Source: Egibacter rhizosphaerae (lineage in GTDB: Bacteria > Actinomycetota > Nitriliruptoria > Euzebyales > Egibacteraceae). From it: DNA of 64,000 bases. Below the pieces are notes generated by a model, which was not told the origin of the DNA, made no database searches, and saw nothing but the letters and a program-made list of their open reading frames with translations. Positions 1 to 64,000 of the stretch are shown here, piece after piece (within the stretch, counting starts at the first letter, position 1; each line of letters starts with the position of its first letter). Both the position numbers and the translations under genes were made by a program. The stretch spans positions 1,178,001 through 1,242,000 of the forward strand of contig NZ_CP036402.1 in assembly GCF_004322855.1 (NCBI RefSeq), given 5' to 3'.

Positions 1-297
1 CACCTCGATGCCGAGTCGCTGCCCGTTGGTCTTGCAGGCTCGCACCATCTCCGGGCTCACGTCGGTCACCGTCGCGCGGCGCACGATGCCGGCTTGCGCG
101 AGGTTCAACACGAAGAAGCCCGTGCCGCAGCCCACCTCGAGCGCAGCATCGTACGGACCGTCCGGCTCAGGGGCGGCGGTCCGGAAACGATCCGCGACGT
201 AGCTGATGCAGCGATCGTCGAAGGAGATCGACCACTTCTCGTCGTAGTGGTCGGCCTCCCAGTCGTGGTACACGACCTGCTTGGTCTTGATGTCCAT
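1..297 (-). CDS. SAM-dependent methyltransferase, N-terminal part
   Basis: The gene runs off the left edge; only its first 99 residues are visible, with no stop. It starts at ATG 297. The translation shows a class I methyltransferase beginning: an N-terminal helix region, then motif I EVGCGTG at residues 54-60, and an acidic strand end (TDVSPEM, residues 78-84) that would bind the ribose of S-adenosylmethionine. The substrate cannot be told. It lies 27 bases downstream of the crotonase-family gene on the same strand, so the two may be co-transcribed. The first residues (YHDWEADHYDEKW) resemble UbiE-like small-molecule methyltransferases, which is only an impression. Confidence 0.75.
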   Translation of the reverse strand, partial: MDIKTKQVVYHDWEADHYDEKWSISFDDRCISYVADRFRTAAPEPDGPYDAALEVGCGTGFFVLNLAQAGIVRRATVTDVSPEMVRACKTNGQRLGIEV

Positions 298-324
298 CCG
301 GTGCGTCCCGCCGGGGGGCGTCGA

Positions 325-1104
325 CTATCGGCCGGTGAAGCGGGCCTGACCGGGCCCGTGCTCGAGGAAGGACCGCATGCCGATCTGCGCGTCCTCGGTC
401 GCGAACGTCGCCGCGAAGAGGCTGGATTCCAGCCGCAGTGCGCTGTCGAGGTCCTGCTCGACGCCCTCGTCGATCGCCCGCTTGGCCATCCGCAACGCGT
501 ACGGCCCATGGGCGTAGCGGCCCGCCTCCGCGTCAGCGGCCTCCTGCAGCTCCTCGGCTTCGACCACGCGATCGACGAGGCCGATCTCGCAAGCCTCTTC
601 CGCGGTGACCATGTCGCCGGAGTACACGAGTCGCTTGGCCTGCTGGACGCCGACGAGCCGGGCGAGCCGCTGCGTGCCGCCCGCTCCGGGGATGAGGCCG
701 AGCTGGATCTCGGGTTGACCGAGCTTCGCCGAATCCGCGGCCACGCGGAAATCGCACGCCAGCGCGACCTCGCACCCGCCTCCCAGCGCGTAGCCCGCGA
801 TCGCCGCGACGGTCACCTTGGGCAGACGCGCGAGCGCGGCCACCGCCTCCTGCAGGCGACCCGCGTCCTTGAACTGCTGGGTGAACGGCACCTGCGACAT
901 CTCCCTGATGTCGGCCCCGGCGGCGAACACCTTCGGCCCACCCGTCACGACGACGGCGCCCACGGCATCGTCCTCGGCGCAACGGCGGGCCGCCGCGCCC
1001 AACTGCTCCCAGACCTCGGGGGAGAGAGCGTTCACCGGGGGGCGGTCGAGCCGGATCGTGGCGACCCCATCGGTGTTGGTCTCGACGGTCACGAACTCGC
1101 TCAC
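325..1104 (-). CDS. Enoyl-CoA hydratase/isomerase (crotonase) family protein
   Basis: Crotonase-fold protein of 259 residues, the usual size. The start is placed at GTG 1104 because GAAGGGGG lies 5-6 bases upstream and the protein then begins MSEFVTVETN; an upstream in-frame start at 1161 has no such site. The oxyanion-hole segment KVFAAGADI and the GQPEIQLGLIPGAGGTQRL block are present. Aligned by eye with rat mitochondrial hydratase, the first catalytic Glu (in QPEI) is kept, but the second Glu position falls on Arg (QAKRLVYSG). Hydration may therefore be weak, and an isomerase or another crotonase reaction is possible. It would act on acyl-CoA thioesters in the cytoplasm, probably in beta-oxidation. 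Confidence 0.85.
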   Translation of the reverse strand: MSEFVTVETNTDGVATIRLDRPPVNALSPEVWEQLGAAARRCAEDDAVGAVVVTGGPKVFAAGADIREMSQVPFTQQFKDAGRLQEAVAALARLPKVTVAAIAGYALGGGCEVALACDFRVAADSAKLGQPEIQLGLIPGAGGTQRLARLVGVQQAKRLVYSGDMVTAEEACEIGLVDRVVEAEELQEAADAEAGRYAHGPYALRMAKRAIDEGVEQDLDSALRLESSLFAATFATEDAQIGMRSFLEHGPGQARFTGR

Positions 1105-1237
1105 GCAGGCCCCCTTCGGGAGATTCGGCTCGACCGTCGAGTCTAGAGGGCCGGCGCGCAACGGCCAGGGCGGGCAGAGCAGCCAGCGGGCAGGACGGGC
1201 GGGACGCCCGCCGCGCGGTGTCGCCGCTGGCCGACCG

Positions 1238-1287
1238 AACTTACGCTACCGTAGGCTACTGGAGCGTAACCTACGCTTCCGTAGGTT
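1238..1287. promoter_or_regulatory. Two tandem palindromic operators upstream of trhA
   Basis: A perfect inverted repeat AACCTACG-CTTC-CGTAGGTT lies at 1268-1287. A diverged copy, AACTTACG-CTAC-CGTAGGCT, lies at 1238-1257, exactly 30 bp (about three helix turns) upstream. Both sit just before the GTG of the hemolysin III gene at 1315. The second half of each copy contains a TAGGNT element that could be a -10 box. The shape (8-bp arms, 4-bp spacer) fits TetR-family dimers, and cooperative binding by two dimers is a reasonable inference. The regulator gene is not in the window. Confidence 0.6.
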
Positions 1288-1314
1288 CGCCGTCGGCAGC
1301 CCGAAGGACCACTC

Positions 1315-1995
1315 GTGACCCGATCCATCACCACGCCCGCGCCGACACCTGCGACTGCGGTCGCACCGCCTCCCAAGCCGCTGCTGCGGGGGTGGCTGCA
1401 CCTGGTCGGCGCGCCGGCGGTGGTCGCAGCCGGCGTACCGGTTCTGCTTCTCGCCAGTGACCGCTCGGCAGGGTTGCTGTTCGCGGTCTACATCGCGGGC
1501 GTGACGGCGATGCTCGGCGCGAGCGCCCTCTACCACGTCCCCATGTGGTCGCCCGAGGCACGTCGCCGGCTGAAGCGCCTCGACCACTCGTGCATCTTCC
1601 TCGCGATCGCCGGAACGTACACCCCGATCGCCGGGCACGCCCTCGGGGGCACGGCGGGCGCGGCCCTGTTGGCCGCCGTGTGGGTCGGCGCGGTGGCGGG
1701 CATCGCGGTGCGCAACTGGAAGGTCGACGGCCCGCGGTGGCTGCGATCGCTGCCGTACATCGCCCTCGGCTGGGTCGCGATCCTCGCGTTGCCGGCTCTC
1801 TGGACCGCGCTCGGCCCGTTCGACGTGGCACTCCTCGCAGCCGGCGGCGCCCTCTACACGGTGGGGGCCCTGGTCTACGCTCGGGGTCGGCCCGACCCGT
1901 GGCCACGCGTGTTCGGTGCCCACGAGACGTTCCACCTGCTCGTGCTCGCCGCGGTGGCGACGCACTTCGTCGTCGTCGCCCGAGCCGTGCTGTAG
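1315..1995 (+). CDS. trhA: Hemolysin III / TrhA (PAQR-type) membrane protein
   Basis: A 226-residue integral membrane protein of the hemolysin III (YqfA/TrhA) family, part of the PAQR superfamily. About seven hydrophobic segments follow a Pro/Thr-rich N-terminus. The family's metal-site signature is present: S70xxYH74 at the end of TM2, Asp90 in RRLKRLDHS, and HETFH near the C-terminus. Family members are linked to membrane lipid and energy homeostasis; the name hemolysin is historical. The GTG start at 1315 has GAAGGA six bases upstream. The paired operators directly upstream suggest tight repression by a lipid-responsive TetR-type protein, which is inference. Confidence 0.9.
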   Translation: MTRSITTPAPTPATAVAPPPKPLLRGWLHLVGAPAVVAAGVPVLLLASDRSAGLLFAVYIAGVTAMLGASALYHVPMWSPEARRRLKRLDHSCIFLAIAGTYTPIAGHALGGTAGAALLAAVWVGAVAGIAVRNWKVDGPRWLRSLPYIALGWVAILALPALWTALGPFDVALLAAGGALYTVGALVYARGRPDPWPRVFGAHETFHLLVLAAVATHFVVVARAVL

Positions 1996-2108
1996 CAGCG
2001 CTCGCGCGCTCGGCGGCGCCGGGGAGCCGGTGCGGGCACCGTGGCGTGGGAATGGCAGCCTGGGACATGGGCGTTGTTCACGCCGTCCCCATCCGATAGG
2101 AGTCGCCC

Positions 2109-2528
2109 GTGGCGACCGTCGAACTCACCGCACAGGATCTGGAACAGCAGATCAGCGAGCAGGACATCCTCCTCCTCGACTTCTGGGCCGACTGGTGCGG
2201 TCCCTGCCACCAGTTCGCCCCCATCTACGAGGAAGCCAGTGAGCGGCACACCGACGTCATGTTCGGCCGCATCGACACGGAGTCGGAGCAGCAGCTCGCG
2301 GCCGAGCTCGGGATCCAGTCCATCCCCACCCTGATGGCCATCCGGGAGGGTGTCGTCGTCTTCAGCCAGCCCGGGGTGCTGCCGGGCGAGGCGATCGACG
2401 AGCTGCTCGAGAAGGTGCGGGAGCTCGACATGGAGGAGATCCACGCCGAGCTGGCCCAGGAGGGCGAGGCGGGCGAGGACGAGTCGGGCGAAACCGACGC
2501 CGAGGCGGCCGACTCGTCGGAGCGGTAA
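2109..2528 (+). CDS. trxA: Thioredoxin with acidic C-terminal tail
   Basis: A 139-residue thioredoxin with the active site WCGPC at residues 29-33 and the cis-proline loop SIPTL near residue 75. The core is about 110 residues; a C-terminal tail of about 27 residues is almost entirely Glu, Asp, Gly, Ala and Ser. This tail is absent from ordinary thioredoxins and fits the acidic proteome seen elsewhere in the window. The start is GTG 2109, followed by ATVELT. It would reduce cytoplasmic disulfides. It stands alone, convergent with the GGDEF-EAL gene, with a hairpin between them. Confidence 0.92.
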   Translation: MATVELTAQDLEQQISEQDILLLDFWADWCGPCHQFAPIYEEASERHTDVMFGRIDTESEQQLAAELGIQSIPTLMAIREGVVVFSQPGVLPGEAIDELLEKVRELDMEEIHAELAQEGEAGEDESGETDAEAADSSER

Positions 2529-2544
2529 TCCCCGCAGCGCGCGT

Positions 2545-2561
2545 GGGAGCGGTCGGCTCCC
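2545..2561 (+). terminator. Hairpin between trxA and the GGDEF-EAL gene
   Basis: GGGAGC-GGTCG-GCTCCC forms a 6-bp GC stem with a 5-base loop, 17 bases after the thioredoxin stop and between two convergent genes. There is no T-run, so it is at best a weak or bidirectional terminator. Confidence 0.4.
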
Positions 2562-2594
2562 CCTCGGCCCCGCCCGTGCACGGAAACGAGCGCG

Positions 2595-5500
2595 TCAGCC
2601 GCTGGCGGTCGTCGCCAGGGTCGATTCCCGGGGGAGCCCCTCCTCACCCAGCACCATGGGCTCGAGCTGTGCGGCTTCCTGGGGGTACGCGAAGAAGTCG
2701 CCCTGCGCCAGATCGCAGTCGAGGTCGCGCAGACGGTCGAGATCGGCGGATTGCTCGACCCCCTCGGCCACCGTGCGCAGGTGCAGGCTCTCCGCGAGGG
2801 CGACGATCCCCTTGAGGAGCTCCCGCTCATCGTTGCCGGTGATCTCGGCCGCGGCGCGCAGCACCCCCGCGTCGATCTTGAGCACGTTGGGACGCAGTTG
2901 GCGCAGGTATGAGAGTCCCGCGTAGCCGGCTCCGAAGTCGTCGATCGCAAGGCGCACGTCGAGCGCTTCCAATGCCCGGAGCGTCTCGGCAGCCACTCCG
3001 AGCGCCTCGGGTTCGACCCGTTCGGTCAGTTCGAGGATCAGCCGCTGGACATCGAGGCCCGATTCCGAGAGTGCCGCGCCGACGTCGTCGACGAACGACG
3101 CCTCGGCCAGCTGCCGACCGGCGACGTTGACCGCGAGGTCGAGCGGCGCGCCGGCCCGCCGCTCGTTCCAGTCCTGCACCTGGGCGCAGGCCTGCTCCAG
3201 GACCCACCGGCCGATGGACACGATCGCACCGGTCTCCTCGGCGACGGGGATGAACTCGTTCGGTCCGATGCGCCCGAGTCGCGGATGATCCCAGCGCAGC
3301 AGGGCCTCCACGCCCGTGACGTGCCCGTCCGCGACGGTCACCAGCGGTTGGTAGGCCAGCCACAGCTCACCGCGATCCACCGCGTACTCGAGGTCGCTGG
3401 CGAGCTCCAGACGCCGCACCACCTCGCCACGCATTCGCTCCTCGAACACCCGCACCGTGCCTTTGCCGGCGGCCTTCGCGACGTACATGGCCGCGTCGGC
3501 ATTGCGCAACAGCCCGCTCGGGTCGTCCAGGGTGTCGCTGCGCGCCACCCCCACGGACGCGGACAGCGCCAGAACACGGTCACGCAACACGATCTCGTCC
3601 CCGAGGGCCTCGACCAGACGATGGGCCACGGTGATGGGCTCCTCGGGGTCCGCGATGCCGTCGAGGAGCACCGCGAACTCGTCCCCGGAGAGGCGGCACG
3701 GGACATCGGCGGCACGAACGACGCGCCGTACCCGGACGGCGACTTCTCGCAGGACCTCATCGCCCACCTCGTGTCCGAACCGGTCGTTCACGGCCTTGAA
3801 GTCGTCGAGGTCGACGAAGAGCACCGCGGCCTGCTCACCCGCCCGCCGAGTGCGCCCGACGGCCTGCTCCACGCGCTCGGTGAAGAACGCTCGGTTCGGC
3901 AGTCCGGTGAGCCCGTCGTGCAACGCCTGGTACCTGATCTCCTCGTGCAGCTGCGCGTTGCGCAGTGCGGTCGTGCCCTGGTCCGCGAGGCCGTGCAAGC
4001 GCGCGTCGAGATCGGGTTCGGGCGTCGAGGGCGGCCCGTCGCGCCAGCCCGCCACGACCGTGCCGTACACCTCACCGCCGCCGCGCAGGGGGACGATCGC
4101 GATCCGCTCCGCTCCGAAGAGCTCCATCGCCCGCACGATGACGCGATCGTCGCTGGTGGCACGGTCGTGGAGCTGCATCTGCTGCTCCATCAGCGCCCGG
4201 GTGACCAACGGGGTGTCACGCTCCGAGAGCTCGAACCCCGAGGTGCGGGCGGCCACGGCCGCATCGAGCCCGTGGCTGGCGACGAGGCGCAGACGGCCGT
4301 CGCCCGCCCCCGTCCCCGCATCGCGGAGGAACACGGTGGACTGGTCGCATCCGGTGAGCGGCAGGACCGCGCGGGCGATGCGCCGCGCGACGTTCTCGGC
4401 GTCCACCACGCCGACGAGGTCGCCGGCGAGATCGAGCAACGCCGTCGCGGTGCGCTCACCACGGCGCGCTGCCGCCAAGGCTGTCACGGTGTCGAGCGCC
4501 GTCGCCGACAAGCGCGCGTACATCTCCAACAGCTGTTGCTCGCCCGAGTAGAACTCGAAGCCCGGGGGATGGCCGACGAGCAGGCGGCCGCGGTAGGCCT
4601 GGGCGGACGTCACGTCCGCGATGAGTTGGGAGGGCCCGGGCTCGATCCGCCCGGCGAGCAGATCCTCGGCGCGCCGACGTGCCACCTCCTCGTCCAAGCC
4701 GGTCGCGAAGGAACGCGGAGAGGACTCCCCCGGCAGCTCGACCGCCAGCACCGCCCAGGCCGCTTGGAGACCCGCGGCCGTGCGATCGACGAGCGCACGG
4801 AGCACGGCCTCGACCTCGCCGGGAGCGACGAGGTCCGCGGCGGTGCGTTGCAGGTTGTGCAGCCGGGCGAGCAGGGCCTCACGCTCGTTCTCGGCGGCCG
4901 CGAGTCGCGAGTGGCGCCGGAGCCGTCGACCCGAAAAGCGCGCCCACCGGCGCTCCCAACGCACCTCGGCCAGCCAGGCCTGCGGATCCCCCTCCGGATC
5001 GGGATGCACCGTGACGTCACCCCTGGGTAACCCGAACACGGTGGGCACTGCCGACAGCAAGCCCTGGCCGAAGCGGTTGTACGTCGCGCGGCCCTCGCGA
5101 CCGTCCCGGTAGGACAAGCGAATCTGCGCCCAACCCCGGTCCGCGCGCAGGCAGTTGGTCTCGACGACGTTCGTGATCTTGGAAGCGGCCTGCGGGAGCT
5201 TGCGGAACGCCTGCTCCGGGGTCCCGAGCGTCCGCATGAACAGGCGCGTGGTGGCGCCCACCTGGAGCGTGACGATGCGCGCCCCGATGTCCTCGAGCGC
5301 CCCCTCCCCGCCGAGCAACCCCGCCGCGGCGTCGAGGAGCCCGACGAACTCGTCGAACCCGATCCACGTGCCCTCGTCATCCAGCGCGGCCCGCGCGTAG
5401 GGCAGCGCGGCTTCGTCGAGGAGGCTCGCCACCCCGCCCTCCCCGAGCCGCTCCCGGACCGCAGCGATGACCAGCTGGGTCGCGATGCCGCTGACCTCCC

Positions 5501-5615
5501 GACGCCCCGAGCTGACCTCGCGAGGCCCCGAGGCGAACCCCACCGGTGGATGTGCCACCCGGCGTCCAGTCCGGCCCGTGTCCGGCGGCGTTGAACCCTG
5601 CCCTTGTTGTCCCAT
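2595..5615 (-). CDS. GGDEF-EAL cyclic-di-GMP signalling protein, multidomain
   Basis: A 1006-residue cytoplasmic signalling protein. Roughly: residues 45-220 form an N-terminal domain of about 180 residues that I do not firmly recognise (possibly related to HNOB/DUF2378-type sensors); 250-570 look GAF-like, with two segments around a coiled linker; 575-740 are GGDEF; 750-1000 are EAL. The GGDEF signature reads SGDEF (RLSGDEFAVLL), so cyclase activity is uncertain. The EAL domain keeps its key acidic and Asn/Lys residues: EALLRW, the N in LAVNVAG, ELTE, DDFGAG, LKID and AEGVE. It looks like an active phosphodiesterase. The ATG at 5615 has GGGGG four bases upstream but is not certain. No transmembrane helix is seen. 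Confidence 0.9.
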   Translation of the reverse strand: MGQQGQGSTPPDTGRTGRRVAHPPVGFASGPREVSSGRREVSGIATQLVIAAVRERLGEGGVASLLDEAALPYARAALDDEGTWIGFDEFVGLLDAAAGLLGGEGALEDIGARIVTLQVGATTRLFMRTLGTPEQAFRKLPQAASKITNVVETNCLRADRGWAQIRLSYRDGREGRATYNRFGQGLLSAVPTVFGLPRGDVTVHPDPEGDPQAWLAEVRWERRWARFSGRRLRRHSRLAAAENEREALLARLHNLQRTAADLVAPGEVEAVLRALVDRTAAGLQAAWAVLAVELPGESSPRSFATGLDEEVARRRAEDLLAGRIEPGPSQLIADVTSAQAYRGRLLVGHPPGFEFYSGEQQLLEMYARLSATALDTVTALAAARRGERTATALLDLAGDLVGVVDAENVARRIARAVLPLTGCDQSTVFLRDAGTGAGDGRLRLVASHGLDAAVAARTSGFELSERDTPLVTRALMEQQMQLHDRATSDDRVIVRAMELFGAERIAIVPLRGGGEVYGTVVAGWRDGPPSTPEPDLDARLHGLADQGTTALRNAQLHEEIRYQALHDGLTGLPNRAFFTERVEQAVGRTRRAGEQAAVLFVDLDDFKAVNDRFGHEVGDEVLREVAVRVRRVVRAADVPCRLSGDEFAVLLDGIADPEEPITVAHRLVEALGDEIVLRDRVLALSASVGVARSDTLDDPSGLLRNADAAMYVAKAAGKGTVRVFEERMRGEVVRRLELASDLEYAVDRGELWLAYQPLVTVADGHVTGVEALLRWDHPRLGRIGPNEFIPVAEETGAIVSIGRWVLEQACAQVQDWNERRAGAPLDLAVNVAGRQLAEASFVDDVGAALSESGLDVQRLILELTERVEPEALGVAAETLRALEALDVRLAIDDFGAGYAGLSYLRQLRPNVLKIDAGVLRAAAEITGNDERELLKGIVALAESLHLRTVAEGVEQSADLDRLRDLDCDLAQGDFFAYPQEAAQLEPMVLGEEGLPRESTLATTASG

Positions 5616-5668
5616 TTAGCCCCCGTCGACGGGGGGCGCACCGGGTCAAGGCCGGCTCGGGGACTCGT

Positions 5669-6652
5669 TCAGTCGGCTTGGTCGGCCGCGGGAGCACGAC
5701 CGGCGCGCTCCGGGGCCGCGCTCGACATCGAACCCTCATCACCCCCGCCCAAGGCGACGGCAGCCAATACCGCGAACAGCGCGAACGCGACCATCGCGAG
5801 GGCCTGGTGCAGGGCGCTGAGGGGCAGCGGCGCGAGCGCGAGCAGGTTCCACGTGCCCACCACGAGCTGCAGCAGGTACACGCCGCCGAGCCATGCCGCG
5901 AGACGCGTGACCCGCCAGGTACGGCGCAGCCCGGGCACGGCCGCCGCGCCTCCGAGCAGCACGAACGCGAGCACCATCGCGAGCACCGGGTGGGTGAGGC
6001 GCACGCGCGCCGGCCACGGGGCGTCCGGCGAGAAGTCGAGCGCGGCGCCTTCGGCGACGCTGTCCGCCGGCGCGTAGAGGTCCCCCAGGGCCGAGATGCC
6101 GCCGGTGAAGACCAGCCCGTAGAACGCGACCGCCGACACGAGGAGGATCCCCGCCGTGCCGGCCCGTTCGCGCATCCTCCAGCGTCCTGGCGCCCGCGGC
6201 CCCGCGTACAGCACCGCGAGCGCGAGCGCCGCGAGCTGGGAGAAGCTGTTGACGAGATGGGTTGGGAGGATGAGGGCGCGCAGCGGGTCGGCACTGTCGC
6301 CCGTCAGCTCCCAAACGACGGTGATTCTGCCCACCAGCGCCTGCGCGGCGAAGAAGGCGGCCGCCACGAGCACGGCGGCCAGCACGCCGGGATGTCGGCG
6401 CCGATGGCGCACGGCCTGCACCAGCAGCACGAGACCGAGCAACCCGACGGCGATGGTCAGCTGGCGGTGCCCGTACTCCATCAGCGTCGAGAAGCCTGGA
6501 TCCACGGGCACAACGTTGCCGTGACAGAGCGGCCAGTTCGGCCCGCAGCCGTCGCCCGAGCCGGTCGCACGCACGAGTGTGCCCTGGAGGTTCAGCACGA
6601 ACGTGCCGACCAGCGTCGCCCAGGCGAGCAGCCGCACCGACGGGCGTGTCAT
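5669..6652 (-). CDS. ctaA: Heme A synthase, CtaA/COX15 family
   Basis: A 327-residue eight-helix membrane enzyme that oxidises the C8 methyl of heme O to make heme A for cytochrome c oxidase. The conserved Cys pair in the first external loop is present (GCGPNWPLC), and four helix histidines are visible in EYGHRQ, LPTHLVNS, RLTHPVLA and ALHQALAM, forming two pseudo-symmetric halves. I place the start at ATG 6652 (MTRPSV), with GAGG a few bases upstream; a GTG two codons earlier is possible. The C-terminus ends in a Gly/Ala/Glu-rich tail. No ctaB or other oxidase gene is adjacent. Confidence 0.93.
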   Translation of the reverse strand: MTRPSVRLLAWATLVGTFVLNLQGTLVRATGSGDGCGPNWPLCHGNVVPVDPGFSTLMEYGHRQLTIAVGLLGLVLLVQAVRHRRRHPGVLAAVLVAAAFFAAQALVGRITVVWELTGDSADPLRALILPTHLVNSFSQLAALALAVLYAGPRAPGRWRMRERAGTAGILLVSAVAFYGLVFTGGISALGDLYAPADSVAEGAALDFSPDAPWPARVRLTHPVLAMVLAFVLLGGAAAVPGLRRTWRVTRLAAWLGGVYLLQLVVGTWNLLALAPLPLSALHQALAMVAFALFAVLAAVALGGGDEGSMSSAAPERAGRAPAADQAD

Positions 6653-6760
6653 GGCCACCTCGGGTCGGGGGGCAGCGGGACCCCCTCATCCTAGCCTGCG
6701 GGCGTCACGACGCTCGCGGCCGGCTCCGAGGCACGGCCGAACCAAGGCACGGCCGAACCG

Positions 6761-6934
6761 TCAGCGACGCAGCCTGCTCCTTCCGAGCCCGTCGCGTACG
6801 CGGCGCACGGCACCCGGACGGCGGGGCCGACGTGCCCGCGGGGTCGACAGCAGGACCTGCCGAGGTCCCGCGTGGCGGAGCAGCCGCGCCCGCTCGGCGG
6901 TTCCCTGGTCAGAAACGGTGGTGTGCAGGGCCAT
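6761..6934 (-). CDS. Small strongly basic hypothetical protein
   Basis: A 57-residue open frame starting at ATG 6934, preceded by GAAAGGGGGTC, one of the better ribosome binding sites in the region. The protein begins MALHTTVSDQ and ends in an Arg-rich tail (RRPRRP...LGRSRLRR). About 80% of codons end in G or C, as in neighbouring genes. Nothing identifies a function; small basic proteins of this kind may bind nucleic acid or ribosomes. A 16-base duplication (GGCACGGCCGAACC core) lies at its 3' end, around 6730-6760. Upstream (about 6999-7022) TGTACGGGG is directly repeated on the minus strand. No other gene was seen between ctaA and 7133. Confidence 0.42.
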   Translation of the reverse strand: MALHTTVSDQGTAERARLLRHAGPRQVLLSTPRARRPRRPGAVRRVRDGLGRSRLRR

Positions 6935-7088
6935 CGTCGACCCCCTTTCTCGATCGGTCCGATTGGGCTACGCGCCGAACGCACGAGTTCGATTCGCCCC
7001 CGTACATCCCCGTACACCCGGGTTTGCATCGCCCTGCCAGCCTAGTCGGCTGTTGCGTGTAACGCATAAGGTTGCACAGGGAGGAACT

Positions 7089-7100
7089 GTCCGTACGGAC
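7089..7100. promoter_or_regulatory. Perfect 12-bp palindrome GTCCGTACGGAC
   Basis: GTCCGTACGGAC is a perfect palindrome in the gap 6935-7132, between the small basic gene and the convergent end of the 7133-7555 gene. It may be a regulator site or part of a terminator; no T-run follows. The rest of this gap shows no gene I can support. Confidence 0.3.
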
Positions 7101-7132
7101 CTTGCCCCAGCCGACGCTCGACGGGCGCGGAC

Positions 7133-7555
7133 CTAGGACCCGGCCCGCGCGGCCTCACTCGCCCGCCACAGATCCGCCTCGACACGAGCGAGGGCTCCCG
7201 CGAGACGCGGGAGGTCCTCGACGCACGGTGCCGGGCTCTCCGGTAGCTCCACCCGCCGGGGCAACGCGACACCCTCGGCGGCATGGGCTCGCAGCAAGGC
7301 GGCGAGCAATGCTGCGGCGCCGCCGTCACCGAACCGGGCAGCGCCACCCCGCCCGTCGACCTCGTAGACGCGTCCGCCCGTGTCGAGCCACAGCTCGGCC
7401 CCGCTGACCGCGTGGCGATATCCCTCGACCGGTGCGCCCGTGTCGGGAGCGGTCACGGTCCCCGTCCAGCTCCAGTCGGCGAGCGACTCCGGGGGAAGGA
7501 GGGCTGCCAGGGGACCCCACACACCCTGCGCCTGCATGCCACCCGTAGCCTCCAT
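7133..7555 (-). CDS. Hypothetical protein
   Basis: A 140-residue protein not recognised from any family. It has a hydrophobic, Trp-rich N-terminal half (WGPLAALLPPESLADWSWTGTVTAPDTG), a middle with alternating polar strands (ELWLDTGGRVYEVDGRGGAARFGDG) and a helical, Ala/Arg-rich C-terminus. The overall look is a soluble alpha/beta domain. Codon use matches true neighbours. The start could be ATG 7555 or ATG 7537; the latter has GGAGG nine bases upstream. A nested inverted repeat lies just upstream. It is transcribed in the same direction as the lytic transglycosylase gene, which lies 125 bases upstream. Confidence 0.5.
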   Translation of the reverse strand: MEATGGMQAQGVWGPLAALLPPESLADWSWTGTVTAPDTGAPVEGYRHAVSGAELWLDTGGRVYEVDGRGGAARFGDGGAAALLAALLRAHAAEGVALPRRVELPESPAPCVEDLPRLAGALARVEADLWRASEAARAGS

Positions 7556-7578
7556 GCTCCCACCTCACCATCATCGAC

Positions 7579-7607
7579 GTCATGACATGCATCCATGTGC
7601 TCATGAC
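7579..7607. promoter_or_regulatory. Nested inverted repeat upstream of the 7133-7555 gene
   Basis: Outer arms GTCATG and CATGAC enclose inner arms ACATG and CATGT around a CATC loop, in a 29-bp segment starting 24 bases before ATG 7555. The patch is AT-richer than its surroundings. It could be an operator or an mRNA leader hairpin. Confidence 0.4.
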
Positions 7608-7680
7608 GGGGATCCTACGAGCCTGCGAGGGTCCGGCGACCGTCAATCCACAGGATCGACACGGCGAGGCAACGCCTTCC

Positions 7681-8493
7681 TCACCAGTCGACTTCGCGCA
7701 GCCGGTCTCGTGTCTCGAGCACGTTGTCGGCGAACTCCTGCGCCTCGGGGTACGCACCATCCTCGGCCAGGGCCACCGGGCCCTGGTTGTAGGCGATGAG
7801 CGCATTCTCGACGTTGTCGTGCTCATCGATCATGCGGGTCAGATAGGCCGAAGCCGCGAGTGCGTTGTCCGCCGGGTCCCAGGGGTCGATGGACTCGTCG
7901 AGTTCATCGGCCATGCGTTCCGCCGTCTCGGGCATGACCTGCATCACCCCCACCGCCCCCGCTACCGACTGCGCGTCCGCGTCGAAGCGGGACTCGTGCC
8001 ACGCCAGCGACAGCGCGAGTTCGGGTTCGATGTCCTTGCGCTCCGCGGCAGCGACGATCGGCTGCACCACGGATGGCCCGTCCACCAGCGCTGCCTCGAT
8101 GGGAACGTCCTCGTCGAGCGGCTCGAGCTCGCCGTCCGAGCCACCTGCGCCGTGCCCGCCGTCATCAGCGTCCGCGCCGTCAGCATCGTCGGCCGGGGCG
8201 CGCGTGGTCTCTGGGAGCACCTCGAGCGTGGGCTCCCCCAGCATGCTGGCGGGCGCCTCATCGGCCTCTGCCTGGTCGGCCATCGTGTGGCCTGCCACCG
8301 CCGCGCCCGCGACGCTCAGGGCCACGAACCCGACGAGACCCCCGCGCCGCACTCGTCCGTCGGGACGCGTATCGCCCTCCCCCTCCTCGTCGTCTACACC
8401 TTGACCGGTGGCTGACAACGAAGTGACGGCACGGGACCCGCCCTCGTTGCGCGTCGCAGTACCGAGCACTTGGCCGGATGAACGTGTCGACAT
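7681..8493 (-). CDS. Membrane-anchored lytic transglycosylase (SLT domain)
   Basis: A 270-residue protein. Residues 1-50 are cytoplasmic and charged, about 51-70 form one membrane helix (GLVGFVALSVAGAAVAG), about 75-135 are a Glu/Asp/Gly-rich linker and about 145-260 are a Slt-type transglycosylase domain. The catalytic Glu sits in LAWHESRFD, followed by the typical GAVGVMQVMPETAE and the closing ALIAYNQGP. It would cleave glycan strands of peptidoglycan outside the membrane. The acidic linker matches the surface acidity of the neighbouring CWB2 protein. I looked for a c-di-AMP (ydaO) leader, common before such genes in actinomycetes, and found none. Confidence 0.88.
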   Translation of the reverse strand: MSTRSSGQVLGTATRNEGGSRAVTSLSATGQGVDDEEGEGDTRPDGRVRRGGLVGFVALSVAGAAVAGHTMADQAEADEAPASMLGEPTLEVLPETTRAPADDADGADADDGGHGAGGSDGELEPLDEDVPIEAALVDGPSVVQPIVAAAERKDIEPELALSLAWHESRFDADAQSVAGAVGVMQVMPETAERMADELDESIDPWDPADNALAASAYLTRMIDEHDNVENALIAYNQGPVALAEDGAYPEAQEFADNVLETRDRLREVDW

Positions 8494-8646
8494 AACCGAG
8501 GATCATGCCGCGCAGGCCCCTCTACGAAACCCTGCCTGGTGTGGCTCCTGCGCAGCGTGAGTGACCGATCGTAGGCCCCGCGGTCGAGCCGGGCGTCGCA
8601 ACGGCGGACGCTCGGAGCCCCACCGATGCACGCCAAGGAGGTCTGG

Positions 8647-9948
8647 ATGCGAACCCCCCACGCACGCCGCCGACAACTCGTCGCGCTGATCGCACTGCTC
8701 GCCCTCGTGGTCTCCGCCCCCGCAGCGGTCGCCGACGAGCACGGGCCGGCCGACGACGTTGAGCCGGGCGAGGAGAATGACAACGGCAACGGCAACGGCA
8801 ACGGCGACATCAACGGCGACAACGACGACGAGGGCGACAACAACGACGACAACGGCGACAACGGCGACAACGGCGACAACGGCGACGAGGAGGAGGCCGA
8901 GGAGGACGAGGACGCCTCGGTCGTCACCCGCATCTCCGGTGTGAATCGCTTCGGCACCTCGGTCGCGCTGAGCGAGCACACGCACGAGGACGGGGCCGAC
9001 CACGTCTTCGTGACCACTGGGGGCGCGTTCGCCGATGCGCTGACCGGTGCACCCGCAGCCGCCGCGGCAGACGCCCCCGTGCTGTTCGCCCCACCGGGCA
9101 ACCTCAGCGTTCACGGCGTCGCGGACCGCATCGAGGCGTTGGGTCCCGAGACCGTGACCGTGCTCGGCGGTCAGAGCGCCGTGTCGCCCCGCATCGCCGA
9201 CCAGCTCGAGGACATCGACGGTGTCGAGGACGTCACGCGCCTGGCCGGCGACGACCGGTTCGAAACGGCCGTCGCGGTCAGCCAGGAGACCCACGTCGAC
9301 GCCGACGTCGACACGGTCGTGCTGGCAACCGGCGGCCGGTTCCCCGACGCCCTCGCGGGTGGTCCGCTCGCGGCCGCCGAGGAGGCCCCGATCCTGCTCA
9401 CCTCCGCCGGTGAGCTGCCCGAGGTGACCGCGGACGAGCTCGCCGAGCTCGAGCCGGACACCGTCATCGCTCTCGGAGGTCCCGGGGCGCTCGACGATGA
9501 GGTGCTGGACGAGGCCGTCGAGGCGGCGGGCGACGCCGAGTCGATCCGGCTCGGGGGAGACGACCGCTTCGAGACGGCCGTCGAGGTCAGCGTCTACCTG
9601 TCCGAGGAGCACGGGGAGCCCGACACCGCGTACGTGGCGACCGGCGTCGGCTGGGCCGACGCGGTCGTCGGTGCTGCCGCGGCGGGTGCGGATGCCGCCC
9701 CCGCGCTGCTCGTCACCCCCGGGCAGATCCCGGATGCGACGGCGGACGAGCTCGAGCGCCTGGACCTGGAGGAGGTCGTCGTGCTCGGTGGCCCCCGCGC
9801 CATTACCGAGCGCGTCGGGGACGCGATCGCCGAGATCCTCCAACGCGATGACGACGAGGACGACGAGAACGGCGACGACGAAGACGAGGACGAAGACGAG
9901 GAGGACGAGGACGACGAGGACGACGAGGACGACAACGGCGACGAGTAG
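8647..9948 (+). CDS. Secreted cell-wall-binding protein with three CWB2 repeats
   Basis: 433 residues from ATG 8647, which has AAGGAGG six bases upstream; an upstream ATG at 8626 lacks a site. A Sec signal peptide (ARRRQLVALIALLALVV) probably ends after AVA, just before DEHG. Next comes an Asn-Gly-Asp-rich stretch of about 60 residues, then three CWB2 (cell wall binding repeat 2) units of about 95 residues, each with the R(L/I)xGxxRFxTxV opening and the later VLGG or ALGG motif. The protein ends in an almost pure Asp/Glu tail of about 35 residues. CWB2 domains bind anionic wall polymers; no separate enzymatic domain is present. There is no LPXTG motif. Confidence 0.9.
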   Translation: MRTPHARRRQLVALIALLALVVSAPAAVADEHGPADDVEPGEENDNGNGNGNGDINGDNDDEGDNNDDNGDNGDNGDNGDEEEAEEDEDASVVTRISGVNRFGTSVALSEHTHEDGADHVFVTTGGAFADALTGAPAAAAADAPVLFAPPGNLSVHGVADRIEALGPETVTVLGGQSAVSPRIADQLEDIDGVEDVTRLAGDDRFETAVAVSQETHVDADVDTVVLATGGRFPDALAGGPLAAAEEAPILLTSAGELPEVTADELAELEPDTVIALGGPGALDDEVLDEAVEAAGDAESIRLGGDDRFETAVEVSVYLSEEHGEPDTAYVATGVGWADAVVGAAAAGADAAPALLVTPGQIPDATADELERLDLEEVVVLGGPRAITERVGDAIAEILQRDDDEDDENGDDEDEDEDEEDEDDEDDEDDNGDE

Positions 9949-9979
9949 TCCGCGCGTTGTCGGATGAGCGGTTCAGGGC

Positions 9980-10007
9980 GGCCGCATCCCTGGACGGGGG
10001 TGCGGCC
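9980..10007 (+). terminator. Hairpin after the CWB2 gene
   Basis: GGCCGCA pairs with TGCGGCC, extended by CCC against GGG inside, 31 bases past the CWB2 stop and ahead of the convergent SGNH hydrolase gene. No T-run follows. Confidence 0.5.
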
Positions 10008-10040
10008 GTCCTCGTGTGGGCCCTGGCCGACCATGCCCTG

Positions 10041-10820
10041 CTAGGACGCGGCAGCGGTCGAGTCCCGGTGTTCTGTCACCGCCTCGGCGATCACGGGCGC
10101 GGCGACGTCCGCGAGGCGGGCGACCCCGGTCGAGGACGCGTGGAAACGATCGAGGGCCATCAGGTCCCTGTCGAGGGCGAACTCACGACAGACGGCAGGG
10201 TCACGCGGCACGAACCACGCGTCGGCTTGCGCGGCCACGCCGGCCTGCAGGTGGTGTAGCAAGGTCCCGTACCCGTGCACGGTCCGGCGCAGCGGCGGCG
10301 AGAGTGCCCGGAACCCGCGGAAGTCCGGAACCCCGCACAGCACGACCGCTGCACCGGTCGCCTCGCGAGCACCCACCACCGCCTCGCGCAGCGCGCTCGT
10401 GTACGTCGTGGGCCTCGTGAGATGAGTCGCGTCGTTCGCCCCCACGCTCACGATGACCGCATCCACCGGCGCGTCCGCGTCACGCAACGCAGGGACCTGC
10501 GTCCGGGCGACGTCGGCGGCCCGGGCGCCGGTGCGTGCGTTGACCCACACACGCACTCGCGCATCGAGCAACGAGGCGACGCGCAAACCGAGCTGTGACG
10601 GCAGCGCGTGCCGGGCCGACTCGACCCCGACCCCGGACACGAGGGAGTCCCCGAGCAGCGCGAGGGTGCAGGGCGGCGACGTTGCCTCACCCGGGGGATC
10701 CACGGTCGTGTCGAGATCGGCCGCCACCTCGGCAAGCCGCGGGAGTCGCCGGAGCCGGACGGTCTCGGTGGCAGCCCACGACGAAACGGCCATGCCCAGC
10801 AGCAGCCACGAGGTACGCAT
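10041..10820 (-). CDS. SGNH/GDSL-family hydrolase, probably exported or membrane-anchored
   Basis: A 259-residue SGNH esterase or lipase. The start is set at ATG 10820 (MRTSWLLLGMAVSSW), which gives a hydrophobic N-terminal segment that may be a signal anchor and has GAGG eight bases upstream; longer frames run over the divergent promoter. Block I GDSLVSGVG carries the nucleophilic Ser, block III GANDATH carries the oxyanion Asn, and a C-terminal DRFHAS supplies Asp and His. Substrates of this superfamily are acyl esters of lipids, sugars or wall polymers; which one cannot be told. It is divergent from the cbs gene across a shared inverted repeat. Confidence 0.85.
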   Translation of the reverse strand: MRTSWLLLGMAVSSWAATETVRLRRLPRLAEVAADLDTTVDPPGEATSPPCTLALLGDSLVSGVGVESARHALPSQLGLRVASLLDARVRVWVNARTGARAADVARTQVPALRDADAPVDAVIVSVGANDATHLTRPTTYTSALREAVVGAREATGAAVVLCGVPDFRGFRALSPPLRRTVHGYGTLLHHLQAGVAAQADAWFVPRDPAVCREFALDRDLMALDRFHASSTGVARLADVAAPVIAEAVTEHRDSTAAAS

Positions 10821-10828
10821 ACCGCCAG

Positions 10829-10862
10829 CCTCGCACGCCCGCTCGCGCGACGGCGTGCGAGG
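10829..10862. promoter_or_regulatory. Inverted repeat between SGNH hydrolase and cbs
   Basis: Arms CCTCGCACGCC and GGCGTGCGAGG, 11 bp and perfect, with a 12-base spacer, lie in the 104-bp divergent intergenic region. A TAGGCT sequence (10863-10868) follows at once and could be the -10 box of cbs. The site could hold a regulator controlling both genes. Confidence 0.45.
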
Positions 10863-10924
10863 TAGGCTGCCCCCGGTCGGCTGCCGGCGTCGACCCACTC
10901 GGCCAGAAGCGGGGAGGAAGGCAG

Positions 10925-12310
10925 ATGACGATCGTCGACTCGCTGATCGACCTCGTCGGAGACACACCGCTCGTTCGGCTGTCACGGTTCTCGGCCAACG
11001 TGGCGCCGACGATCCTCGGCAAGGTCGAGTACCTCAACCCGGGCGGGAGCGTGAAGGACCGGATCGCGCTCGGCATGGTCGAGGCCGCCGAGAGGTCGGG
11101 CCACCTGCAGCCCGGTGGGACGATTGTGGAGCCGACGAGCGGCAACACCGGGGCCGGACTCGCGATGGTCGCCGCCCAGCGCGGCTACCGCTGCATCTTC
11201 GTCATGCCGGACAAGATGAGCCACGAGAAGATCGACCTGCTGCGCGCCTACGGCTCCGAGGTGGTGGTGTGCCCCACCGCGGTCGATCCCCAGGATCTCC
11301 GGAGCTACTACCGGACCGCGGACCGGCTCACCGAGGAAACCCCCGGCGCGTTCCAGCCCAACCAGTACTTCAACGACGCGAACCCGAAAGCCCACTTCGA
11401 GGTCACCGGTCCCGAGCTCTGGAACCAGCTCGACGGTCGGATCGACTGCTTCGTGGCGAGTGTCGGCACGGGCGGGACGGTCACCGGGGTCGGCCGCTAC
11501 CTCAAGGAGCGCGCCCCGAACGTGCAGATCGTGGGCGCGGATCCCGAAGGCTCGATCTTCTCCGGCGACGAGATCCACCCGTACCTCGTCGAGGGAGCGG
11601 GCGAGGACTTCTGGCCGGGGACGTTCGATCCGTCGATCGTCGATCGGTGGGTCCGGGTCTCCGACCGCGACAGCTTCCTCACCACCCGGCGTCTCGCCCG
11701 CGAGGAGGGCATCCTGCTCGGCGGCTCGTGCGGGACGGCCGCCTGGGGGGCGCTGCAGGTGGCCGCCGACTACGGGCCCGACGCCACGATCGTCACGCTC
11801 CTGCCGGACACGGGCCGCAACTACCTCTCGAAGATCTTCAACGACGAGTGGATGGCGGCGAACGGCTTCCTCGACAAGGCCGGTGCCGAGGCGCGGATCC
11901 ACCAGGTCCTCGAGGCCAAGCCGGGTGAGCTGCCCGCCATCGTCCACGCCCATCCCGAGGACAAGCTGCGCGACATCATCACCATCCTGCACGAACACCG
12001 CGTAAGCCAAGTGCCCGTGCTGCAGCGCGACGAGCCGGGAACCGAGGGCGAGCGGTGGGACGCGGTGGTCGGCTCGATCCACGAGCGCACGATCCTCGAT
12101 CGCGCGTTCCGCGAGCCCGGCGTGCTCGACCGGCCCGTGGGCGACGTGATGGACGAGCCGCTTCCGACCGTCGACGTGCGGGACACGGTCGAGGCGGCGA
12201 TGGAGGTCCTCACCGGCGATCAGCCCGCCATCATCGTTCGCGAGGGTCCCGAACTGACCGGCGTGCTGACCCGTTCGGACATCCTCGACTTCTTCATGCA
12301 CAAGCAGTAG
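10925..12310 (+). CDS. cbs: Cystathionine beta-synthase
   Basis: 461 residues from ATG 10925, with GAGGAAG upstream. Residues 1-320 are a fold-type II PLP enzyme: the lysine in NPGGSVKDRI, the phosphate loop EPTSGNTGAGLA and the glycine loop GTGGTVTGVG. Residues 330-460 hold two CBS domains (AHPEDKLRDIITILHEHRVSQVPVL and the last 50 residues ending TRSDILDFFMHKQ). The architecture distinguishes it from plain cysteine synthase. It condenses homocysteine and serine to cystathionine. The next gene, eight bases on, is the gamma-lyase, so the pair forms a reverse transsulfuration operon making cysteine from methionine sulfur. The CBS pair may sense AdoMet or adenylates, as in relatives. Confidence 0.93.
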   Translation: MTIVDSLIDLVGDTPLVRLSRFSANVAPTILGKVEYLNPGGSVKDRIALGMVEAAERSGHLQPGGTIVEPTSGNTGAGLAMVAAQRGYRCIFVMPDKMSHEKIDLLRAYGSEVVVCPTAVDPQDLRSYYRTADRLTEETPGAFQPNQYFNDANPKAHFEVTGPELWNQLDGRIDCFVASVGTGGTVTGVGRYLKERAPNVQIVGADPEGSIFSGDEIHPYLVEGAGEDFWPGTFDPSIVDRWVRVSDRDSFLTTRRLAREEGILLGGSCGTAAWGALQVAADYGPDATIVTLLPDTGRNYLSKIFNDEWMAANGFLDKAGAEARIHQVLEAKPGELPAIVHAHPEDKLRDIITILHEHRVSQVPVLQRDEPGTEGERWDAVVGSIHERTILDRAFREPGVLDRPVGDVMDEPLPTVDVRDTVEAAMEVLTGDQPAIIVREGPELTGVLTRSDILDFFMHKQ

Positions 12311-12318
12311 GAGCCACG

Positions 12319-13476
12319 ATGCCCTCGAGCCGCTGGGACACGACCGGGCTGGCCACACGCGCGATCCACGCGGGTCAGGATCCCGATCCGCGCACGGGCG
12401 CGGTCATGACGCCGATCTACCAGACGTCGACGTTCGCGCAGACCGCGGTGGGTGAACACGCGGGCTGGGACTACGCACGCGGCGGCAACCCGACCCGTGA
12501 CGCGCTCGAGGAGGCCATCGCCTCCCTCGAAGTGGGGCCGCACGGCGTCGCCTTCTCCTCGGGCCTCGCGGCCTCGGACGCCGTCCTGCGCCAACTGCGA
12601 CCCGGGGACCACGTCGTCATGGCCAACGACGTGTACGGCGGCACCTATCGCCAGCTGGCGAAGGTGCACGCACCGTGGGGATTGACCTTCGACCCCGTCA
12701 ATCTCGGCGATCTCGATGCCGTCGCGGCCGCGTTCCGCCCACAGACGCGGATCCTATGGGTCGAGTCACCGACGAACCCCCTGCTGACGGTGTTCGACAT
12801 CGCGGCCCTTGCCGAGCTCGCACACGAACGGGACATCAGCGTCGTGGTCGACAACACCTTCGCGACCCCCGTGCTGCAGACCCCACTCTCGCTGGGAGCC
12901 GATGTCGTCGTGCACTCCACGACGAAGTACCTGGGTGGCCACAGCGACGTCGTCGGGGGCGCCGTCGTCACGAACGACGACGACCGCGCCGCCGCCTACC
13001 GGTTCCACGCCAACGCCGTGGGCGCCGTGCCGGGCCCGTGGGACTGCTTCCTCGTCCTGCGGGGCCTCAAGACGCTGCCCGTGCGGATGCGCGCGCACAT
13101 GGAAGGCGCGGCTCGGGTCGTCGAGGCCGCGCAAACGCTCGCCGGGGTCCGTGAGGTCCTCTGGCCCGGACTGCCCGGGCACCCCGGCCACGAGATCACG
13201 GAACGCCAGATGTGCGGTCCGGGGGGCATGGTCTCGCTCCGACTGGCCGATGGCGAGACGGCGAGGCGCGCGTGCGAGCGCTTCACGGTCTTCACGCTCG
13301 CGGAGTCACTCGGAGGGGTCGAATCGCTCGTCGAGCATCCCGCCGCGATGACGCACGCCTCGACCGCGGACTCCCCCATCGCCGTGCCCGGCGATCTCGT
13401 GCGCCTCTCGGTGGGCCTCGAGGACCCGGAGGACCTCGCCGCCGACCTGCAGCAGGCCGTCACCGGCGCGCGCTAG
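12319..13476 (+). CDS. Cystathionine gamma-lyase/gamma-synthase
   Basis: A 385-residue fold-type I PLP enzyme of the Cys/Met metabolism family. The start at ATG 12319 follows TAGGAG at the cbs stop. Motifs: YARGGNPTRDALE, the SSGLAASDAV phosphate-binding region, DNTFATP, and the PLP lysine in STTKYLGGHSDVVGG; LAESLGGVESLVEHPAAMTH near the C-terminus is typical of both gamma-lyase and gamma-synthase. Next to cbs the likely role is gamma-lyase, cleaving cystathionine to cysteine, 2-oxobutyrate and ammonia. Sequence alone does not exclude MetB. Its TAG shares a CTAG with the stop of the convergent HxlR gene. Confidence 0.9.
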   Translation: MPSSRWDTTGLATRAIHAGQDPDPRTGAVMTPIYQTSTFAQTAVGEHAGWDYARGGNPTRDALEEAIASLEVGPHGVAFSSGLAASDAVLRQLRPGDHVVMANDVYGGTYRQLAKVHAPWGLTFDPVNLGDLDAVAAAFRPQTRILWVESPTNPLLTVFDIAALAELAHERDISVVVDNTFATPVLQTPLSLGADVVVHSTTKYLGGHSDVVGGAVVTNDDDRAAAYRFHANAVGAVPGPWDCFLVLRGLKTLPVRMRAHMEGAARVVEAAQTLAGVREVLWPGLPGHPGHEITERQMCGPGGMVSLRLADGETARRACERFTVFTLAESLGGVESLVEHPAAMTHASTADSPIAVPGDLVRLSVGLEDPEDLAADLQQAVTGAR

Positions 13477-13943
13477 GTCGGGCGCCCGCGGCCGGCCCAG
13501 ACGCCCGGACCCGGTTGCATCGACAGTCGATCCGGATCGATCCGCCGGCCCGTCGTTCGATCGACGAGCACGGGATCCACCTTGCGCCCCGTCGTGCGGT
13601 CGACGAGTTCGACGAGGTCCCCGTCGGAGGACAACCAGGCGTTGCCCCAAGCGAGCATCGCCGCCAGCACCCCGAACAGTTCCCGCCCCTTCTCGGTCAG
13701 AAGGTACTCGTCTCGCGGCGGACGCTCCTCGTAGCGCTGGCGCTCGAGCACCCCTTCGTCCACGAGCCGCCCGAGGCGCTGCGTGAGCACGTTGCGTCCG
13801 ATCCCGAGCCGCCGGCAGAAGTCGTCGAAGCGGGTCACTCCGTAGAAGCACTCGCGCAACACCAGGGGCGTCCACCAATCGCCGACCAGATCGGTGGTGC
13901 GCGCCACCGGACACGGCGCGTCGTCGAACCTCGTTCGCCGCAT
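13473..13943 (-). CDS. HxlR-family winged-helix transcriptional regulator
   Basis: 156 residues from ATG 13943 (MRRTRFDDAPCPVART). HxlR hallmarks are present: a Cys near residue 11, GDWWTPLVLRECFYGVTRFDDF, the recognition region GIGRNVLTQRLGRLVDEGVL and the wing PRDEYLLTEKGREL. Cys-containing HxlR proteins often respond to aldehydes or electrophiles. A C-terminal segment contains RTTGRKVDPVLVDRTTGRRIDPDR, an internal repeat common in this subgroup. The gene is divergent from the 2-oxoglutarate oxygenase-like gene at 14088, a plausible target; a GTTCGAAC palindrome lies in the shared region. Confidence 0.87.
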   Translation of the reverse strand: MRRTRFDDAPCPVARTTDLVGDWWTPLVLRECFYGVTRFDDFCRRLGIGRNVLTQRLGRLVDEGVLERQRYEERPPRDEYLLTEKGRELFGVLAAMLAWGNAWLSSDGDLVELVDRTTGRKVDPVLVDRTTGRRIDPDRLSMQPGPGVWAGRGRPT

Positions 13944-14087
13944 GGCGTGATCGTACCGAATGGCCACCAGGGTTGTTCGAACGAATGCACATCCGATCGT
14001 AGGGTTGCACAAGGAGACCCATCAGGTGGCGCTCCCACCAGGCACGCACGTGTGAGGCGCCCGCGCTCCCCGGGAAGGAACAGCCAC

Positions 14088-14735
14088 GTGACCGCCGCGA
14101 TCGACCCCTGTCTGCGCCGCGATCTCGAACTCGGCGTGGGCCTCTGGACGACGGCCCGCCACGGCGCGGCACGGCTGCGTGACGCGCTCGATACCGCGTT
14201 TCGCGGACGGCTACTCGAGGAGGTCGCCTCCGGACCGTTCACCCCGGCCACTCGTGAGGTCGGCGAGGTCCGCCAGGAGGTCGAGGGCTTCGTGTTGGAT
14301 CCGGTACGAGCCGGCGCGTACCCGCTGGCCGACCGCCTCCGCCGCGAGCTGACCGAGCGTGTGCAGGACGCGGGCGCACACCTTGACGGGATCACCTCGT
14401 TCGACGCGAACCAGGTCCACGTCCAGCGTTACGCCCCCGGCAGCGGGGGGATCACGCCACACCTGGACGGCTCCCGCTTCCGCCCTCTCGTTGCCGTGTT
14501 CACGGTGGCCGGTCGCGCGCGCTTCACCGTCCACCGCGAGCGCCACGGCGAACCCGTCCACGACTGGGGCATCGCGCCGGGGGACCTCGTGCTGTTGCGC
14601 GGCCCCGGATTGGGTGGCGTCGACGACGGGCGGCCGTTCCACGCCGTGAGCGGCGCGCTGGGCGACGAGCCCCGCTACATGGTCTCGATACGTCGGGACG
14701 CGGGCGCGCCGATCCACCGGGACCGCAGCGCCTGA
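14088..14735 (+). CDS. 2OG-Fe(II) oxygenase superfamily protein
   Basis: 215 residues from GTG 14088, with GGGAAGGAAC eight bases upstream. The C-terminal half has the jelly-roll signature of non-haem iron oxygenases: the proximal His and Asp in ITPHLDGSRF (about residues 124-133), the distal His in GRPFHAVSG and an Arg after it in YMVSIRRD that could hold 2-oxoglutarate. The N-terminal 80 residues are helical and Arg-rich. A likely relative is the DNA-repair or protein-hydroxylase branch, but the substrate is unknown. It is divergent from the HxlR gene, which may regulate it. Confidence 0.7.
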   Translation: MTAAIDPCLRRDLELGVGLWTTARHGAARLRDALDTAFRGRLLEEVASGPFTPATREVGEVRQEVEGFVLDPVRAGAYPLADRLRRELTERVQDAGAHLDGITSFDANQVHVQRYAPGSGGITPHLDGSRFRPLVAVFTVAGRARFTVHRERHGEPVHDWGIAPGDLVLLRGPGLGGVDDGRPFHAVSGALGDEPRYMVSIRRDAGAPIHRDRSA

Positions 14736-14886
14736 CAGGCCAGGTCCGGGCGGCACAACGACGCTTGTGCGGGACCATGCGGCGGGAGCATGCTGGAGGC
14801 TGCCGACCGGATCAGGGCGGCTCGCGTGCAATCGGCGGCGACCGCCAAACGTCCTCCCTGGGGACAGCCCGGTCGATCCATCGGCG

Positions 14887-14918
14887 ACGCGCGACGGGGG
14901 ACACGCGCGACGGGGGAC
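14887..14918. repeat. 16-bp perfect tandem duplication
   Basis: ACGCGCGACGGGGGAC occurs twice in direct succession, just upstream of the ribosome binding site of the 14947 gene. The remainder of the 211-bp leader (14736-14946) was searched for SAM, SAH and cobalamin riboswitch motifs and none was recognised. Confidence 0.8.
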
Positions 14919-14946
14919 GTCGCTCAAGGGGGAAGGTGGCGTTGGC

Positions 14947-16041
14947 ATGAGCGCACACGCGAACGACGATCCGCGCGACCGGAACGGGACGAGGACGTCA
15001 CGAGGACTCCTCGAGCGACTCGAGAGCGGGACGGTGATCTGTGCCGAGGGGTACCTGTTCGAGCTCGAGCGGCGGGGGTACCTGCAGGCGGGCACGTTCG
15101 TGCCCGAGGTCGTCCTGGAGCACCCCGGAGCACTCGCGCAGTTCCACCGCGAGCTCGTGCGGGCCGGCTCCGACGTGATTGAGGCATTCACCTACTACGC
15201 ACACCGCGAGAAGCTCCGGCTGATCGGCAAGGAGCACCTCCTCGAGCCGATGAACCGCCGCGCCATCGAGCTCGCGCACGAGGTCGCCGCCGAGTTCCCC
15301 CACGACCCCCCTCTGGTGGCCGGCAACCTCGCGAACACGAACACATACCGCCCCGACGACCCGCGCACGGCCGCGGAGGCCAGCGGCATGTTCGCCGAGC
15401 AGGCCCGGTGGGCCGCCGAAGGCGGGGTCGACTACCTCATCGGCGAGACCTTCTACTACGCCCACGAGGCCGAACTCGCCCTCGAGGCGATGTCCGAGAC
15501 GGGGCTCCCGGCCGTCGTGACCTTCGGCCTCCCGGCCACGGGCGTGCTCCTGGACGACATCGAGGTCGAGGCCGCCTGTGTTCGGCTCGCGGAGCGGGGC
15601 GCGGCGGTGGTCGGTCTCAATTGCTTCCGCGGCTTCGACACGATCCTGCCCGCCCTGCGGGGCATCCGCGCCGCCGTCGACGTCCCGGTCGCCGCGTTAC
15701 CGGTGCCCTACCGCACGACCGCGCAACAACCCACCTTCTTCACCCTGCGGGATTCCGATCACGCGGCGCTGGGGGACGGCCGCCCGTTCCCGCTCGCGCT
15801 GGAGCCGTTCCAGTGCAACCGCTTCGAGGCGGCGGCGTTCGCCGACACCGCGCGGGAGGCCGGCATCAGCTACCTTGGGCTGTGCTGCGGGGCCGCGCCG
15901 CATCACATCCGGGCCATGGCGGAAGCGCTGGGACGAACGCGGCCTGCGAGCAGCTACGCGCCGGACATGTCGAAGCACTTCGCGTTCGGCACCGACCCGA
16001 GTCTCGCCTCCCACCATGAAGAGGTCGCGGCATCGCTGTGA
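14947..16041 (+). CDS. Homocysteine S-methyltransferase family protein (betaine type)
   Basis: 364 residues from ATG 14947, with AGGGGGAAGG upstream. It is a TIM-barrel member of the pfam S-methyl_trans family. The zinc-ligand cysteines are visible: GLNCFRG in the middle and the CC pair in GLCCGAAPHHIRAMAE near the C-terminus. The barrel start RLESGTVICAEGYLFELERRG and the conserved EAFTYYAHREKLRLIG resemble betaine-homocysteine methyltransferase. It could remake methionine from homocysteine using betaine, a common osmolyte in halophiles, or transfer methyl groups from another donor. It balances the cbs pair upstream, which drains homocysteine. Confidence 0.82.
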   Translation: MSAHANDDPRDRNGTRTSRGLLERLESGTVICAEGYLFELERRGYLQAGTFVPEVVLEHPGALAQFHRELVRAGSDVIEAFTYYAHREKLRLIGKEHLLEPMNRRAIELAHEVAAEFPHDPPLVAGNLANTNTYRPDDPRTAAEASGMFAEQARWAAEGGVDYLIGETFYYAHEAELALEAMSETGLPAVVTFGLPATGVLLDDIEVEAACVRLAERGAAVVGLNCFRGFDTILPALRGIRAAVDVPVAALPVPYRTTAQQPTFFTLRDSDHAALGDGRPFPLALEPFQCNRFEAAAFADTAREAGISYLGLCCGAAPHHIRAMAEALGRTRPASSYAPDMSKHFAFGTDPSLASHHEEVAASL

Positions 16042-16046
16042 CCCGG

Positions 16047-16088
16047 CTCGCGACCGACGCCCTGCCACTCGCGACCGACGCCCTGCCA
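16047..16088. repeat. 21-bp perfect tandem duplication after the methyltransferase gene
   Basis: The unit CTCGCGACCGACGCCCTGCCA occurs twice head to tail in the short space between two convergent genes. It is not palindromic and does not look like a terminator. Confidence 0.85.
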
Positions 16089-16137
16089 CCGGGCGCGTGC
16101 CACATCCCCAGTCCGGCATCACCGGTTCGGGGCGGGA

Positions 16138-17091
16138 TCAGCGCACACGCTTGACCAGGCGCAGCACGGTGGCATCACGGTAGGGGACGAGTTCGACCCG
16201 ATCGCAGAGGCTGCGCGCCAGCCACAGCCCCATGCCGGCCTCGGCGAGGTGCCCGTCGACACTCGAAGGAGGTGCGTAGCCAGCGAGGGGGTCGAGCAGC
16301 TGCCCACCGGCGTCGTGAATCTCGCAGGACACTGTCGTCGGCTCGTCGGCGTACAAGCGCAGCCACACGGGCGGGCGCCCGTGCTGGAACGCGTTGGTGA
16401 GGGCCTCGTTCACCGCCATCGTGAACTGCTCGGACACGTCGGAGTCCACCCCGTGGCGGAGGCCGAACTCGCGGACCACCGCCCGAGCCGACGACAGCTC
16501 CCCGTCGACCTCGAGCTCGGTCGTCGCGTGCTCCGGCAGCGATGAACCGTCCACCACCTCCTGAACCACCCGCGCCGGGTCCTCGTACCGGTCACTGGGC
16601 GACCGACGACCATCGTGCTGCACCCACGGATGCGTGCGCGCCGCGTCGCGGACGAGGTCGGCCGGCAGTACCCGCAGGTCGTACGGACACACGATCCATA
16701 CCGGCCGGTCCGCGAACACGTGGTTGAGGGCGGCCTCGTAGCGCACCCACTCGCGCCGCTCGGACTCCGAGCCCTCGAACGGCACCTCCCCGATGACCCG
16801 CACGCGGGCCGCACCGGCGTGCAGGCGTCCCTCGAGCGCCCGGTGATAACCCTCGATCGTCCTGGTGGGATGGCGATAGAACTCGGCGCTGTCGGCGAAG
16901 GTCACCCGTTCGGCGTCCGCACCCAAGCACTCGCGCAGCTGCGCGATGTTGGACTGCCGTGTTACCGCGAGCACCGGCTCACGCTCCTCGAGGCCGGCCC
17001 GCACGAAGGGCTCGAGGGTCTCGCCGAACTCCCGATCGCTTCGGTAGAGGAACGCATCGTGCTGCAGGACGTTCACACCCGCTTCGTTCAT
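16138..17091 (-). CDS. MEDS-domain sensor with anti-sigma-type histidine kinase-like ATPase
   Basis: 317 residues. Residues 5-165 form a MEDS (DcmR-type sensory) domain: HDAFLYRSDREF, FVRAGLEEREPVLAVT, AEFYRHPTRTIEGYHRAL and WIVCPYDLRVLP. Residues 190-317 form an HATPase_c domain of the RsbW/SpoIIAB type: FTMAVNEALTNAFQHG (N box) and AEAGMGLWLARSLCDRV (G box). This architecture is frequent in actinomycetes and is thought to couple a sensed ligand to partner-switching control of sigma factors. No sigma factor or anti-sigma antagonist is adjacent. ATG 17091 has GAGG about ten bases upstream. Confidence 0.85.
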   Translation of the reverse strand: MNEAGVNVLQHDAFLYRSDREFGETLEPFVRAGLEEREPVLAVTRQSNIAQLRECLGADAERVTFADSAEFYRHPTRTIEGYHRALEGRLHAGAARVRVIGEVPFEGSESERREWVRYEAALNHVFADRPVWIVCPYDLRVLPADLVRDAARTHPWVQHDGRRSPSDRYEDPARVVQEVVDGSSLPEHATTELEVDGELSSARAVVREFGLRHGVDSDVSEQFTMAVNEALTNAFQHGRPPVWLRLYADEPTTVSCEIHDAGGQLLDPLAGYAPPSSVDGHLAEAGMGLWLARSLCDRVELVPYRDATVLRLVKRVR

Positions 17092-17296
17092 GGCCGCACA
17101 GCCTCGCCGGTCTGGGACTCCTCGGCAAGCATCGGGGCACCATCACCCATCCTGGGGGTGTGATCCGACTCGCGCTGGGGAGTCTGGCCGTCACGCGTCC
17201 AGCGGGTAGGGAATGTCCCGTCGCGAGGCGCGCGTTGTCCGGGAGAACCCTGGGCCGGCACGGATCCCAGCCCCGAACCCGATTCCCGAGGTGACC

Positions 17297-17998
17297 ATGT
17301 CGCGCGAGCACGTCGAGTTCTTCTTCGATCCCGTCTGCCCCTTCTGCTGGGTCACCTCCCAGTGGGTGCGCCAGGTCCAGGACCAGCGGGACGTCCGGGT
17401 GACGTGGCGGTTCATCTCGCTCGCGATCCTCAACGAGCAGCCCGGCAGCTACGAGGGCAAGCCCGAGGGATACGAGGCGGCCCACTTCCGCGGCCTCCAG
17501 ATGTTGCGGGTCGCCGCGGCCGTACGGGACGCGTACGGCCCCGAGGTCACCGGCTCGCTCTACAAGGCGTTCGGCGAGGCGGTCTGGCACGCCGACCCGC
17601 CCCAGGAGGCAACCTTCGAGGCCATCCTCGCGCACAGCTCGCAAGCGGGGAACCTCGAGCGCCTGCTCGAGGAGGTCGGTGTCTCGACGGAGTTCGCGGC
17701 CGCCGCCGATGACCCCGCGTGGGATCCGGTCGTGCGGGCGGACAGCGAGGACGCGCTCTCGCGAGCAGGGAACGACGTGGGGACGCCGATCCTCTCGTTC
17801 GATCCCCCCGATGGGCCGGCCTTCTTCGGGCCCGTCATCAGCGAACTGCCACCAGCCGACCGAGGACTGGAGCTGTGGGACGCCGTACGGACCCTGGCGC
17901 ACTGGCCCGGATTCGCGGAGCTCAAGCGCAGCCTCCGCAGCTTCCCCGAGACCCCGCTCACACGGGATCTGGCCGGCACGCGTACCAGAGGACGCTGA
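17297..17998 (+). CDS. DsbA-family oxidoreductase, mycothiol-dependent nitroreductase-like
   Basis: 233 residues from ATG 17297, with GAGGTG upstream. A thioredoxin fold with a helical insertion; the active site CPFCW at residues 14-18 (VCPFCWVT) and the cis-Pro loop DVGTPIL are clear. There is no signal peptide, so it acts in the cytoplasm. The sequence resembles mycobacterial Rv2466c-type proteins (FFFDPVCPFCW, WRFISLAILNE), described as mycothiol-dependent oxidoreductases. If correct, the host makes mycothiol, which supports an actinomycete. Neighbouring genes give no substrate hint. Confidence 0.85.
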   Translation: MSREHVEFFFDPVCPFCWVTSQWVRQVQDQRDVRVTWRFISLAILNEQPGSYEGKPEGYEAAHFRGLQMLRVAAAVRDAYGPEVTGSLYKAFGEAVWHADPPQEATFEAILAHSSQAGNLERLLEEVGVSTEFAAAADDPAWDPVVRADSEDALSRAGNDVGTPILSFDPPDGPAFFGPVISELPPADRGLELWDAVRTLAHWPGFAELKRSLRSFPETPLTRDLAGTRTRGR

Positions 17999-18099
17999 AA
18001 CGGCGTATCGGAGCCTCGAACGCATGTGAGTGGCGTTGGGGTGCCGTCGAGCCACTGACCGTATCCAACGGCTTCCTGCACATGGAAGTGCATCGAATG

Positions 18100-18128
18100 T
18101 TGCACGCAGGAGTGGCGCGCGGTATGCT
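18100..18128 (+). promoter_or_regulatory. Sigma70-type promoter of the DUF222-HNH gene
   Basis: TTGCAC (18100-18105), a 17-base spacer, then TATGCT (18123-18128). The expected transcription start falls at about 18135-18137, which is the ATG of the next gene. The message is therefore probably leaderless; no ribosome binding site exists at proper distance. Confidence 0.7.
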
Positions 18129-18129
18129 T

Positions 18130-18143
18130 CGAACAGATGTTCT
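18130..18143. promoter_or_regulatory. LexA (SOS) box overlapping the start codon
   Basis: CGAACAGATGTTCT matches the Gram-positive LexA box CGAACRNRYGTTYC at 13 of 14 positions, with the GAACA/TGTTC halves perfectly symmetric. It begins one base after the -10 hexamer and includes the ATG at 18137. LexA binding would block initiation. Confidence 0.72.
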
Positions 18144-19849
18144 CGAAGGTGTTGGCCCCGTGGGGCGAGCGTGACGTAGCGAGCGAGGGGGACGCTGGCT
18201 ACGAGGCGGCCGCGGGTCGTGTGCGGGAGTTCGCGGACGCGGCGTCCCGATGGGCCGAGACCCGCGACCGGTCCGACGCCCTGAGCCGTGCCAACCGTGA
18301 CGCAGGCGTCTCCACGGCCGTCGATACGCTCGATGGCGGTCCCGGTGGGCGCGGATCAGGCCTCACCACTGCACTCGCGGAACTCGACGACGCCTGCGCC
18401 ACGCTGCAACGGGCCGACGTCGCCGACGAGGACACCGACACCGTGATGGAGGCCGCGTTGGCGCTCCAGCGGGCGCGGAACCGGCTGGACGCGGTTCAGC
18501 TGGACCTGCTCGCGGCCGTGGACGCACGCGACGGGCAGCAGCGTGACGGGGGTGGCTCCTGCGCCGCCTGGTACGGCGCGCGAACCCGCAGCGACCAAGG
18601 AACGGCGGCGCGAATGGTGCGCGCCGCACGGCGGCTGCGTCGCCTGCCCCTGCTCGCCGATCATTTCGCTGCGGGTGACGTCACGCTGGCCCACGTCACC
18701 GCCGTCACGGAGCGTGCGGTTCCCGGGCGCGAGGACACCGTGGCCGCCTGCGAGCGCCCGCTCACCGAGCTCGCGCTGAACGTCCGCCCGCGAGAGGTGC
18801 GTCGCGCGATGCAACGACTCGCCGACCTCGCCGACCCGGACGGGAGCGACACCTCACCGCTGCCCGATCAGGAGCCCGATCCCCGACGCGAGCTCGACCT
18901 CGCCGAGACCTTCGACGGTCTCGGCGACCTGCGGGCCACCCTGGATCCCGTGACGCGCGAGGGACTCCGCTGCCTGATCGAGGCCTTCGATCGTCCCGAC
19001 TCGGCGGACATCCCGCTCGAGGAGCGCCGCACGCCCTCCCAGCGCCGACACGACGCGTTCGCAGCGCTGATCGACAAGGCGTTGGGACTGCCCGACCTGC
19101 CCACCCGCCAGGGTGCTCGTCCGCAGGTGTTGGTGACGATCGACCTCGCGAGCCTGCTGGGCCTCGACCCGGAGCACCCCATCGCGGGGCTCACGCTCGC
19201 CGATCTCGCCAGTGCGCTCGGCATCGACCTCGACACGCTCGACCTCGACGAGGAGGACGAGGGTGACGAGGACCGCGCGACCCACGGGGACCGCGCGACC
19301 CACGGGGACCGCGCGACCCACGAGGACCCCGCGACCGACGAGTCAGATCAGGACACGTCACCTTCGGGCGCCCGTACCGCCCGACGGCCGCAGCGCCCGG
19401 ACCCTCGAGATCCACTGGGTCGGCCGCTGCTGCCCGATCCGCCGGCCCGGTTCGGGTCGGGTGCACCGGTGTCGGCGACGCTGGTGCGGACACTGTTGCG
19501 ACGTGAGGCCACGGTCCGGGCGATGGTGACGCTGGGCCCCTGGCGGGCGGTCAACGTGGGCGCGCAGCACCGCACCCTGCCCCCGTGGCTGCGCACCGCG
19601 CTCGCCACGATCCACCGGCACTGCCGCGGGCCCGACTGCGATCGACCCGTGCCCTGGACGGACGCGCACCACGTCACGCCGTGGAACCGATCGCGAACCA
19701 CCGACCTCAACGACACACTGCCGCTGTGCCGGACCCATCACCAGCTGATCACCAAGCACGGGTGGGATGCGCGGCTCGACCACGGCACGGGCGACGTCAC
19801 CTGGACCAGCCCCGACGGGAGGCGGATCATCGCGCCGCCACCGATCTGA
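18137..19849 (+). CDS. DUF222 / HNH endonuclease (13E12 family)
   Basis: 570 residues. Residues 60-330 form the helical DUF222 domain (ALQRARNRLDAVQLDLLAAVDARDG, AARMVRAARRLRRLPLLADHFAAGDVTLAHV). Residues 340-460 are a variable acidic linker holding a DRATHG repeat. Residues 500-550 are an HNH nuclease: CRGPDCDRP, DAHHVTPWNR, DLNDTLPLCRTHHQLITKHGW. Such proteins are multi-copy in actinomycete genomes and in Mycobacterium belong to the REP13E12 family, some members of which are under LexA control. The ATG at 18137 lies inside a LexA box and next to a good promoter, so leaderless SOS-induced expression is likely. Function remains open; it may be a selfish nuclease or a repair or defence enzyme. 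Confidence 0.88.
   Translation: MFSKVLAPWGERDVASEGDAGYEAAAGRVREFADAASRWAETRDRSDALSRANRDAGVSTAVDTLDGGPGGRGSGLTTALAELDDACATLQRADVADEDTDTVMEAALALQRARNRLDAVQLDLLAAVDARDGQQRDGGGSCAAWYGARTRSDQGTAARMVRAARRLRRLPLLADHFAAGDVTLAHVTAVTERAVPGREDTVAACERPLTELALNVRPREVRRAMQRLADLADPDGSDTSPLPDQEPDPRRELDLAETFDGLGDLRATLDPVTREGLRCLIEAFDRPDSADIPLEERRTPSQRRHDAFAALIDKALGLPDLPTRQGARPQVLVTIDLASLLGLDPEHPIAGLTLADLASALGIDLDTLDLDEEDEGDEDRATHGDRATHGDRATHEDPATDESDQDTSPSGARTARRPQRPDPRDPLGRPLLPDPPARFGSGAPVSATLVRTLLRREATVRAMVTLGPWRAVNVGAQHRTLPPWLRTALATIHRHCRGPDCDRPVPWTDAHHVTPWNRSRTTDLNDTLPLCRTHHQLITKHGWDARLDHGTGDVTWTSPDGRRIIAPPPI
19271..19342 (+). repeat. 18-bp in-frame tandem repeat in the HNH gene
   Basis: GACCGCGCGACCCACGGG appears three times in succession (the third ends in GAG) with a degenerate fourth copy. 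It encodes DRATHG, DRATHG, DRATHE, DPATDE in the linker between DUF222 and HNH. Confidence 0.9.
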
Positions 19850-19871
19850 CGGTGCGCCATCATGGGCGTCC

Positions 19872-20993
19872 GTGACGCTCTCAATCGGCCCCCTGTCCGT
19901 CGACCCACCGGTCGTGCTCGCCCCCATGGCGGGTGTGACCGACGCGCCGTTCCGCGTGCTCTGCGCAGAGCACGGGGGCGGTCTGTACGTGTCCGAGATG
20001 CTCACCGCGCGCGGCTTGGTCGAGGGCGGCGAGCGGTCGTGGGCGATGGCGCGACACCATCCTGCGGAGGCGCCACGGTCGCTCCAGCTGTACGGCTCGG
20101 ATCCCCCGGTGATGGGCGAGGCGGTCCGTCGTCTCGTCGCGGCGGGTGCGGTCGACCACATCGACCTCAACTTCGGCTGCCCGGTCGCCAAGATCACCCG
20201 AGCAGGCGGCGGCGCCGCGCTCCCGTTCAAGCGCCGACTGCTCACCGCCATGGTGCGCGCGGCCGTCACGAACGCGGGCACCGTGCCGGTGACGGTGAAG
20301 ATGCGGCTCGGGCTCGACGACGATCGTCTGACCTACCTCGAATCGGGGCGCATCGCCGCCGACGAGGGCGTGGCTGCGATCGCGTTGCACGCCCGCACCG
20401 CCGAGCAGGGGTACGCCGGATTCGCGGACTGGTCGACGATCGCTCGGCTGCGCGAAGCGGTTGGCGACCACGTCCCCGTGCTCGGCAACGGCGACATCTG
20501 GGCGGCGCAGGACGCGATCGACTTGGTCGAGGCGACCGGGTGCGACGGCGTGGTCGTGGGCCGCGGCTGTCTCGGGCGTCCCTGGCTGTTCGCCGATCTG
20601 CAACGCGCGTTCGCGGGGCAGCCGCCGCTCGGGCCGCCCGAGCTCGGCACCGTGGCGACCACGATCCGGCGTCACCTCTCGCTCGCCCTGGACTGGTACG
20701 GCGATGAGGCCGGCACTCTCCGGCAGTTCCGCAAGCACCTGCGCTGGCACCTGCAGGGCTACCCCGTCGGTGCCGACGTGCACAAGTCCGCGGGGCAGGT
20801 CGAGACGGCCGCCGACGTGGACGCACTCGTCGAGCGGCTCGACCCCGGCCTCCGGGTGGTCCCCGAGGCGGTGGCCGCGCCGCGAGGCAAGACGGGCAAG
20901 GCCGGCCGGCTCGTGCTCCCCCACGGGTGGTGCGACGATCCCGACGAGGAGCCCGCCGTCCGAGAGCCCGAGCGAGCGGTCAGCGGTGGGTGA
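19872..20993 (+). CDS. dus: tRNA-dihydrouridine synthase
   Basis: 373 residues from GTG 19872 ([24 protein letters not shown]). The FMN-binding TIM barrel shows [12 protein letters not shown], the SEML stretch, QLYGSDP, the catalytic-Cys motif [20 protein letters not shown] (Cys near residue 103), [18 protein letters not shown] and the phosphate-binding GNGDIW plus [13 protein letters not shown]. It reduces uridine in the tRNA D-loop with NADPH. Its stop overlaps the GTG of maf by eight bases, so the two are translationally coupled. Start choice is moderately secure; no strong ribosome site is seen. Confidence 0.92.
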
Positions 20994-21561
20994 GACGCCC
21001 TTCGTCCTCGCGTCCGCCTCGCCGCGCCGGCGGGAGCTGCTCGCACTCGCGGACCTCCCCGTCGAGGTCCGGGCGCCCGAGGTCGACGAGACCCCGGAAC
21101 CGAACGAGACCCCTCACGCGTACGTCGCGCGGCTGGCGCGCACCAAGGCCTCGGCGTGCGTCAGGGGCCCGGGTGAGGTCGTGCTCGCCGCGGACACCGC
21201 GGTGGTACTCGACGGGGCCCCGCTCGGCAAGCCGCGCGATCCCGAGCACGCCGCGGCGCTGCTCGGCGCGCTGTCGGGGCGCCGCCACACCGTCCTCACG
21301 GGGGTGGCGGTCGCCGGCGGGCGACTCCCCGAGGTGCACGCCGAGGTCGTCGCGACCGAGGTCGAGTTCGCCCACCTGACCGCCGAGATGATCGCCTGGT
21401 ACGTGGCGACGGGCGAGCCGTTCGACAAGGCCGGCGGCTACGGGATCCAGGGGCGCGCCGCGCTGTTCGTGCGGCGGATCGAGGGCAGCTGGACGAACGT
21501 CGTCGGCCTGCCGCTCGTGGAGAGCCTCGAGCTGCTGCGCGCGGCGGGGGTCCGGGTGTAG
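20986..21561 (+). CDS. maf: Maf-family nucleotide pyrophosphatase
   Basis: 191 residues from GTG 20986. The family opening [14 protein letters not shown], the substrate loop EVDET, the catalytic Asp region [22 protein letters not shown] and [17 protein letters not shown] are all present. Maf proteins hydrolyse dTTP/UTP or modified nucleoside triphosphates to monophosphates, as house-cleaning enzymes. It overlaps dus by eight bases, and its own TAG shares bases with a GTG at 21561 of the following DNA-repair gene. This gives a compact operon of RNA modification, nucleotide sanitising and alkylation repair. Confidence 0.92.
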
Positions 21562-21614
21562 TGCCGGACGCCCTGTCCGATTCCCGCCAGACGGCCACCG
21601 TTCAGGGTGCGAGC

Positions 21615-23177
21615 ATGCGCGTCGTGATCGACGATCCGGAACGCTGCAGACGAGCGCTGGCGAGCCGCGACAGCCGCTTCGACGGCTGGTTCGTCGCCGG
21701 TGTGGTCTCCACCGGCATCTACTGCCGGCCGAGCTGTCCCGCGCTCCCGCCCGCCCGCTCGGCCGTGCGCTTCTGGTCCACGGCGGCCGCTGCGCAGCAG
21801 GCGGGGTTCCGGCCATGCCGTCGCTGCCGCCCCGATGCGACCCCGGGCTCTCCCGAGTGGGACGTGCGGGGTGACCTCGTTGCACGCGCGATGCGGCTGA
21901 TCGCCGACGGGCTCGTGGACCGCGAGGGCGTCAACGGGCTCGCTCGAGCGCTCGGCTACAGCAGCCGGCAGCTGCACCGCCAGCTGACCGCCGAGCTCGG
22001 GGCCGGAGCCGTGGCGCTGGCCCGCGCGCAGCGCGCTCAGACGGCTCGCACGCTCATCGAGTCCAGCGACCTCCCAATGGCCGACGTCGCGTTCGCCGCG
22101 GGCTTCGGGAGCGTCCGGCAGTTCAACGACACGGTCCGTGCCGTCTACGCGACCACGCCCGGCGCGCTGCGAGCGCAGGCACGCGGTCAGCGCAGCGGCG
22201 TCGCGACCTCCGCACGCTCACTGGTGCTCCGCCTGCCCTACCGAACGCCCGGCGATGTCGAGGGGACACTCGCGTTCCTCGCGACTCGGGCGATTCCCGG
22301 ACTCGAGGCCGCGTGCGCGGATGCCTACACGCGCGGAATGCGGCTTGCCCACGGCGCTGCGGTCGTCACCCTCTCGCCCCGCAGTGGCGGCACACCCCAT
22401 GTGCGGGCAACCCTGCGGCTGGACGACCTCCGCGACCTTTCGGCCGCGGTTCAGCGTTGCCGTCGGCTCCTGGACCTCGACGCCGATCCGCGCACGATCG
22501 ACGACCACCTGAGCGCCGACCCTGCCCTCGCCCCACGGGTGGCATCCGCGCCCGGGCGGCGCGTACCGGGGAGCGTCGATCCCTTCGAGACCGCGGTCCG
22601 CACGATCCTCGGACAACAGGTTCGTGTCGAGGCCGCCCGCGAGCACGTCCGCCGGGTGACCGCCGCGCGGGGCAAGCCGCTGACGACGCCCGACGGGCAG
22701 GTGACCCACCTGTTCCCGACCGCCGACGCCCTTGCCGACGCGTCGCTCGATGAGATCGCGATGCCGGGGACCCGAAAGGAAGCCCTGCGCTCGCTGGCCC
22801 GCGCGGTGGCCGAGGGGCGCCTCGATCTGGGGCCGGGAGCCGACCGAGGGCAGACCCGCGAGGATCTCCTGTCGGTCCGTGGACTCGGCGCCTGGTCGGT
22901 CGAGTACATGGCGATGCGGGCGCTCGGCGACCCCGACGCGCTCCCGGCCGGCGACGCGGGGCTGCGCCATGCACTCGGCATCCCCAAGGGCCCCCGAGCC
23001 GAGCAGGAGGTCGCGGATCGCGCGGAGGACTGGAGGCCGTGGCGCGCTTATGCCGCCCAGCACCTCTGGTCCGGCGGCTCGCCGGCCGGCCACGACCACG
23101 ACGACCGTCACGACACCGAACGCGCGGCATCACCCGCAAGGGGAGCCGCGATCCCGAGGGAGAGGGACCAACGATGA
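21615..23177 (+). CDS. Ada-AlkA fusion: methyl-sensing regulator plus 3-methyladenine glycosylase
   Basis: I start at ATG 21615 (MRVVIDDPERCRRALASRDSRFDG), which matches the usual Ada beginning; an upstream GTG at 21561 would add 18 residues. Residues 1-80 are the Ada Zn/methyl-acceptor domain (GIYCRPSCPA, CRRCRPDA). Residues 85-185 are an AraC-type double helix-turn-helix (LARALGYSSRQLHRQL, DVAFAAGFGSVRQFNDTVRAVY). Residues 205-290 are the AlkA N-terminal domain. Residues 310-480 are the HhH-GPD glycosylase (ILGQQVRVEAAREHV, LLSVRGLGAWSVEYMAMRALGDPDALPAGDAGL with the catalytic Asp). It senses methyl phosphotriesters, activates transcription and excises alkylated purines. It overlaps ogt by four bases. 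Confidence 0.93.
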   Translation: MRVVIDDPERCRRALASRDSRFDGWFVAGVVSTGIYCRPSCPALPPARSAVRFWSTAAAAQQAGFRPCRRCRPDATPGSPEWDVRGDLVARAMRLIADGLVDREGVNGLARALGYSSRQLHRQLTAELGAGAVALARAQRAQTARTLIESSDLPMADVAFAAGFGSVRQFNDTVRAVYATTPGALRAQARGQRSGVATSARSLVLRLPYRTPGDVEGTLAFLATRAIPGLEAACADAYTRGMRLAHGAAVVTLSPRSGGTPHVRATLRLDDLRDLSAAVQRCRRLLDLDADPRTIDDHLSADPALAPRVASAPGRRVPGSVDPFETAVRTILGQQVRVEAAREHVRRVTAARGKPLTTPDGQVTHLFPTADALADASLDEIAMPGTRKEALRSLARAVAEGRLDLGPGADRGQTREDLLSVRGLGAWSVEYMAMRALGDPDALPAGDAGLRHALGIPKGPRAEQEVADRAEDWRPWRAYAAQHLWSGGSPAGHDHDDRHDTERAASPARGAAIPRERDQR

Positions 23178-23659
23178 CCGTCACCCGCTACGCCTGGCTC
23201 GACTCCCCCGTGGGGCGCGTGTTGGCGACCGCCCGCGACGACGGCGCCCTGGTCGGACTCGGGCTCCCGGGTCGGGCGAGCGTGGGCGACGGCTGGCGCC
23301 ACGACGAGGAGGCGTTCGCCCGCCTGGCCGGGTGGCTGGCCGCGTACGCGGAGGGGGCGCCCCCCGCCCTTGACCTAGCTCTCGCGCCGGACGGCACCCG
23401 GTTCCAGCGCGAGGTGTGGGCCGCCCTCGAGAAGCTCCCGTTCGGCACGACGACGAGCTACGGCGCGCTGGCGGCCGCGATCGGCCGTCCCCGCGCCGTG
23501 CGTGCCGTCGCCCGCGCCGTGGGGGCGAACCCGCTGCCGATCATCGTGCCGTGCCACCGGGTCGTCGGTGCCGACGGATCACTGACGGGCTACGCCGGGG
23601 GCCTCGACGCGAAGCAGCGCCTGCTCCGTCTGGAGGGCGCCTCCCTGGCGACGATCTGA
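23174..23659 (+). CDS. ogt: Methylated-DNA--protein-cysteine methyltransferase
   Basis: 161 residues. ATG 23174 overlaps the previous TGA (ATGA). The suicidal Cys is in IIVPCHRVVG; upstream are the helix-turn-helix SYGALAAAIGRPRAVRAVARAVGANPLP with the Arg finger, and GYAGGLDAKQRLLRLEG follows. It removes methyl groups from O6-methylguanine directly. With the Ada-AlkA fusion it makes a complete adaptive-response operon: base excision of N-alkylated purines and direct reversal of O-alkylation. Confidence 0.94.
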   Translation: MTVTRYAWLDSPVGRVLATARDDGALVGLGLPGRASVGDGWRHDEEAFARLAGWLAAYAEGAPPALDLALAPDGTRFQREVWAALEKLPFGTTTSYGALAAAIGRPRAVRAVARAVGANPLPIIVPCHRVVGADGSLTGYAGGLDAKQRLLRLEGASLATI

Positions 23660-23677
23660 TCCCGCGTCTGCGGCGGC

Positions 23678-24214
23678 TCAGGGCAGGCGACCGGCATGGG
23701 CGAGGGCCAGCCGCACGATGCGGTCCTGCCCACCGGTCATCTCTTGTTGCACGCCCTCGCTCACGGCTTCGTCCGGCGTCACCCAGGTGAGGTCGAGCGC
23801 TTCCTGCGACGGCTCGCAGTGGCCCTCCACCGGCACGACGTACGCGAGCGAGACGGCGTGTTGCCGCGGGTCGGTGAAGCCACTGCGCTGCGGGTCGGGG
23901 AAGTACTCGACGACGGTGAACGGCGCCGGGCTGGCGGGGAGCTGGGGCTCGGCCTCTGACCCGAGGTCCTTGGCGAGGTGGCGCCAAAGGGACTCGCGGA
24001 TCGTCTCGCCGTACAAGACGCGCCCGGACACAACCGCTCGACTGATCGTGCCGTCGGGTCGGCTAGTCAACAGCAAGCCGACTCGCTCGACCCGGCCGAG
24101 GTGATCGACGCGAACGGGCACCGCGTCGACGTAGACCATCGGCACGCGCTCACGCACGTGGGCGAGTTCGTCGGTGGGCAGCCAGACCGGCACGGTCTCG
24201 GTGGGCGAAGACAA
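23678..24214 (-). CDS. NUDIX-like protein, DUF4916 family
   Basis: 178 residues beginning MSSPTETVPVWLPTDELAHVRERVPMVYVDAVPVRVD, the typical opening of the actinomycete DUF4916 family. A NUDIX-like segment occurs at about residues 64-88 (GRVLYGETIRESLWRHLAKDLG), but it lacks the REUXEE glutamates of true Nudix hydrolases, so pyrophosphohydrolase activity is doubtful. The C-terminal half (QHAVSLAYVVPVEG...DLTWVTPDEA) keeps the Nudix fold pattern. It is convergent with ogt. Function is unknown. Confidence 0.75.
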   Translation of the reverse strand: MSSPTETVPVWLPTDELAHVRERVPMVYVDAVPVRVDHLGRVERVGLLLTSRPDGTISRAVVSGRVLYGETIRESLWRHLAKDLGSEAEPQLPASPAPFTVVEYFPDPQRSGFTDPRQHAVSLAYVVPVEGHCEPSQEALDLTWVTPDEAVSEGVQQEMTGGQDRIVRLALAHAGRLP

Positions 24215-24296
24215 CGCTCTCGCTCCTCACTGGGGTCGGCGGTGGGACCGCCTCGCAGTCTCGCCCGCTCGTCCCCGATGAGCACACCGGCGGGCG

Positions 24297-25157
24297 TCAC
24301 CCGCGTGTGACGAGTCGGGCCAGGGACTCGGACAGCGGGGTCGGTGCTCGGCCGAGGAGCCATTCCAGGACACGGGTGTTGCCCGGCAGGCCGTGGCGCT
24401 CGTAGTAGGCGAACATCGCCCGCAGGGTGCCGACCCGCTCGGCGTCGAGACCGCCGGCCCGCGTGCGCTCTTCCCACGAGGCGGGATCCATGCGCTCGGC
24501 GGTGACCGGGCGGTCCAGCACCTCGGCCGCGGCCGCCGCCACCTCGTGCTGGGAGGGGCCGGGCGCACCGCACAGCTGGTAGGTGGCTGCCTCGTGGCCC
24601 GGCTTGGTCAACACCGCTGCGGCGACCTCGGCCACGTCGCCGAGGTCGACGAGCGCGACCCGAGCGGACGGGTCGTACGGCAGCCGCAGACGTCCCGTCG
24701 AGACGATCTCGTCCCAGTACGACGAGAGGTTCTGCATGTACGCGGCAGGTTGCAGGACCGTCCCCGCGAGGCCGTGCTCGAGCAGCCGCTCCTCGACACG
24801 GAGCTTGCGCCAGTGGTGCGGCATCGCCTCGGTCTGTGGGTGCAGCACCGAGTGGTAGACCACTCGGTCGACCCCGCCCTGTTCAGACGCGGCGAGGACG
24901 GATTCCCCGATCTCGCGCTCCTGCGGATGGAGGTTCGGGCCGATGTGGTAGACGGCATCCGCACCGGTCACGGCACGCTCGAGCGCCCCGGGATCCCGGA
25001 GATCCGCGACCACCGCGCCGAGCCCACCCGCCGCGCGCACGGACGCGCGTTGCTCGTCCCGCCGCACCACACCCCACGCCTCGGCACCGCGCTCGGCGAG
25101 GGCGGTGAGCACAGCCTGTCCCGTCTTGCCGGCCGCGCCAGTGACGACGATCACCAT
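24297..25157 (-). CDS. NmrA-like NAD(P)-binding short-chain reductase
   Basis: 286 residues from ATG 25157, with AAGGAG six bases upstream. An atypical short-chain dehydrogenase of the NmrA type: Rossmann start MVIVVTGAAGKTGQAV, VVADLRDPGALERAVTGADAVYHIGP, the HSVLHPQ region and LQPAAYMQNLSSYWDEI. In place of a YxxxK catalytic pair it has HHWRKLRVEERL, common in NmrA and quinone-reductase-like members. It could be a redox sensor or an NAD(P)H-dependent quinone or isoflavone-type reductase. The stop at 24297 is followed by the DUF4916 gene in the same direction. Confidence 0.82.
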   Translation of the reverse strand: MVIVVTGAAGKTGQAVLTALAERGAEAWGVVRRDEQRASVRAAGGLGAVVADLRDPGALERAVTGADAVYHIGPNLHPQEREIGESVLAASEQGGVDRVVYHSVLHPQTEAMPHHWRKLRVEERLLEHGLAGTVLQPAAYMQNLSSYWDEIVSTGRLRLPYDPSARVALVDLGDVAEVAAAVLTKPGHEAATYQLCGAPGPSQHEVAAAAAEVLDRPVTAERMDPASWEERTRAGGLDAERVGTLRAMFAYYERHGLPGNTRVLEWLLGRAPTPLSESLARLVTRG

Positions 25158-25334
25158 GGAGCTCCTTGTCCGCGAGCATCCGGGAAGCACACGATACGCA
25201 GCCCGCGCTGCCCGCCGGCGGCGCCGATCGAGCCGTGCCTGCGACCGGGGCCACACCGGTGCCCAGGATCGCCACCCGACCCGTCGGCGCACGGAACGGG
25301 TAGCGTCCGGAGAACACCGACGAGGAGGGGCTGC

Positions 25335-27029
25335 ATGAGCACGCATCCGCAGGCCGGGCAGCGCGCCGATCCCGAACAGCTCATCGACGTCGACCGCCTG
25401 CGTGCCGCCTACGAGGACGTCCACCCCGACCCGAGCGAGGCCTCCCAGCGCGTGGCGTTCGGCACCTCGGGGCATCGTGGCACCTCGACCGACGGGAGCT
25501 TCAACGACGATCACGTCCGCGCGATGACCGAGGCGGTGGTGCGCCATCGACGGGCTCACCGCATCGAGGGGCCGTTGTTCCTGGGTCGGGACACGCACGC
25601 CCTCTCCGAGCCCGCGCAGGCGACCGCGCTCGAGGTGCTCGTCGCCCACGGGGTGCCCGTCGTGATCGACGTCGCGGACCGCTACACACCGACGCCGGCC
25701 ATCAGCCACGCCATCCTGACCCACAACCGGCCCGCGACGGACGGACCCAGGCATGGCAGGGCAACGGCGGACGGACCCAGGCATGGCAGGGCAACGGCGG
25801 ACGGCATCGTCGTCACTCCGTCGCACAACCCTCCGGAGGACGGCGGGTTCAAGTACAACCCGCCGCACGGCGGCCCGGCGGACACCGAGGTGACGGGCGC
25901 GATCGAGGCCGAGGCGAATCGTCTGCTGGCCGGCAACCTCGACGAGATCCCCTCGGTGCCGCACCGCAAAGCCGTGGAGGAGGCGGAGAAGCGCGACTAC
26001 ATCGCGACCTACGTCGACGACCTCGACGGGGTCGTGGACCTCGAGGCGATCCGCGGCGCCGGGCTGCGGCTGGGGGTCGACCCGCTCGGGGGCGCGACGG
26101 TGGACTACTGGGCCGCCATCGCGGAGCGACACGGGCTCGACCTCACGGTGGTCAACACCGACAGCGATCCCCGCTTCGCGTCGATGCACCGCGACCACGA
26201 CGGCAAGCTGCGAATGGATTGCTCCTCCCCGCACGCGATGGCCGGCCTCATCGCCATGCGCGATCGGTACGACCTGGCGTTCGGCAACGATCCCGACGGC
26301 GATCGTCATGGAATCGTCACGCCGGGCAGCGGATTGCTGAACCCGAACCACTACCTGGCCACCGCGATCGGGTACCTGTTCGGTGCGGACGGTCCGCCTG
26401 CACGCGGTTGGCCCGCCCGGACGGCGATCGGCAAGACGCTCGTGTCCAGCCGCATGCTCGACCGGGTCGCCGAAGACGCGGGGCGGGACCTCTACGAGGT
26501 GCCCGTCGGGTTCAAGTGGTTCGTCGACGGGCTCCTCGACGGCTGGCTCGGGTTCGGCGGCGAGGAGTCCGCGGGCGCCTCGTTCCTGCGGATGGACGGG
26601 TCCCCCTGGGCGACCGACAAGGACGGGATCATCCTGTGTCTGCTCGCGGCCGAGATGACGGCGCGCACGGGCCGAGACCCGGGCGCAGCGTACGCCGCGC
26701 TCGCCGCGCGCCACGGTGCGCCCGCCTACGCCCGCGTGGACGAGCCCGCGACGCGCGACCAGAAGGCGGTCCTCAAGGAGCTCTCCCCCGACCGGGTCAG
26801 CGCCACCGAGCTCGCTGGCGACCCGATCACGGCGGTGCGCACGAGTGCTCCCGGCAACGACGCGCCGATCGGCGGGCTCAAGGTGGAGACCGCAGCGGGC
26901 TGGTTCGCCGCTCGCCCGTCCGGCACCGAGGATGTCTACAAGGTCTACGCGGAGAGCTTCCGCGGGGAGGACCACCTGGAGCAGTTGCTCGAGGCCGCTC
27001 GAGGCCTCGTGGGTGACGCGCTGGGGTAG
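25335..27029 (+). CDS. pgm: Alpha-D-glucose-phosphate-specific phosphoglucomutase
   Basis: 564 residues from ATG 25335, with GAGGAGGGG upstream. The four-domain phosphohexomutase: AFGTSGHRG near residue 42, the phosphoserine loop TPSHNPPEDGGFKYNPPHGGPADT, the metal loop GNDPDGDRHGIV, the sugar loop GFGGEESAGASFLR and the phosphate site ARPSGTEDVYKVYAESF. It interconverts glucose 1- and 6-phosphate for glycogen, trehalose and wall sugars. An in-frame 60-base duplication adds twice DGPRHGRATA right before the active-site serine loop, at a place where relatives have only a short turn. The core is intact, so activity is probable. Confidence 0.93.
   Translation: MSTHPQAGQRADPEQLIDVDRLRAAYEDVHPDPSEASQRVAFGTSGHRGTSTDGSFNDDHVRAMTEAVVRHRRAHRIEGPLFLGRDTHALSEPAQATALEVLVAHGVPVVIDVADRYTPTPAISHAILTHNRPATDGPRHGRATADGPRHGRATADGIVVTPSHNPPEDGGFKYNPPHGGPADTEVTGAIEAEANRLLAGNLDEIPSVPHRKAVEEAEKRDYIATYVDDLDGVVDLEAIRGAGLRLGVDPLGGATVDYWAAIAERHGLDLTVVNTDSDPRFASMHRDHDGKLRMDCSSPHAMAGLIAMRDRYDLAFGNDPDGDRHGIVTPGSGLLNPNHYLATAIGYLFGADGPPARGWPARTAIGKTLVSSRMLDRVAEDAGRDLYEVPVGFKWFVDGLLDGWLGFGGEESAGASFLRMDGSPWATDKDGIILCLLAAEMTARTGRDPGAAYAALAARHGAPAYARVDEPATRDQKAVLKELSPDRVSATELAGDPITAVRTSAPGNDAPIGGLKVETAAGWFAARPSGTEDVYKVYAESFRGEDHLEQLLEAARGLVGDALG
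25741..25800 (+). repeat. 30-bp perfect tandem repeat within pgm
   Basis: Two identical 30-bp units starting ACGGACCCAGGCATGGCAGG, in frame, adding 20 residues (two GPRHGRATAD units) about ten residues before the catalytic serine of phosphoglucomutase. Confidence 0.95.
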
Positions 27030-27081
27030 CAGCACGTCGGCACGCGTACCGCCGTCGGGCTCCCACCGCGGCGCGGACTAG

Positions 27082-27094
27082 GGCGCTGCTGAAG
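27082..27094 (+). repeat. IS left terminal inverted repeat
   Basis: GGCGCTGCTGAAG, the perfect 13-bp mirror of the right end at 28841-28853. Confidence 0.9.
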
Positions 27095-27264
27095 TAGTCG
27101 CTTTGAACATCGTTGGTCAGTGGTCGTGGTTGGGTCCGCGACCGCTCTGGTGTGGTTTCGGTGGCGGTCGTTGCGGCCGTCGGTGCGCTTGACGGCCGAT
27201 GGGAGGCGCCGTCGGCCCGGCGGCGTCGGCTTGTAAGCGTTCTCGAGGGGTATTGGGGTCCTCA

Positions 27265-28797
27265 TCAGGTGGTGGCGGGCATCTGCCAGCCGTGGTCGTA
27301 GTGCATGCCGAGGTTGAGCAGGCGTGTGAGGTTGACCGCCGCGACGCGGAGGCTCAAGCCGAGCTGGTTGCGTTTGACGCCGCGGTAGCGGCAGCGGCGA
27401 TGTCCGTCTTTCATGAGCCAGGAGATCGACCGCTCGGCCAACGACCGTCGCGGGTAGGTGGCGGCGAACTCGGGGGTGGCCGCTTGAGCGCGGGCGGCGA
27501 CCAGCTCACGGTCGTGGCGGCCGATGCGCAGGCTGCGTCCGGATCGGCTGGTGGTGCAGCGGTCCCGCAGCGGACAGCCGTCGCAGCGGCGCCCGAAAGT
27601 CGCGTGGCCCTTGGCGCTGATCGCCACGGTGTGGCCGGCCGGGCAGGTGACCGTGCCCGCGTCGTGGCAGACGGCGAAGTCGTCGCGGTCGAAGCCGCCG
27701 GGCACCGCGGGACGCAGCGGCAGCGGCTTGATGACCGCGGTGTGCCCGGTGGCGTCGAGGTCGGAGCGGGTGGCCCCGCCGCCGTAGGCGGAGTCGGCCA
27801 GCACCTCGACGGGCTCGTCCTCACCCTCGAGCAGTTCGACCGCGACGTCGCCGTCGCCGGTGTTGCCGGGCGTGACGGTGTTGGCGGTCACCAGCCCGGT
27901 CTCGGGCTCGCAGGCGATGTGGCCCTTGTAGCCGTCGCGATACGAGGCCCGCGACTTGTGCGCGTGCCGCGACTCGTCATCGACCACCGACACCACGCGG
28001 TCCTTGGCCACCGCTCGGGCGATGCGCCACGTGCCGGGCTGCTCGCCGGGTTCGACGTCCTGGCCGGCGATCAGCGCCAGCAACGCCACCGCCCGCTCGG
28101 CCTCCTCGTCCAAACCGGTCACGGGCAGACAGTCGATGATCGCGATCGCATCCGCCACCAGCGCCGACACCAGCGCGTCACGAGCGACCTCGTCGTCCCA
28201 CGCGATGTCAGGCTTGCCGCCGTGGTCGTAGTCATGCGCACCGACGGCGACCTGGCGGGCTTCGGGCACCAGCTTTCTGACCTTGCGGATCGCGGCCACC
28301 AACTGAGTGACAGTGTCCTGGGTGGCCACCGCATCGTCGAGCACCGTGGAATCCAACGCCCGCCGCGCCTTGCCGGCCAACACCCCAGTCTGCGCGGCGA
28401 CAGTCTTGACCGCCTCGTCGATGCGGTGCGGGCGCTCGGAGTCGTTCAGCCGACGCCGCCAGTACACAAACACCGACGCGTCGAAGCTGTCCTCGTCCAG
28501 CCCCATGCCGCAAGCGGCCTTCCAGGCGATGTCGCGCGACAGCGCCGCCGCAGCCTGACGGTCCGACAAGCCCTCCAACTCCTTGAGCACAAACGCCGCC
28601 GCGATCACGTCCGCCGGCACCGACGGGCGGCCCCGCCCCGACGGGAACAAGTCAGCGAACATCTCGTCGGGAAACACCCGCCGCCGATGCTCAGCGAGGA
28701 ACGCATACACCGACCCCGCCGGCACCAAATGCCCGCACAACGCCGCCGTGTCCAACAACTCCCGGTCCGCCACGCTTGATCCCAGCATGAAGCGCAT
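27265..28797 (-). CDS. IS1182-family transposase
   Basis: 510 residues from ATG 28797 (MRFMLGSSVADREL); a GTG five codons upstream is possible. The N-terminal DUF772 region has VFPDEMFADLFPSGRGRPSVPADVIAAAFVLKELEGLSDRQA. The DDE catalytic core is complete: first Asp in RALDSTVLDDAVA, second Asp in VLADSAYGGGATR, Glu in RRSLAERSISWLMKDGHRRCRYRG. A zinc-ribbon segment (CHDAGTVTCPAGH...CDGCPLRDRC) precedes the third block, as is usual for this family. No frameshift or stop interrupts it, so it is probably functional. Confidence 0.93.
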   Translation of the reverse strand: MRFMLGSSVADRELLDTAALCGHLVPAGSVYAFLAEHRRRVFPDEMFADLFPSGRGRPSVPADVIAAAFVLKELEGLSDRQAAAALSRDIAWKAACGMGLDEDSFDASVFVYWRRRLNDSERPHRIDEAVKTVAAQTGVLAGKARRALDSTVLDDAVATQDTVTQLVAAIRKVRKLVPEARQVAVGAHDYDHGGKPDIAWDDEVARDALVSALVADAIAIIDCLPVTGLDEEAERAVALLALIAGQDVEPGEQPGTWRIARAVAKDRVVSVVDDESRHAHKSRASYRDGYKGHIACEPETGLVTANTVTPGNTGDGDVAVELLEGEDEPVEVLADSAYGGGATRSDLDATGHTAVIKPLPLRPAVPGGFDRDDFAVCHDAGTVTCPAGHTVAISAKGHATFGRRCDGCPLRDRCTTSRSGRSLRIGRHDRELVAARAQAATPEFAATYPRRSLAERSISWLMKDGHRRCRYRGVKRNQLGLSLRVAAVNLTRLLNLGMHYDHGWQMPATT

Positions 28798-28840
28798 TCT
28801 CGCGCACCCCACCGCCAGAACCGCGGAACCTCGACGGATT

Positions 28841-28853
28841 CTTCAGCAGCGCC
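28841..28853 (-). repeat. IS right terminal inverted repeat
   Basis: CTTCAGCAGCGCC, mirror of the left end, followed at once by the CTAG duplication. Confidence 0.9.
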
Positions 28854-28907
28854 CTAGCAGCGAGCCGACGTCGCCAGCACACCGACCGTCGCCGGCACCA
28901 TGGGGCC

Positions 28908-29309
28908 ATGACCCACCGCAGCCGCCTCACCCACATCGTTCTGGACGTCGACGACCTGGACGCGGCGGCCGCGTTCTGGGCACCCGCGCTACGCGCCACG
29001 GAGGAGTCCATCCAGCCAGCGAGTCGCGCGGTCTACCGTCGGTTCGAGCTTCCCGGCGAGGACGTGCGCCTGCTGCTACATCGCGTTGCCGATCCCACTG
29101 CCGGCAAACCGCGGGCGCACCTCGACATCGAGACCGACGACGTCGAGGCCGAGGTCGCGCGGCTCGAGTCGCTCGGGGCTCGGCGGGCGCGGTTCGAGGC
29201 CGAGCGAACGAGCGGCTTCTGGGTCCTCGACACGCCTTGCGGGCACGCCCTGTGCGTTCTGCCGCCCGAGCAGCCCGACCTGCTCGCCCGCGCAACCCCG
29301 CCGGGATGA
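28908..29309 (+). CDS. VOC (glyoxalase/bleomycin resistance-like) protein
   Basis: 133 residues from ATG 28908. A vicinal-oxygen-chelate fold with two beta-alpha-beta-beta-beta halves: LTHIVLDVDDLDAAAAFWAPAL opens the first and HLDIETDDVEAEVARLESLGARR the second; GFWVLDTPCGHALCVL closes it. Possible metal ligands are the His of LTHIVL, the His of RAHLDIE and an acidic residue near the end. Members range from glyoxalases to dioxygenases and drug-binding proteins, so no substrate is assigned. It begins 51 bases past the right-hand IS CTAG duplication, so its promoter may have been separated from older upstream sequence. Confidence 0.8.
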   Translation: MTHRSRLTHIVLDVDDLDAAAAFWAPALRATEESIQPASRAVYRRFELPGEDVRLLLHRVADPTAGKPRAHLDIETDDVEAEVARLESLGARRARFEAERTSGFWVLDTPCGHALCVLPPEQPDLLARATPPG

Positions 29310-29362
29310 TCACACGCGAGGACCGCCGGCCCGACCGCTTGCCACCCGGCTCCCGGGGTCGG

Positions 29363-30313
29363 TCATCCGCGCGTGTCGGCCGGCGCGACCTCCGCGACCT
29401 CGTCGCGAGTCGGGAGTGAGGGTTGCGCCCCGACGCGCTCGGCCGCGAGCGCGGCGCCGACCCGTGCCCAGCGCGCTGCGGCGACCAGGTCGGCTCCCTC
29501 GAGGAGCGCGACCGACAACGCACCGCAGAAGGCGTCGCCGGCGGCGGTCGTGTCCCGCGCGACGACCGAGTGGGCGGGGACGTGGGTGACCGTTCCGTGT
29601 TCGACGACCACGGCGCCATCGGCCCCGAGCGTGATCACCATCCGATCGACGACGTCCAGCGATCGCGCGAGGTCAGCCGCCTCGTCGATGCTCGCCGGTT
29701 CGTCATTCGCTCCCGCGAGCACGGCGAGCTCCCCGCGGTTGGGCACCAGAACGTCGGTCCGGGCCAGCAGGGCCGAGGGCAGGGGCACCGCAGGCGCGGG
29801 ATTCAACACCACCAACCCACGGGCGCGGCTCGCGGCGGCCTCCACGGTCCCGAGCGGGACCTCGAGCTGGAGCAGCACCGCACCCGCCCCCTCGATGCCC
29901 GTGCCGTCGAGGTCGCCCCTCGAGAGGCGGGCATTGGCTCCGGGGCTGACCACGATGGAGTTGTCGCCGTCGGGGCCGACGACGATCAGCGCCAGCCCGC
30001 TGGGCGCGTCGTCCGTCACGCGCAGCCCGCTCAGCTCGATGCCGTCGTGGGTGAGGGCGTCAATGAGCAAACGGCCGTGATCGTCGTCGCCGACCCGCCC
30101 CACGAACCGCGTCCGCGCGCCGAGCCGAGCGCAGGCAACGGCCTGGTTGGCGCCCTTACCCCCCGCTGCCCGGTAGTGATCGCCGCCGATGACGGTCTCG
30201 CCGACCCTGGGGTGACGTTCGACGGGCACGACGATGTCCGCGTTCGCACTGCCGACGACCAACACGTCGGCCCGAGCATCGCCGGGCGCGGGGGAGGTGC
30301 CTCTGGTCGTCAC
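29363..30313 (-). CDS. rbsK: Ribokinase (PfkB family)
   Basis: 316 residues from GTG 30313. PfkB-family signatures: VVGSANADIVVPVERHPRVGETVIGGDHYRAAGGKGANQAVACARLGA at the N-terminus (GGKGANQA is the ribokinase substrate loop) and DTTAAGDAFCGALSVALLEG near the C-terminus with the catalytic Asp. It phosphorylates D-ribose to ribose 5-phosphate. No ribose transporter is next to it, so it may serve nucleoside salvage, which would fit the pyrimidine-degradation region 7 kb away. That link is inference. Confidence 0.9.
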   Translation of the reverse strand: MTTRGTSPAPGDARADVLVVGSANADIVVPVERHPRVGETVIGGDHYRAAGGKGANQAVACARLGARTRFVGRVGDDDHGRLLIDALTHDGIELSGLRVTDDAPSGLALIVVGPDGDNSIVVSPGANARLSRGDLDGTGIEGAGAVLLQLEVPLGTVEAAASRARGLVVLNPAPAVPLPSALLARTDVLVPNRGELAVLAGANDEPASIDEAADLARSLDVVDRMVITLGADGAVVVEHGTVTHVPAHSVVARDTTAAGDAFCGALSVALLEGADLVAAARWARVGAALAAERVGAQPSLPTRDEVAEVAPADTRG

Positions 30314-30325
30314 GCAGCGCTCCTC

Positions 30326-30372
30326 GCCGACGGGGAACCCGATCGCGGCGCCGACGGGAACCCGATCGCGGC
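30326..30372. repeat. 24/23-bp tandem duplication upstream of rbsK
   Basis: A unit reading GCCGACGGGGAACCCGATCG and ending CGGC is followed by the same unit with one G fewer. It lies in the 300-bp divergent region between rbsK and the gene at 30614. The same gap also holds two oppositely facing TAGGGT elements (around 30420 and 30523) that could be -10 boxes. No gene was seen there. Confidence 0.75.
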
Positions 30373-30613
30373 ACCGGCCTCCGCCGCACCCCCCGCGAGG
30401 GGCGGCACAGCGCGCGCACCCTACCGGATCGCCCTCGGCGACGGATCGAGCCACCCGGACCGGCTCGCACCATCGTGCAGGAACCGATCCCGGCGGGCGG
30501 TTCGGCCGCTCCGGTGCGGCACGGTAGGGTCCGGGGTGACCACTCGGGTACGACCCCGGCGGACCTGACACGCTCGACTCGACGGGGAAGACGGAGAAGG
30601 AGCGGCACGGACC

Positions 30614-31000
30614 GTGGCAGCAGAGGACCCTCCGACCGATGCGCCACCTCGAGGCGTGCGTCCCGTCGCGAGGACGGAGCCGGCGACGGCGCGCAGCGGG
30701 ACCCCCAACGCGGAGGCCCAGGGGCCGTTGCGCACGTCGCTGCTGCTCACCGCGGTGCGCTGCATCCTCGCCTACGTCGTCATCCCGATCCTCGCGCCGC
30801 TCGTCGCCTGGGTGGACGCGCTGGCGACACCGGTCACCATCGCGATCTCATTGCTGGCGGCCGCGTTCGCCGGGAGGACCCTCGTGCGCGTCTGGCGCGC
30901 TCGCGCCTCCTACCGTTGGTTGTACACGGGCTTCGTCGTGGTGGTCTGGTTGACCCTGGCGGCGCTCCTGGCCGCCGACGTGCTGAGGCTCCAGGGCTGA
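30614..31000 (+). CDS. Small membrane protein of unknown function
   Basis: 128 residues from GTG 30614, with GAGAAGGAGCGG upstream. Residues 1-40 are a soluble Pro/Thr/Ala-rich stretch. Three hydrophobic segments follow: about 43-65 (LLLTAVRCILAYVVIPILAPLV), about 70-88 (TPVTIAISLLAAAFAG) and about 102-124 (YTGFVVVVWLTLAALLAADVL). A basic loop (RTLVRVWRARASYRW) separates the last two. No family was recognised. It ends shortly before a strong hairpin. Confidence 0.6.
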   Translation: MAAEDPPTDAPPRGVRPVARTEPATARSGTPNAEAQGPLRTSLLLTAVRCILAYVVIPILAPLVAWVDALATPVTIAISLLAAAFAGRTLVRVWRARASYRWLYTGFVVVVWLTLAALLAADVLRLQG

Positions 31001-31054
31001 CCTCCGCGGGCCCAGCCGCTCAGTGCGCGAACCGATGGGCGACGCCCACGAGGT

Positions 31055-31087
31055 AGGGCACGGGCAGCGTGTACCCGTCCGTGCCCT
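31055..31087 (+). terminator. Strong hairpin between convergent genes
   Basis: AGGGCACGG and CCGTGCCCT form a perfect 9-bp stem around a 15-base loop, 55 bases after the membrane-protein stop. The right arm overlaps the stop codon of the truncated methyltransferase. It probably terminates in both directions. Confidence 0.6.
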
Positions 31088-31535
31088 AGTCCGGGGTCCA
31101 GGCCGTGGTGACGATCCGCCCGCCCGGCCGGCAGACCCGCACGAGCTCGGCCGCGGCCGCGTGCGCATCCGGCGCGAACATCACCCCGAAGGTGGAGAGC
31201 ACGAGATCGAAGCTCGCGTCCGGGTAGGGGAGCTCCTGCGCCTCGCCCTCGTCCCATGCCACGCTGAGACCCCCGGCGGACGCCCGGTCGCGGGCAACCG
31301 CGAGGAGTTCCGGGGTGGGGTCGCAGGCGGTGACTCCCGCAGCGCCGGCGCGGGCCGCCGCGAGCGCGGCTTCGCCGGTGCCGCAGCCAACGTCGAGGAC
31401 GGCCTGACCAGCCACGTCCAGCGAGGCCACGACGTCGCGGGGCGCCTGTGCCCAGCGGGCGCCGACTCGCTCGTAGTCGCCCAGCGACCAGACCTCCCGA
31501 GCGCGCGACGCGCGCTCGTGCTCGACACCCGCCAT
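31086..31535 (-). CDS. SAM-dependent methyltransferase, probably truncated
   Basis: 149 residues from ATG 31535. The first half of a class I methyltransferase is complete: AVLDVGCGTGEAALAAARAGAAGVTACDPTPELLAVA (motif I and the acidic end of strand 2), WDEGEAQELPYPDASFDLVLSTFGVMFAPD and the post-motif GGRIVTTAWTPD. It then stops where relatives continue for roughly 100 residues. In another frame just past the stop, 21 codons encode GTDGYTLPVPYLVGVAHRFAH, which looks like a methyltransferase C-terminus. That suggests an internal deletion has fused the front of the gene to its tail out of frame. The product may be inactive. Confidence 0.65.
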   Translation of the reverse strand: MAGVEHERASRAREVWSLGDYERVGARWAQAPRDVVASLDVAGQAVLDVGCGTGEAALAAARAGAAGVTACDPTPELLAVARDRASAGGLSVAWDEGEAQELPYPDASFDLVLSTFGVMFAPDAHAAAAELVRVCRPGGRIVTTAWTPD

Positions 31536-31647
31536 GACGGCTCCTGATCGCAGTTCCCGGAGCCGACAGCATACATGAGCACGACTTTCACATCCGGTTG
31601 TGGGGCCTGCGATGGCACGAGGCTTCGGTGTGCGCCGACAGAGGGGT

Positions 31648-32328
31648 TCACGTCCGACCGTCGGCCAACACACCCGCACGTGTCAGCACCGCCTCGAGCA
31701 TGTCCGGGGTCAGCCTGCCCGTGAACGTGTTCTGCTGGCTGACGTGATAACTGCCGAGCAGCGTCACGTTCCCGAGCACGGCCTCGGCGCCGTGCCCGAA
31801 CCTCGGCTTGGGCCGCGGCGGCGGATCGCCGAAGTGTCGGAGCGCCGCGTCCCACGCGAACCCGCCGAGCGCGACCACGACGCGGATGTCGAGCAGCGCG
31901 AGCTCGGCGTCCAGGAACGGGGCGCACCGATCGCGCTCCTCGGGCGCCGGCTTATTCTGCGGTGGGGCGCACTTGACCGGCGCGGTGATCCAGCAGCCGG
32001 TCAGTTCGAGCCCGTCGCCGCGGTGGGTCGAGGTGGGCTGGTTCGCGAACCCGGTGCGGTACAGGGCCGCGTAGAGCACGTCACCCGAGCGGTCCCCGGT
32101 GAACATGCGACCGGTGCGGTTCGCGCCGTGGGCGGCCGGGGCGAGGCCGAGCACGAGGACCCGCGCCTGCGGGTCCCCGAAGCCGGGCACGGGCTTTCCC
32201 CAGTAGTCCCACCCCGCGTACGCGGCACGCTTCTCCCTCGCCACCTGTTCCCGCCACGCCACCAACCGCGGGCACGCGCGGCAAGCGACGACCGCGGCGT
32301 CGATCTCGTCCAGGGTGGCAGCACGCAT
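31648..32328 (-). CDS. Uracil-DNA glycosylase, type 5 (UdgB-like)
   Basis: 226 residues from ATG 32328. Four cysteines that can hold a 4Fe-4S cluster are seen in CRACPRL (N-terminus) and in the [17 protein letters not shown] pair. The catalytic region reads [25 protein letters not shown]; the GLAPAAHG motif, without the Asp or Asn of family 1, is characteristic of type 5 enzymes. A DNA-intercalation loop with [16 protein letters not shown] lies near the C-terminus. It removes uracil and some deaminated purines from DNA, useful in a GC-rich genome where cytosine deamination is frequent. Confidence 0.9.
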
Positions 32329-32382
32329 CGTGCGCAGTCTCGCACCCCGACCCCACCGCTGCGGACGAACGAGGGAGGCCCC

Positions 32383-32559
32383 ATGTCCTTTCCGACGCTG
32401 CCCGAGCTCTTCTTCCTGCCCTTGGCCCTTCTGCCGACGCTCGTCGTGCCGGTCGCCGCGCTCGTCATCGTGCTCGTTCTGGGATTGCGGGCGGTCCGCG
32501 CCCTCGAGCGCATCGCCGACGCACACGAGCATCGAGGGTCGGGGCCCCGGGGTGGGTGA
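32383..32559 (+). CDS. Small single-pass membrane protein
   Basis: 58 residues from ATG 32383, with GAGGGAGG six bases upstream. The sequence [44 protein letters not shown] gives one long hydrophobic helix (about residues 9-36) and a charged cytoplasmic tail. No family was recognised. Its TGA overlaps the GTG of the next gene by eight bases, so the two are coupled. Confidence 0.55.
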
Positions 32560-33235
32560 CCGACTCCCGCTCGACACGCGGCCGGTCGAGGACTTCGTTC
32601 GCACAGCCCTTCCGACTCCCCCTGCGCGAGTGCTCGAGGTCGGCGCGGGGCTCGGGGACCTCGCGGTCGATCTGCGCACCGCAGGTCACGACGTGACCGC
32701 GACCGACCCCGACCCCGACCGAGGTCCGGACGTGCGCGCGGGCTCCCTGTACGACGTCGCGACGGACGAGGGACCCTTCGACGCCGTCGTGGCGAGCCGC
32801 GTGCTTCACCACCTCCCCGAGCTCGGCGGAGCGCTCGACCATCTGGCGCTGCTGCTCGCCGACGGTGGACGGCTGATCGTGAACGACTTCGCTCGCGAGG
32901 CGGTCGAGGGACGCGCCGCCGCGTGGATGGCCGCCTGGCTCACTCACCGCGACGCGTCCTGGCAGCCCGCGGACGCCGATGCCTGCCTCGCCGAGTTCCA
33001 CGAGGGCCACGCAGGGATCCATTCGGGAGCCACGCTGCACGCCGCGCTCGCGGCCCGGTTCCACGTGATCGAGGCGACCCGAGCTCCCGTCCTCGCGCAC
33101 GGCTATCTCGACCGGGATCCCGCCGCCGAGGACGACGAACGGCACCGCTGCCGGATGGGCACCCTCCCCGCGGTGGGCCGGCGCTGGGTCGCCGTACGAG
33201 CGACCGGGCAGGGCGGCGACGCCCCCGAGCGATGA
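32552..33235 (+). CDS. Class I SAM-dependent methyltransferase
   Basis: 227 residues from GTG 32552. Motif [35 protein letters not shown] (about residues 27-60), then [45 protein letters not shown], the typical order of a small-molecule methyltransferase. The C-terminal half ([48 protein letters not shown]) is less common and may hold the substrate pocket. The target is unknown. It is coupled to the small membrane protein and convergent with the carboxyltransferase gene. Confidence 0.8.
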
Positions 33236-33272
33236 GTGGGCCCGTGCCCGCAGCGCGGTCAGCGGTCGAGCG

Positions 33273-34784
33273 TCAGCGCGCGAGGGTGCGCCAGCGACGA
33301 TCGCGGGCACGCAGCCGAGGCCCCGGGGGCTGGTCGAGCAGCGTCCGCAGCTCGCGTGCCGCGGTCGCGGCGACGCGGAGTCCGAACATCTCCCCCTCCT
33401 CGTCGCGGGACGGCCGATCGGGGATCACGACGTCGACGATGCCGTGGTGACGCAGGTCGGTGGAACTCGTCGCCTGGGTGCGTGCCAACTCGGGTGCCCG
33501 CTCGGTGGTGCGGTAGAGGATCGACGAGGCTCCCTCGGGGGCGATCGGACCGAGCCACGCGTGCTCGGCGGCCACGACACGGTCGGTGGGCAGGAACGCG
33601 ATCGCGCCGCCGCCCGAGCCCTCGCCGAGCAGGAGGGAGAGCGTGGGCACCTCGACGGCGGCGAGGTCGGCGAGGCACCCCGCGATCTCGCCGGCGAGTC
33701 CCCCGCTCTCGTCCTCGGGTGTCATCGCCGCACCGGCGGTGTCGATCACGGTGACCACCGGCAACCCCAGCTCGGCCGCGAGGGCGAACGCGCGCCGAGC
33801 CTTGCGGTAACCGGCCGCTCCGAGCTGTGCGCCGCGCTCCCCCGGCGCCCGGTCGTGCGCGACCGCCACCACGCCGACCCCGCAGAGGCGCATCAGCGCG
33901 GTCACGCAGCCGGGATCGTCGTTGCCGGCACCGTCACCGCGCAGCGGGGTCACATCGGTGGCGCACACCGAGGCCAGCTCCCGGTAGCCCGGACGATCGA
34001 GCCGCCGCGAACGCTGCACGGCATCCCAGCCGTCCACCACGGCGTCCTCGGGGAGATCGAGGGGCTCGGCCCCGTAGTCGACAGGCTCACTGGGGTCCTG
34101 GGTCGCCGCGAGCACCCGGTCGACGCGATCGGCGAGGTCCTCCGGCGCGACGACGTCGTCGACGATCCCACGGTCCCGGAGGTGCTCGGCCCGGAGCACC
34201 TCGTCGGGAAACGGATCGCCGGTGACCTGCTCGATCACGCGCGGCCCGGTCAGGGCGATCAGCGCCCCAGGCTCGGCGAAGCGGACCTGCCCGAGTGCCC
34301 CCCACGAGGCGAGGACCCCGCCGGTCGTCGGATCGCGCAGATAGGTGAGATAGGTCAGCCCGGTCTGGCGGAACCGGCGCACCGCGGCGGCCACCGCACC
34401 CATCTGGACGAAGGCGACGCTGCCCTCCTGCATCCGCGTACCGCCGGAGATCGGCATCGCGAGGACCGGGGCTCGCAGGTTCGCGGCGCGCTCGAGGGCG
34501 CGAATCACCCGCTCGGCGGTGGCGACGCCCATCGTCCCGGCGAGGAACGCGAACTCCCCGGCGATCACGACGATCGTCCGGCCCCTCAGGCGCGCCTCCC
34601 CCGTGACGACGGCCTCGGTCGTGCCCGCGTGTCCGCGTGCCTGCTCGAGCCGATCGGGATAGGCGACCGTGTCGACGAACCCGAGCGGGTCGCCGCTCTC
34701 CACGTCGTCGTCCCAGGGCTCGAAGGACTCCTTGTCGACGGTCCGGGCGACGAGTTCGTCGGCCGGCGCCCGGTCACCCGCCAT
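33273..34784 (-). CDS. Acetyl-CoA carboxylase carboxyltransferase, beta and alpha fused
   Basis: 503 residues from ATG 34784, with GGAGGGAT upstream. The N-terminal half (residues 30-245) is AccD-like: EAVVTGEARLRGRTIVVIAGEFAFLAGTMGVATAERV, PISGGTRMQEGSVAFVQMGAV and GLTYLTYLRDPTTGGVLASWG. The C-terminal half (260-500) is AccA-like: PGERGAQLGAAGYRKARRAFALAAELGLPVVTVIDTAGAAMTPEDESGGLAGEIA and GEGSGGGAIAFLPTDRVVAAEHAWLGPIAPEGASSILYRT. The AccD zinc ribbon is absent. It transfers CO2 from biotin to acetyl- or propionyl-CoA, or could work in reverse. No biotin carboxylase lies beside it. The CoA-transferase gene is 33 bases away on the same strand. Confidence 0.87.
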   Translation of the reverse strand: MAGDRAPADELVARTVDKESFEPWDDDVESGDPLGFVDTVAYPDRLEQARGHAGTTEAVVTGEARLRGRTIVVIAGEFAFLAGTMGVATAERVIRALERAANLRAPVLAMPISGGTRMQEGSVAFVQMGAVAAAVRRFRQTGLTYLTYLRDPTTGGVLASWGALGQVRFAEPGALIALTGPRVIEQVTGDPFPDEVLRAEHLRDRGIVDDVVAPEDLADRVDRVLAATQDPSEPVDYGAEPLDLPEDAVVDGWDAVQRSRRLDRPGYRELASVCATDVTPLRGDGAGNDDPGCVTALMRLCGVGVVAVAHDRAPGERGAQLGAAGYRKARRAFALAAELGLPVVTVIDTAGAAMTPEDESGGLAGEIAGCLADLAAVEVPTLSLLLGEGSGGGAIAFLPTDRVVAAEHAWLGPIAPEGASSILYRTTERAPELARTQATSSTDLRHHGIVDVVIPDRPSRDEEGEMFGLRVAATAARELRTLLDQPPGPRLRARDRRWRTLAR

Positions 34785-34817
34785 CGCGATCCCTCCCGGA
34801 ATGCGTGCGCGTCATGG

Positions 34818-35966
34818 TCACCCGTCCGATCCCTCGTTGTGCTCACCGAGCAACGGTGGTGGTGCGGGCGCGCCACGAGGCGTGCGGCTCCAGTGCACCG
34901 GCGCGCCGGGTAGCTGCAGGTCCCCGAGGGTGGGATGGGCAACCTCGTCGATCAGGCCCAGGTGCGCAACCTGCGCCGAGGCGTAGACCTCGTCGAGGCC
35001 GGCGACCTTCCCGGCCGGAACCCCGGCCTCCTCGAGCCTCGCGACCCACCGCTTTACGGTGTCGGACGCCAGCGCCGGACCCATCGCTGCTTCGAGCTCC
35101 TCGATCCGCTCGACCCGGTCCCCGTTCGTCGCGAAGCGCGGGTCGTCCGGTTCCAGGCCCACGAGCGGGGCGAAACGCTTCCACAGCCCTTCGCTGCCCA
35201 CGGCGATGTTGACCTGCCCGTCCGCGCAGTCGAACGCGCCGTACGGCTGGATCGACGGATGCCGGTTCCCTCCCGGTTGTGGAACCTCGCCGGCGAGGAG
35301 CCAACGGGTCCCCTGGAAGGTGTGGATCGCGACCATGCCACCGAGCAGGGAGGTCCGCACCCACTGGCCCCGGCCGGACCGTTCCCGTTCCACGAGCGCA
35401 GCGGTGACGCCGTAGGCCCCGAACATGCCGGCCAGGATGTCCGCGATCGGCACCCCGACCTTCGTCGGGGTCCCACCGACCGGACCGGTCAGGCTCATCA
35501 GGCCGCCCTCGCCCTGCAGGATCTGATCGAATCCGGAACGGTGACCGTGCGGCCCGCCCTCACCGAACCCGGTGATCGAGAGCCCCACGAGCCTCGGGTT
35601 GCGGGTCGCGAGCGACTCCTCGTCGAGGCCGAGCCGCTCCATCACGCCCGGCCGGAAGTTCTCCACGATCACGTCGGCGGCGTCGACCAGGCGGTGCAGC
35701 CACGCGATGTCGTCGGCGTCCTTGAGATCGAGCGTGACCGAGCGCTTGTTGCGGTTGACCGAGAGGAAGTAACCGGCCTGGCGCTCACCGTCACCCTCGG
35801 GCTCGAGGAACGGCGGACCCCACCCCCGGGTGTCGTCACCGCTGCCCGGCCGTTCGACCTTGGTGACCTCCGCACCCGCATCCGCGAGCATCAGCGTCGC
35901 GTACGGGCCCGCCATGGCTCGGGTCAGGTCGACGACACGGACCCCGTCAAGCGGTCCACCCGGCAT
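34818..35966 (-). CDS. CaiB/BaiF (class III) CoA transferase
   Basis: 382 residues from ATG 35966, with GAGGAGG upstream. Class III CoA-transferase features: PLDGVRVVDLTRAMAGPYATLMLADAGAEVTKVERPGSGDDTRGWGPPF, NRNKRSVTLDLKD, ADVIVENFRPGVMERLGL and the catalytic Asp in GHRSGFDQILQGEGGLMSLTGPVGG. It moves CoA between carboxylic acids. The partner acids are not evident. Since it is followed by a carboxyltransferase and lies at the edge of the heterocycle-degradation region, activating a dicarboxylate such as malonate is one possibility, which I mark as speculation. Confidence 0.88.
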   Translation of the reverse strand: MPGGPLDGVRVVDLTRAMAGPYATLMLADAGAEVTKVERPGSGDDTRGWGPPFLEPEGDGERQAGYFLSVNRNKRSVTLDLKDADDIAWLHRLVDAADVIVENFRPGVMERLGLDEESLATRNPRLVGLSITGFGEGGPHGHRSGFDQILQGEGGLMSLTGPVGGTPTKVGVPIADILAGMFGAYGVTAALVERERSGRGQWVRTSLLGGMVAIHTFQGTRWLLAGEVPQPGGNRHPSIQPYGAFDCADGQVNIAVGSEGLWKRFAPLVGLEPDDPRFATNGDRVERIEELEAAMGPALASDTVKRWVARLEEAGVPAGKVAGLDEVYASAQVAHLGLIDEVAHPTLGDLQLPGAPVHWSRTPRGAPAPPPLLGEHNEGSDG

Positions 35967-36067
35967 CAGGCTCCTCCTCGGTCGATGGTGGCGGCACAGT
36001 CGGTGGGTCGGGGCGAACCGACGCCGGAGATGCGCGCACGGCGCCGATCAGGCAGGCTGCCGACCCC

Positions 36068-36763
36068 ATGGAGATCGTTCATCGGACGCTCGCCGACGTC
36101 GATCGTGCGGAGGGGCTCGTGGTCGTGGTCGACGTGCTCCGAGCCTTCACGACCGGGGCGCTGGCGCTCGCGGCGGGAGCACGCGAGATCGTCTGCGTCG
36201 CGACCGTCGAGGAGGCACTCGCCGAGCGCGACCGGCGTCCGGGCAGCCTCGCGATGGGCGAGGTCGGCGGACGCCCCGTCGAGGGCCTCGACCTCGGCAA
36301 CTCGCCTAGCGAGCTCGACCGCGCTCGCGACAGGATCGACCTGACCGACCGCACGATCGTGCAGCGGACGAGTGCCGGCACCCAGGGGGTGGTCGGGGCC
36401 GGACACGGTGCGGACGCCCTCTTCGCCGCCTCGTTCGTGTGCGCGGGTGCGACCCTCCGGGCCGTGCACGCGCTGGCACCCCGAGAAGTCACGTTCGTCG
36501 CGACCGGTGTGGACGATCGCGACGGTGACGAGGACCTCGCCTGCGCGGAGTACCTCGCGGCCGGCCTCTCGGGCGACGAACCCGATCCGGGGCCGTTCCT
36601 GGAGCGCGTCCGGGCCTCGGACGCTGCCCGCCCCTTCCTCCACGATCCCGACCCGGACTTCCCGGCCGCCGACGTGGCGATCGCGACGCGCCTCGACACG
36701 GTCGACACGGCGTTGTGGGCCGACCTCACCGGCGAACATCCGGTGCTGCGCCGCGCCGACTGA
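36068..36763 (+). CDS. comB: ComB-like 2-phosphosulfolactate phosphatase
   Basis: 231 residues from ATG 36068. The ComB family signature is clear: VVVVDVLRAFTTGALALAAGA, IVCVATVEEALA, MGEVGGRPVEGLDLGNSPSEL, RTIVQRTSAGTQGVVGAGHGADALFAASFVCA, and EVTFVATGVDDRDGDEDLACAEYL. The archaeal enzyme makes sulfolactate for coenzyme M. Bacterial homologues occur without the rest of the pathway and their true substrate is uncertain, so the symbol states homology, not proven role. It is alone between divergent CaiB and convergent hyuB. Confidence 0.82.
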   Translation: MEIVHRTLADVDRAEGLVVVVDVLRAFTTGALALAAGAREIVCVATVEEALAERDRRPGSLAMGEVGGRPVEGLDLGNSPSELDRARDRIDLTDRTIVQRTSAGTQGVVGAGHGADALFAASFVCAGATLRAVHALAPREVTFVATGVDDRDGDEDLACAEYLAAGLSGDEPDPGPFLERVRASDAARPFLHDPDPDFPAADVAIATRLDTVDTALWADLTGEHPVLRRAD

Positions 36764-36783
36764 GTGGCGGCCGAGCGGCACGC

Positions 36784-38742
36784 TCACGGCCATTCGTCGA
36801 ACGGGCTGTGCGTCGCGCCACCGGCCAGCTCCGCGTACCCCGGTCCACGGTCGAAGAAGGCGGCCCGATCCCGTTCCGCGCGCAGCGCGGCCCGACGTTG
36901 GACGGTCGCCGCCTCGTCGACCGTGGGTGGCGACTCCGTCGCGGGATCGGGCCGCTCACGCACGTTCGGGTTCGGAAGCCCGTCCGAGCCGGGCCCGTCG
37001 GCGAACACCACGCCATAGTCGGCATGAGCCGCGGCGCGACTGACCTTGCCCCACCACACGTCACGCGCCACCTCGGCGGGGTCGCGGTCGAGCGGATCGC
37101 CCCAGCCGCCGCCCCCGGTGGTCCGGATCCGGACGAGCTCGCCCGCCGGGATCGGATCATCGTCGGCGAGCGCGTCGAGCATGCGCTCGTTCGGTCCCCC
37201 GGGATCGGCCTCGACCGAGAACGGGCGGCCCGCCTGCCCGCCCTTCACCCCCCAGCACGAGAGGATCGAGCGATCGGCGATCGACATGAAGGACGCGTCG
37301 TGGAGCGGGCGGATCCACTTGTCGTAGCCGAGCCCGCCGCGGCGCTCCCCCGCACCGCCGGAGTCGCAGGCGAGGCCGAGCTTCTCCACCCGCAGCGGGA
37401 AGCGCGACTCGGTGAACTCGACCGGCAGGTTCCGGCTGTCGGGGACCACGTGGATCGTGTCCTCGCCGTCCGCGAAGGAGCGCCCACCCGAGCCGCCACC
37501 GAGCACCTCGCGCATGAGGTAGAACTCGCCGGCACCGTCGTAGCCGTAGAGGCCGGTGTAGCGGATCGTCTCCTGATCCGCCGGCATGTTCCCGTCGACG
37601 GCCTTCGCGATCGTGCCGGCCAGGACGCCGAGCAACCGCAGGATCACGAACGTCCGCGCGTTCGTCGGCGCCGGGAAGATCGGGGTCAGCAACGTACCCT
37701 TGTCCGGGAAGCGCATTTCGATGAGCGGCACCACGCCCTCATTGACGTCGAGCTCGGCCATGCGCTCGGGTGTGTCGGCGAGGTTGCGCAGGATCGGCGC
37801 CAGCCACTTCTTCAGGAAGTTGCCGTCGGCGTAGTCACCGGCGTGGTTGATCGGCCCCTTGGCCTGCGGGCTCGTCCCGGTGAAGTCGATCACCAGCTTG
37901 TCGGGCTCCTTGGTCAGCGTGATCCGTTGACCGTGGAGCTGCGGCGGGTCGACACCGTCGTGCTCGGCGTAGTCCTCCCACGTGTAGGTGCCGTCGGGGA
38001 TCTTCGAGAGGATCTCCCGGCGGAACGTCTCGGTCGTGCGCTCGAGGATCGCGTCGAAGCACGCCTCGACCTGCGCGGTGCCGTAGCGCTCGAACAGGTC
38101 CGACAACCGCCTCGCCCCCATGAGGCAGGCCGAGCACTCGGCGTCGAGGTCACCCGCCAACGACTCGGGCATCCGCGTGTTGCGCGTCATGATCGTGAGC
38201 GCGGCCTCGTTGGGAACGCCCCGGTCCCACAGCTTGATCGGAGGGACCATGAGCCCCTCCTCGAACACGCTCCGCGCGTTCGAGGGCATCGATCCGGGCA
38301 CGCGGCCACCGATGTCGTCGTGGTGGCCGAACGCCTGCACGAAGCAGACGACGTGCGGCTCACCGGTCTCGGGATCGGCAGCGAACACCGGAACGGTGAC
38401 GCAGAGGTCGGGGAGGTGGCCGATCCCCCCTTCCGACTGATAGACGTCGTTGTGGAAGAACACGTCGCCCGGGCGCATGTCGCTCATCGGGAAGTCGCGG
38501 ACGACCGGATGCACCAGGGCCGAGTAGCTCCGGCCGGTCAGCTTGCGCAGCTTGCGGTCGTGCAGACCGGCCCGGAAGTCGTGCGCGTCGCGGATCATCG
38601 GGCTCCGCGCGGTGCGGGCGATCGCCTCCTCGACCTCGGCCTCCACCGAGGCCAGCGTGCCCTCGACGATCTCCAGGACGATGGGATCGACGTCCTTGGG
38701 CTGGCGACCGGACCGTCCGTCGGGCGGCGTGGGCTGGCTCAT
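36784..38742 (-). CDS. hyuB: Hydantoinase B / oxoprolinase B family protein
   Basis: 652 residues from ATG 38742, overlapping the hyuA stop by four bases (ATGA). The family opening DPIVLEIVEGTLASVEAEVEEAIARTARSPMIRDAHDFRAGL is followed by MRPGDVFFHNDVYQSEGGIGHLPDLCVTVPVF and HHDDIGGRVPGSMP, with His and Asp residues that bind metal, then GGSGGRSFADGEDTIHVVPDSRNLPVEF. With HyuA it forms an ATP-dependent enzyme opening five-membered cyclic imides or lactams (N-methylhydantoin, 5-oxoproline, hydantoins). Length is normal. The exact substrate is not set by sequence; its place beside pyrimidine genes points to a hydantoin-like ring. Confidence 0.9.
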   Translation of the reverse strand: MSQPTPPDGRSGRQPKDVDPIVLEIVEGTLASVEAEVEEAIARTARSPMIRDAHDFRAGLHDRKLRKLTGRSYSALVHPVVRDFPMSDMRPGDVFFHNDVYQSEGGIGHLPDLCVTVPVFAADPETGEPHVVCFVQAFGHHDDIGGRVPGSMPSNARSVFEEGLMVPPIKLWDRGVPNEAALTIMTRNTRMPESLAGDLDAECSACLMGARRLSDLFERYGTAQVEACFDAILERTTETFRREILSKIPDGTYTWEDYAEHDGVDPPQLHGQRITLTKEPDKLVIDFTGTSPQAKGPINHAGDYADGNFLKKWLAPILRNLADTPERMAELDVNEGVVPLIEMRFPDKGTLLTPIFPAPTNARTFVILRLLGVLAGTIAKAVDGNMPADQETIRYTGLYGYDGAGEFYLMREVLGGGSGGRSFADGEDTIHVVPDSRNLPVEFTESRFPLRVEKLGLACDSGGAGERRGGLGYDKWIRPLHDASFMSIADRSILSCWGVKGGQAGRPFSVEADPGGPNERMLDALADDDPIPAGELVRIRTTGGGGWGDPLDRDPAEVARDVWWGKVSRAAAHADYGVVFADGPGSDGLPNPNVRERPDPATESPPTVDEAATVQRRAALRAERDRAAFFDRGPGYAELAGGATHSPFDEWP

Positions 38743-41024
38743 CGGGCGTCCTTGGTGACCAGAAGGTTCGCGTGCTCGTCGACGCGGGCGGTGAAGCCCG
38801 GCAGCAGGGGGACGGTCGAGCCGAACTCCTCGACGACCGCGGGGCCGGGAACGATGTCACCGGCGCGCAGCGCCGTCCGGTCGTAGAGCGTCGCCTGTCG
38901 CCAGCCGTCGCCACCGGCGGCCTGACTCGTGTACATCGCCCGCTTGCCGGTGACCGCCGCCGACGGGTCGCCGTCGCCGGGTTCGGCGGCCGCCAGCGGC
39001 GGCGTCTCGATCGGACCGACCCCCGCGACACGCACGTTGACCCACTCGACGATCTTGTTCGGGTCGTGCCGGTAGCAGTAACCGTACAGCTGCTCGTGGG
39101 CGTCGTGGAACGCGGCGAGCACCCGCTCGGGGAACGCGTCGTCGACCGGCCCGGCAGGCGCGGGCACCCGCACCTCGTAGGCCTGTCCGAAGTAGCGCAG
39201 GTCCACCGAGCGGCGGTAGTCGTGCTCCTCGGCGCCGAAACCCTCGAGCTCGAGCGCCCGACCGGCGCCCCGCTCCAGTTCCGCGAAGCGCTCGGCGAGC
39301 TCGGCACGGCCGTCGGGCGTGTCGACCTCCGCGTGACGACGCACCCAGGTCTGGACGTCGTCGTTGCGCACGTCGACCGTCAGCAACCCGAACGCGGACA
39401 GGTTCCCGGGGTCGGGGGGCACGAGCGCCGCCCGAAGGCGCAACACGTCCACGAGGCGACAGGCCAACAGCGGCCCCGACCCCCCGAAGGCGCACATGAC
39501 GAAGTCGCGAACGTCGTGGCCCCGCTTGATCGTGACCTGGCGGATCGCATTCGCCTGGTTCCACGCGGCGATCTCCAGCACACCGTCGGCGGCTCGCTCG
39601 AGGTCGAGGCCCTGCGCGTCGGTCGCACCGGCGAGGCTCGGACCCACCTGCGCGGCCAGACCCTCGATGCCGCGACGTGCGGCCTCGGCGTCCAGCTCGA
39701 TCTCGCCCCCGAGCAACGCCGGCGGGATCCTCCCGAGCACGAGGTGGCAGTCGGTCACCGTCGGCTCGGTCCCGCCCTGCCCGTAGCAGAGCGGGCCCGG
39801 GTCCGCTCCGGCCGAGCGCGGCCCGACCTTGAGCCCTCCCTCGGGCGGGACCCACGCGATCGAGCCACCCCCCGTTCCCACCGTCTCGACGTCGACCATC
39901 GGGACCTTGGTCGGGAACCGACCCACCTGCCCCTCCGTCGTGATGCCGGGCTCGCCGTCGGTGACGACCGCGACGTCGGTCGAGGTGCCGCCACCGTCGA
40001 GCGTGAGCACGCGGTCGAACCCGGCACCGCGACTCACCACGCCGGCACCGAGCGCACCCGCCGCCGGACCGGAGAGGATCGTGGTGATCGGCTGCCGGCC
40101 GAGCTCCGTCGCACTCATCACGCCGCCGTTCGACTTCATCACGTAGAACGGGACCGATCGTGCGCTGCTGGTCAGCGTCTCGAGCCGGTCCGCGATCCCG
40201 GCGAGGTACGCGGTGACCCGCGGCTTGACGAACGCGTCGACGAGCGTCGTCATGCTGCGCTCGTACTCGCGGTACTCACGCAGCACCTCCGAGGAGAGCG
40301 AAACGTGACAGTCCGGGTGCTCCTCGAGCAGCACCTCCCGCGCCCGTTGCTCGTGAGCGCCGTTCGCGTAGGCATGGATGAAGCAGATCCCGACCGCGTC
40401 GACGCCACGGCGGGCGAAGGTCCGAGCCGCCTTGCGGATGTCGTCCTCGTCCAGCGGGCGTACCTCCGTCCCGGCGACGGCCAACCGCCCACCGACCTCA
40501 CGGACGAGGTCGACCGGCACGATGCGGTCGGGCTTCACCCAGAAGTAGCTGTTGCCGTAGCCGTCGGGCACGCTCTGCCGGGCGATCTCCAGGACGTGGC
40601 GAAAGCCCTCGGTGGTGAGGAATCCGAGCCCCTCGAACTCCTCTGACAGCAGCGCGTTCGTCGCCACGGTCGTGCCGTGGCTGACCGCGCTGACCGCCTC
40701 CCCGCGCCCACCCCCACCAGCATCCTCGCCCCGCGGCCCACCCCCACCAGCATCGTCGCCCCGCGGCCCACCCCCACCAGCATCGTCGCCCCGCGGCCCA
40801 CCCCCACCAGCATCGTCGCCCCGCGGCCCACCCCCACCAGGGCCGAGGAGGCCCAGGACCTTCTCGACGCCCGCGAGGAAGCCCTCACTCGGATCTGCCG
40901 GCGTGGAAGGGGTCTTCGTGGTCGTGATCGCGCCAGTGGTCTCGTCGACCGCGACCACGTCGGTGAAGGTCCCACCGGTGTCGATGCCGATGCGCACGAG
41001 ACCGGTGGAGTCTGCTGATGCCAC
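38739..41024 (-). CDS. hyuA: Hydantoinase A / oxoprolinase A family protein with repeat insert
   Basis: 761 residues from GTG 41024, with AGGAG nine bases upstream. ATPase subunit of the HyuAB pair: the N-terminal phosphate loop RIGIDTGGTFTDVVAVD, VSHGTTVATNALLSEE, MKSNGGVMSATELGRQPITTILSGPAAGALGAG and LTLDGGGTSTDVAVV are intact. Between residues 63 and 109, where relatives have a short turn, it carries GGGGPRGDDA four times (the last reads GEDA) and a partial fifth copy. The insert comes from a 30-bp tandem repeat and lies on the surface side of the first domain. Function is probably kept. Confidence 0.9.
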   Translation of the reverse strand: MASADSTGLVRIGIDTGGTFTDVVAVDETTGAITTTKTPSTPADPSEGFLAGVEKVLGLLGPGGGGPRGDDAGGGGPRGDDAGGGGPRGDDAGGGGPRGEDAGGGGRGEAVSAVSHGTTVATNALLSEEFEGLGFLTTEGFRHVLEIARQSVPDGYGNSYFWVKPDRIVPVDLVREVGGRLAVAGTEVRPLDEDDIRKAARTFARRGVDAVGICFIHAYANGAHEQRAREVLLEEHPDCHVSLSSEVLREYREYERSMTTLVDAFVKPRVTAYLAGIADRLETLTSSARSVPFYVMKSNGGVMSATELGRQPITTILSGPAAGALGAGVVSRGAGFDRVLTLDGGGTSTDVAVVTDGEPGITTEGQVGRFPTKVPMVDVETVGTGGGSIAWVPPEGGLKVGPRSAGADPGPLCYGQGGTEPTVTDCHLVLGRIPPALLGGEIELDAEAARRGIEGLAAQVGPSLAGATDAQGLDLERAADGVLEIAAWNQANAIRQVTIKRGHDVRDFVMCAFGGSGPLLACRLVDVLRLRAALVPPDPGNLSAFGLLTVDVRNDDVQTWVRRHAEVDTPDGRAELAERFAELERGAGRALELEGFGAEEHDYRRSVDLRYFGQAYEVRVPAPAGPVDDAFPERVLAAFHDAHEQLYGYCYRHDPNKIVEWVNVRVAGVGPIETPPLAAAEPGDGDPSAAVTGKRAMYTSQAAGGDGWRQATLYDRTALRAGDIVPGPAVVEEFGSTVPLLPGFTARVDEHANLLVTKDAR
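40707..40840 (-). repeat. 30-bp minisatellite inside hyuA, four copies plus a partial
   Basis: On the plus strand the unit begins CCCACCCCCACCAGCATC and starts at 40707, 40737, 40767 and 40797, with a 14-base partial at 40827. The first copy differs by one base. It encodes GGGGPRGDDA units and copy number can change without breaking the frame. Confidence 0.95.
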
Positions 41025-41050
41025 GGGGGCGGCTCCTGTGATGAGCGGGG

Positions 41051-42340
41051 TCAGCCGGCGTCCGAGAGATGACGGGCGACGAGGGCAGCGGCGCTCAGCG
41101 CATCGCGGTCATCGCCCGGCAAGGCCACGACCTGCACCCCGAGGGGGAGGCCGTGCTCACCCGCGAGACCGGGTACGGCGACCGCGGGGGTGCCGAGCAA
41201 CGTCCACGGGCGGCACAACACGGGATCGCCGGTCGAGTCGGCCTTCGGAGGCTCGTTTACCACCGCCGGCACGAGCAACGCGTCGACGCCGTCGAACGCG
41301 GCAGGCAGTTCCTGCTGGCGCACCTGGTCGGCCCGCGCGAGCGCGGCCTCGTAGCGTCCCGCCGGGATGCGCTCACCGCGGTCCAGGTACTCGCCGAGCG
41401 TCTCCGAGAACTGGGACGCGTTCGCCCGGCGCAGCGCGCCGAGCTGGCGTGAGGCCTCCGCCGCCATGACGGTCTCCTGCACCTCGACGAGATCGCCGAG
41501 GCTGTCGGGCAGTTCGTGCGGCGTCGCGATCTCGGCGTGCTCGAGCGCTTCGAAAGCCTCGGCCAACCGCTCTCGAGCGCTCGGGGCCACGCGCTCCCAC
41601 CACGGCGTTCGGGCGAGCCCCAGCCGCACCGGAACGTCAGCCGCAATGAAGCTCGCCTCGTCGCCCCCGAGAACCTGTCCGGCACAGGCGACATCCTCGA
41701 CGTGAAGGCCGATCGGGCCAACGGTGTCCAGCGTCGGTCCGACCGGAAGCACGCCCTCCGTCGGCACGCGGTCGAAGGTCGGCTTGAAGCCGACCACCCC
41801 GCAGTAGGCCGCGGGGCGGACGATGGACCCAGCGGTCTGGGTGCCCAGGGCAAGCGGAACCATGCCGGCCGCCACGGCCGCCGCCGACCCACTCGACGAT
41901 CCGCCCGGTGTGCGGCTGACGTCATGGGGGTTGCGGGTCGGCCCGGGATGGAAGAGGGCCACCTCGGTCGTGACCGTCTTGCCGAGAATCACCGCCCCGG
42001 CGGCCCGCAACCGCTGGACACAGGTCGCGTCCAGGTCGGGTTGCCGACCCTCCCACACACTGCTGCCGCGGGCCGTCGGAAGGTCGGCGGTGTCGATGAT
42101 GTCCTTCACCCCGACCGGCACGCCGTGCAACGGGCCCCTGGCGGGCTCGACATCGCGCGCCCGCGCCTGCTCCAGCGCGTGGTCCGCATCCAGGTGGGCC
42201 CAGGCGCGCACCCGAGGCTCGCGTTGCTCAATCACGTCGAGGCATGCCCGCACGAGCTGCTCGGACGTCCGACGCCCCGTGCGCACGTCGTCAGCGGCGG
42301 CCACCGCCGAAGGGACGGCAGGTTCGGGGCCTGTGTCCAT
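41051..42340 (-). CDS. Amidase (amidase signature family)
   Basis: 429 residues from ATG 42340 (MDTGPEPAVPS). The Ser-cisSer-Lys triad is complete: Lys in GVPVGVKDIID, the Gly/Ser-rich signature TPGGSSSGSAAAVAAG, and the nucleophile region GTQTAGSIVRPAAYCGVVGFKPT. The family hydrolyses aliphatic and aromatic amides, ureido acids and malonamate (malonamidase E2 belongs here). In this setting I propose malonamate or a ureido acid as substrate. The gene follows hyuA's start by 26 bases on the same strand and is divergent from the NCS2 permease. A large hairpin sits in its leader. Confidence 0.88.
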   Translation of the reverse strand: MDTGPEPAVPSAVAAADDVRTGRRTSEQLVRACLDVIEQREPRVRAWAHLDADHALEQARARDVEPARGPLHGVPVGVKDIIDTADLPTARGSSVWEGRQPDLDATCVQRLRAAGAVILGKTVTTEVALFHPGPTRNPHDVSRTPGGSSSGSAAAVAAGMVPLALGTQTAGSIVRPAAYCGVVGFKPTFDRVPTEGVLPVGPTLDTVGPIGLHVEDVACAGQVLGGDEASFIAADVPVRLGLARTPWWERVAPSARERLAEAFEALEHAEIATPHELPDSLGDLVEVQETVMAAEASRQLGALRRANASQFSETLGEYLDRGERIPAGRYEAALARADQVRQQELPAAFDGVDALLVPAVVNEPPKADSTGDPVLCRPWTLLGTPAVAVPGLAGEHGLPLGVQVVALPGDDRDALSAAALVARHLSDAG

Positions 42341-42369
42341 CGCAGCTCCCGTCGCCGTCACGCTCCATG

Positions 42370-42418
42370 CGGGGCGGGCACCGACCACGACCGCCGGGCC
42401 GTCGGCGCACCCGCCCCG
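42370..42418 (-). promoter_or_regulatory. Large GC-rich hairpin in the amidase leader
   Basis: CGGGGCGGG pairs with CCCGCCCCG (9 bp) and, inside, CCGAC pairs with GTCGG. The structure ends 30 bases before the amidase ATG in the amidase/permease divergent region. It could act as an attenuator or affect translation; no known riboswitch class was recognised. Confidence 0.35.
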
Positions 42419-42598
42419 GCTGGCAGCCTAACCTCCCCGCGCTGCGCACGTGTAGGCACGACCTACTGACGATCCCCCGTTCCGTCGAGCACACTCTGCC
42501 AGCAGCGTCCGTTCGATCTCCGGACCGGGGAGGCCCACGTCCACCGGCAGCCCCGGCCTTCCCCGACCGGTCCCAGGGATGCCGTGAGGAGGACGAAG

Positions 42599-43981
42599 AT
42601 GGCCGAAACCACCGACCGTACGTTGACCGCCGCCTACGGCGTCGACGAACTCCCACCGTGGCGCCAGGCCGTTCCCATGGGCATACAGCACGTGCTCGTG
42701 ATGTTCGCGAGCAACGTGACGCTTCCGCTGCTGGTCGCAAGCGCGATCGGGGCGACGACCGGGGAGACCACACTGCTCGTGCAACTCGCCATCTTCGTGG
42801 CGGGTGTGTGCACGCTGCTGCAGACGTTCGGCGTCGGCCCCGTCGGCGCACGCCTGCCGATCGTGCAGGGCACGAGCCTGGGGTTCACCGTCGTCGCGAT
42901 TCCGTTGGCCGAGGAGTACGGGTTGGCGGCCGTGTTCGGCGGCGGGCTCGTCGCCGGGCTCGTGCAGGTGCTGCTGGGCACTTGCCTGCGCTGGCTCAAG
43001 CCGCTCTTCCCACCCTTGGTCACCGGTCTGGTCGTGCTGGTCATCGGCCTCAGCCTGCTGCCGACCGGCCTCGAGTTCGCCGCGGGGGGCGCCGACGCCC
43101 CGGACTTCGGAGCCGGGCAGAACTTCGCGCTCGCCGCCCTCGTCCTCGTGCTGATGATCGCCCTGAACCGCTACGGCCGGGGCTTCGTCAGCGCAGCGGC
43201 GATCCTGCTCGCCATCGCGGTGGGCTACCTCGTCTCGGTGCCCTTCGGGCTCGTCGAGGCACAACCGATCGCCGACGCCGAGTGGGTTGCCGCACCGATC
43301 CCGCTCGCCTTCGGGGTCTCGTTCCCGGTGGCAGCGATCGTCGGCATGGCCGTCATGGCGGTGGCCACGACGGTGGAGACCATCGGGGACATCGGGGGCG
43401 TGACCGCCGCGGGCGAGGGACGCGAACCGACCGCTCGCGAACTGTCCGGGGGCGTCCTGGCCGACGGTGTCGGCACCTCGTTCGCCGCGCTGTTCAGCGC
43501 GATGCCGAATACGAGCTATAGCCAGAACGTCGGGGTCGTCGGCCTCACCGGCGTGGTGTCACGCCACGTCGTGTCAATCGGCGCGGTCTTCCTCGTCGTC
43601 GCGGGACTCGTCCCGAAGCTCGGGGCGGTCATCTCCGAGATGCCCACGCCGGTGCTCGGTGGTGGCTTCCTCGCGATGGCGGGCATGGTCGCGGCCGCCG
43701 GTATCAAGCTGATGACCGCGGACGCCATGACGCGGCGCAACATGCTGATCATCGCCGTGGCGCTCGGGCTCGGGATCGGGTTGCTCAACGCCCCCGACGC
43801 GGTGGCAATGGCCCCCGAGACACTGCGCATCACGCTCGAGACCGGGATCGTGCCGGCCGCCGTCGCCGCGGTGCTGCTGAACGCGATCCTTCCACACGGC
43901 GAACGGGCCGCCGCGCCCCGGGGTGCGGACACCGAGGAGCGCGGTGGAGCGACCCGGCACACGGACGAGTCCCCCGAGTAG
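42599..43981 (+). CDS. NCS2 (xanthine/uracil) permease
   Basis: 460 residues from ATG 42599, with GAGGAGGACG upstream. About 12-14 membrane helices. NCS2 features: MGIQHVLVMFASNVTLPLLVASAIG at the start, IVQGTSLGFTVVAIPLAEEYG, ATTVETIGDIGGVTAAGEGREPTARELSGGVLADG and the AMPNTSYSQNVGVVGLTGVVSRHV loop. It imports nucleobases by proton symport. The NTSYSQNVG form resembles xanthine/urate-type members more than UraA, but I would not rely on this for the substrate. It is the only plus-strand gene between hyuB and pucR and faces coxG across 15 bases. Confidence 0.9.
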   Translation: MAETTDRTLTAAYGVDELPPWRQAVPMGIQHVLVMFASNVTLPLLVASAIGATTGETTLLVQLAIFVAGVCTLLQTFGVGPVGARLPIVQGTSLGFTVVAIPLAEEYGLAAVFGGGLVAGLVQVLLGTCLRWLKPLFPPLVTGLVVLVIGLSLLPTGLEFAAGGADAPDFGAGQNFALAALVLVLMIALNRYGRGFVSAAAILLAIAVGYLVSVPFGLVEAQPIADAEWVAAPIPLAFGVSFPVAAIVGMAVMAVATTVETIGDIGGVTAAGEGREPTARELSGGVLADGVGTSFAALFSAMPNTSYSQNVGVVGLTGVVSRHVVSIGAVFLVVAGLVPKLGAVISEMPTPVLGGGFLAMAGMVAAAGIKLMTADAMTRRNMLIIAVALGLGIGLLNAPDAVAMAPETLRITLETGIVPAAVAAVLLNAILPHGERAAAPRGADTEERGGATRHTDESPE

Positions 43982-43996
43982 GGCGACCGCCCCGGC

Positions 43997-44653
43997 TCAG
44001 CGGGCCAGACGCCGCCCCACGAGCACGCCGGCGAGCGCGATCAGCGCGCCGAGCACGCCCGCCCCGAGCAGCCAGCGCGGGTCGCCGCCGGCAGCACCGG
44101 CCTTCGCCGGCGCGCGAAAGACCTGACCGGGCTGCACACCGGTGGCCTCCGTGGGCGCGCCCGCTGCGGCGGGCGCCGCCTCCGCCTCGGTGGGTGCGGG
44201 CTCGACCAGCGTCTCGCCGGCGAGGTAGCGGTCCACGGCCTCGAAGAACTGCTGGGCGTTGCGCTTGGCCACCCCGATGAGCACCCGCTGTCCGACGCCG
44301 GCGATGGTGCCGCCGACGATCGCGTCCGCGTCGTAGGACAGGCGGGTCGTCCCGGGGCCCGCTTCCTCGAGCGTGATCCGCGCCGACGCGTCGACCGTTC
44401 CGGGGCCGCCGGAACCCGAGGCCTTCAGCGTATAGGCCTCCGGCTCGACCTGGTCGGCCAGGGCGACCTCGCCCGTGTACGTCCCGGTAATCGAGGCCAC
44501 GCCGACATCGAGGGTGATCTTGTAGACGCCGTCGCCCTGGGCGGTCAGCTCCCGACAGCCGGGCAGCGTGGCCGCGAGCACGTTGGGGTCCTGCAGTGCG
44601 TCCCAGACCTGCTGGCGCGACGCGTTCAGCGTGTGCGTGTCGGCAACCTTCAT
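43997..44653 (-). CDS. coxG: CoxG family SRPBCC protein with C-terminal membrane anchor
   Basis: 218 residues. Residues 1-145 are a SRPBCC/START-type fold: MKVADTHTLNASRQQVWDALQDPNVLAATLPGCRELTAQGDGVYKITLDVGVASITGTYTGEVAL and GTTRLSYDADAIVGGTIAGVGQRVL. A Pro/Ala-rich linker precedes a C-terminal helix WLLGAGVLGALIALAGVLVGRRLAR. CoxG recruits CO dehydrogenase to the membrane in Oligotropha; homologues accompany many form II molybdenum hydroxylases and probably link the enzyme to the respiratory chain. It overlaps coxL by four bases. Confidence 0.9.
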   Translation of the reverse strand: MKVADTHTLNASRQQVWDALQDPNVLAATLPGCRELTAQGDGVYKITLDVGVASITGTYTGEVALADQVEPEAYTLKASGSGGPGTVDASARITLEEAGPGTTRLSYDADAIVGGTIAGVGQRVLIGVAKRNAQQFFEAVDRYLAGETLVEPAPTEAEAAPAAAGAPTEATGVQPGQVFRAPAKAGAAGGDPRWLLGAGVLGALIALAGVLVGRRLAR

Positions 44654-47064
44654 CGGGGGACTCCCTCGTCGGAGGCGGTCGGCGCGGTGCCCTGTCCGTC
44701 CGCCGCCGCGCCGGTGCGTGACAACTCCCAGATCTCGGGGGGCGAGAGCGGCATCCGGTCGACCTCCACGCCGATGGCGTCCTCGATCGCCGCGGCGAGC
44801 ACCGCCGCGCCCGGGATCACCCCGGCCTCGCCGGCGCCCTTGATCCCGAGCGGGTTCAGGGGCGTCGGGGTCTCCAGGTGGTCGATCTCGATGCGCTGCG
44901 GCACCTCGGTCGCGTAGGGCATGAGGAAGTCCATGAACGACGCGTTCTGCAGCTGGCCGTACTCGTCGTAGGCCATCCGCTCGAAGAGCGCCCCCGCGAC
45001 CCCCTGCGCGACCCCGCCGTGGATCTGTCCCTCCACGATCGTCGGGTTGATCAGGTACCCGCAGTCGTGCACCACGCCGTACCGCAGGATCTCAACGTCG
45101 CCGGTCTCGGGATCCACGGCGACGACGCACGCATGGAACCCGTTCGCGAACGTCGACTGCGTCGGACTGTAGTAGTCCTTGCCCTCCAACCCGGGCTCGT
45201 CTCCCTCCGCGACCGGAGGGCCTCCGTCGCCTTTCAGCGTGAACTGCGTCGCGGCCTGGGCCTCCTCGCTGAAGGAGTAGCGCAGCGGGTTGGACAACAC
45301 CGCGACGTGTTTCAGCTCGATCTGCGCCTCGGGGCTCCCCTTCACCTGCACCACGCCGTCGACGATCTCGAGATCGTCGGGATTCGCCTCGAGCGCGTCG
45401 GCGGCGATCCGCAACGCCTTCTCACGCACCTTGCGCGTGGCCAGTGCGATCGCGTTGCCGCTCATCACCGCCGCGCGGGAGGCGAACGTGCCCACCGCGT
45501 AGCCGAACCGGCGCGTGTCGCCGGTGGTGACGTGCACGTCCTCGAACGGCACGCCGAGCTCGCTGGCGACGATCTGGGCGAAGACCGTCTGGTGGCCCTG
45601 TCCCTGGCTCGTGAGCCCGGTCGAGACCATCACCCGGCCGTTGGTCTCGACGTGCACGTGCCCGCCCTCGTACGGGCCCACGGCCGTGCCCTCGACGTAG
45701 CCGGCGAGGCCGACGCCGATGCGGCGGCCGTCGGGCGCCTCCTTCGACAGGTGCTCGTAGTCCACGAGGTCCAGCAGCTTCTGCAGGCTCGCGGGGAAGT
45801 CGCCCGAGTCGTAGATCGCCGGCTTGCCGTCCTGGAACATCAGCCCGAGGTCGTAGGGCATCTCGTCGGGCTGGATGAAGTTGGCGAACCGGACCTCGGC
45901 ACGGTCCTTGCCGAGGCGGGTGGCGATCTTGTCGATCGTGCGCTCCATCGTGAACACGCCCTGCGGACGGCCGGCACCGCGGTACGGGGTGACCATCACG
46001 GTGTTCGTGTAGACGCTCGTGAACTCGACCCGGTAGGCGCCGAGCTTGTAGGGCCCCGGCAGCTGGGTCGAGGTGATGATCGGGACGATGATCCCGTAGG
46101 GCGTGTAGGCCCCGTTGTCGTGCAGGAACTCGACGTCGAGCCCCAGGATGCGCCCGTCCTCGTCGAAGCCCACCCGTACGTGGTGCACCTGGCCGCGCTC
46201 GTGCGCGCTCGACACGAAGTGCTCCCGGCGGTCCTCGACCCACTTCACCTCCCGCCCGAGGGTCTTCGCCGCCCACGGCACCAGCAGCTCCTCGGGGAAC
46301 GGATGGACGATCTTGACCCCGAAGCCGCCGCCGACGTCCGGCGCGATCACCTCGACCTGCGCGTCCGCGAGCTCGAGCGCGTTCGCGACCGCGGCCCGCA
46401 CGCTCGTGGACGTCTGCGTCGAGGAGTAGGCGCGCAGGCGTTGGTCGTCGGCGTCCCAGCGCGCGTAGACCCCCCGGCCCTCGAGCGGCATGGACGCGCT
46501 GCGCTCGATGTCGAGACGGAACTCCAGGGTGTGCGGCGCCCCGTCGATCGCGGCCGGCGCGTCGCCGACCTCCTGTACGAGGTGCGCGGCGACGTTGTCG
46601 GGGATCTCGTCGTGGACGGCGGTCTCCCCGCGCGCGGCCTCCTCGAGGTCGACGATCGGGTCGAGGAAGTCGTACGAGACCCGGATGCGCTCGGCGGCGT
46701 CCTCGGCCACGTACCGGTCGGTCGCGACGACCATGGCGATCGCCTCCCCGACGTGGTTCACCTCGCCGTTGGCGAGCGCGTACGCGGTCCGCGGCGCCCG
46801 CAACGCGGGATGCGGGATCAGCACCGGCAAGGGCTTGGCCATCTTCTCGGGCAAGTCCTCGTAGGTGTAGATCGCCACCAGCCCGTCGACGTCGAGCGCA
46901 TCGGTCACGTCGATGTCGGTGATCCGCGCGTGGGCGTGGGGGCTGCGGACGAACGCGACGCCGAGGGCGTTCTGGCCGAGGTCGTCGACGTAACGCCCCT
47001 CGCCGCGGAGCAGCCGCGGATCCTCGCTCCGCGCGACCTTCTCGCCGAACAGCTTCGTCGTCAT
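44650..47064 (-). CDS. Molybdenum hydroxylase large subunit, form II CoxL-like
   Basis: 804 residues from ATG 47064. Xanthine dehydrogenase family Mo-binding subunit: GEGRYVDDL, the Q-loop region DVGGGFGVK, and the active-site loop PYRGAGR at residues 360-366. True CO dehydrogenase (form I) has AYxCSFR; form II has AYRGAGR, so this is not a CO oxidiser by sequence. TSQGQGHQTVFAQI and the C-terminal IKGAGEAGVIP, with the essential Glu, complete the Mo-pterin cytosine dinucleotide site. It probably hydroxylates a heteroaromatic ring carbon next to nitrogen with water as oxygen source. The context suggests uracil or thymine to barbiturate, an inference. Confidence 0.9.
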   Translation of the reverse strand: MTTKLFGEKVARSEDPRLLRGEGRYVDDLGQNALGVAFVRSPHAHARITDIDVTDALDVDGLVAIYTYEDLPEKMAKPLPVLIPHPALRAPRTAYALANGEVNHVGEAIAMVVATDRYVAEDAAERIRVSYDFLDPIVDLEEAARGETAVHDEIPDNVAAHLVQEVGDAPAAIDGAPHTLEFRLDIERSASMPLEGRGVYARWDADDQRLRAYSSTQTSTSVRAAVANALELADAQVEVIAPDVGGGFGVKIVHPFPEELLVPWAAKTLGREVKWVEDRREHFVSSAHERGQVHHVRVGFDEDGRILGLDVEFLHDNGAYTPYGIIVPIITSTQLPGPYKLGAYRVEFTSVYTNTVMVTPYRGAGRPQGVFTMERTIDKIATRLGKDRAEVRFANFIQPDEMPYDLGLMFQDGKPAIYDSGDFPASLQKLLDLVDYEHLSKEAPDGRRIGVGLAGYVEGTAVGPYEGGHVHVETNGRVMVSTGLTSQGQGHQTVFAQIVASELGVPFEDVHVTTGDTRRFGYAVGTFASRAAVMSGNAIALATRKVREKALRIAADALEANPDDLEIVDGVVQVKGSPEAQIELKHVAVLSNPLRYSFSEEAQAATQFTLKGDGGPPVAEGDEPGLEGKDYYSPTQSTFANGFHACVVAVDPETGDVEILRYGVVHDCGYLINPTIVEGQIHGGVAQGVAGALFERMAYDEYGQLQNASFMDFLMPYATEVPQRIEIDHLETPTPLNPLGIKGAGEAGVIPGAAVLAAAIEDAIGVEVDRMPLSPPEIWELSRTGAAADGQGTAPTASDEGVPR

Positions 47065-47630
47065 CGGCCGCTCCCCTCCGCCTTGCCGGGGTCCGCACGT
47101 AGGCCCGCCGAACGCACCGGCCGGTCCACCGCCGGGACCGGCTCCTCCGCCTCCGACACGAGCTCCGCGGCGCGGTGCACGGCTGCGACGATGTTCTGGT
47201 AGCCCGTGCACCGACAGAGGTTGCCCGCGATCCCCTCGCGAACCTCGTCCTCGTCCGGGTCGGGATTCTCGGCCAGCAGCCCGCACGTCGTCATCAGGAA
47301 CCCCGGCGTGCAGAAACCGCACTGCAGTCCGTGGCAGTCCGCGAACGCCTGCTGCACCGGGTGCAGCGAGCCGTCGGCGGGGTTGAGGCCCTCGACGGTC
47401 GTGATCGCCGCGCCACGGGCCGCGACCGCGAAGGTGAGGCAGCTGCGGACCGGCTCCCCGTCGAGCAGCACGGTGCAGCAGCCGCACACGCCGTGCTCGC
47501 ACCCCACGTGGGTGCCGGTCAGTCCGAGATCGTGGCGCAGGGCGTCGGACAGCAGCCGACGCGGGGGCAGCGTGACCTCGTGTGGCGCTCCGTTGACCAT
47601 CAGCGTCACGTCGACCGTTGGCTCGCTCAT
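47061..47630 (-). CDS. Molybdenum hydroxylase iron-sulfur subunit (CoxS/XdhC type)
   Basis: 189 residues from ATG 47630, with a GAG-rich site upstream. Two 2Fe-2S clusters: a plant ferredoxin-type set GCEHGVCGCC with a further Cys near residue 64, and the helical set LQCGFCTPG plus NLCRCTGYQN. It passes electrons from the Mo centre to FAD. A C-terminal extension of about 25 residues beyond CRCTGY is rich in Pro, Glu and Arg. It overlaps coxL by four bases, and coxM ends 58 bases upstream of its start. Confidence 0.93.
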   Translation of the reverse strand: MSEPTVDVTLMVNGAPHEVTLPPRRLLSDALRHDLGLTGTHVGCEHGVCGCCTVLLDGEPVRSCLTFAVAARGAAITTVEGLNPADGSLHPVQQAFADCHGLQCGFCTPGFLMTTCGLLAENPDPDEDEVREGIAGNLCRCTGYQNIVAAVHRAAELVSEAEEPVPAVDRPVRSAGLRADPGKAEGSGR

Positions 47631-47688
47631 GCGCTCCTCGCTCCTGTCGCCTGGGGAATGGCGCCCTGCGTTGCTGGGCCGTCCGCCA

Positions 47689-48588
47689 CTACGCGGCCGC
47701 GGGCACACGATCGCGAGCGTGCGCCGAGGCCTGCGCGAGCGCCCGCGCGGTCAGCACGCTGGCGAGGTGCCGGCGGTACTCCGCCGGGGCGTGCAGGTCG
47801 GCCTCGGGCTCACAGGCCGCAGCGACCCGCTCCCCCGCCGCCGACCAGGCCTCGGGCGCGGTCGCTGGTTCCAGCGACCGGCCGGCGGCCGCATCGCCGA
47901 CGTCGAGGACCAGCGGCGTGGGGTGCACGCTGATCGTCGCGATCCGAGCGGCAGCGACCTCACCGTCGGGGGCGTCGACGGTCGCCGCGATTCCGCAGAG
48001 CGCGTAGTCCCCGTGGCGGCGGGCGCGCTCCACGAACGCCGACCCCGTCGTGGCCGGAAGCGCCGCGAACTCCGCGTGTGTCACGAGCTCGCCGGGCGCG
48101 ATGTCGGCCTCGAGCGGCCCGAGGAAGAAGTCCGACGCCGACACCCGGCGGGTCACGACCTCACCGCCGTCGCCCGCGCGGGCCAGTTCGACCACGCCGT
48201 CGCACAGCGCCAACACGGCGGTCAGCTCTCCGGCGGGGTCCGCGTGCGCCAGGCTGCCGACGACCGTCCCGCGGTTGCGGATCACCTCGTGGGCCACGTA
48301 GCCGAGGGCCTGCGGGAGCAGCGGGTTGGCCTCCCCCGCCTCCCGATGGCGCTCGAGGTCGCGGTGGCGCACCGCCGCGCCGACCCGGACCGTGTCCGAG
48401 GACACCTCCACGGCGCGCAGCTCCTCGATGCCGGTGACGTCGACGAGGGCCCGCGGGGCCGTGAGCCGCATGTTCAGCAGGGGGATCAGGCTCTGCCCCC
48501 CGGCGAGCACCTTCCCGCCCTCGCCGAGCCGTCGCACGGCCTCGGCCACGGTGTCCGGCGCGTGATATTCGAACGGCGGAGGCTTCAT
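47689..48588 (-). CDS. Molybdenum hydroxylase FAD subunit (CoxM type)
   Basis: 299 residues from ATG 48588. FAD-binding domain of the PCMH type: FEYHAPDTVAEAVRRLGEGGKVLAGGQSLIPLLNMRLTAPRALVDVTGI (the AGGQSL motif holds the FAD pyrophosphate) and the second motif NRGTVVGSLAHADPAGELTAVL. The C-terminal CO_deh_flav_C domain has GSAFVERARRHGDYALCGIAATV. It completes the L-S-M enzyme, with reducing power passing to quinone or another acceptor. It is separated from DUF1116 by 154 bases, where a promoter for the cox genes may lie. Confidence 0.93.
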   Translation of the reverse strand: MKPPPFEYHAPDTVAEAVRRLGEGGKVLAGGQSLIPLLNMRLTAPRALVDVTGIEELRAVEVSSDTVRVGAAVRHRDLERHREAGEANPLLPQALGYVAHEVIRNRGTVVGSLAHADPAGELTAVLALCDGVVELARAGDGGEVVTRRVSASDFFLGPLEADIAPGELVTHAEFAALPATTGSAFVERARRHGDYALCGIAATVDAPDGEVAAARIATISVHPTPLVLDVGDAAAGRSLEPATAPEAWSAAGERVAAACEPEADLHAPAEYRRHLASVLTARALAQASAHARDRVPAAA

Positions 48589-48742
48589 GCCGCGTTCCTT
48601 CCGTCGGTCCGCAGACTCGGCGTACGCACGCCGGGGTGCGTTGACCCACCGTCCCGCGACGTCGCTCCGTCGACGCAGCACCGCCCGCAGGGTAGCCGCC
48701 ATCCGACTGGCGCACGCGTGGGCGCCACGTCGGGGACCGGGC

Positions 48743-50209
48743 TCACGGGGCTTCCCCCGGCGCGGCGCCAACACCCGCGAGCGGGTCGGTCACGGGGCTC
48801 TCGGCCCGCGCGGCCAGTTCCCGCACCGCGTCGGCGAAGCACGACAGTGGGGGCTCGACGAGGCCTGCCCCGACCTGGCCGGTGCCGGGCTCCTTGCCGG
48901 CGATGCCCGTGTTGACGGCGGGGACGATGCCCGTGCGGCACACCAACGTCGCGTCGATGCCCGTCGGGGTCCCGCGGAACCCGAGGATCGGGATCTGATA
49001 TGCGGTCGACTCGGCGAGCGTGATCTCGTACATGCGGCGGGTGAAGCGCAGGGCGTCCGCGACCTCGCCGCCGACGAAGCGCACGATCGCCGGCGCGGCC
49101 GCCATCGCGAACCCGCCGATCCCGCAGCTCTCGGTGATCGTGGAGTCGCCGATGTCGGGATTGGCGTCCTCGGGCCCGTACTCCCCGAGGTAGAGCCCGT
49201 CGGGCACGCTGGCCGGCGCGGTGAACCACGTGTCACCGGTACCGGCGAGTTGCACCCCGAACTCGGTCCCGTTGCGGGCCATGGCCACGAGCATCGACGA
49301 CCCGGCCAGGCCGCGGGCGCTGTCGGTCGCGGCCTTGGCAGCGGGCATCACCACGTTCAGGAAGAAGTGGTCGTTCGCGTTGATGAACCGGGTGACGGCC
49401 GCGATGTCCGCAACGGGCGCGTCGATCTCGATCAGATCGCTCACGAACTCGCGGAGGAACAGGCTCGTCCCGGCGCGGTGCCGGTTGTGCCCCTCGTCGC
49501 CCATCTGCAGCGCCTGCGCCAGGAGGGCGCGCACATCGATCGGCCCGGTGCGCTCGAGGGTGCGCGCGAGCAGCGGCCCGAGCACCCGCTCCATCCACTG
49601 CAACCGCTCGGTCACCTCGTCCCCGAACGCGCCGTAGCGCAGGACCTTGCCGAGGCCCTCGTTGAGGGTGCAGCGGGCGACGGTGCCGTGCTCCTCGTCG
49701 CGCAGGGTGAACACCGGCATCGAGGGCGCGACGATGCCGGCCATCGGACCGACCGCGCCGCGGTGGTGGGCGGGCTCCAGCGCGATCTCCCCGTTGGCGG
49801 CCATGCGCTCGGCGGCCTCGGGATCGTCCGCGACGCCCTCGTAGAGCAGCGCGCCGATGATCGCACCGCGCATCGGCCCGCTCGCGTGCGCCCAGTCGAT
49901 GGGGGGTCCGGCGTGCAGCAGCGTCCGGTCGTCGAGGTCGAGGGCATCCCGTGCGGTCTCGATACCGACCAGGTGCGGCCGCGACGTGAGGAGCCGGCCC
50001 ACGGCCTGCGCGTTCGCCTCGCTCAAGCGCGGATCTCCGGCGACCGTCGCCAGCGCCTCGGCGGTGCCGTCCACCGGCGGGCGCCATTGTGCCCGCAGGC
50101 TGGTGGCGCCCTGGCCGGCGAGCGCCGCGTCGAACCGCTCGGCACCGGCGGTCGCGACGGCCGGCGCTTCGTCGAGCAGGCCACCCAGCGGAGCGTGTGC
50201 GCGCGTCAT
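48743..50209 (-). CDS. DUF1116 protein (YlbE/AllG-like carbamoyltransferase subunit)
   Basis: 488 residues; ATG 50209 overlaps the FdrA stop (ATGA). DUF1116 features include the region MRGAIIGALLYEGVADDPEAAERMAANGEIALEPAHHRGAVGPMAGIVAPSMPVF, ARCTLNEGLGKVLRYGAFGDEV, QMGDEGHNRHRAGTSLFLREF and the later SMLVAMARNGTEFGVQLAGTGDTWFTAPA. In E. coli the homologue YlbE, with FdrA and YlbF, was shown to be the oxamate (oxalurate) transcarbamylase AllFGH. Here all three genes are present and overlapping, with carbamate kinase first. I infer a three-part carbamoyltransferase acting on a different ureido acid. Confidence 0.88.
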   Translation of the reverse strand: MTRAHAPLGGLLDEAPAVATAGAERFDAALAGQGATSLRAQWRPPVDGTAEALATVAGDPRLSEANAQAVGRLLTSRPHLVGIETARDALDLDDRTLLHAGPPIDWAHASGPMRGAIIGALLYEGVADDPEAAERMAANGEIALEPAHHRGAVGPMAGIVAPSMPVFTLRDEEHGTVARCTLNEGLGKVLRYGAFGDEVTERLQWMERVLGPLLARTLERTGPIDVRALLAQALQMGDEGHNRHRAGTSLFLREFVSDLIEIDAPVADIAAVTRFINANDHFFLNVVMPAAKAATDSARGLAGSSMLVAMARNGTEFGVQLAGTGDTWFTAPASVPDGLYLGEYGPEDANPDIGDSTITESCGIGGFAMAAAPAIVRFVGGEVADALRFTRRMYEITLAESTAYQIPILGFRGTPTGIDATLVCRTGIVPAVNTGIAGKEPGTGQVGAGLVEPPLSCFADAVRELAARAESPVTDPLAGVGAAPGEAP

Positions 50210-51747
50210 CGGGTCTCTCCCAGCAGCTCGACTGCGGCGCGTGTCGCGGCCGCGTTGGACAGGTAGATGCTCGCCCCGGCGTCGACGAGCTCGGCGGCCT
50301 GGCGCGTGAGGTCCTGCGGGTCGTCGCGCGTGCCGATCAGCGACACGATCGCGGCGAACTGACCGCCGGCGTCACGGGCCGCGGTGCGCGCCTCGGCGAT
50401 CGCCGGGCCGAGCTCGCTCGCCGGGTTCGGGTGCGCGACGTGGCCGAGCACCACATCGAGCAGGACGACCACGCGGTGGCCGGATCCCGCCTCCGCGTCC
50501 AGCCGGTCGATCCGGATCGTGTTGTCGATCATCGGGTGCGGACGGCCGGAGGTGAGGTCGTCCTCGCCGTAGTCCACCATCGCGTGGCCGGCGCCCTCGA
50601 TCCCGTGCAGGGGCTCGTGCGGGTCGAGCGCCCAATCGTCCTCGAGCGGCACGTTCGAGCGGATCGGTCCGAGCCGCTCGGCCGCGATGGCCATGGACTC
50701 GTCGCAGAGCGTCCCTCCCGCGAACAGCCCGCGCAGCACCTCGTACCCCGACCCGACGGTGCGGTTCGGCGTCCACGTGCGTGGGGGCTGCGGGTCGTGC
50801 CCCAGCGTCGACAGCGCGGCCTCCGCGACCTCGGTGAGGTCCCGCTGACCGGGGCCCACGAGGCCGAGGACCACGGGGGTCGCGCACTGCTCCGCCGCCT
50901 CGCGGATGCGCTCGGCCACGGCCTTGTCCGGCGGCTTCGAGACGAGGACGATCACCTCGGTGGCCGGATCCGCGTCGAGCGCCTCGAGCGCCTGGATCGT
51001 CGCGATGCCGCCGACGTCGGCGGAGAGGTCGCGGCCACCGACCCCGAGCACGTGGCTGACGCCCACCCCGGCCGCGTCGAGCAGCGAACACACCTGTTGC
51101 GCGCCGGTCCCGCTCGCGGCGACCATCCCGACCGGACCGGGGCGCATCACGTTGGCGAAGCCGAGACCGACCCCGCCCACGATCGCGGTGCCACAGTCGG
51201 GGCCCATCACGAGCCGGTCGCGCTGCCGGGCCTCGGCCTTCAGCGCGATCTCCTGCTCCAACGGCACCCCGTCGCTGAACACCATCACGTTCGCGCCCGC
51301 GCGCAGGGCGTCCATCGCCTCCGTGAAGGCGTACTGGCCGGGGACGGTCACGAGCGCGAGCCCGGCACCGAGCGCTCGGGTGGCGCTGCCCAGGGTCCGC
51401 GGGGCCTCGCCGGTGTCGGCGAGCCCGTCGCTCCCGCCGCCGGCCGAGGCCTGCGTGAGCTGCGTGTCCACGGCCGTGCGGGCCGCGGCGAGATGATCGG
51501 CGTCGTCGGCCGCCAGCGCGACGACGAGGTCGTTCGGCCCGGCCTCGCCGGCGTCGAATCCCGCCTGCTCGAGCAGCTCGAGGTTGAGCGGGGTGGCCAT
51601 CGCGATCAGCGCCGTGCGCACCCCGGGGCCTCGGGCCACCTCCTGGCTCACGACCATCAGGGTCACCGAGTCGTGGTAGGCCCCCGGGCGCACCTCCAGG
51701 TGGCGCACGACGTCGTCGCGCGCCTCGGATTCGGCTGCGGTCGTCAC
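50206..51747 (-). CDS. fdrA: FdrA-like acyl-CoA-synthetase-fold carbamoyltransferase subunit
   Basis: 513 residues; GTG 51747 overlaps the upstream stop, with GAGGAG before it. A succinyl-CoA-ligase-like fold: ALVTVPGQYAFTEAMDALRAGANVMVFSDGVPLEQEIALKAEA, VMGPDCGTAIVGGVGLGFANVM and VGMVAASGTGAQQVCSLLDAAGVGVSHVLGVGGRDLS are FdrA hallmarks; the last third has HPMIDNTIRIDRL and VVLLDVVLGHVAHPNPA. E. coli FdrA (AllF) is part of the oxamate transcarbamylase. It would use phosphate and a carbamoyl-bearing acid to form carbamoyl phosphate in the cytoplasm. Confidence 0.9.
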   Translation of the reverse strand: MTTAAESEARDDVVRHLEVRPGAYHDSVTLMVVSQEVARGPGVRTALIAMATPLNLELLEQAGFDAGEAGPNDLVVALAADDADHLAAARTAVDTQLTQASAGGGSDGLADTGEAPRTLGSATRALGAGLALVTVPGQYAFTEAMDALRAGANVMVFSDGVPLEQEIALKAEARQRDRLVMGPDCGTAIVGGVGLGFANVMRPGPVGMVAASGTGAQQVCSLLDAAGVGVSHVLGVGGRDLSADVGGIATIQALEALDADPATEVIVLVSKPPDKAVAERIREAAEQCATPVVLGLVGPGQRDLTEVAEAALSTLGHDPQPPRTWTPNRTVGSGYEVLRGLFAGGTLCDESMAIAAERLGPIRSNVPLEDDWALDPHEPLHGIEGAGHAMVDYGEDDLTSGRPHPMIDNTIRIDRLDAEAGSGHRVVVLLDVVLGHVAHPNPASELGPAIAEARTAARDAGGQFAAIVSLIGTRDDPQDLTRQAAELVDAGASIYLSNAAATRAAVELLGETR

Positions 51748-52622
51748 GGGAGCTCCTCTCGCAGGGGGTCGGGGACAGTGGGGTCATTGGCAGGGGGCGA
51801 TCCGGGAGCATCCGACGCACCGAGCGGCGCGGGCGGCAGCACGAGCCGGGTCCCCAGGCGGATCCCGGCGAGCAGATCGCGACCGCTGGTCCCCCCGACG
51901 GCGGCGAGCCGCGCCATCGCCGCATCGATACCCCGTCCGCTGGCCAGTGCCACCAGGACACGCGCGGCGGGGGCCGAGGGCCGGCCGTCGGCCGCGTGCC
52001 CGAGCAACGCGGCGGACACGAGCGGGGTCCGGTCCACTGCCAGCTCGCGACAGGTCGTGGCCACCGCGTCGACCACCGGGAGGGTGTCGGCGCACCGTTC
52101 CGTCAGCGCGTCCGGCAACGTACATGCCGCGGCGAGCAGCCCCGCCAGCAGGTCGTCACCCGCCGGTGTCAGCCCGACCCCGGCGCCGATCAGCGCCTTC
52201 GCCGCGTCCGCGGCAGCGCCGGGCTCCCGGCGCCGGACCGCTTCCTCGAGCCGCTGCGCGGCGCCGTTGGAGCCCGCAGGCAGACCCGGAGCGCGGCTGG
52301 GTAGCGCGCGCGCAACAGCGGCCAGCGCGTTGCCCGTCGTGACCGGGAGCGAGGGCCGCGGCTCCCACCATCGCCGCACCACCACCTCGACCTCGCCGCA
52401 GGTGAGCCGCCCCGCTCCGACGACCACGGGCCCGCGACGGGCGATGGCGCGCAGTGGTGCGGGGTCGGCGACGACGACCGAGTTCGGCAGTGCCGCAGCC
52501 TCCCGGTCGACGAGTGCGATCACGTCGGCATCGACCGCGAGGTACGCCGCGTGATCGAACGCGGCCAGCGTCCTCGCCGCCCGCGCCGGGCCGTCGAGCA
52601 GCTCGGCGACCGCCGTGCTCAC
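51744..52622 (-). CDS. DUF2877 protein (YlbF/AllH-like carbamoyltransferase subunit)
   Basis: 292 residues from GTG 52622 (MSTAVAELLDGPARAARTLAAFDHAAYL). An in-frame GTG at 52673 is possible and would leave only four bases after the arcC stop; neither start has a convincing ribosome site. DUF2877 features are the glycine-rich loop AKALIGAGVGLTPAGDDLLAGLLAA, DRTPLVSAALLGHAADGRPSAPAARVLVAL and GGTSGRDLLAGIRLGTRLVL. In E. coli the relative YlbF (AllH) completes the oxamate transcarbamylase. It overlaps fdrA by four bases. It is the most variable member of the three and may set substrate choice, which is inference. Confidence 0.83.
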   Translation of the reverse strand: MSTAVAELLDGPARAARTLAAFDHAAYLAVDADVIALVDREAAALPNSVVVADPAPLRAIARRGPVVVGAGRLTCGEVEVVVRRWWEPRPSLPVTTGNALAAVARALPSRAPGLPAGSNGAAQRLEEAVRRREPGAAADAAKALIGAGVGLTPAGDDLLAGLLAAACTLPDALTERCADTLPVVDAVATTCRELAVDRTPLVSAALLGHAADGRPSAPAARVLVALASGRGIDAAMARLAAVGGTSGRDLLAGIRLGTRLVLPPAPLGASDAPGSPPANDPTVPDPLREELP

Positions 52623-52677
52623 CGCGCCGCCACGACCGGTGACAGGCTGCGGCGGACGGGAGGCCGTCGCCACCTGG

Positions 52678-53637
52678 CTAGCCACGCTCCACCTGCGTGC
52701 CGGAGCTCCCCGCGGCCACGTCGGTGATGTCGTCCAGGTCACCGATCGCCGCCCAGGGCTCGACGACGGTCGACCCCTCGACGAACCGGGCACAGGCCTC
52801 GACCTTCGGCGCCATCGAGCCCGCTGCGAAGTGCCCGTCGGCCTGCAGCCCCCGCAGCTCACCGGCGGTCACCGAATCGAGCCAGCGCTCCTCGGGCGTC
52901 CCGAATCCGGTGGCCACGCCGGGGACGTCGGTGAGGATCAACAAGCGCTGCGCGCCCACCGCGTGCGCGAGCGGCACCGCCGCGAGGTCCTTGTCGATGA
53001 CCGCCTCGACCCCGTGCAGCGAGCCGTCCTCGGAGCGCACCATCGGCACGCCACCGCCACCGTTGGCGATCGGGATGGCGCCACCCTCCAACACGAGGGC
53101 GAGGCTCTGACCGTCCAGGGGCTCGCGCGGCTCGGGGCTGGCCACGACCCGGCGCCAGCCCTTCTCGCCCTGGCGTGCCCAGTGCTCCCCGGTGGCCTGC
53201 ACCTGGCGCTCGACCTCCTCGGGGTCGGTGAGGTAGCGGCCGACCGGCTTCGTCGGCGAGGCGAACGCGGGATCGTCCCGGTCGACCCGCACCCGGCTCA
53301 CCAGCGGGATCACCGGAACGGGACGACCGCGCGCAGCCAGTTCGGCCTCCAGGGCGGTGCACATCGTGAAGCCGATCGTGGCCTGGGTCTGCGCCACGCA
53401 CCAGTCGAGGGGCATGGGCGGCACGACGTCCTTCGCGAGATCGTTCTTGAGCAGGAGGTTGCCGACCTGGGGTCCGTTGCCGTGGGTCAGGACGATCTCG
53501 TGGCCCGTCTCGACGAGATCCGCGACCAGCCGCATCGCGGCGGTGATGTTGCGCGTCTGCTCGTCGGCCGTGCCACCGGAGCCCGCCGGTGCGATCGCGT
53601 TGCCCCCCAACGCGATGACCACCCGCGCGCCGCTCAT
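52678..53637 (-). CDS. arcC: Carbamate kinase
   Basis: 319 residues from ATG 53637. Amino-acid-kinase fold: VVIALGGNAIAPAG, VLTHGNGPQVGNLLLKND, MPLDWCVAQTQATIGF, the active-site lysine and Asp/Asn in IPIANGGGGVPMV and AVIDKDLAAVPLA, RLLILTDVPGVATGFGTPEE, and the closing GSMAPKVEACARFVEG. It makes ATP from carbamoyl phosphate and ADP, releasing carbamate (CO2 and NH3). No arginine deiminase or ornithine carbamoyltransferase accompanies it, so the carbamoyl phosphate must come from elsewhere; the next three genes supply a candidate. It is first in this four-gene unit. Confidence 0.95.
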   Translation of the reverse strand: MSGARVVIALGGNAIAPAGSGGTADEQTRNITAAMRLVADLVETGHEIVLTHGNGPQVGNLLLKNDLAKDVVPPMPLDWCVAQTQATIGFTMCTALEAELAARGRPVPVIPLVSRVRVDRDDPAFASPTKPVGRYLTDPEEVERQVQATGEHWARQGEKGWRRVVASPEPREPLDGQSLALVLEGGAIPIANGGGGVPMVRSEDGSLHGVEAVIDKDLAAVPLAHAVGAQRLLILTDVPGVATGFGTPEERWLDSVTAGELRGLQADGHFAAGSMAPKVEACARFVEGSTVVEPWAAIGDLDDITDVAAGSSGTQVERG

Positions 53638-53854
53638 ACGGCTACCTCACGACCGCGCGCGGCGGGACGTCCTGCGCTCATGGCCCCTCCTTCGTCCCCG
53701 AGGCACCGTCCGGGCACGAGTACGACGGTCGACGCGGACTGTACGGAGCCACCACGTCCACCGGCATGGTCAGATTCTGCCGAAGATCGGCCCAGATGTT
53801 GGGCGATCCCTCCCCCTTGACCCGCGGCCGCCGACGCGGCAGCGCGGGAACCGG

Positions 53855-53883
53855 TGGTGGGCGGGCTCGTGGCCCGCCCACCA
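53855..53883 (-). terminator. Strong hairpin between the second permease gene and arcC
   Basis: GGTGGGCGGGC and GCCCGCCCACC form a perfect 11-bp stem with a 5-base loop, 46 bases past the permease stop, in the 291-bp gap before arcC. It probably ends permease transcripts; arcC would then need its own promoter. No T-run is present. Nothing else was recognised in the gap. Confidence 0.6.
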
Positions 53884-53928
53884 TGCTGCCGGAGACCGTG
53901 GGGCGGGACCGCGCCCGCCCCGTCATGG

Positions 53929-55401
53929 TCAGGCCTGGCCGCCCCAGGGGCCGCCACCCTGACCCTGGTCCGGGTTGTTCGGGTCGATCGGCTCCGACGC
54001 CTCGGTCGGCGCAGTACCGGCTGCTTGGAGACCGCGCTCGACCTTCGTCCCCGGAATGATGTTGTCCAGGATCAGGCCGAGGATCGCGGCGACCGCCATT
54101 CCGGTGGTGCCGACGGTCGTGATGATGCCGTCGAGCTCGTCGATGCCCGTCAGCACCGGCTCGTACTCGGCGAAGTAGTACGGCACCGAGAGCCCGGCGA
54201 AGAGGATGAACCCCATGATCATGAGGTTGCGCTGACTGGTGAGGTCCGCGCGGGTCGACTGGCTGATCCCGATCGACGCGATCAGCCCGAACAGCAGGAA
54301 GTAGAGCCCGCCGACGATCGGGGTGGGCAGGGTTGCGACGGCAGCGCCGAACCGCTCGAACAACCCGACCACCAGGAGAATCGCGGCCGCCGTGTACACG
54401 ACCACTCGGCTGGCCACGCGGGTGAGACCGACCAGCCCGATGTTCTCGGTGTAGCTGGTCGAGCTGAAGCCGCCGACGAGTCCGCTGATGAAGCAGCCGA
54501 TGCCCTCGGCACCGATGCCGCGGTTGACCTGCTTCTCGCTCGGCTCGCCCGCGCCCGCGGCCCGGGCGACCGCGAAGTAGTCCCCGAACGACTCGATCAT
54601 CGACGCGAGGAAGCCGGCGAGCGTCCCGATGACCGCGCCCGTCACGAAGTTCGGCAGGCCCCACGGGAAGATCAGCGTCGTGGGGTCACGGAACCACGCG
54701 GCGTCACCCACGGGGCCGAAGTCCACCGCCTGCGCGCTGTCGGCGGCGAACACGCCCGCCCCGGTGAGACCCACCGCGATGACGTACGTCACCACGATCG
54801 CGAGCAGGATCGGGAACAGGGCGAAGAACTTGATCTTCTGCGCCAGGATCAGCGTGAACGTGATTCCGAGGACGATCGTGATCACCGCGAGGGGCCAGCC
54901 GCCCGCGGCGTTGTCCGCAGCCGCGTCGAACAGCGCGAGCCCGATCAGGGCGATGACCGGCCCGATCACCACCGGCGACACGAACTGGCGGACCTTGCCG
55001 AACAAGGTCGAGTAGCCGAGCAGGATCTGCACGAGCGACCCGGCCATGATCGCGCCGGCGATCACCGGCATCGCGTCAGTCACGCCGTCCGGGTTGGCGG
55101 CGATGATCGCGAAGAACGGGCCGAGGAACGCGAACGACACGCCCTGGATCAGCGGCAACCGCGTACCGATCCGGACCTGCAGGAACGTCGCGATCCCCGA
55201 AGCGATCATGACCGAGGAGATCAGCACCGCCTGCTCTTGCGGACTCGCGCCCATCTCCGGTCCCAACAGCAGCGGCACCGCGATGGTCGCGCCGAACATG
55301 GTGAGCACGTGCTGGATCCCCAGGCCGAGCATGGTGACCGGCTTGGGCACGTCGTCCAGCGCGTACCGCATCTGCTCCTTGCCCATCATCTGTTCACTCA
55401 A
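53929..55401 (-). CDS. NCS2 (uracil/xanthine-type) permease
   Basis: 490 residues. The start is TTG 55401: AAGGAGG lies six bases upstream of it, whereas the in-frame ATG at 55389 would be 18 bases away. About 14 helices. NCS2 features are LGIQHVLTMFGATIAVPLLLGPEMG, IQGVSFAFLGPFFAII, SMIESFGDYFAVARAAGAGEPSEKQVNRGIGAEGIGC and SSTSYTENIGLVGLTRVASR. The glutamates in MIESFGDYF and TSYTENIG are in the usual nucleobase contact positions. A C-terminal tail of about 30 residues is Pro/Asn/Gly-rich. It probably brings pyrimidines in for the adjacent dihydropyrimidinase set. Confidence 0.9.
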   Translation of the reverse strand: MSEQMMGKEQMRYALDDVPKPVTMLGLGIQHVLTMFGATIAVPLLLGPEMGASPQEQAVLISSVMIASGIATFLQVRIGTRLPLIQGVSFAFLGPFFAIIAANPDGVTDAMPVIAGAIMAGSLVQILLGYSTLFGKVRQFVSPVVIGPVIALIGLALFDAAADNAAGGWPLAVITIVLGITFTLILAQKIKFFALFPILLAIVVTYVIAVGLTGAGVFAADSAQAVDFGPVGDAAWFRDPTTLIFPWGLPNFVTGAVIGTLAGFLASMIESFGDYFAVARAAGAGEPSEKQVNRGIGAEGIGCFISGLVGGFSSTSYTENIGLVGLTRVASRVVVYTAAAILLVVGLFERFGAAVATLPTPIVGGLYFLLFGLIASIGISQSTRADLTSQRNLMIMGFILFAGLSVPYYFAEYEPVLTGIDELDGIITTVGTTGMAVAAILGLILDNIIPGTKVERGLQAAGTAPTEASEPIDPNNPDQGQGGGPWGGQA

Positions 55402-55503
55402 CAGGGCCCTCCTTCGTGGCTTGGTCTCTCCGCCTGGTCCAACCCGCCGCCGTCGGCCCGCCGCCGGGTCCGTGGGTGTGGCGTCGTGGCGTCCGCGACC
55501 GCC

Positions 55504-56905
55504 CTACGCGTCATAGGCGTTCACGCCACGGCGCACGAACTGTCCATGACCGGCCCGTCCGGTCCACTCGCGACCGTCGAGGACGACGGAGCCGCGGGAC
55601 AGGACGGTCTCTGCACGACCGACGACCTCTCTGCCCTCGTAGCAGGAGTAGTCGACGGCCATGTGGTGGGTCTCGGCCGAGAGCACGTGCCGGGCCTCGG
55701 GGTCGTAGACCACGAGGTCGGCGTCGGCTCCCGGGGCGATCTCTCCCTTGCGGGGGTGCAACCCGAACAGCTTCGCGGGTGTGGTGGCGCACAGCTCCAC
55801 CCACCGCTCGCGGCTGATCCGGCCGGTGCGCACGCCCCCGTCGTGCAGGAGGTCGAGCCGGTGCTCCACGCCCGGCAGGCCGTTGGGGATCTTCGTGAAG
55901 TCGTCGCGGCCGAGCTCCTTCTGTCCGACGAAGCAGAACGGGCAGTGGTCGGTCGAGACCGCCTGCAGGTCGTTCGTGCGCAGGCCGTGCCACAGCGCCT
56001 CGTGGTGCTCGGGGGGGCGCAGCGGCGGCGAGCAGACGTACTTGGCGCCGCCGAACGGGCCGTCATCGGTCGACCCGCGCAACTCGTCGAGGGTAAGAAA
56101 CAGGTATTGCGGACAGGTTTCCCGCGTAGACCGACTGTCCCGCATCGCGGGCGTCCTGGACCTCGCGCAGGGCGTCCTCGGCGGACAGGTGGACGATGTA
56201 GAGGGGTGTGCCGGCGAGGCGAGCGAGCTCGACCGCGCGGTGCACGGCCTCCCCCTCCATCGAGGCGGGGCGGGTGAGGCCGTGCTCGATCGGCTGGGTC
56301 CGCCCGGCCGCGAGTGACTCCGCGACCAGCACGTCGATCGCGATGCCGTTCTCGGCGTGCAGCATGATCTGCGATCCGTTGTCGCCGGCCCGCTTGAGCG
56401 CCCGGAGGATCTGGCCGTCGTCGGAGTAGAAGACCCCCGGATAGGCCATGAACAGCTTGAACGAGGTCACGCCCTCGTCGACGACGGCGTCCATCTCCTT
56501 CAGCGACTGCTCGTTGACGTCGCTCATGATCATGTGGAAGCCGTAGTCGATCGAGCAGACCCCGTCCGCCTTGCGGTGCCACTCCTCGAGGCCCTCGCGC
56601 AGCGCGCCCCCGCGCGGCTGGATCGCGAAGTCGACGATGGTCGTGGTCCCGCCCCAGGCGGCCGCGGCGGTACCGCTCTCGAAGTCGTCGGCGGAGAAGG
56701 TTCCGCCGAAGGGCATCTGCATGTGCGTGTGCACGTCGATCCCGCCGGGGATGACGTAGCGGCCACCGGCATCGATCGTGCGCTCGACTCCATCGGCGGG
56801 CAGGTCGCGCCCGACGGCGGCGATCCGCTCGCCGTCGACGAGGACGTCCGCCTCGCCCGACCACGTGCTGGTCACGACGGTCCCACCGGAGATCAGGGTG
56901 CGCAT
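55504..56905 (-). pseudogene. Dihydropyrimidinase/D-hydantoinase, single-base frameshift
   Basis: ATG 56905 has GAGGAG upstream. Two overlapping frames together give a normal 466-residue dihydropyrimidinase. The switch is at a CCC run (56121-56123 on the plus strand): after GQSVYA the frame continues as GNLS, while the family sequence ETCPQYLFLTLDEL continues one frame over, so one extra G is present. Metal ligands are intact on both sides: VHTHMQ, the carbamylated Lys in TSFKLFMAYPG, MLHAENG, YIVHLS and the Asp in STDHCPF. It opens dihydrouracil or hydantoin rings. With no other damage, this may be an assembly error or a very recent mutation. Confidence 0.88.
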
Positions 56906-57022
56906 CGTTCGGGCTCCTCTCTCCGCTGCAACGGCTCCGGGGCTGGCGTCTCGAGGGATCGCGTCCTGTGGTGGGTCGTGGGAGCGCGCGGCCGGACTCT
57001 TCCCCCCGCGATCGGCGCCTCC

Positions 57023-57865
57023 CTAGGCCTCGAACAACGGGCCGTAGGTGTCGGGGCGACGATCGCGGTAGAACTGCCAGGTCCGGCGGACCTCGGTGAT
57101 CTGATCGAGGTCGAGGTCGCGGACGAACAGCTGCTCCTCGGCGTCGCTCGCGGTGCCGTCGACGAACTGGCCGCGGGGGTCCGAGAAGTAGCTCGTGCCG
57201 TAGAAGTCGTTGTCGCCGAGCGGCTCGATGCCGACCCGGTTGATCGCGGCGACGAAGTACCCGTTCGCGACCGCACTCGCGGTCTGTTCCAGTTGCCAGA
57301 GGTGGCTCGAGAGCCCCCGGGACGTGGCCGAGGGGTTGAAGACGACCTCGGCGCCGGCGAGCCCGAGCGCCCGCCAGCCCTCGGGGAAGTGTCGGTCGTA
57401 GCAGATGTAGACGCCGACCGTGCCCACCGCGGTCTCGAACACGGGGTAGCCGAGGTTGCCCGGACGGAAGTAGAACTTCTCCCAGAAGCCCGGCAGGTGG
57501 GGGATGTGGGTCTTGCGGTACTTGCCGAGGTACGTCCCGTCCGCGTCGATGACCGCCGCGGTGTTGTACAGGAACCCCGGCCCGTCCTCCTCGTAGATCG
57601 GTACGACCAGGACGAGCCCGGTCTCGCGTGCGATCTCCTGCATGCGCGTCGTGGTCGGCCCGTCGGGCACGGCCTCGGCGAAGTCGAACCAGGCGGGGTC
57701 CTGGACCTGACAGAAGTAGGGGCCGTTGAAGAGCTCCTGGAAGCAGAGCACGCCGGCCCCCTGCTCGGCGGCATCGCGGGCGACCCGCTCGTGGTGCTCC
57801 ACCATCGAGGTCGAGTCGCCGGTCCATTTGGCCTGCACGATCGCGGCTCGCACGGTCCTGCTCAT
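57023..57865 (-). CDS. Beta-ureidopropionase-like carbon-nitrogen hydrolase
   Basis: 280 residues from ATG 57865, with GGAGGAGCAGAGG upstream. Nitrilase superfamily with the Glu-Lys-Cys triad: E in GVLCFQELFNGPYFCQ, K in GKYRKTHIPH and C in VGVYICYDRHFPEG. The FFCQ-like motif and the stretch NPSATSRGLSSHLWQLEQTASAVANGYFVAAINRVG match beta-ureidopropionase and N-carbamoylputrescine amidase. Directly upstream of the dihydropyrimidinase, the role is N-carbamoyl-beta-alanine to beta-alanine, CO2 and NH3, the third step of reductive pyrimidine breakdown. Operon order is barbiturase family gene, this gene, dihydropyrimidinase. Confidence 0.9.
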   Translation of the reverse strand: MSRTVRAAIVQAKWTGDSTSMVEHHERVARDAAEQGAGVLCFQELFNGPYFCQVQDPAWFDFAEAVPDGPTTTRMQEIARETGLVLVVPIYEEDGPGFLYNTAAVIDADGTYLGKYRKTHIPHLPGFWEKFYFRPGNLGYPVFETAVGTVGVYICYDRHFPEGWRALGLAGAEVVFNPSATSRGLSSHLWQLEQTASAVANGYFVAAINRVGIEPLGDNDFYGTSYFSDPRGQFVDGTASDAEEQLFVRDLDLDQITEVRRTWQFYRDRRPDTYGPLFEA

Positions 57866-57921
57866 CCTCTGCTCCTCCGCCGCCTTGCTGGCTTCGGCCG
57901 TGCCGCCGGCAAGTGTCCGAG

Positions 57922-59019
57922 TCAGTCTCCCACGTCGACGATCGCCGCCACCGGGCCGCCTCCCGCGGGACCCTGATGCAGGGCCCCGACCGAGACGAAC
58001 ACCGCCGGGTCGCCGACCGCCGCCGCGGTCACCCCTCCGACCGCGCCCTTCGCGTGACGATGCCAGTGCACGTCCGAGTCGTCGAGCATGATCTGTCGGC
58101 GACCCCGCAACGTCGCGTCCGGGGCCGCTTCGCACTTCAGGAACACGTTGACGAAGCGCTCGTCGATGTCGCCCGGATGAGGGCGGTCAGGCAGGTCCAG
58201 GCCCGCCGACCGCAGCGCCCGGTAGATCCCGTCGAAATCGAGCGCGTCCTCCATCACGGAGTGTCCGATCCGATACCGGCCACCCACGCCCGGCGCGTTC
58301 CCCACCACGACGATCTGCCCGCGCTCGAGCTCCACGCCCGACGAGCACGAGGCGACCGACGAGTAGAGCGAGTGGTCCTTGCCGATCTGCTCGGCGGTGG
58401 GCATGTCGATCTCCCCGAGGCCGACGGCGATACCCAGGCCGGTGGTCCCGTTCGACATGTCCATCGACTGGTGGATGTCCTCACTGAAGACCGTCTGTCC
58501 CCGGGACTTCGCGTCGTTGATGGTCTCCATCGTGAGCAGCGGCGTCTTCGTCTGGACGTAGTGCACCTCGGAGGGATCGGTGATCCCCGCCGCCTTCATC
58601 GCGTCCCGCACGCCGTGCGCGATCTTCTCGACCATCGCCGGGCGCCCGATGTCCTCGGGTTGGATGACCTCGCTCATCGCGATCCCGGCCGTGAGACGCG
58701 GCTCGGGCCTGGGGTTCGGGTCGTCGACCCGGGCGAACACCGTCGCGTGCGGCGTGATCACCCCGTCACAGCCGCCCGACCAGACCATCGGGATCTGATC
58801 GATCTCGGACTGGCCGCGGGTGCCGCGCTCGAGGAGCACCTGATCGAAGGCCATGTCGGCGAGGACACGCGTGAAGTCGTTGACGCCGCCGTTGCCCTCG
58901 GTCTTGCCGATGATCCCGAAGACGTCGTCGGCTCCGAACGCCCCGTCGTCGATCAGCGCCGCGAGGCCGCTGGCGTCGTTGACGCTGCCGATCTCGACCT
59001 TGCGGACCTCGAATGCCAC
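57922..59019 (-). CDS. Ring-opening amidohydrolase: barbiturase/cyanuric acid hydrolase family
   Basis: 365 residues from GTG 59019, with AAGGAGG four bases upstream. The family has three similar domains, each giving a Lys and a Ser. Visible are K in [15 protein letters not shown] with S in [12 protein letters not shown] in VQTKTPLL with the [11 protein letters not shown] segment, and [10 protein letters not shown] with [21 protein letters not shown], the last being the family's metal-binding C-terminus. Enzymes of this rare family open barbituric acid (to ureidomalonate) or cyanuric acid (to carboxybiuret). I cannot separate these from sequence alone; pyrimidine-type neighbours favour barbiturase. 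It is divergent from pucR. Confidence 0.88.
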
Positions 59020-59267
59020 GCATCCTCCTTGTGGTCGTGGTGACTGGGGGTCGGGCTCCGGCTGCGGCCACCAGCAAGGCCACCCCCGGGAGCGTGCTGG
59101 TGAACGGTGGACGTTAGCGCACGACGGCCCGGCGCCGATATGGCAACATACTCCCAGTCTCCAGTTCATCATTGTCATTCTTTGCCGGAGCGACCGAGTG
59201 GGGACGGCGCCGTGGTGGCGATCGCCCTCGGGCACCCGCACTCGGTCCGGCTGATCGCGAGGGGCGG
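59020..59267. promoter_or_regulatory. Divergent promoter region between the barbiturase-family gene and pucR
   Basis: This 248-bp region contains an AT-richer patch at about 59140-59185 (GATATGGCAACATAC, CATCATTGTCATTC), unusual against the GC-rich background. It is the likely place for the start sites of the catabolic operon (minus strand) and of pucR. A specific PucR site is not recognised. Confidence 0.4.
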
Positions 59268-60998
59268 ATGCAGGAAACGGGAGCGACGGGGCGCGGTGGC
59301 GCACGCGGTGGTGTCGGACGGGGCATCGGGCCACGGGCGTCCGAGGACCGCGGCCGGCTCGATCGCCAGGGCCTTCCGGTCCGCCAGGTGCTCAGTGCCA
59401 CGTCGCTGGCGGCTGCCGAGGTCCTCGCAGGTCGCGAGGGTCTCGAGCGTCCCGTCGAGCGCCTCAACGTCATGGAGGTACCCGACATCCTGCCGTGGGT
59501 GAAGCCTCGTGAGTTCCTCCTCACGACCGCCTACCCGCTGCGCGAGGATCCCGAGCGCCTGCCCGGGCTCGTGGCGCAGCTCGCCGACCGGGGCCTGGCC
59601 GGGATGGGCGTCAAGATGGGCCGCTACCTCGACGACCTACCGTCGGGGCTCCTCGACGTCGCCGACGAGCTCGCCTTCCCCATCGTTCGGCTACCCGACC
59701 ACGTCGGGTTCGACGACATTCTGAACGAGGTCCTCACCGAGATCCTCAACCGCCAGGCCAGCGTGCTCGCGAGGTCGGAGGAGACCCACCGGGCCCTGCT
59801 GCAGATCGCCCTGTCCGGTGGTGGATGGCCCGAGATCGCTCGCGACCTCTCGGAGCTGCTGGAGTCGGCGGTCCTCCTCTCGGACGCCGACCGGACGGTG
59901 CAGGCCGCTGCGGGACTCGACGGCCTCAAGGGGGCGCTCCGGGACGAGGGGATCCTGGAGGGCACCACGGTGCTGGCCACCGACATCGCCGCCGAGCTCG
60001 ACCGCAGCGGCCCCGGCGCGGAGGTCGGCCGGGGCAGTGTGCGCGCGATCGGTGCCCCGATCCGCGCGGGCGCGCGGCTGCACGGACGCATCCTCACCGT
60101 CGAGGGCGCGCGGGAACTCGACGCGGGGGACGTGATCGCGCTCGAGAACGCCGCCACGGTCGCAGCGCTGGTGGTCACCAAGGAGGCCGCGGTGGCCGCC
60201 GTCGAGTCGAAGTACGCCGCGGACTTCCTGCACGACCTCATCGCCGGGCGCGTCGCCGATGAGACCGACGTGGCCACGCGCGCCAGCGCACTCGGCTGGC
60301 AGCTCGACCGACCCCTGGTCACCCTGGTCGCCGCCCCCGAGCCGTCCGCCCCCGGGCCGGACGACGACCTGACCGAACGCACCGCCGCGGCGCTGCGCAC
60401 CGCGGTGCTGCCCGGCGATCCCGGCGCGGCCGTGGTGCCGTTGTCGGGGAGCGTCGTCGTGCTCGCGGGCGCACCCGACACGGCCGACGAGACCCGCCGG
60501 CTCGCGAGCACGCTGGCGAGCGAGGGGCGCGAGAACGCCGGTCGCCCGATCGGGATCGGGGTGAGCCGCCCGGTCGATGGGGCCCTCGAGCTCGCCACCT
60601 CGTACGAGCAGGCCGAGCGCGCGCTCCGCATCGGCCGAGAGATCGCTGGCGCGGGAGCGGTCGCGCACTTCGACGACCTCGGCGCGGATCGGCTGCTCTC
60701 GCTCATCCCGGACCAGGAGGAGCTCCGCGCCTTCGCCGACGAGGTGCTCGGCCCGGTCGCCGGGGAAGCCCCCGACGACCGGGAGCTGCGGCGCACGCTG
60801 CTCGTCCTCCTCGAGGAGCACCTGAACGTGGCCGCGAGCGCGCGGCGCCTGCACGTGCACTACAACACGCTGCGCTACCGCATCGACAAGCTGGAGCGGC
60901 TCCTCGGCCCGTTCACGAGCGACCCGCGGCTGCGGCTCGACCTACAGCTGGGACTGCGCATCCTGCCGCGGTTCCGCCTCGTACCGCCCCGCGACTAG
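59268..60998 (+). CDS. PucR-family transcriptional regulator
   Basis: 576 residues from ATG 59268 ([11 protein letters not shown]), with GAGGGGCGG upstream; an earlier ATG at 59172 would add 32 residues over the promoter region. Residues 35-150 are the PucR N-terminal domain ([56 protein letters not shown]). The middle has a GAF-like and a degenerate GGDEF-like (CdaR) segment. The C-terminal helix-turn-helix is [37 protein letters not shown]. PucR proteins control purine and other nitrogen-compound catabolism in response to intermediates. It sits centrally and is probably the regulator of the region. Confidence 0.92.
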
Positions 60999-62299
60999 GC
61001 GGACGCACCCGCCTCGGCGAGCGCGTCGGCCAACGCGGCGGCACCACGCTCGGTCTCCTCCGCGGTCACGGACAACGGGGGTGTGATCCGCAGCACGTTG
61101 CCGTGGAGGCCGCCCTTGCCGATCAGCAGCCCGCGGCCCTTGGTCGCCTCGAGCACCTTCGACGTGAGCTCGGGCGCGGGCTCCCCGGGATCACCGGTCC
61201 CGGGTCGGACCAGCTCGACACCGAGCATGAGGCCCTTGCCACGGACGTCGCCCACGCACGCGAGGGGCTCCACCGCCTCGTGCAGGCGTTGCGCCAGGAG
61301 CTCGCCCTGTTTGCGGGCGTTGCCCGGCAGGTCGTCCCGGCGCAGCACCCGCAGGTTCGCTCGCGCGCCCGCGCAGGTGAGGGGGTTGCCGCCGAAGGTC
61401 GAGATCGAGTTCGCCGTCACCGAGTCCATCAGCTCGGCGCGCGCGACGACCCCGCCCATGGACAGACCGTTGCCGATGCCCTTCGCGAACGTGAGGACGT
61501 CGGGTGTGTAGCCATGGTGCTCGTAGCCCCAGAACCGGTCCCCCGTGCGCCCCCAGCCCGTCTGGACCTCGTCGGAGACGAGCAGGATGCCGTGCTCGCG
61601 GCAGACCTCGGCCAGCGCGCCGTAGAGCCCGTCCGGGGGATGAGTGAAGCCGCCCACGCCCTGGATCGGCTCGGCCACGAGGCAGGCGACGTCGCCGGCG
61701 GTCTGGGTCGCGAGGACGTCGCGCAGATCGTCCACGCACGCCGCGATGTAGGCGTCATCGTCGAGCTCGCGGAACGGGCTGCGGTAGCGGTACCCGCCGT
61801 GGACGTAGTGCACGTTCACGGGGGTGAGGCTCGATGCCGACCAGCCGCGGTTGCCGGTGATGCCCATCGTCGCGAACGAGCGCCCGTGATAGCTGTTGCG
61901 CATCGCGAGCACCTGGTTCGAGCGCCGGGCCGTGCACGCGAGCAGCAGTGCGAGTTCGTTCGCCTCGGTGCCCGACGTCGTTAAGAACACCTTCGCGTCG
62001 GGTATCCCGGAGAGCTCGGCGACCTCCTCCGCCAGGGCGATCTGGTCCTCGATGAGGTAGAGCGTCGAGCTGTGCATGATCTTGGCGGCCTGCTCCTGGA
62101 CCGCCGCCACGACCTCGGGTTGGGCGTGGGAGGTCATCGTCGTGAGGATCCCGCCGAAGAAGTCGAGGTAGGTGTTGCCCTCGGCATCCCAGACGGTCCG
62201 GCCCTCGCCGCGCTCGAGCGCGATCGGCTCCTCGTAGTAGAGGGCCATCCAGGACGGCAGCACCTCACGGTGACGGGCGAGCAGCTCCTCGTGAGACAC
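60995..62299 (-). CDS. Class III aminotransferase (beta-alanine/AGXT2-like)
   Basis: 434 residues from GTG 62299, with AAAGGAA six bases upstream; a GTG at 62329 that overlaps the ald stop is an alternative. Fold-type I, class III: FFGGILTTMTSHAQPEVVAAVQEQAAKI, TSGTEANELALLLA, EPIQGVGGFTHPPDGLYGALAEVCREHGILLVSDEVQTGWGRTG and the PLP lysine in LTFAKGIGNGLSMGGVV. It resembles AGXT2 and omega-amino-acid:pyruvate aminotransferases. In context it would convert beta-alanine (or 3-aminoisobutyrate from thymine) and pyruvate to malonate semialdehyde and alanine. Its stop shares CTAG with the pucR stop. Confidence 0.9.
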   Translation of the reverse strand: MSHEELLARHREVLPSWMALYYEEPIALERGEGRTVWDAEGNTYLDFFGGILTTMTSHAQPEVVAAVQEQAAKIMHSSTLYLIEDQIALAEEVAELSGIPDAKVFLTTSGTEANELALLLACTARRSNQVLAMRNSYHGRSFATMGITGNRGWSASSLTPVNVHYVHGGYRYRSPFRELDDDAYIAACVDDLRDVLATQTAGDVACLVAEPIQGVGGFTHPPDGLYGALAEVCREHGILLVSDEVQTGWGRTGDRFWGYEHHGYTPDVLTFAKGIGNGLSMGGVVARAELMDSVTANSISTFGGNPLTCAGARANLRVLRRDDLPGNARKQGELLAQRLHEAVEPLACVGDVRGKGLMLGVELVRPGTGDPGEPAPELTSKVLEATKGRGLLIGKGGLHGNVLRITPPLSVTAEETERGAAALADALAEAGASA

Positions 62300-62325
62300 G
62301 TTCGATTCCTTTCGGCCTCCGTCGA

Positions 62326-63393
62326 TCACTCGCGCCCGCGCGCCGCCTCGACCGCCTCGGCGACCGCGCCGTGCACCACCTCTCCGTCCCGCACGTTACA
62401 CGAGCCAGGCAGCCGCCCACCCGGGCCGGCCGAGGCGAGCTCCTCGACGGCCGGGGCCACGGCCGCGGCCAACGCGCGGCTCGCGGTGCGAGGGAACTGG
62501 CCGGGCACGTTGGTCACGCAGTAGTGGTGCACGCCCTCCTCCACGTACACCGGATCGGACAACACGGTGGGGCGAGCGGTCTCGATGCATCCGCCCTGGT
62601 CGATCGCGAGGTCGACGATCACCGACCCGGGGTGCATGGCGGCGACGTGCTCACGGCGCACCACCGTCGGGGCCCGGGCGCCCGGCACGAGCGCCGCCCC
62701 GACCACCACGTCGGCGTCGGCGACGGCCTCGCCCACCGAGTCGGGGGTGGGGGTGCGCGTCGACTCGACGAGCCCCATGAGGCTGTCCTCGCGCATCCGG
62801 TCGAGGTCGATGTCCATGCCCGTGACCGTCGCGTCCAGACCCCGCAGACCGCGCGCGGCAAGGCGTCCCGCCGTCCCGAGGCCGACGACGACCGCTCGGC
62901 CGGACGGCACCCCCGCCGCGCCCCCGAGCAGCGTGCCGCTCCCGGCCGCGAGCTCCCCCGCAGCGACCACGGCGGCCGCCCGCCCGGCGATCTCGCTCAT
63001 GGGGGCGAGCAGCGGCAGGCGCCCCTGCTGGTCCTCGACCGTCTCGAACGCGTGAGCCTCGACCCCGCGCTCGGCGAGCGCGGCGGCGAGTTCCGGCACG
63101 GCCGCGAGATGCAGGAAGCAGAACAGGCGCAGGCCCGAGCGCAGATGCGCCCACTCGGAGGGTTCGGGCTCCTTCACCTTGACGACGAGATCGGCGCCCC
63201 AGGCGTCCTCGCGCGCGACGGCCTTGACGCCCAGTCGCTCGTAGGCCGGGTCCGGGAACCCCGAGCCCTCGCCGGCCCCGCGCTCCATCACCACCTCGTG
63301 GCCGGCATCGACGAGCAGGCCCGCTCCCGGGGGGTCGAGGGCGACCCGCCGTTCGCCGTCCTTGATCTCCGCGACGATCCCGATGACGGCCAC
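62326..63393 (-). CDS. ald: Alanine dehydrogenase
   Basis: 355 residues from GTG 63393. AlaDH/PNT fold: IGIVAEIKDGERRVALDPPGAGLLVDAGHEVVMERGAGEGSGFPD, the catalytic Lys in DLVVKVKEP, FCFLHLAAVPELAAAL (His), LLAPMSEIAGRAAAVVAAGEL, the NAD loop VVVGLGTAGRLAARGL and the signature GSVIVDLAIDQGGCIETARPT. It oxidises alanine to pyruvate and ammonia with NAD. Paired with the aminotransferase it regenerates pyruvate, so beta-alanine nitrogen leaves as ammonia. Spacing to the aminotransferase start is 26 bases, or an overlap if the earlier GTG is used. Confidence 0.92.
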   Translation of the reverse strand: MAVIGIVAEIKDGERRVALDPPGAGLLVDAGHEVVMERGAGEGSGFPDPAYERLGVKAVAREDAWGADLVVKVKEPEPSEWAHLRSGLRLFCFLHLAAVPELAAALAERGVEAHAFETVEDQQGRLPLLAPMSEIAGRAAAVVAAGELAAGSGTLLGGAAGVPSGRAVVVGLGTAGRLAARGLRGLDATVTGMDIDLDRMREDSLMGLVESTRTPTPDSVGEAVADADVVVGAALVPGARAPTVVRREHVAAMHPGSVIVDLAIDQGGCIETARPTVLSDPVYVEEGVHHYCVTNVPGQFPRTASRALAAAVAPAVEELASAGPGGRLPGSCNVRDGEVVHGAVAEAVEAARGRE

Positions 63394-63545
63394 GATCCAC
63401 GACCTCCCTCGCGCCCCGCGGGCGACGGGGCTCGTCGGGTGCTCCGAGTGCAGGCGCTGCGCAGTCTCCGCCTCCGGCCCACGACGGGCAACACCCCGGG
63501 GGGCTCACCCGGGCACCCGATTCTGCGCGGGACGGCCGGGACTCG

Positions 63546-63569
63546 CCTACCTGACCACGGTCAGGTAGG
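63546..63569. promoter_or_regulatory. Perfect 24-bp palindromic operator before the acyl-CoA dehydrogenase
   Basis: Arms CCTACCTGACC and GGTCAGGTAGG, 11 bp each and perfect, with a two-base AC spacer, lie 45 bases before ATG 63614. A TAGGGT at 63566-63571 could be the -10 box inside the right arm. The form suggests a TetR-type repressor of fatty-acid degradation. Confidence 0.7.
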
Positions 63570-63613
63570 GTCGGATCCGACGTTGGCCGCCAGCGGCAAG
63601 GAGCGTCCGCGCC

Positions 63614-64000
63614 ATGGATCTGCGCCTCACCGACCAACAGCAAGCGTTCCGGGACGAGGTCCGCGAGTGGCTGGCCACCAACGTGCCGGCCGAAGCGCTG
63701 CCGCCCTCCTCCACCGCGGAGGGCCTCGAGGCCCACCGCGCCTGGGAACGCCGTCTCTACGAGGCCGGCTACGCCGCCATCCACTGGCCCACGGCCTACG
63801 GCGGACGCGACGCCGATCTGTTGACGCAGGCGATCTTCAGCGAGGAGTACGCCCGCGCCGGCGCACCCCACCGCATCAACGTCCTCGCGCTCGGCCTGGC
63901 CGGTCCGGTGCTCATCGACTACGGGACCGAGGACCAGAAGCGGCGCTGGCTGCCGGGCATCCTCTCGTGCGACGAGATCTGGTCGCAGGGCTTCAGCGAA
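63614..64000 (+). CDS. Acyl-CoA dehydrogenase, N-terminal part
   Basis: The gene runs off the right edge; 129 residues are visible from ATG 63614, with AAGGAG ten bases upstream. The N-terminal helical domain of acyl-CoA dehydrogenases is clear: MDLRLTDQQQAFRDEVREWLATNVP, YEAGYAAIHWPTAYGGRDADLLTQAIFSEEYARAGAP, NVLALGLAGPVLIDYGTEDQKRRWLPGILSCDEIWSQGFSE. The WPTAYGGRDAD form is typical of the FadE-like group acting on larger or steroid-type CoA esters in actinomycetes. The catalytic base is beyond the window. The gene is probably controlled by the palindrome upstream and is not part of the pyrimidine region. Confidence 0.88.
   Translation, partial: MDLRLTDQQQAFRDEVREWLATNVPAEALPPSSTAEGLEAHRAWERRLYEAGYAAIHWPTAYGGRDADLLTQAIFSEEYARAGAPHRINVLALGLAGPVLIDYGTEDQKRRWLPGILSCDEIWSQGFSE

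Follow-up and report, generated by a model that had tools for sequence, protein, structure and literature searches.

Which compound would an AllF–AllG–AllH complex split when its genes lie beside a barbiturase gene? The question is raised by a 64,000-nucleotide stretch of Egibacter rhizosphaerae DNA (NZ_CP036402.1, GCF_004322855.1; positions 1,178,001 to 1,242,000), hereafter the window. The gene block described below probably encodes oxidative pyrimidine degradation in which this trio phosphorolyses ureidomalonate to carbamoyl phosphate, a substrate that we infer.

Gene content of the block

A sequence-only reading had described a set of genes at 41051–59019. Every gene that it named was found in its place, but two genes between the permease and the barbiturase were missing from its list. 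Also missing were the flanking HyuA/HyuB, family III CoA-transferase, AccA/AccD-like carboxyltransferase and PucR regulator genes, all of which recur in related loci. Gene order is kept in many genomes, and the arrangement is therefore not due to chance. Dozens of related bacteria carry a largely similar set of genes. The features, in window coordinates, are as follows.

33273–34784, minus: AccD–AccA-like carboxyltransferase, proposed for malonyl-CoA decarboxylation (PF01039, PF03255)
34818–35966, minus: family III CoA-transferase, proposed for malonate activation (PF02515, 421 bits)
36784–38742, minus: HyuB, subunit beta (PF02538, 448 bits)
38739–41024, minus: HyuA, ATP-dependent hydantoinase/caprolactamase-like alpha subunit, a recurrent neighbour (PF01968, PF05378; NF050156 501 bits, below the cut-off of 1000)
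41051–42388, minus: amidase-signature enzyme, candidate malonamate amidohydrolase (PF01425, 284 bits)
42584–43981, plus: second NCS2 permease (PF00860, 297 bits)
43997–44653, minus: CoxG (PF06240, 91 bits)
44650–47064, minus: CoxL, form II molybdopterin subunit, proposed uracil/thymine hydroxylase (NF040766, 1432 bits)
47061–47630 (start chosen), minus: CoxS, [2Fe-2S] subunit (PF01799, PF00111)
47689–48702 (ORF 47689–48774; start uncertain), minus: CoxM, FAD subunit of the Mo hydroxylase (PF00941, PF03450)
48743–50209, minus: AllG (DUF1116), trio subunit 2 (PF06545, 304 bits, cut-off 27)
50206–51747, minus: AllF/FdrA, trio subunit 1 (NF004760, 399 bits, slightly below the cut-off of 433)
51744–52680, minus: AllH (DUF2877), trio subunit 3 (PF11392, 74 bits, cut-off 25); the ORF extends to 52862, and the true start was estimated to lie close to the carbamate kinase stop
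52678–53637, minus: carbamate kinase, carbamoyl phosphate to ATP (TIGR00746 331 bits, cut-off 358; NF009007 267 bits, cut-off 266)
53929–55401, minus: NCS2 nucleobase permease, a neighbour of the barbiturase in many class loci (PF00860, 276 bits)
55504–56905, minus: dihydropyrimidinase-like, frameshift near 56.1 kb (TIGR02033, 315 and 254 bits)
57023–57865 (start chosen), minus: nitrilase-superfamily (CN hydrolase) amidohydrolase, N-carbamoylputrescine amidase-like, outside the conserved core (PF00795 215 bits; TIGR03381 259 bits, cut-off 410)
57922–59019, minus: barbiturase of the AtzD/barbiturase family, barbiturase type (PF09663, 474 bits)
59172–60998, plus: PucR-type regulator, divergent from the barbiturase (PF07905, PF13556)

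Among 80 named barbiturase loci, tblastn matches to the CoA-transferase and the carboxyltransferase were obtained in 20 and 17 loci, respectively, and in several related loci a PucR match adjoins the cluster.

The two unlisted genes, together with a class III aminotransferase nearby, could be read as parts of a phosphorolytic reductive pathway in which the trio acts on N-carbamoyl-beta-alanine produced by the dihydropyrimidinase. This is very improbable. The dihydropyrimidinase gene is split into ORFs 55504–56145 and 56063–56905, which cover positions 2–261 and 259–454 of the TIGR02033 profile, and neither it nor the amidase-like gene had a reported match in the 40 loci searched. Dihydropyrimidine dehydrogenase, for which the best match was 122 bits against a cut-off of 335, was not found in the genome, and nor were urease alpha and RutA.

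Proposed ring hydroxylation and ring opening

The window ring-opening enzyme passes the NCBIfam model for cyanuric acid amidohydrolase (452 bits, cut-off 360), and the window amidase matches the AtzE model below its cut-off. These matches would suit a cyanuric acid pathway comprising an AtzD-type hydrolase, carboxybiuret and an AtzE-like amidase. However, the enzyme scored 541 bits against the solved barbiturase 5hwe and 312 bits against the best cyanuric acid hydrolase. It also shares with 5hwe a Ser-Asn pair at a site occupied by Ser-Arg in the aligned cyanuric acid hydrolases (Arg188, numbered by count from a conserved Lys). Furthermore, AllG was found in none of the five same-phylum genomes with a more distant AtzD type, and a cyanuric acid pathway is accordingly given almost no credence.

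The Ser-Asn pair was present in 21/21 phylum-sample proteins and 80/80 named-locus proteins of the window's type, which are 67–78% identical to the window enzyme. Asn alone is not diagnostic, as it follows Ala in three of the five distant AtzD relatives. The residue is printed as glutamine for the barbiturase subgroup in PMC4051656, a discrepancy with the Asn aligned here. By sequence, the window enzyme is a barbiturase, and specificity for cyanuric acid alone is therefore unlikely. The family assignment left double by the sequence-only reading, barbiturase or cyanuric acid hydrolase, thus falls on the barbiturase side.

Form I aerobic CO dehydrogenases carry the active-site motif AYxCSFR. The window CoxL has PYRGAGR in its place and passes the cut-off of the form II model NF040766, which bears out the earlier assignment of CoxGLSM to form II. 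Mo hydroxylase genes recur beside barbiturase in related loci, and CoxL is 68–79% identical in most clusters that hold both genes (60% in Rhodococcus erythropolis). The window CoxL lies within a pyrimidine cluster. From this position, nucleobase hydroxylation is more likely than CO oxidation.

Distribution and probable substrate of the trio

In E. coli, the AllFGH trio splits oxalurate with phosphate, and its genes were assigned in 2024 (PMC11326118). The window encodes the same three subunits together, with carbamate kinase adjoining, as in the E. coli AllFGH–AllK oxamic transcarbamylase operon (PMC11326118). Identities to the E. coli proteins are 39% for AllF/FdrA, 44% for AllG/YlbE, 34% for AllH (over 126 aa only) and 42% for ybcF/AllK, and phosphorolysis of an acyl-urea would be expected from this likeness. 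In contrast with E. coli, the window trio lies beside barbiturase and a Mo hydroxylase, not beside AllC, AllD or AllE. The allFGHK genes that stand beside biuret/triuret genes in nitrifiers (PMC12625717) likewise comprise the trio and kinase without upstream allantoin genes; their authors propose oxalurate as substrate, and the main text does not contain the word barbiturase.

The search for co-occurrence proposed with the sequence-only reading gave a strongly positive result. Among 396 Actinomycetota genomes, AllG was present in all 21 with a window-type barbiturase and in 27 of the 375 others (Fisher p 5e-22, with the window's own genome included and genomes counted as independent, ignoring relatedness). 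In 16 of these 21 genomes, barbiturase and AllG share a contig, at a distance of about 3–44 kb. AllG was also found in the locus or genome for 74 of the 78 examinable named loci: in 16 within the fetched stretch, and in 45/48 and 13/14 further genomes. The four without AllG comprise all three of the Rhodococcus type and one metagenome-derived genome (G404), in which kinase and barbiturase are present.

In 52 of the 80 loci, a carbamate kinase gene lies immediately ahead of barbiturase in the same orientation and ends less than 600 nt upstream of it; no kinase match was obtained in the fetched stretch of 27. The latter include L129, L139, L142 and L173, which share with L067, a locus outside the 80, an uninterrupted barbiturase–AllH–AllF–AllG order. 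In L067, too, the fetched stretch gave no kinase match. These five loci carry a different Mo hydroxylase (28–33% for the large and medium subunits). Taken together, the predicted co-occurrence supports the proposed link between barbiturase, trio and carbamate kinase. Further, distant AllG copies are present in some barbiturase genomes (G378, G397, G398, G423 and G448).

In the AllG tree, a branch with support 100/99 separates 68 rows from 16 rows that include E. coli, and the barbiturase-genome rows lie on the side opposite E. coli. The AllG of genome G380, which has a 55% identical AllD near its trio, is also apart from the window AllG. Residues special to the barbiturase-genome group are few, namely two in AllG and one in AllF.

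The remainder of the genome bears on whether the trio instead serves purine breakdown, splitting oxalurate made from ureidoglycolate as in E. coli (PMC11326118), with the barbiturase as a neighbour in a shared nitrogen-catabolic island. Xanthine dehydrogenase, allantoinase and an allantoicase–OHCU decarboxylase fusion are encoded at 2.013–2.021 Mb. Allantoicase makes ureidoglycolate, a PF04115-family ureidoglycolate lyase was not found in the genome, and there are four Ldh_2 matches, so oxalurate could be a second substrate of the trio. As the main role of the trio, purine breakdown is nevertheless unlikely. The purine cluster lies ~0.8 Mb from the window, its fetched stretch contains no trio, and the sole AllG of the genome is that of the window. 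The Ldh_2 matches all lie outside the window, and the nearest is just 35% identical to E. coli AllD. In addition, the distribution of the trio in the phylum follows that of barbiturase, and the window AllG is apart from those of E. coli and the AllD-bearing G380. Allantoin genes using the trio had been named beforehand as evidence that would speak against ureidomalonate; an allantoin cluster does exist and PF04115 was not found, but no trio lies in its fetched stretch.

A third possibility is that the trio acts on the HyuAB product of a second ring, such as a hydantoin-like or 5-methylated one, beside a barbiturase that is merely a neighbour. HyuAB recurs in the clusters, and a related trio is found with HyuAB and Cox, without barbiturase, in family f6 (L092 and L096); the trio is thus not tied to barbiturase alone. 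However, HyuAB had no match in the fetched stretch of the five loci with barbiturase, AllHFG and a Mo hydroxylase, and R. erythropolis retains HyuAB with barbiturase, yet has no AllG. This possibility is considered quite unlikely.

Proposed pathway and the Rhodococcus exception

In the preferred pathway, from pyrimidine to ureidomalonate and carbamoyl phosphate, the NCS2 permeases would take up pyrimidine bases, and CoxMSL(G), judged from its recurrent place beside barbiturase, would convert uracil (perhaps thymine) to barbiturate. Barbiturase, whose activity is known for the close relative 5hwe, would open barbiturate to ureidomalonate (3-oxo-3-ureidopropanoate). By analogy with E. coli, AllF–AllG–AllH would then convert ureidomalonate and phosphate to carbamoyl phosphate and malonamate, and carbamate kinase would yield one ATP, CO2 and NH3. 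The amidase might hydrolyse malonamate to malonate, which the CoA-transferase and AccA/AccD-like carboxyltransferase may convert to acetyl units. If correct, this pathway would give pyrimidine catabolism a branch that proceeds by phosphorolysis and yields ATP, and the carbamoyltransferase that had its genes assigned in 2024 (PMC11326118) would gain a second substrate.

The malonamate step proposed in the sequence-only reading has weak support. A 54–57% identical amidase occurs in four other fetched loci of the class. It is not universal: a window-type amidase was not found between HyuA and CoxG in L063 or after CoxG in L077, and no universal malonamate hydrolase was found across the loci of the class. 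The window amidase may tentatively be regarded as a malonamate hydrolase.

The oxidative pyrimidine pathway of R. erythropolis comprises uracil/thymine dehydrogenase, barbiturase and ureidomalonase. All 101 residues compared between the R. erythropolis gene and 5hwe are the same, and this Rhodococcus-type genome appears to hold the 5hwe enzyme. AllG was not found in the three Rhodococcus/Rhodococcoides genomes, nor was a kinase match in their fetched stretches (40 kb for R. erythropolis), and in all three an amidase gene lies right behind barbiturase. The window has no amidase-signature gene in that position, and its own amidase shares 29% identity with that of Rhodococcus. As cited in PMC3758960, the pathway that was described along with the Rhodococcus barbiturase includes ureidomalonase, and an amidase in place of trio and kinase is consistent with this. 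That amidase is therefore a candidate ureidomalonase, and in the window the trio and kinase would replace this urea-releasing enzyme.

A broader reading is favoured with moderate confidence. The energy-conserving form would be usual in Actinomycetota, with a dedicated AllFGH branch acting as a ureidomalonate carbamoyltransferase that feeds carbamate kinase, and the Rhodococcus ureidomalonase would be exceptional. In these clusters, the form II 'CO dehydrogenase' would be the uracil/thymine dehydrogenase, and HyuAB would replace barbiturase in a sister arrangement of other families. If so, candidate genes can be named for ureidomalonase, the amidase behind the Rhodococcus barbiturase, and for uracil/thymine dehydrogenase, which current models call CO dehydrogenase; the latter would matter for surveys based on counts of form II coxL genes. 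The surroundings of the R. erythropolis barbiturase, itself 68% identical to the window enzyme by tblastn, share several features with the window, with matches to CoxMSLG, an NCS2 permease, HyuAB, the CoA-transferase, the AccA/D-like carboxyltransferase and PucR.

Barbiturase-type ring opener and its gene block

In the proposed pathway, a barbiturase forms ureidomalonate, the AllFGH trio (AllF, FdrA; AllG, DUF1116; AllH, DUF2877) would yield carbamoyl phosphate and malonamate from it, and carbamate kinase would then generate ATP. Judged by sequence, the ring opener of the window is a predicted barbiturase: among solved relatives its best match is the barbiturase 5hwe (541 bits), and the best cyanuric acid hydrolase reaches 312 bits. 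The window protein and 5hwe carry Ser-Asn where the aligned cyanuric enzymes carry Ser-Arg, and by our own count the residue aligned at the discriminating place is Asn. Ser-Asn is present in 21/21 barbiturase-type proteins of the phylum sample (the window's own and others 67–78% identical to it) and in 80/80 loci from named genomes, the best 80 of at least 582 relatives. Five distant members of the AtzD family (cyanuric acid hydrolases and barbiturases) in the phylum sample, 38–43% identical, carry Ser-Arg (two) or Ala-Asn (three); because of these three, the barbiturase type is marked by identity, not by Asn alone. A cyanuric acid pathway was rejected in view of the barbiturase-like sequence. 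A plasmid search with the barbiturase returned 132 records, with 60–80% identity in only two (Nonomuraea and Embleya) and less than 60% in 130. Another AtzD-family type, 38% identical to the window's, lies beside an amidase and CoxMSL (CoxL 55%) at locus L088 of genome G181, where AllG was not found in the genome.

The window's genome is a single contig of 4.64 Mb with an estimated completeness of 95.7%, and G+C over the window is 72%. The block includes the medium, small and large subunits of a molybdenum hydroxylase (CoxM, CoxS and CoxL) and a hydantoinase/caprolactamase-like pair (HyuAB):

59019 to 33273, minus strand, first half of the run: barbiturase, nitrilase-superfamily gene, frameshifted dihydropyrimidinase, NCS2 permease, carbamate kinase, AllH, AllF, AllG
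59019 to 33273, minus strand, second half of the run: CoxM, CoxS, CoxL, CoxG, amidase, HyuA, HyuB, family III CoA-transferase, AccD-AccA-like carboxyltransferase
42584–43981, plus strand: second NCS2 permease
36068–36763, plus strand: phosphosulfolactate phosphatase-like gene
Plus strand: PucR regulator

A scan of 53600–59300 found no promoter or terminator. NCBIfam NF040766 names CoxL (44650–47064) an aerobic CO dehydrogenase, a name that the pyrimidine context suggests is misleading. Adjoining PucR, at 60995–63393, are a class III aminotransferase and an alanine dehydrogenase; a class III aminotransferase (31%) also occurs in the R. erythropolis barbiturase cluster (L246:2561–3784).

Association of AllG with barbiturase

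The sequence-only reading had named co-occurrence of the trio with barbiturase-family genes as a check, and the association was borne out in both samples searched. Of 396 genomes of the same phylum, 48 have AllG and 26 an AtzD-family member; AllG is present in 21/21 genomes with the barbiturase type and in 0/5 with distant AtzD types. The association has a Fisher p of 5e-22, a value that ignores relatedness (18 of the 21 are from one class) and counts the window's genome. The three genomes outside the main class belong to families f31, f34 and f38. Barbiturase and AllG share a contig in 16/21, about 3–44 kb apart, and lie on different contigs of draft genomes in the remaining five. AllG occurs without barbiturase in 27 of the 396 genomes, and the trio therefore also has other roles.

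The scan of named genomes covered the best 80 of at least 582 barbiturase relatives, with a bias to close relatives, and these loci are from Actinomycetota wherever the title tells. AllG lies inside the fetched stretch in 16/80; for the other 64, 62 genomes were searchable and 58 contain AllG (45/48 and 13/14). AllG was thus present in the locus or genome in 74/78 examinable cases of these best 80. It was absent from the metagenome-derived G404, in which carbamate kinase adjoins barbiturase, and from three Rhodococcus/Rhodococcoides genomes.

Compared with the E. coli proteins, whose trio splits oxalurate with phosphate, window AllF is 39%, AllG 44% and carbamate kinase 42% identical, and AllH is 34% identical over 126 residues. 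In an unrooted AllG tree of 84 rows, a branch with support 100/99 splits 68 rows from barbiturase genomes from 16 others, comprising E. coli and 15 of 29 AllG places without barbiturase. The tree covers matches of at least 300 residues and leaves out near-duplicates, the last 14 named-locus genomes searched and additional, distant AllG copies that some barbiturase genomes carry (G378, G397, G398, G423 and G448). E. coli and G380 form a pair in the tree; in G380 an AllD of 55% identity is located near the trio. A Nitriliruptoraceae row from a named genome (L165) sits within the rows of the window's class, which is thus probably Nitriliruptoria. The barbiturase group is set apart in AllG by Ser110 and by Gly438 (65/68, versus His in 14/16 others), and in AllF by one column (41 versus 10 rows compared); as distinguishing marks these residues are suggestive only. 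An AlphaFold model of AllG built with 15 sequences was poor, with a mean pLDDT of 59 and values below 50 for residues 396–488.

Carbamate kinase and the Rhodococcus amidase

Among the best 80 of at least 582 relatives, 52/80 loci have a carbamate kinase on the barbiturase strand whose end is under 600 nt upstream of that gene; 1/80 has the kinase elsewhere in the stretch, and 27/80 have no match in the fetched stretch. A kinase match was also missing from the stretches of L129, L139, L142, L173, L182, L186, L196 and L067 (L067 is outside the 80), where barbiturase and AllHFG are consecutive. In larger stretches from five genomes, AllG and AllF share a contig with an NCS2 permease, CoxMSL, CoxG and HyuAB, as does AllH in 4/5; a PucR match lies beside AllFGH in 4/5, and kinase and barbiturase are on the same contig about 20–55 kb from AllG (the barbiturase position in G403 was taken from the named-genome scan). 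A gain of one ATP per pyrimidine relative to urea release is expected from known carbamate kinase chemistry. In Nocardioides halotolerans, a PEP mutase-family gene lies between HyuB and carbamate kinase (L241:998–2107).

The barbiturase of R. erythropolis NBRC 15567 equals 5hwe across the 101 compared residues and, as in the window, is surrounded by CoxMSLG, a permease, HyuAB, a CoA-transferase, an AccA/D-like gene and PucR. AllG is not in this genome, and the 40 kb fetched yielded no kinase match. About 135 nt past the barbiturase begins an amidase, which recurs (79–96% identical) after barbiturase in both further Rhodococcus-type loci; three amidase queries found none immediately past barbiturase in the remaining 77 named loci, some of whose stretches are incomplete. 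PMC3961730 counts R. erythropolis JCM 3132 among pyrimidine users and cites the barbiturase paper for this, and PMC3758960 gives malonic acid and urea as the products of barbiturase and ureidomalonase. On the basis of these papers and the Rhodococcus gene context, it is proposed that the amidase is a candidate ureidomalonase and that elsewhere the trio and kinase take its place.

No single candidate gene for the malonamate step recurs in all loci. The window-type amidase occurs in four other loci of the window's class, and Nit-like matches (28–37% identity) in 22/80 named loci, again the best 80 of at least 582. A literature search found no paper combining barbiturase and carbamate kinase in a coverage that mostly excludes subscription journals; papers on ureidomalon*, judged by title and the start of the abstract, included none on this gene combination, and those on thymine dehydrogenase were irrelevant. 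In nitrifiers, allFGHK lies beside biuret genes, and PMC12625717 takes oxalurate as the substrate.

Other routes and variant clusters

A complete set of allantoin genes employing the trio, which would have refuted the sequence-only reading, was not found. A purine cluster at C1:2.013–2.021 Mb of the window's genome (L106) encodes xanthine dehydrogenase, allantoinase and an allantoicase-OHCU decarboxylase fusion; the trio was not found in it, nor was ureidoglycolate lyase (PF04115) in the genome. A second role of the trio, on oxalurate, is conceivable. A DUF6986 gene lies near the purine cluster.

Genome searches also found no urease alpha, no RutA (best 52 bits, cut-off 498) and no dihydropyrimidine dehydrogenase (best 122 bits, cut-off 335, in a stretch adjoining carAB-like genes). 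The dihydropyrimidinase-like gene at 55504–56905, adjoined by an N-carbamoyl amidase-like gene, is frameshifted near 56.1 kb; the break could be a sequencing artefact, or the gene a relic of a reductive pathway in decay. A reductive pathway was rejected, given the negative search for the dehydrogenase and a dihydropyrimidinase that is broken and not conserved.

The molybdenum hydroxylase seems to have been exchanged in L129, L139, L142, L173 and L067, where barbiturase is followed by AllHFG and a different enzyme (large and medium subunits 28–33% identical to the window's). HyuAB accompanies barbiturase in many clusters. In L092 and L096, from genomes without barbiturase, the trio occurs with HyuAB and CoxL/CoxS/CoxM, and L096 additionally has an amidase, CoxG, an AMP-binding ligase and a 5'-nucleotidase; these loci possibly encode a sister pathway in which the ring is opened by HyuAB.

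Follow-up and report, generated by a model that had tools for sequence, protein, structure and literature searches.

A barbiturase-linked AllFGH–carbamate kinase gene set in Egibacter rhizosphaerae with ureidomalonate as its probable substrate

We suggest that three adjoining genes of Egibacter rhizosphaerae, homologous to the oxamic transcarbamylase AllFGH of E. coli, encode an enzyme that probably works on ureidomalonate and not on oxalurate. The genes stand together with a carbamate kinase gene (arcC), and ureidomalonate from a barbiturase of the same cluster, encoded 4.3 kb from arcC, emerges as the likely carbamoyl donor. We infer every catalytic step in this organism from what is observed, namely the identities of the genes, their linkage, co-occurrence and phylogeny. 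Judged from sequence, the trio, carbamate kinase and barbiturase of many actinobacteria probably split ureidomalonate with a yield of ATP and ammonia, and not of urea. The AllFGH enzyme family and oxidative pyrimidine catabolism are both already known; the proposed barbiturase-linked phosphorolytic variant would be new. No paper in the open literature searched connects FdrA or carbamate kinase with either barbiturase or cyanurate hydrolase, and an earlier notice is possible.

The trio and its gene cluster

The window is the whole stretch of DNA that was analysed (64,000 nucleotides). Gene coordinates and family matches bear out the original prediction that the trio overlaps by four bases, is led by arcC and forms one unit. 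The 4-nt overlaps are present at both junctions, AllG/AllF and AllF/AllH, and the best-placed AllH start is a GTG at 52673, just past the ArcC stop. Pfam matches name all four products, and all three AllFGH subunit families are encoded together, with PF06545 and PF11392 above cut-off. The NCBIfam score of FdrA lies under the curated cut-off (399 against 433 bits). ArcC, matched over its full length, is below the cut-off of TIGR00746 (331 against 358) and above that of PRK12352 (267 against 266), and it is the sole carbamate kinase-level match in a search of the 4.64 Mb genome. A promoter and terminator scan found none. The AlphaFold2 model of AllH is confident (pLDDT 88); it matches no PDB fold at E≤0.001 and gave no structural clue.

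Features of the cluster, with window coordinates
Feature	Position	Strand	Evidence
Fused AccD/AccA-like carboxyltransferase, candidate malonyl-CoA decarboxylase	33273..34784	-	family match; cluster comparison
CaiB-family dicarboxylate CoA-transferase, candidate for malonate activation	34818..35966	-	family match; cluster comparison
HyuB-like subunit	36784..38742	-	family match; co-conserved
HyuA-like subunit	38739..41024	-	family match; co-conserved
Amidase-signature enzyme, candidate malonamidase	41051..42388	-	best PDB match malonamidase E2, 247 bits
Second NCS2 nucleobase permease (pbuX-like)	42584..43981	+	family match
CoxG-like accessory protein	43997..44653	-	position and sequence; co-conserved
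Mo-hydroxylase large subunit (CODH group-5 type), candidate uracil-to-barbiturate oxidase	44650..47064	-	NF040766 1432 bits; co-conserved
Mo-hydroxylase 2Fe-2S subunit, start inferred	47061..47630	-	co-conserved
Mo-hydroxylase FAD subunit, start inferred	47689..48588	-	family match
AllG homologue (DUF1116, PF06545), barbiturase-associated clade	48743..50209	-	PF06545 E=6e-91, 304 bits; AllG tree; PDB homologue 3clq, 373 bits
AllF/FdrA homologue	50206..51747	-	NF004760 399 bits; PF00549/PF02629; PDB 3dmy FdrA, E=5e-69
AllH homologue (DUF2877, PF11392), start inferred	51744..~52673	-	PF11392 74 bits; AlphaFold2 model
Carbamate kinase ArcC/AllK homologue	52678..53637	-	TIGR00746 331 bits; PF00696; genome search
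NCS2 nucleobase permease	53929..55401	-	PF00860
Barbiturase (ring-opening amidohydrolase), candidate ureidomalonate source; start with SD inferred	57922..59019	-	PF09663 E=3.5e-142; PDB 5hwe
PucR/CdaR-type regulator, divergent from barbiturase	59172..60998	+	conserved in relatives

Homologues (52–58%) of the permease that follows arcC in the table lie between ArcC and barbiturase or beside the trio in class relatives. In the window, dihydropyrimidinase and N-carbamoyl amidohydrolase-like (C-N hydrolase) genes are located between this permease and barbiturase. The dihydropyrimidinase gene (55504–56905, minus strand) is split by a frameshift near 56115–56145, owing to sequencing error or decay; together its two halves cover a single family along its whole length. 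The malonamidase E2 entries (PDB 1ock) are the closest solved structures to the candidate malonamidase, which keeps the same motif around the nucleophile, GTQT-GS--RPA-CG, as do five class relatives. The Arg of this motif presumably takes part in malonate binding. The N-terminal part of the HyuA reading frame contains a tandem repeat of GDDAGGGGPR-type units (40612–40950).

Barbiturase linkage and AllG phylogeny

Compared with solved structures, the ring-opening enzyme of the window scores 538 bits against barbiturase 5hwe and 310 against the best cyanuric acid hydrolase (CAH). It has Asn at the position of CAH Arg188, as in 5hwe, and this residue is kept in all 80 close relatives. For the barbiturase subgroup Gln has been stated at this position (PMC4051656), whereas the sequences, that of 5hwe included, show Asn. 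With this signature and score, cyanurate was rejected as the ring substrate.

A scan of bacterial genomes with the barbiturase alignment gave 80 loci, all on actinobacterial or MAG contigs. At 56 of the 77 loci with room for it, arcC immediately precedes barbiturase in the same orientation, and the gap measures from tens of bases to a few hundred. In some Nonomuraea and Actinomadura loci no ArcC adjoins barbiturase. Trio genes come immediately after barbiturase at five loci (L095, L109, L132, L155 and L164), as AllH-AllF-AllG or, on short contigs, as AllF, the order barbiturase-AllH-AllF-AllG being that of several MAGs. For the 50 barbiturase loci at which AllG was not already visible, a search of the genome found it in 47/47 non-Rhodococcus genomes and in 0/3 Rhodococcus genomes. 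Unlike the window, the Rhodococcus loci have an amidase of another subfamily after barbiturase, and no ArcC was seen there. Ureidomalonase has reportedly been measured in R. erythropolis.

Outside the class, where trio and barbiturase share a contig they are often 18–90 kb apart (median 32 kb, 25 cases); in 18 of 43 cases they are on different contigs. The genes between them repeat most of the window set in three sampled clusters, the amidase excepted, and in several distant clusters with trio and barbiturase no malonamidase-like amidase turned up. In a panel of 296 genomes of the phylum, 36 carry AllG and 18 a member of the ring-opening family, four of which are divergent. The other 14 are of the barbiturase subtype and all have AllG, against 22 of the 282 remaining genomes (Fisher p=1e-14, with kinship left uncorrected). 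Within the class AllG matches barbiturase in 12/12 against 0/15 genomes, again with a tiny Fisher p that ignores kinship. For five related trios no barbiturase was detected in the genome.

The AllG tree comprises 89 sequences, with only two rows, E. coli and Enterococcus gilvus, on the allantoin side. The barbiturase-associated AllG all fall in a single clade (SH-aLRT 98), which includes Embleya and Nonomuraea, where barbiturase is 16 and 40 kb from the respective trio. The AllG of E. coli and E. gilvus, whose genes have allC and allD as neighbours, make up another supported clade, and the phylogeny proposed earlier as a check thus places the window AllG outside the two allantoin-type sequences. 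No barbiturase was detected in the sister group of the barbiturase clade; in three of its members (L040, L048 and L049) HyuA/HyuB adjoin AllF, possibly as an alternative ring-opening enzyme.

The window subunits are 42–46% identical to E. coli AllFGH, for AllH over 103 residues only. The AllG and AllF columns conserved across the compared clades are retained in the window, which is itself part of the alignments defining these columns. Taken together, sequence comparison supports the view that the trio is not of E. coli type. The comparison does not single out AllH or FdrA as the subunit diverged in specificity, as had been suggested: AllH varies most of the three even among members of the barbiturase clade (mean column identity 34%), and AllG has more positions that depart from the allantoin-type enzymes than AllF has.

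The carbamoyl donor and alternative readings

E. coli AllFGH interconverts oxalurate plus phosphate and oxamate plus carbamoyl phosphate (PMC11326118). No AllC, AllD or AllE was identified in the annotated part of the window (about 24–64 kb). Family searches, on which the whole-genome absences rest, put AllC (best 207, cut-off 598) and AllD (best 215, cut-off 496) below cut-off throughout the genome. The claim that the usual E. coli partners are lacking holds for the surroundings of the trio and, for AllC and AllD, for the whole genome. Allantoin genes are nonetheless present elsewhere: an allantoinase (513 bits) lies at 2.018 Mb, about 0.8 Mb from the trio, and adjoins a Mo-hydroxylase and an allantoicase/OHCU-decarboxylase fusion. 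Since this allantoinase stands beside the allantoicase fusion and AllC and AllD are missing, we suggest that purines are routed via allantoicase and not via oxalurate. The noted lack of an arginine deiminase context is confirmed as well. A candidate gene resembling arginine deiminase (444, cut-off 489) lies at 3.756 Mb, 2.5 Mb away, and such a context was rejected for the trio.

An E. coli-type trio in a genome with the rest of the allantoin pathway, which would speak against the original prediction, is not what we find, as AllG falls into a separate clade and AllC and AllD are absent. The same two results led us to reject oxalurate as the donor; its supply from the E. coli branch is very unlikely. 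A donor different from that of the allantoin case was thus rightly expected, but it need not stay open, the barbiturase in the same cluster having been overlooked.

The same three-subunit family with ArcC would also be expected of an ordinary oxamic transcarbamylase merely moved out of its usual operon and acting on oxalurate from purines, and a PucR regulator and xanthine-like permeases are close by, with purines degraded by another locus of the genome. However, with AllD and AllC missing oxalurate could not be made, allantoicase is used at the purine locus, and AllG stands apart from the two allantoin-type AllG and tracks barbiturase, which makes this explanation quite unlikely. It is very doubtful, too, that HyuAB or another enzyme of the cluster supplies an unrecognised acylurea, barbiturase being a separate branch alongside it in a cluster that handles several substrates. 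The strong co-conservation of HyuAB and its place next to AllF in the three sister-group loci lacking a detected barbiturase fit such a scheme, but it is set against the direct barbiturase-AllHFG and ArcC-barbiturase adjacency and the complete co-occurrence in the 47 genomes.

Dihydropyrimidinase and N-carbamoyl amidohydrolase-like genes between permease and barbiturase might suggest an alkyl ureide as the substrate, e.g. N-carbamoyl-beta-alanine from reductive pyrimidine breakdown. We find this hardly credible, given that the window dihydropyrimidinase is frameshifted, that neither it nor the C-N hydrolase gene was detected at the trio of class relatives, and that phosphorolysis of alkyl ureides is thermodynamically unfavourable. 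Biuret or carboxybiuret formed from cyanurate could be considered because AllFGH-ArcC is linked to CAH-type enzymes on Aminobacter, Klebsiella and Citrobacter plasmids. The ring-opening enzyme of the window has the signature and score of barbiturase and not of CAH, however, and the CAH-linked AllG are outside the window AllG clade, so that a substrate of this kind is highly improbable here.

Proposed pathway and the wider family

Hence, we prefer ureidomalonate as the substrate of the trio and propose the following route. Because ureidomalonate is oxalurate with one additional CH2, the same acylurea bond would be cleaved.

Step 1: Uracil or a related pyrimidine would enter through the NCS2 permease. 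The Mo-hydroxylase would then oxidise it to barbiturate.

Step 2: Barbiturase would open the ring of barbiturate with the formation of ureidomalonate. AllF-AllG-AllH would convert ureidomalonate and phosphate to malonamate and carbamoyl phosphate, which gives clear roles to both ArcC and the malonamidase-like amidase.

Step 3: ArcC would transfer the phosphate of carbamoyl phosphate to ADP, yielding ATP, CO2 and NH3. The amidase would hydrolyse malonamate to malonate and NH3, and the CoA-transferase and carboxyltransferase-like proteins may carry malonate to acetyl-CoA.

The pathway is favoured by the family search of the genome, in which no urease (urease alpha) was found; the co-conservation of HyuAB, which has no assigned step, counts against it, as do the frequent separation of trio and barbiturase outside the class, the loci with no ArcC next to barbiturase, the distant clusters in which no malonamidase-like amidase turned up and the trios for which no barbiturase was detected.

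The three subunit families and carbamate kinase are common to the window and to E. coli AllFGH-AllK (PMC11326118, PMC9843812), from which the window differs in its separate AllG clade, the missing AllC and AllD, the barbiturase link and the proposed products, malonamate and carbamoyl phosphate. With the oxidative pyrimidine pathway, which according to Soong et al. (cited in PMC3758960) comprises barbiturase and, as its hydrolytic step, ureidomalonase and ends in malonate and urea, the cluster shares barbiturase, a Mo-hydroxylase-type oxidase and a nucleobase permease. In contrast, the proposed phosphorolysis would replace ureidomalonase and give carbamoyl phosphate, not urea. Nearest in the literature searched to a link of barbiturase or cyanurate hydrolase with FdrA is a study of nitrifiers (PMC12625717), where allFGHK lies beside biuH in comammox bacteria and ammonia-oxidising archaea and is read by its authors as serving oxalurate degradation. 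There too AllFGHK is outside an allantoin operon, but the link is to biuret hydrolase and no atzD-family gene was found.

Plasmids carry a related arrangement. Those of Aminobacter (L070) and Klebsiella (L230) have AllF, AllG, cyanurate hydrolase and arcC with AllH nearby, the hydrolase aligning with solved entry 5t13, and that of Citrobacter (L229) has cyanurate hydrolase-NCS2 permease-AllH-AllF-AllG-arcC in one run. In the AllG tree these cyanurate-hydrolase-linked sequences fall outside the barbiturase clade. The Klebsiella stretch also holds atzF. E. coli K-12 has a second AllHFG-arcC set (yahEFGIJ, L232 5926–12508) followed by the amidohydrolase YahJ, and an amidohydrolase comes after arcC in the Aminobacter set as well. 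On a Methylocystis plasmid (L233 4905–9529) DUF1116 and an FdrA-matching protein are found among MSMEG_0565-0572/Sll0783 nitrogen-starvation genes.

The linkage of cyanurate hydrolase, AllFGH and arcC on plasmids suggests a broader class of enzymes. We consider the chances evenly balanced that AllFGH is a general acylurea phosphorylase matched to different ring-opening enzymes, with oxalurate as the substrate in the allantoin case, ureidomalonate with barbiturase and biuret or carboxybiuret with cyanurate hydrolase, each keeping the carbamoyl group as ATP via the linked carbamate kinase. If the proposed pathway is true, oxidative pyrimidine degradation in many actinobacteria would run through a branch that conserves energy and gives carbamoyl phosphate and ammonia, not urea. 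A large clade of FdrA/DUF1116/DUF2877 proteins would then also have a substrate, and one would be suggested for the cyanurate operons on plasmids of Enterobacteriaceae.
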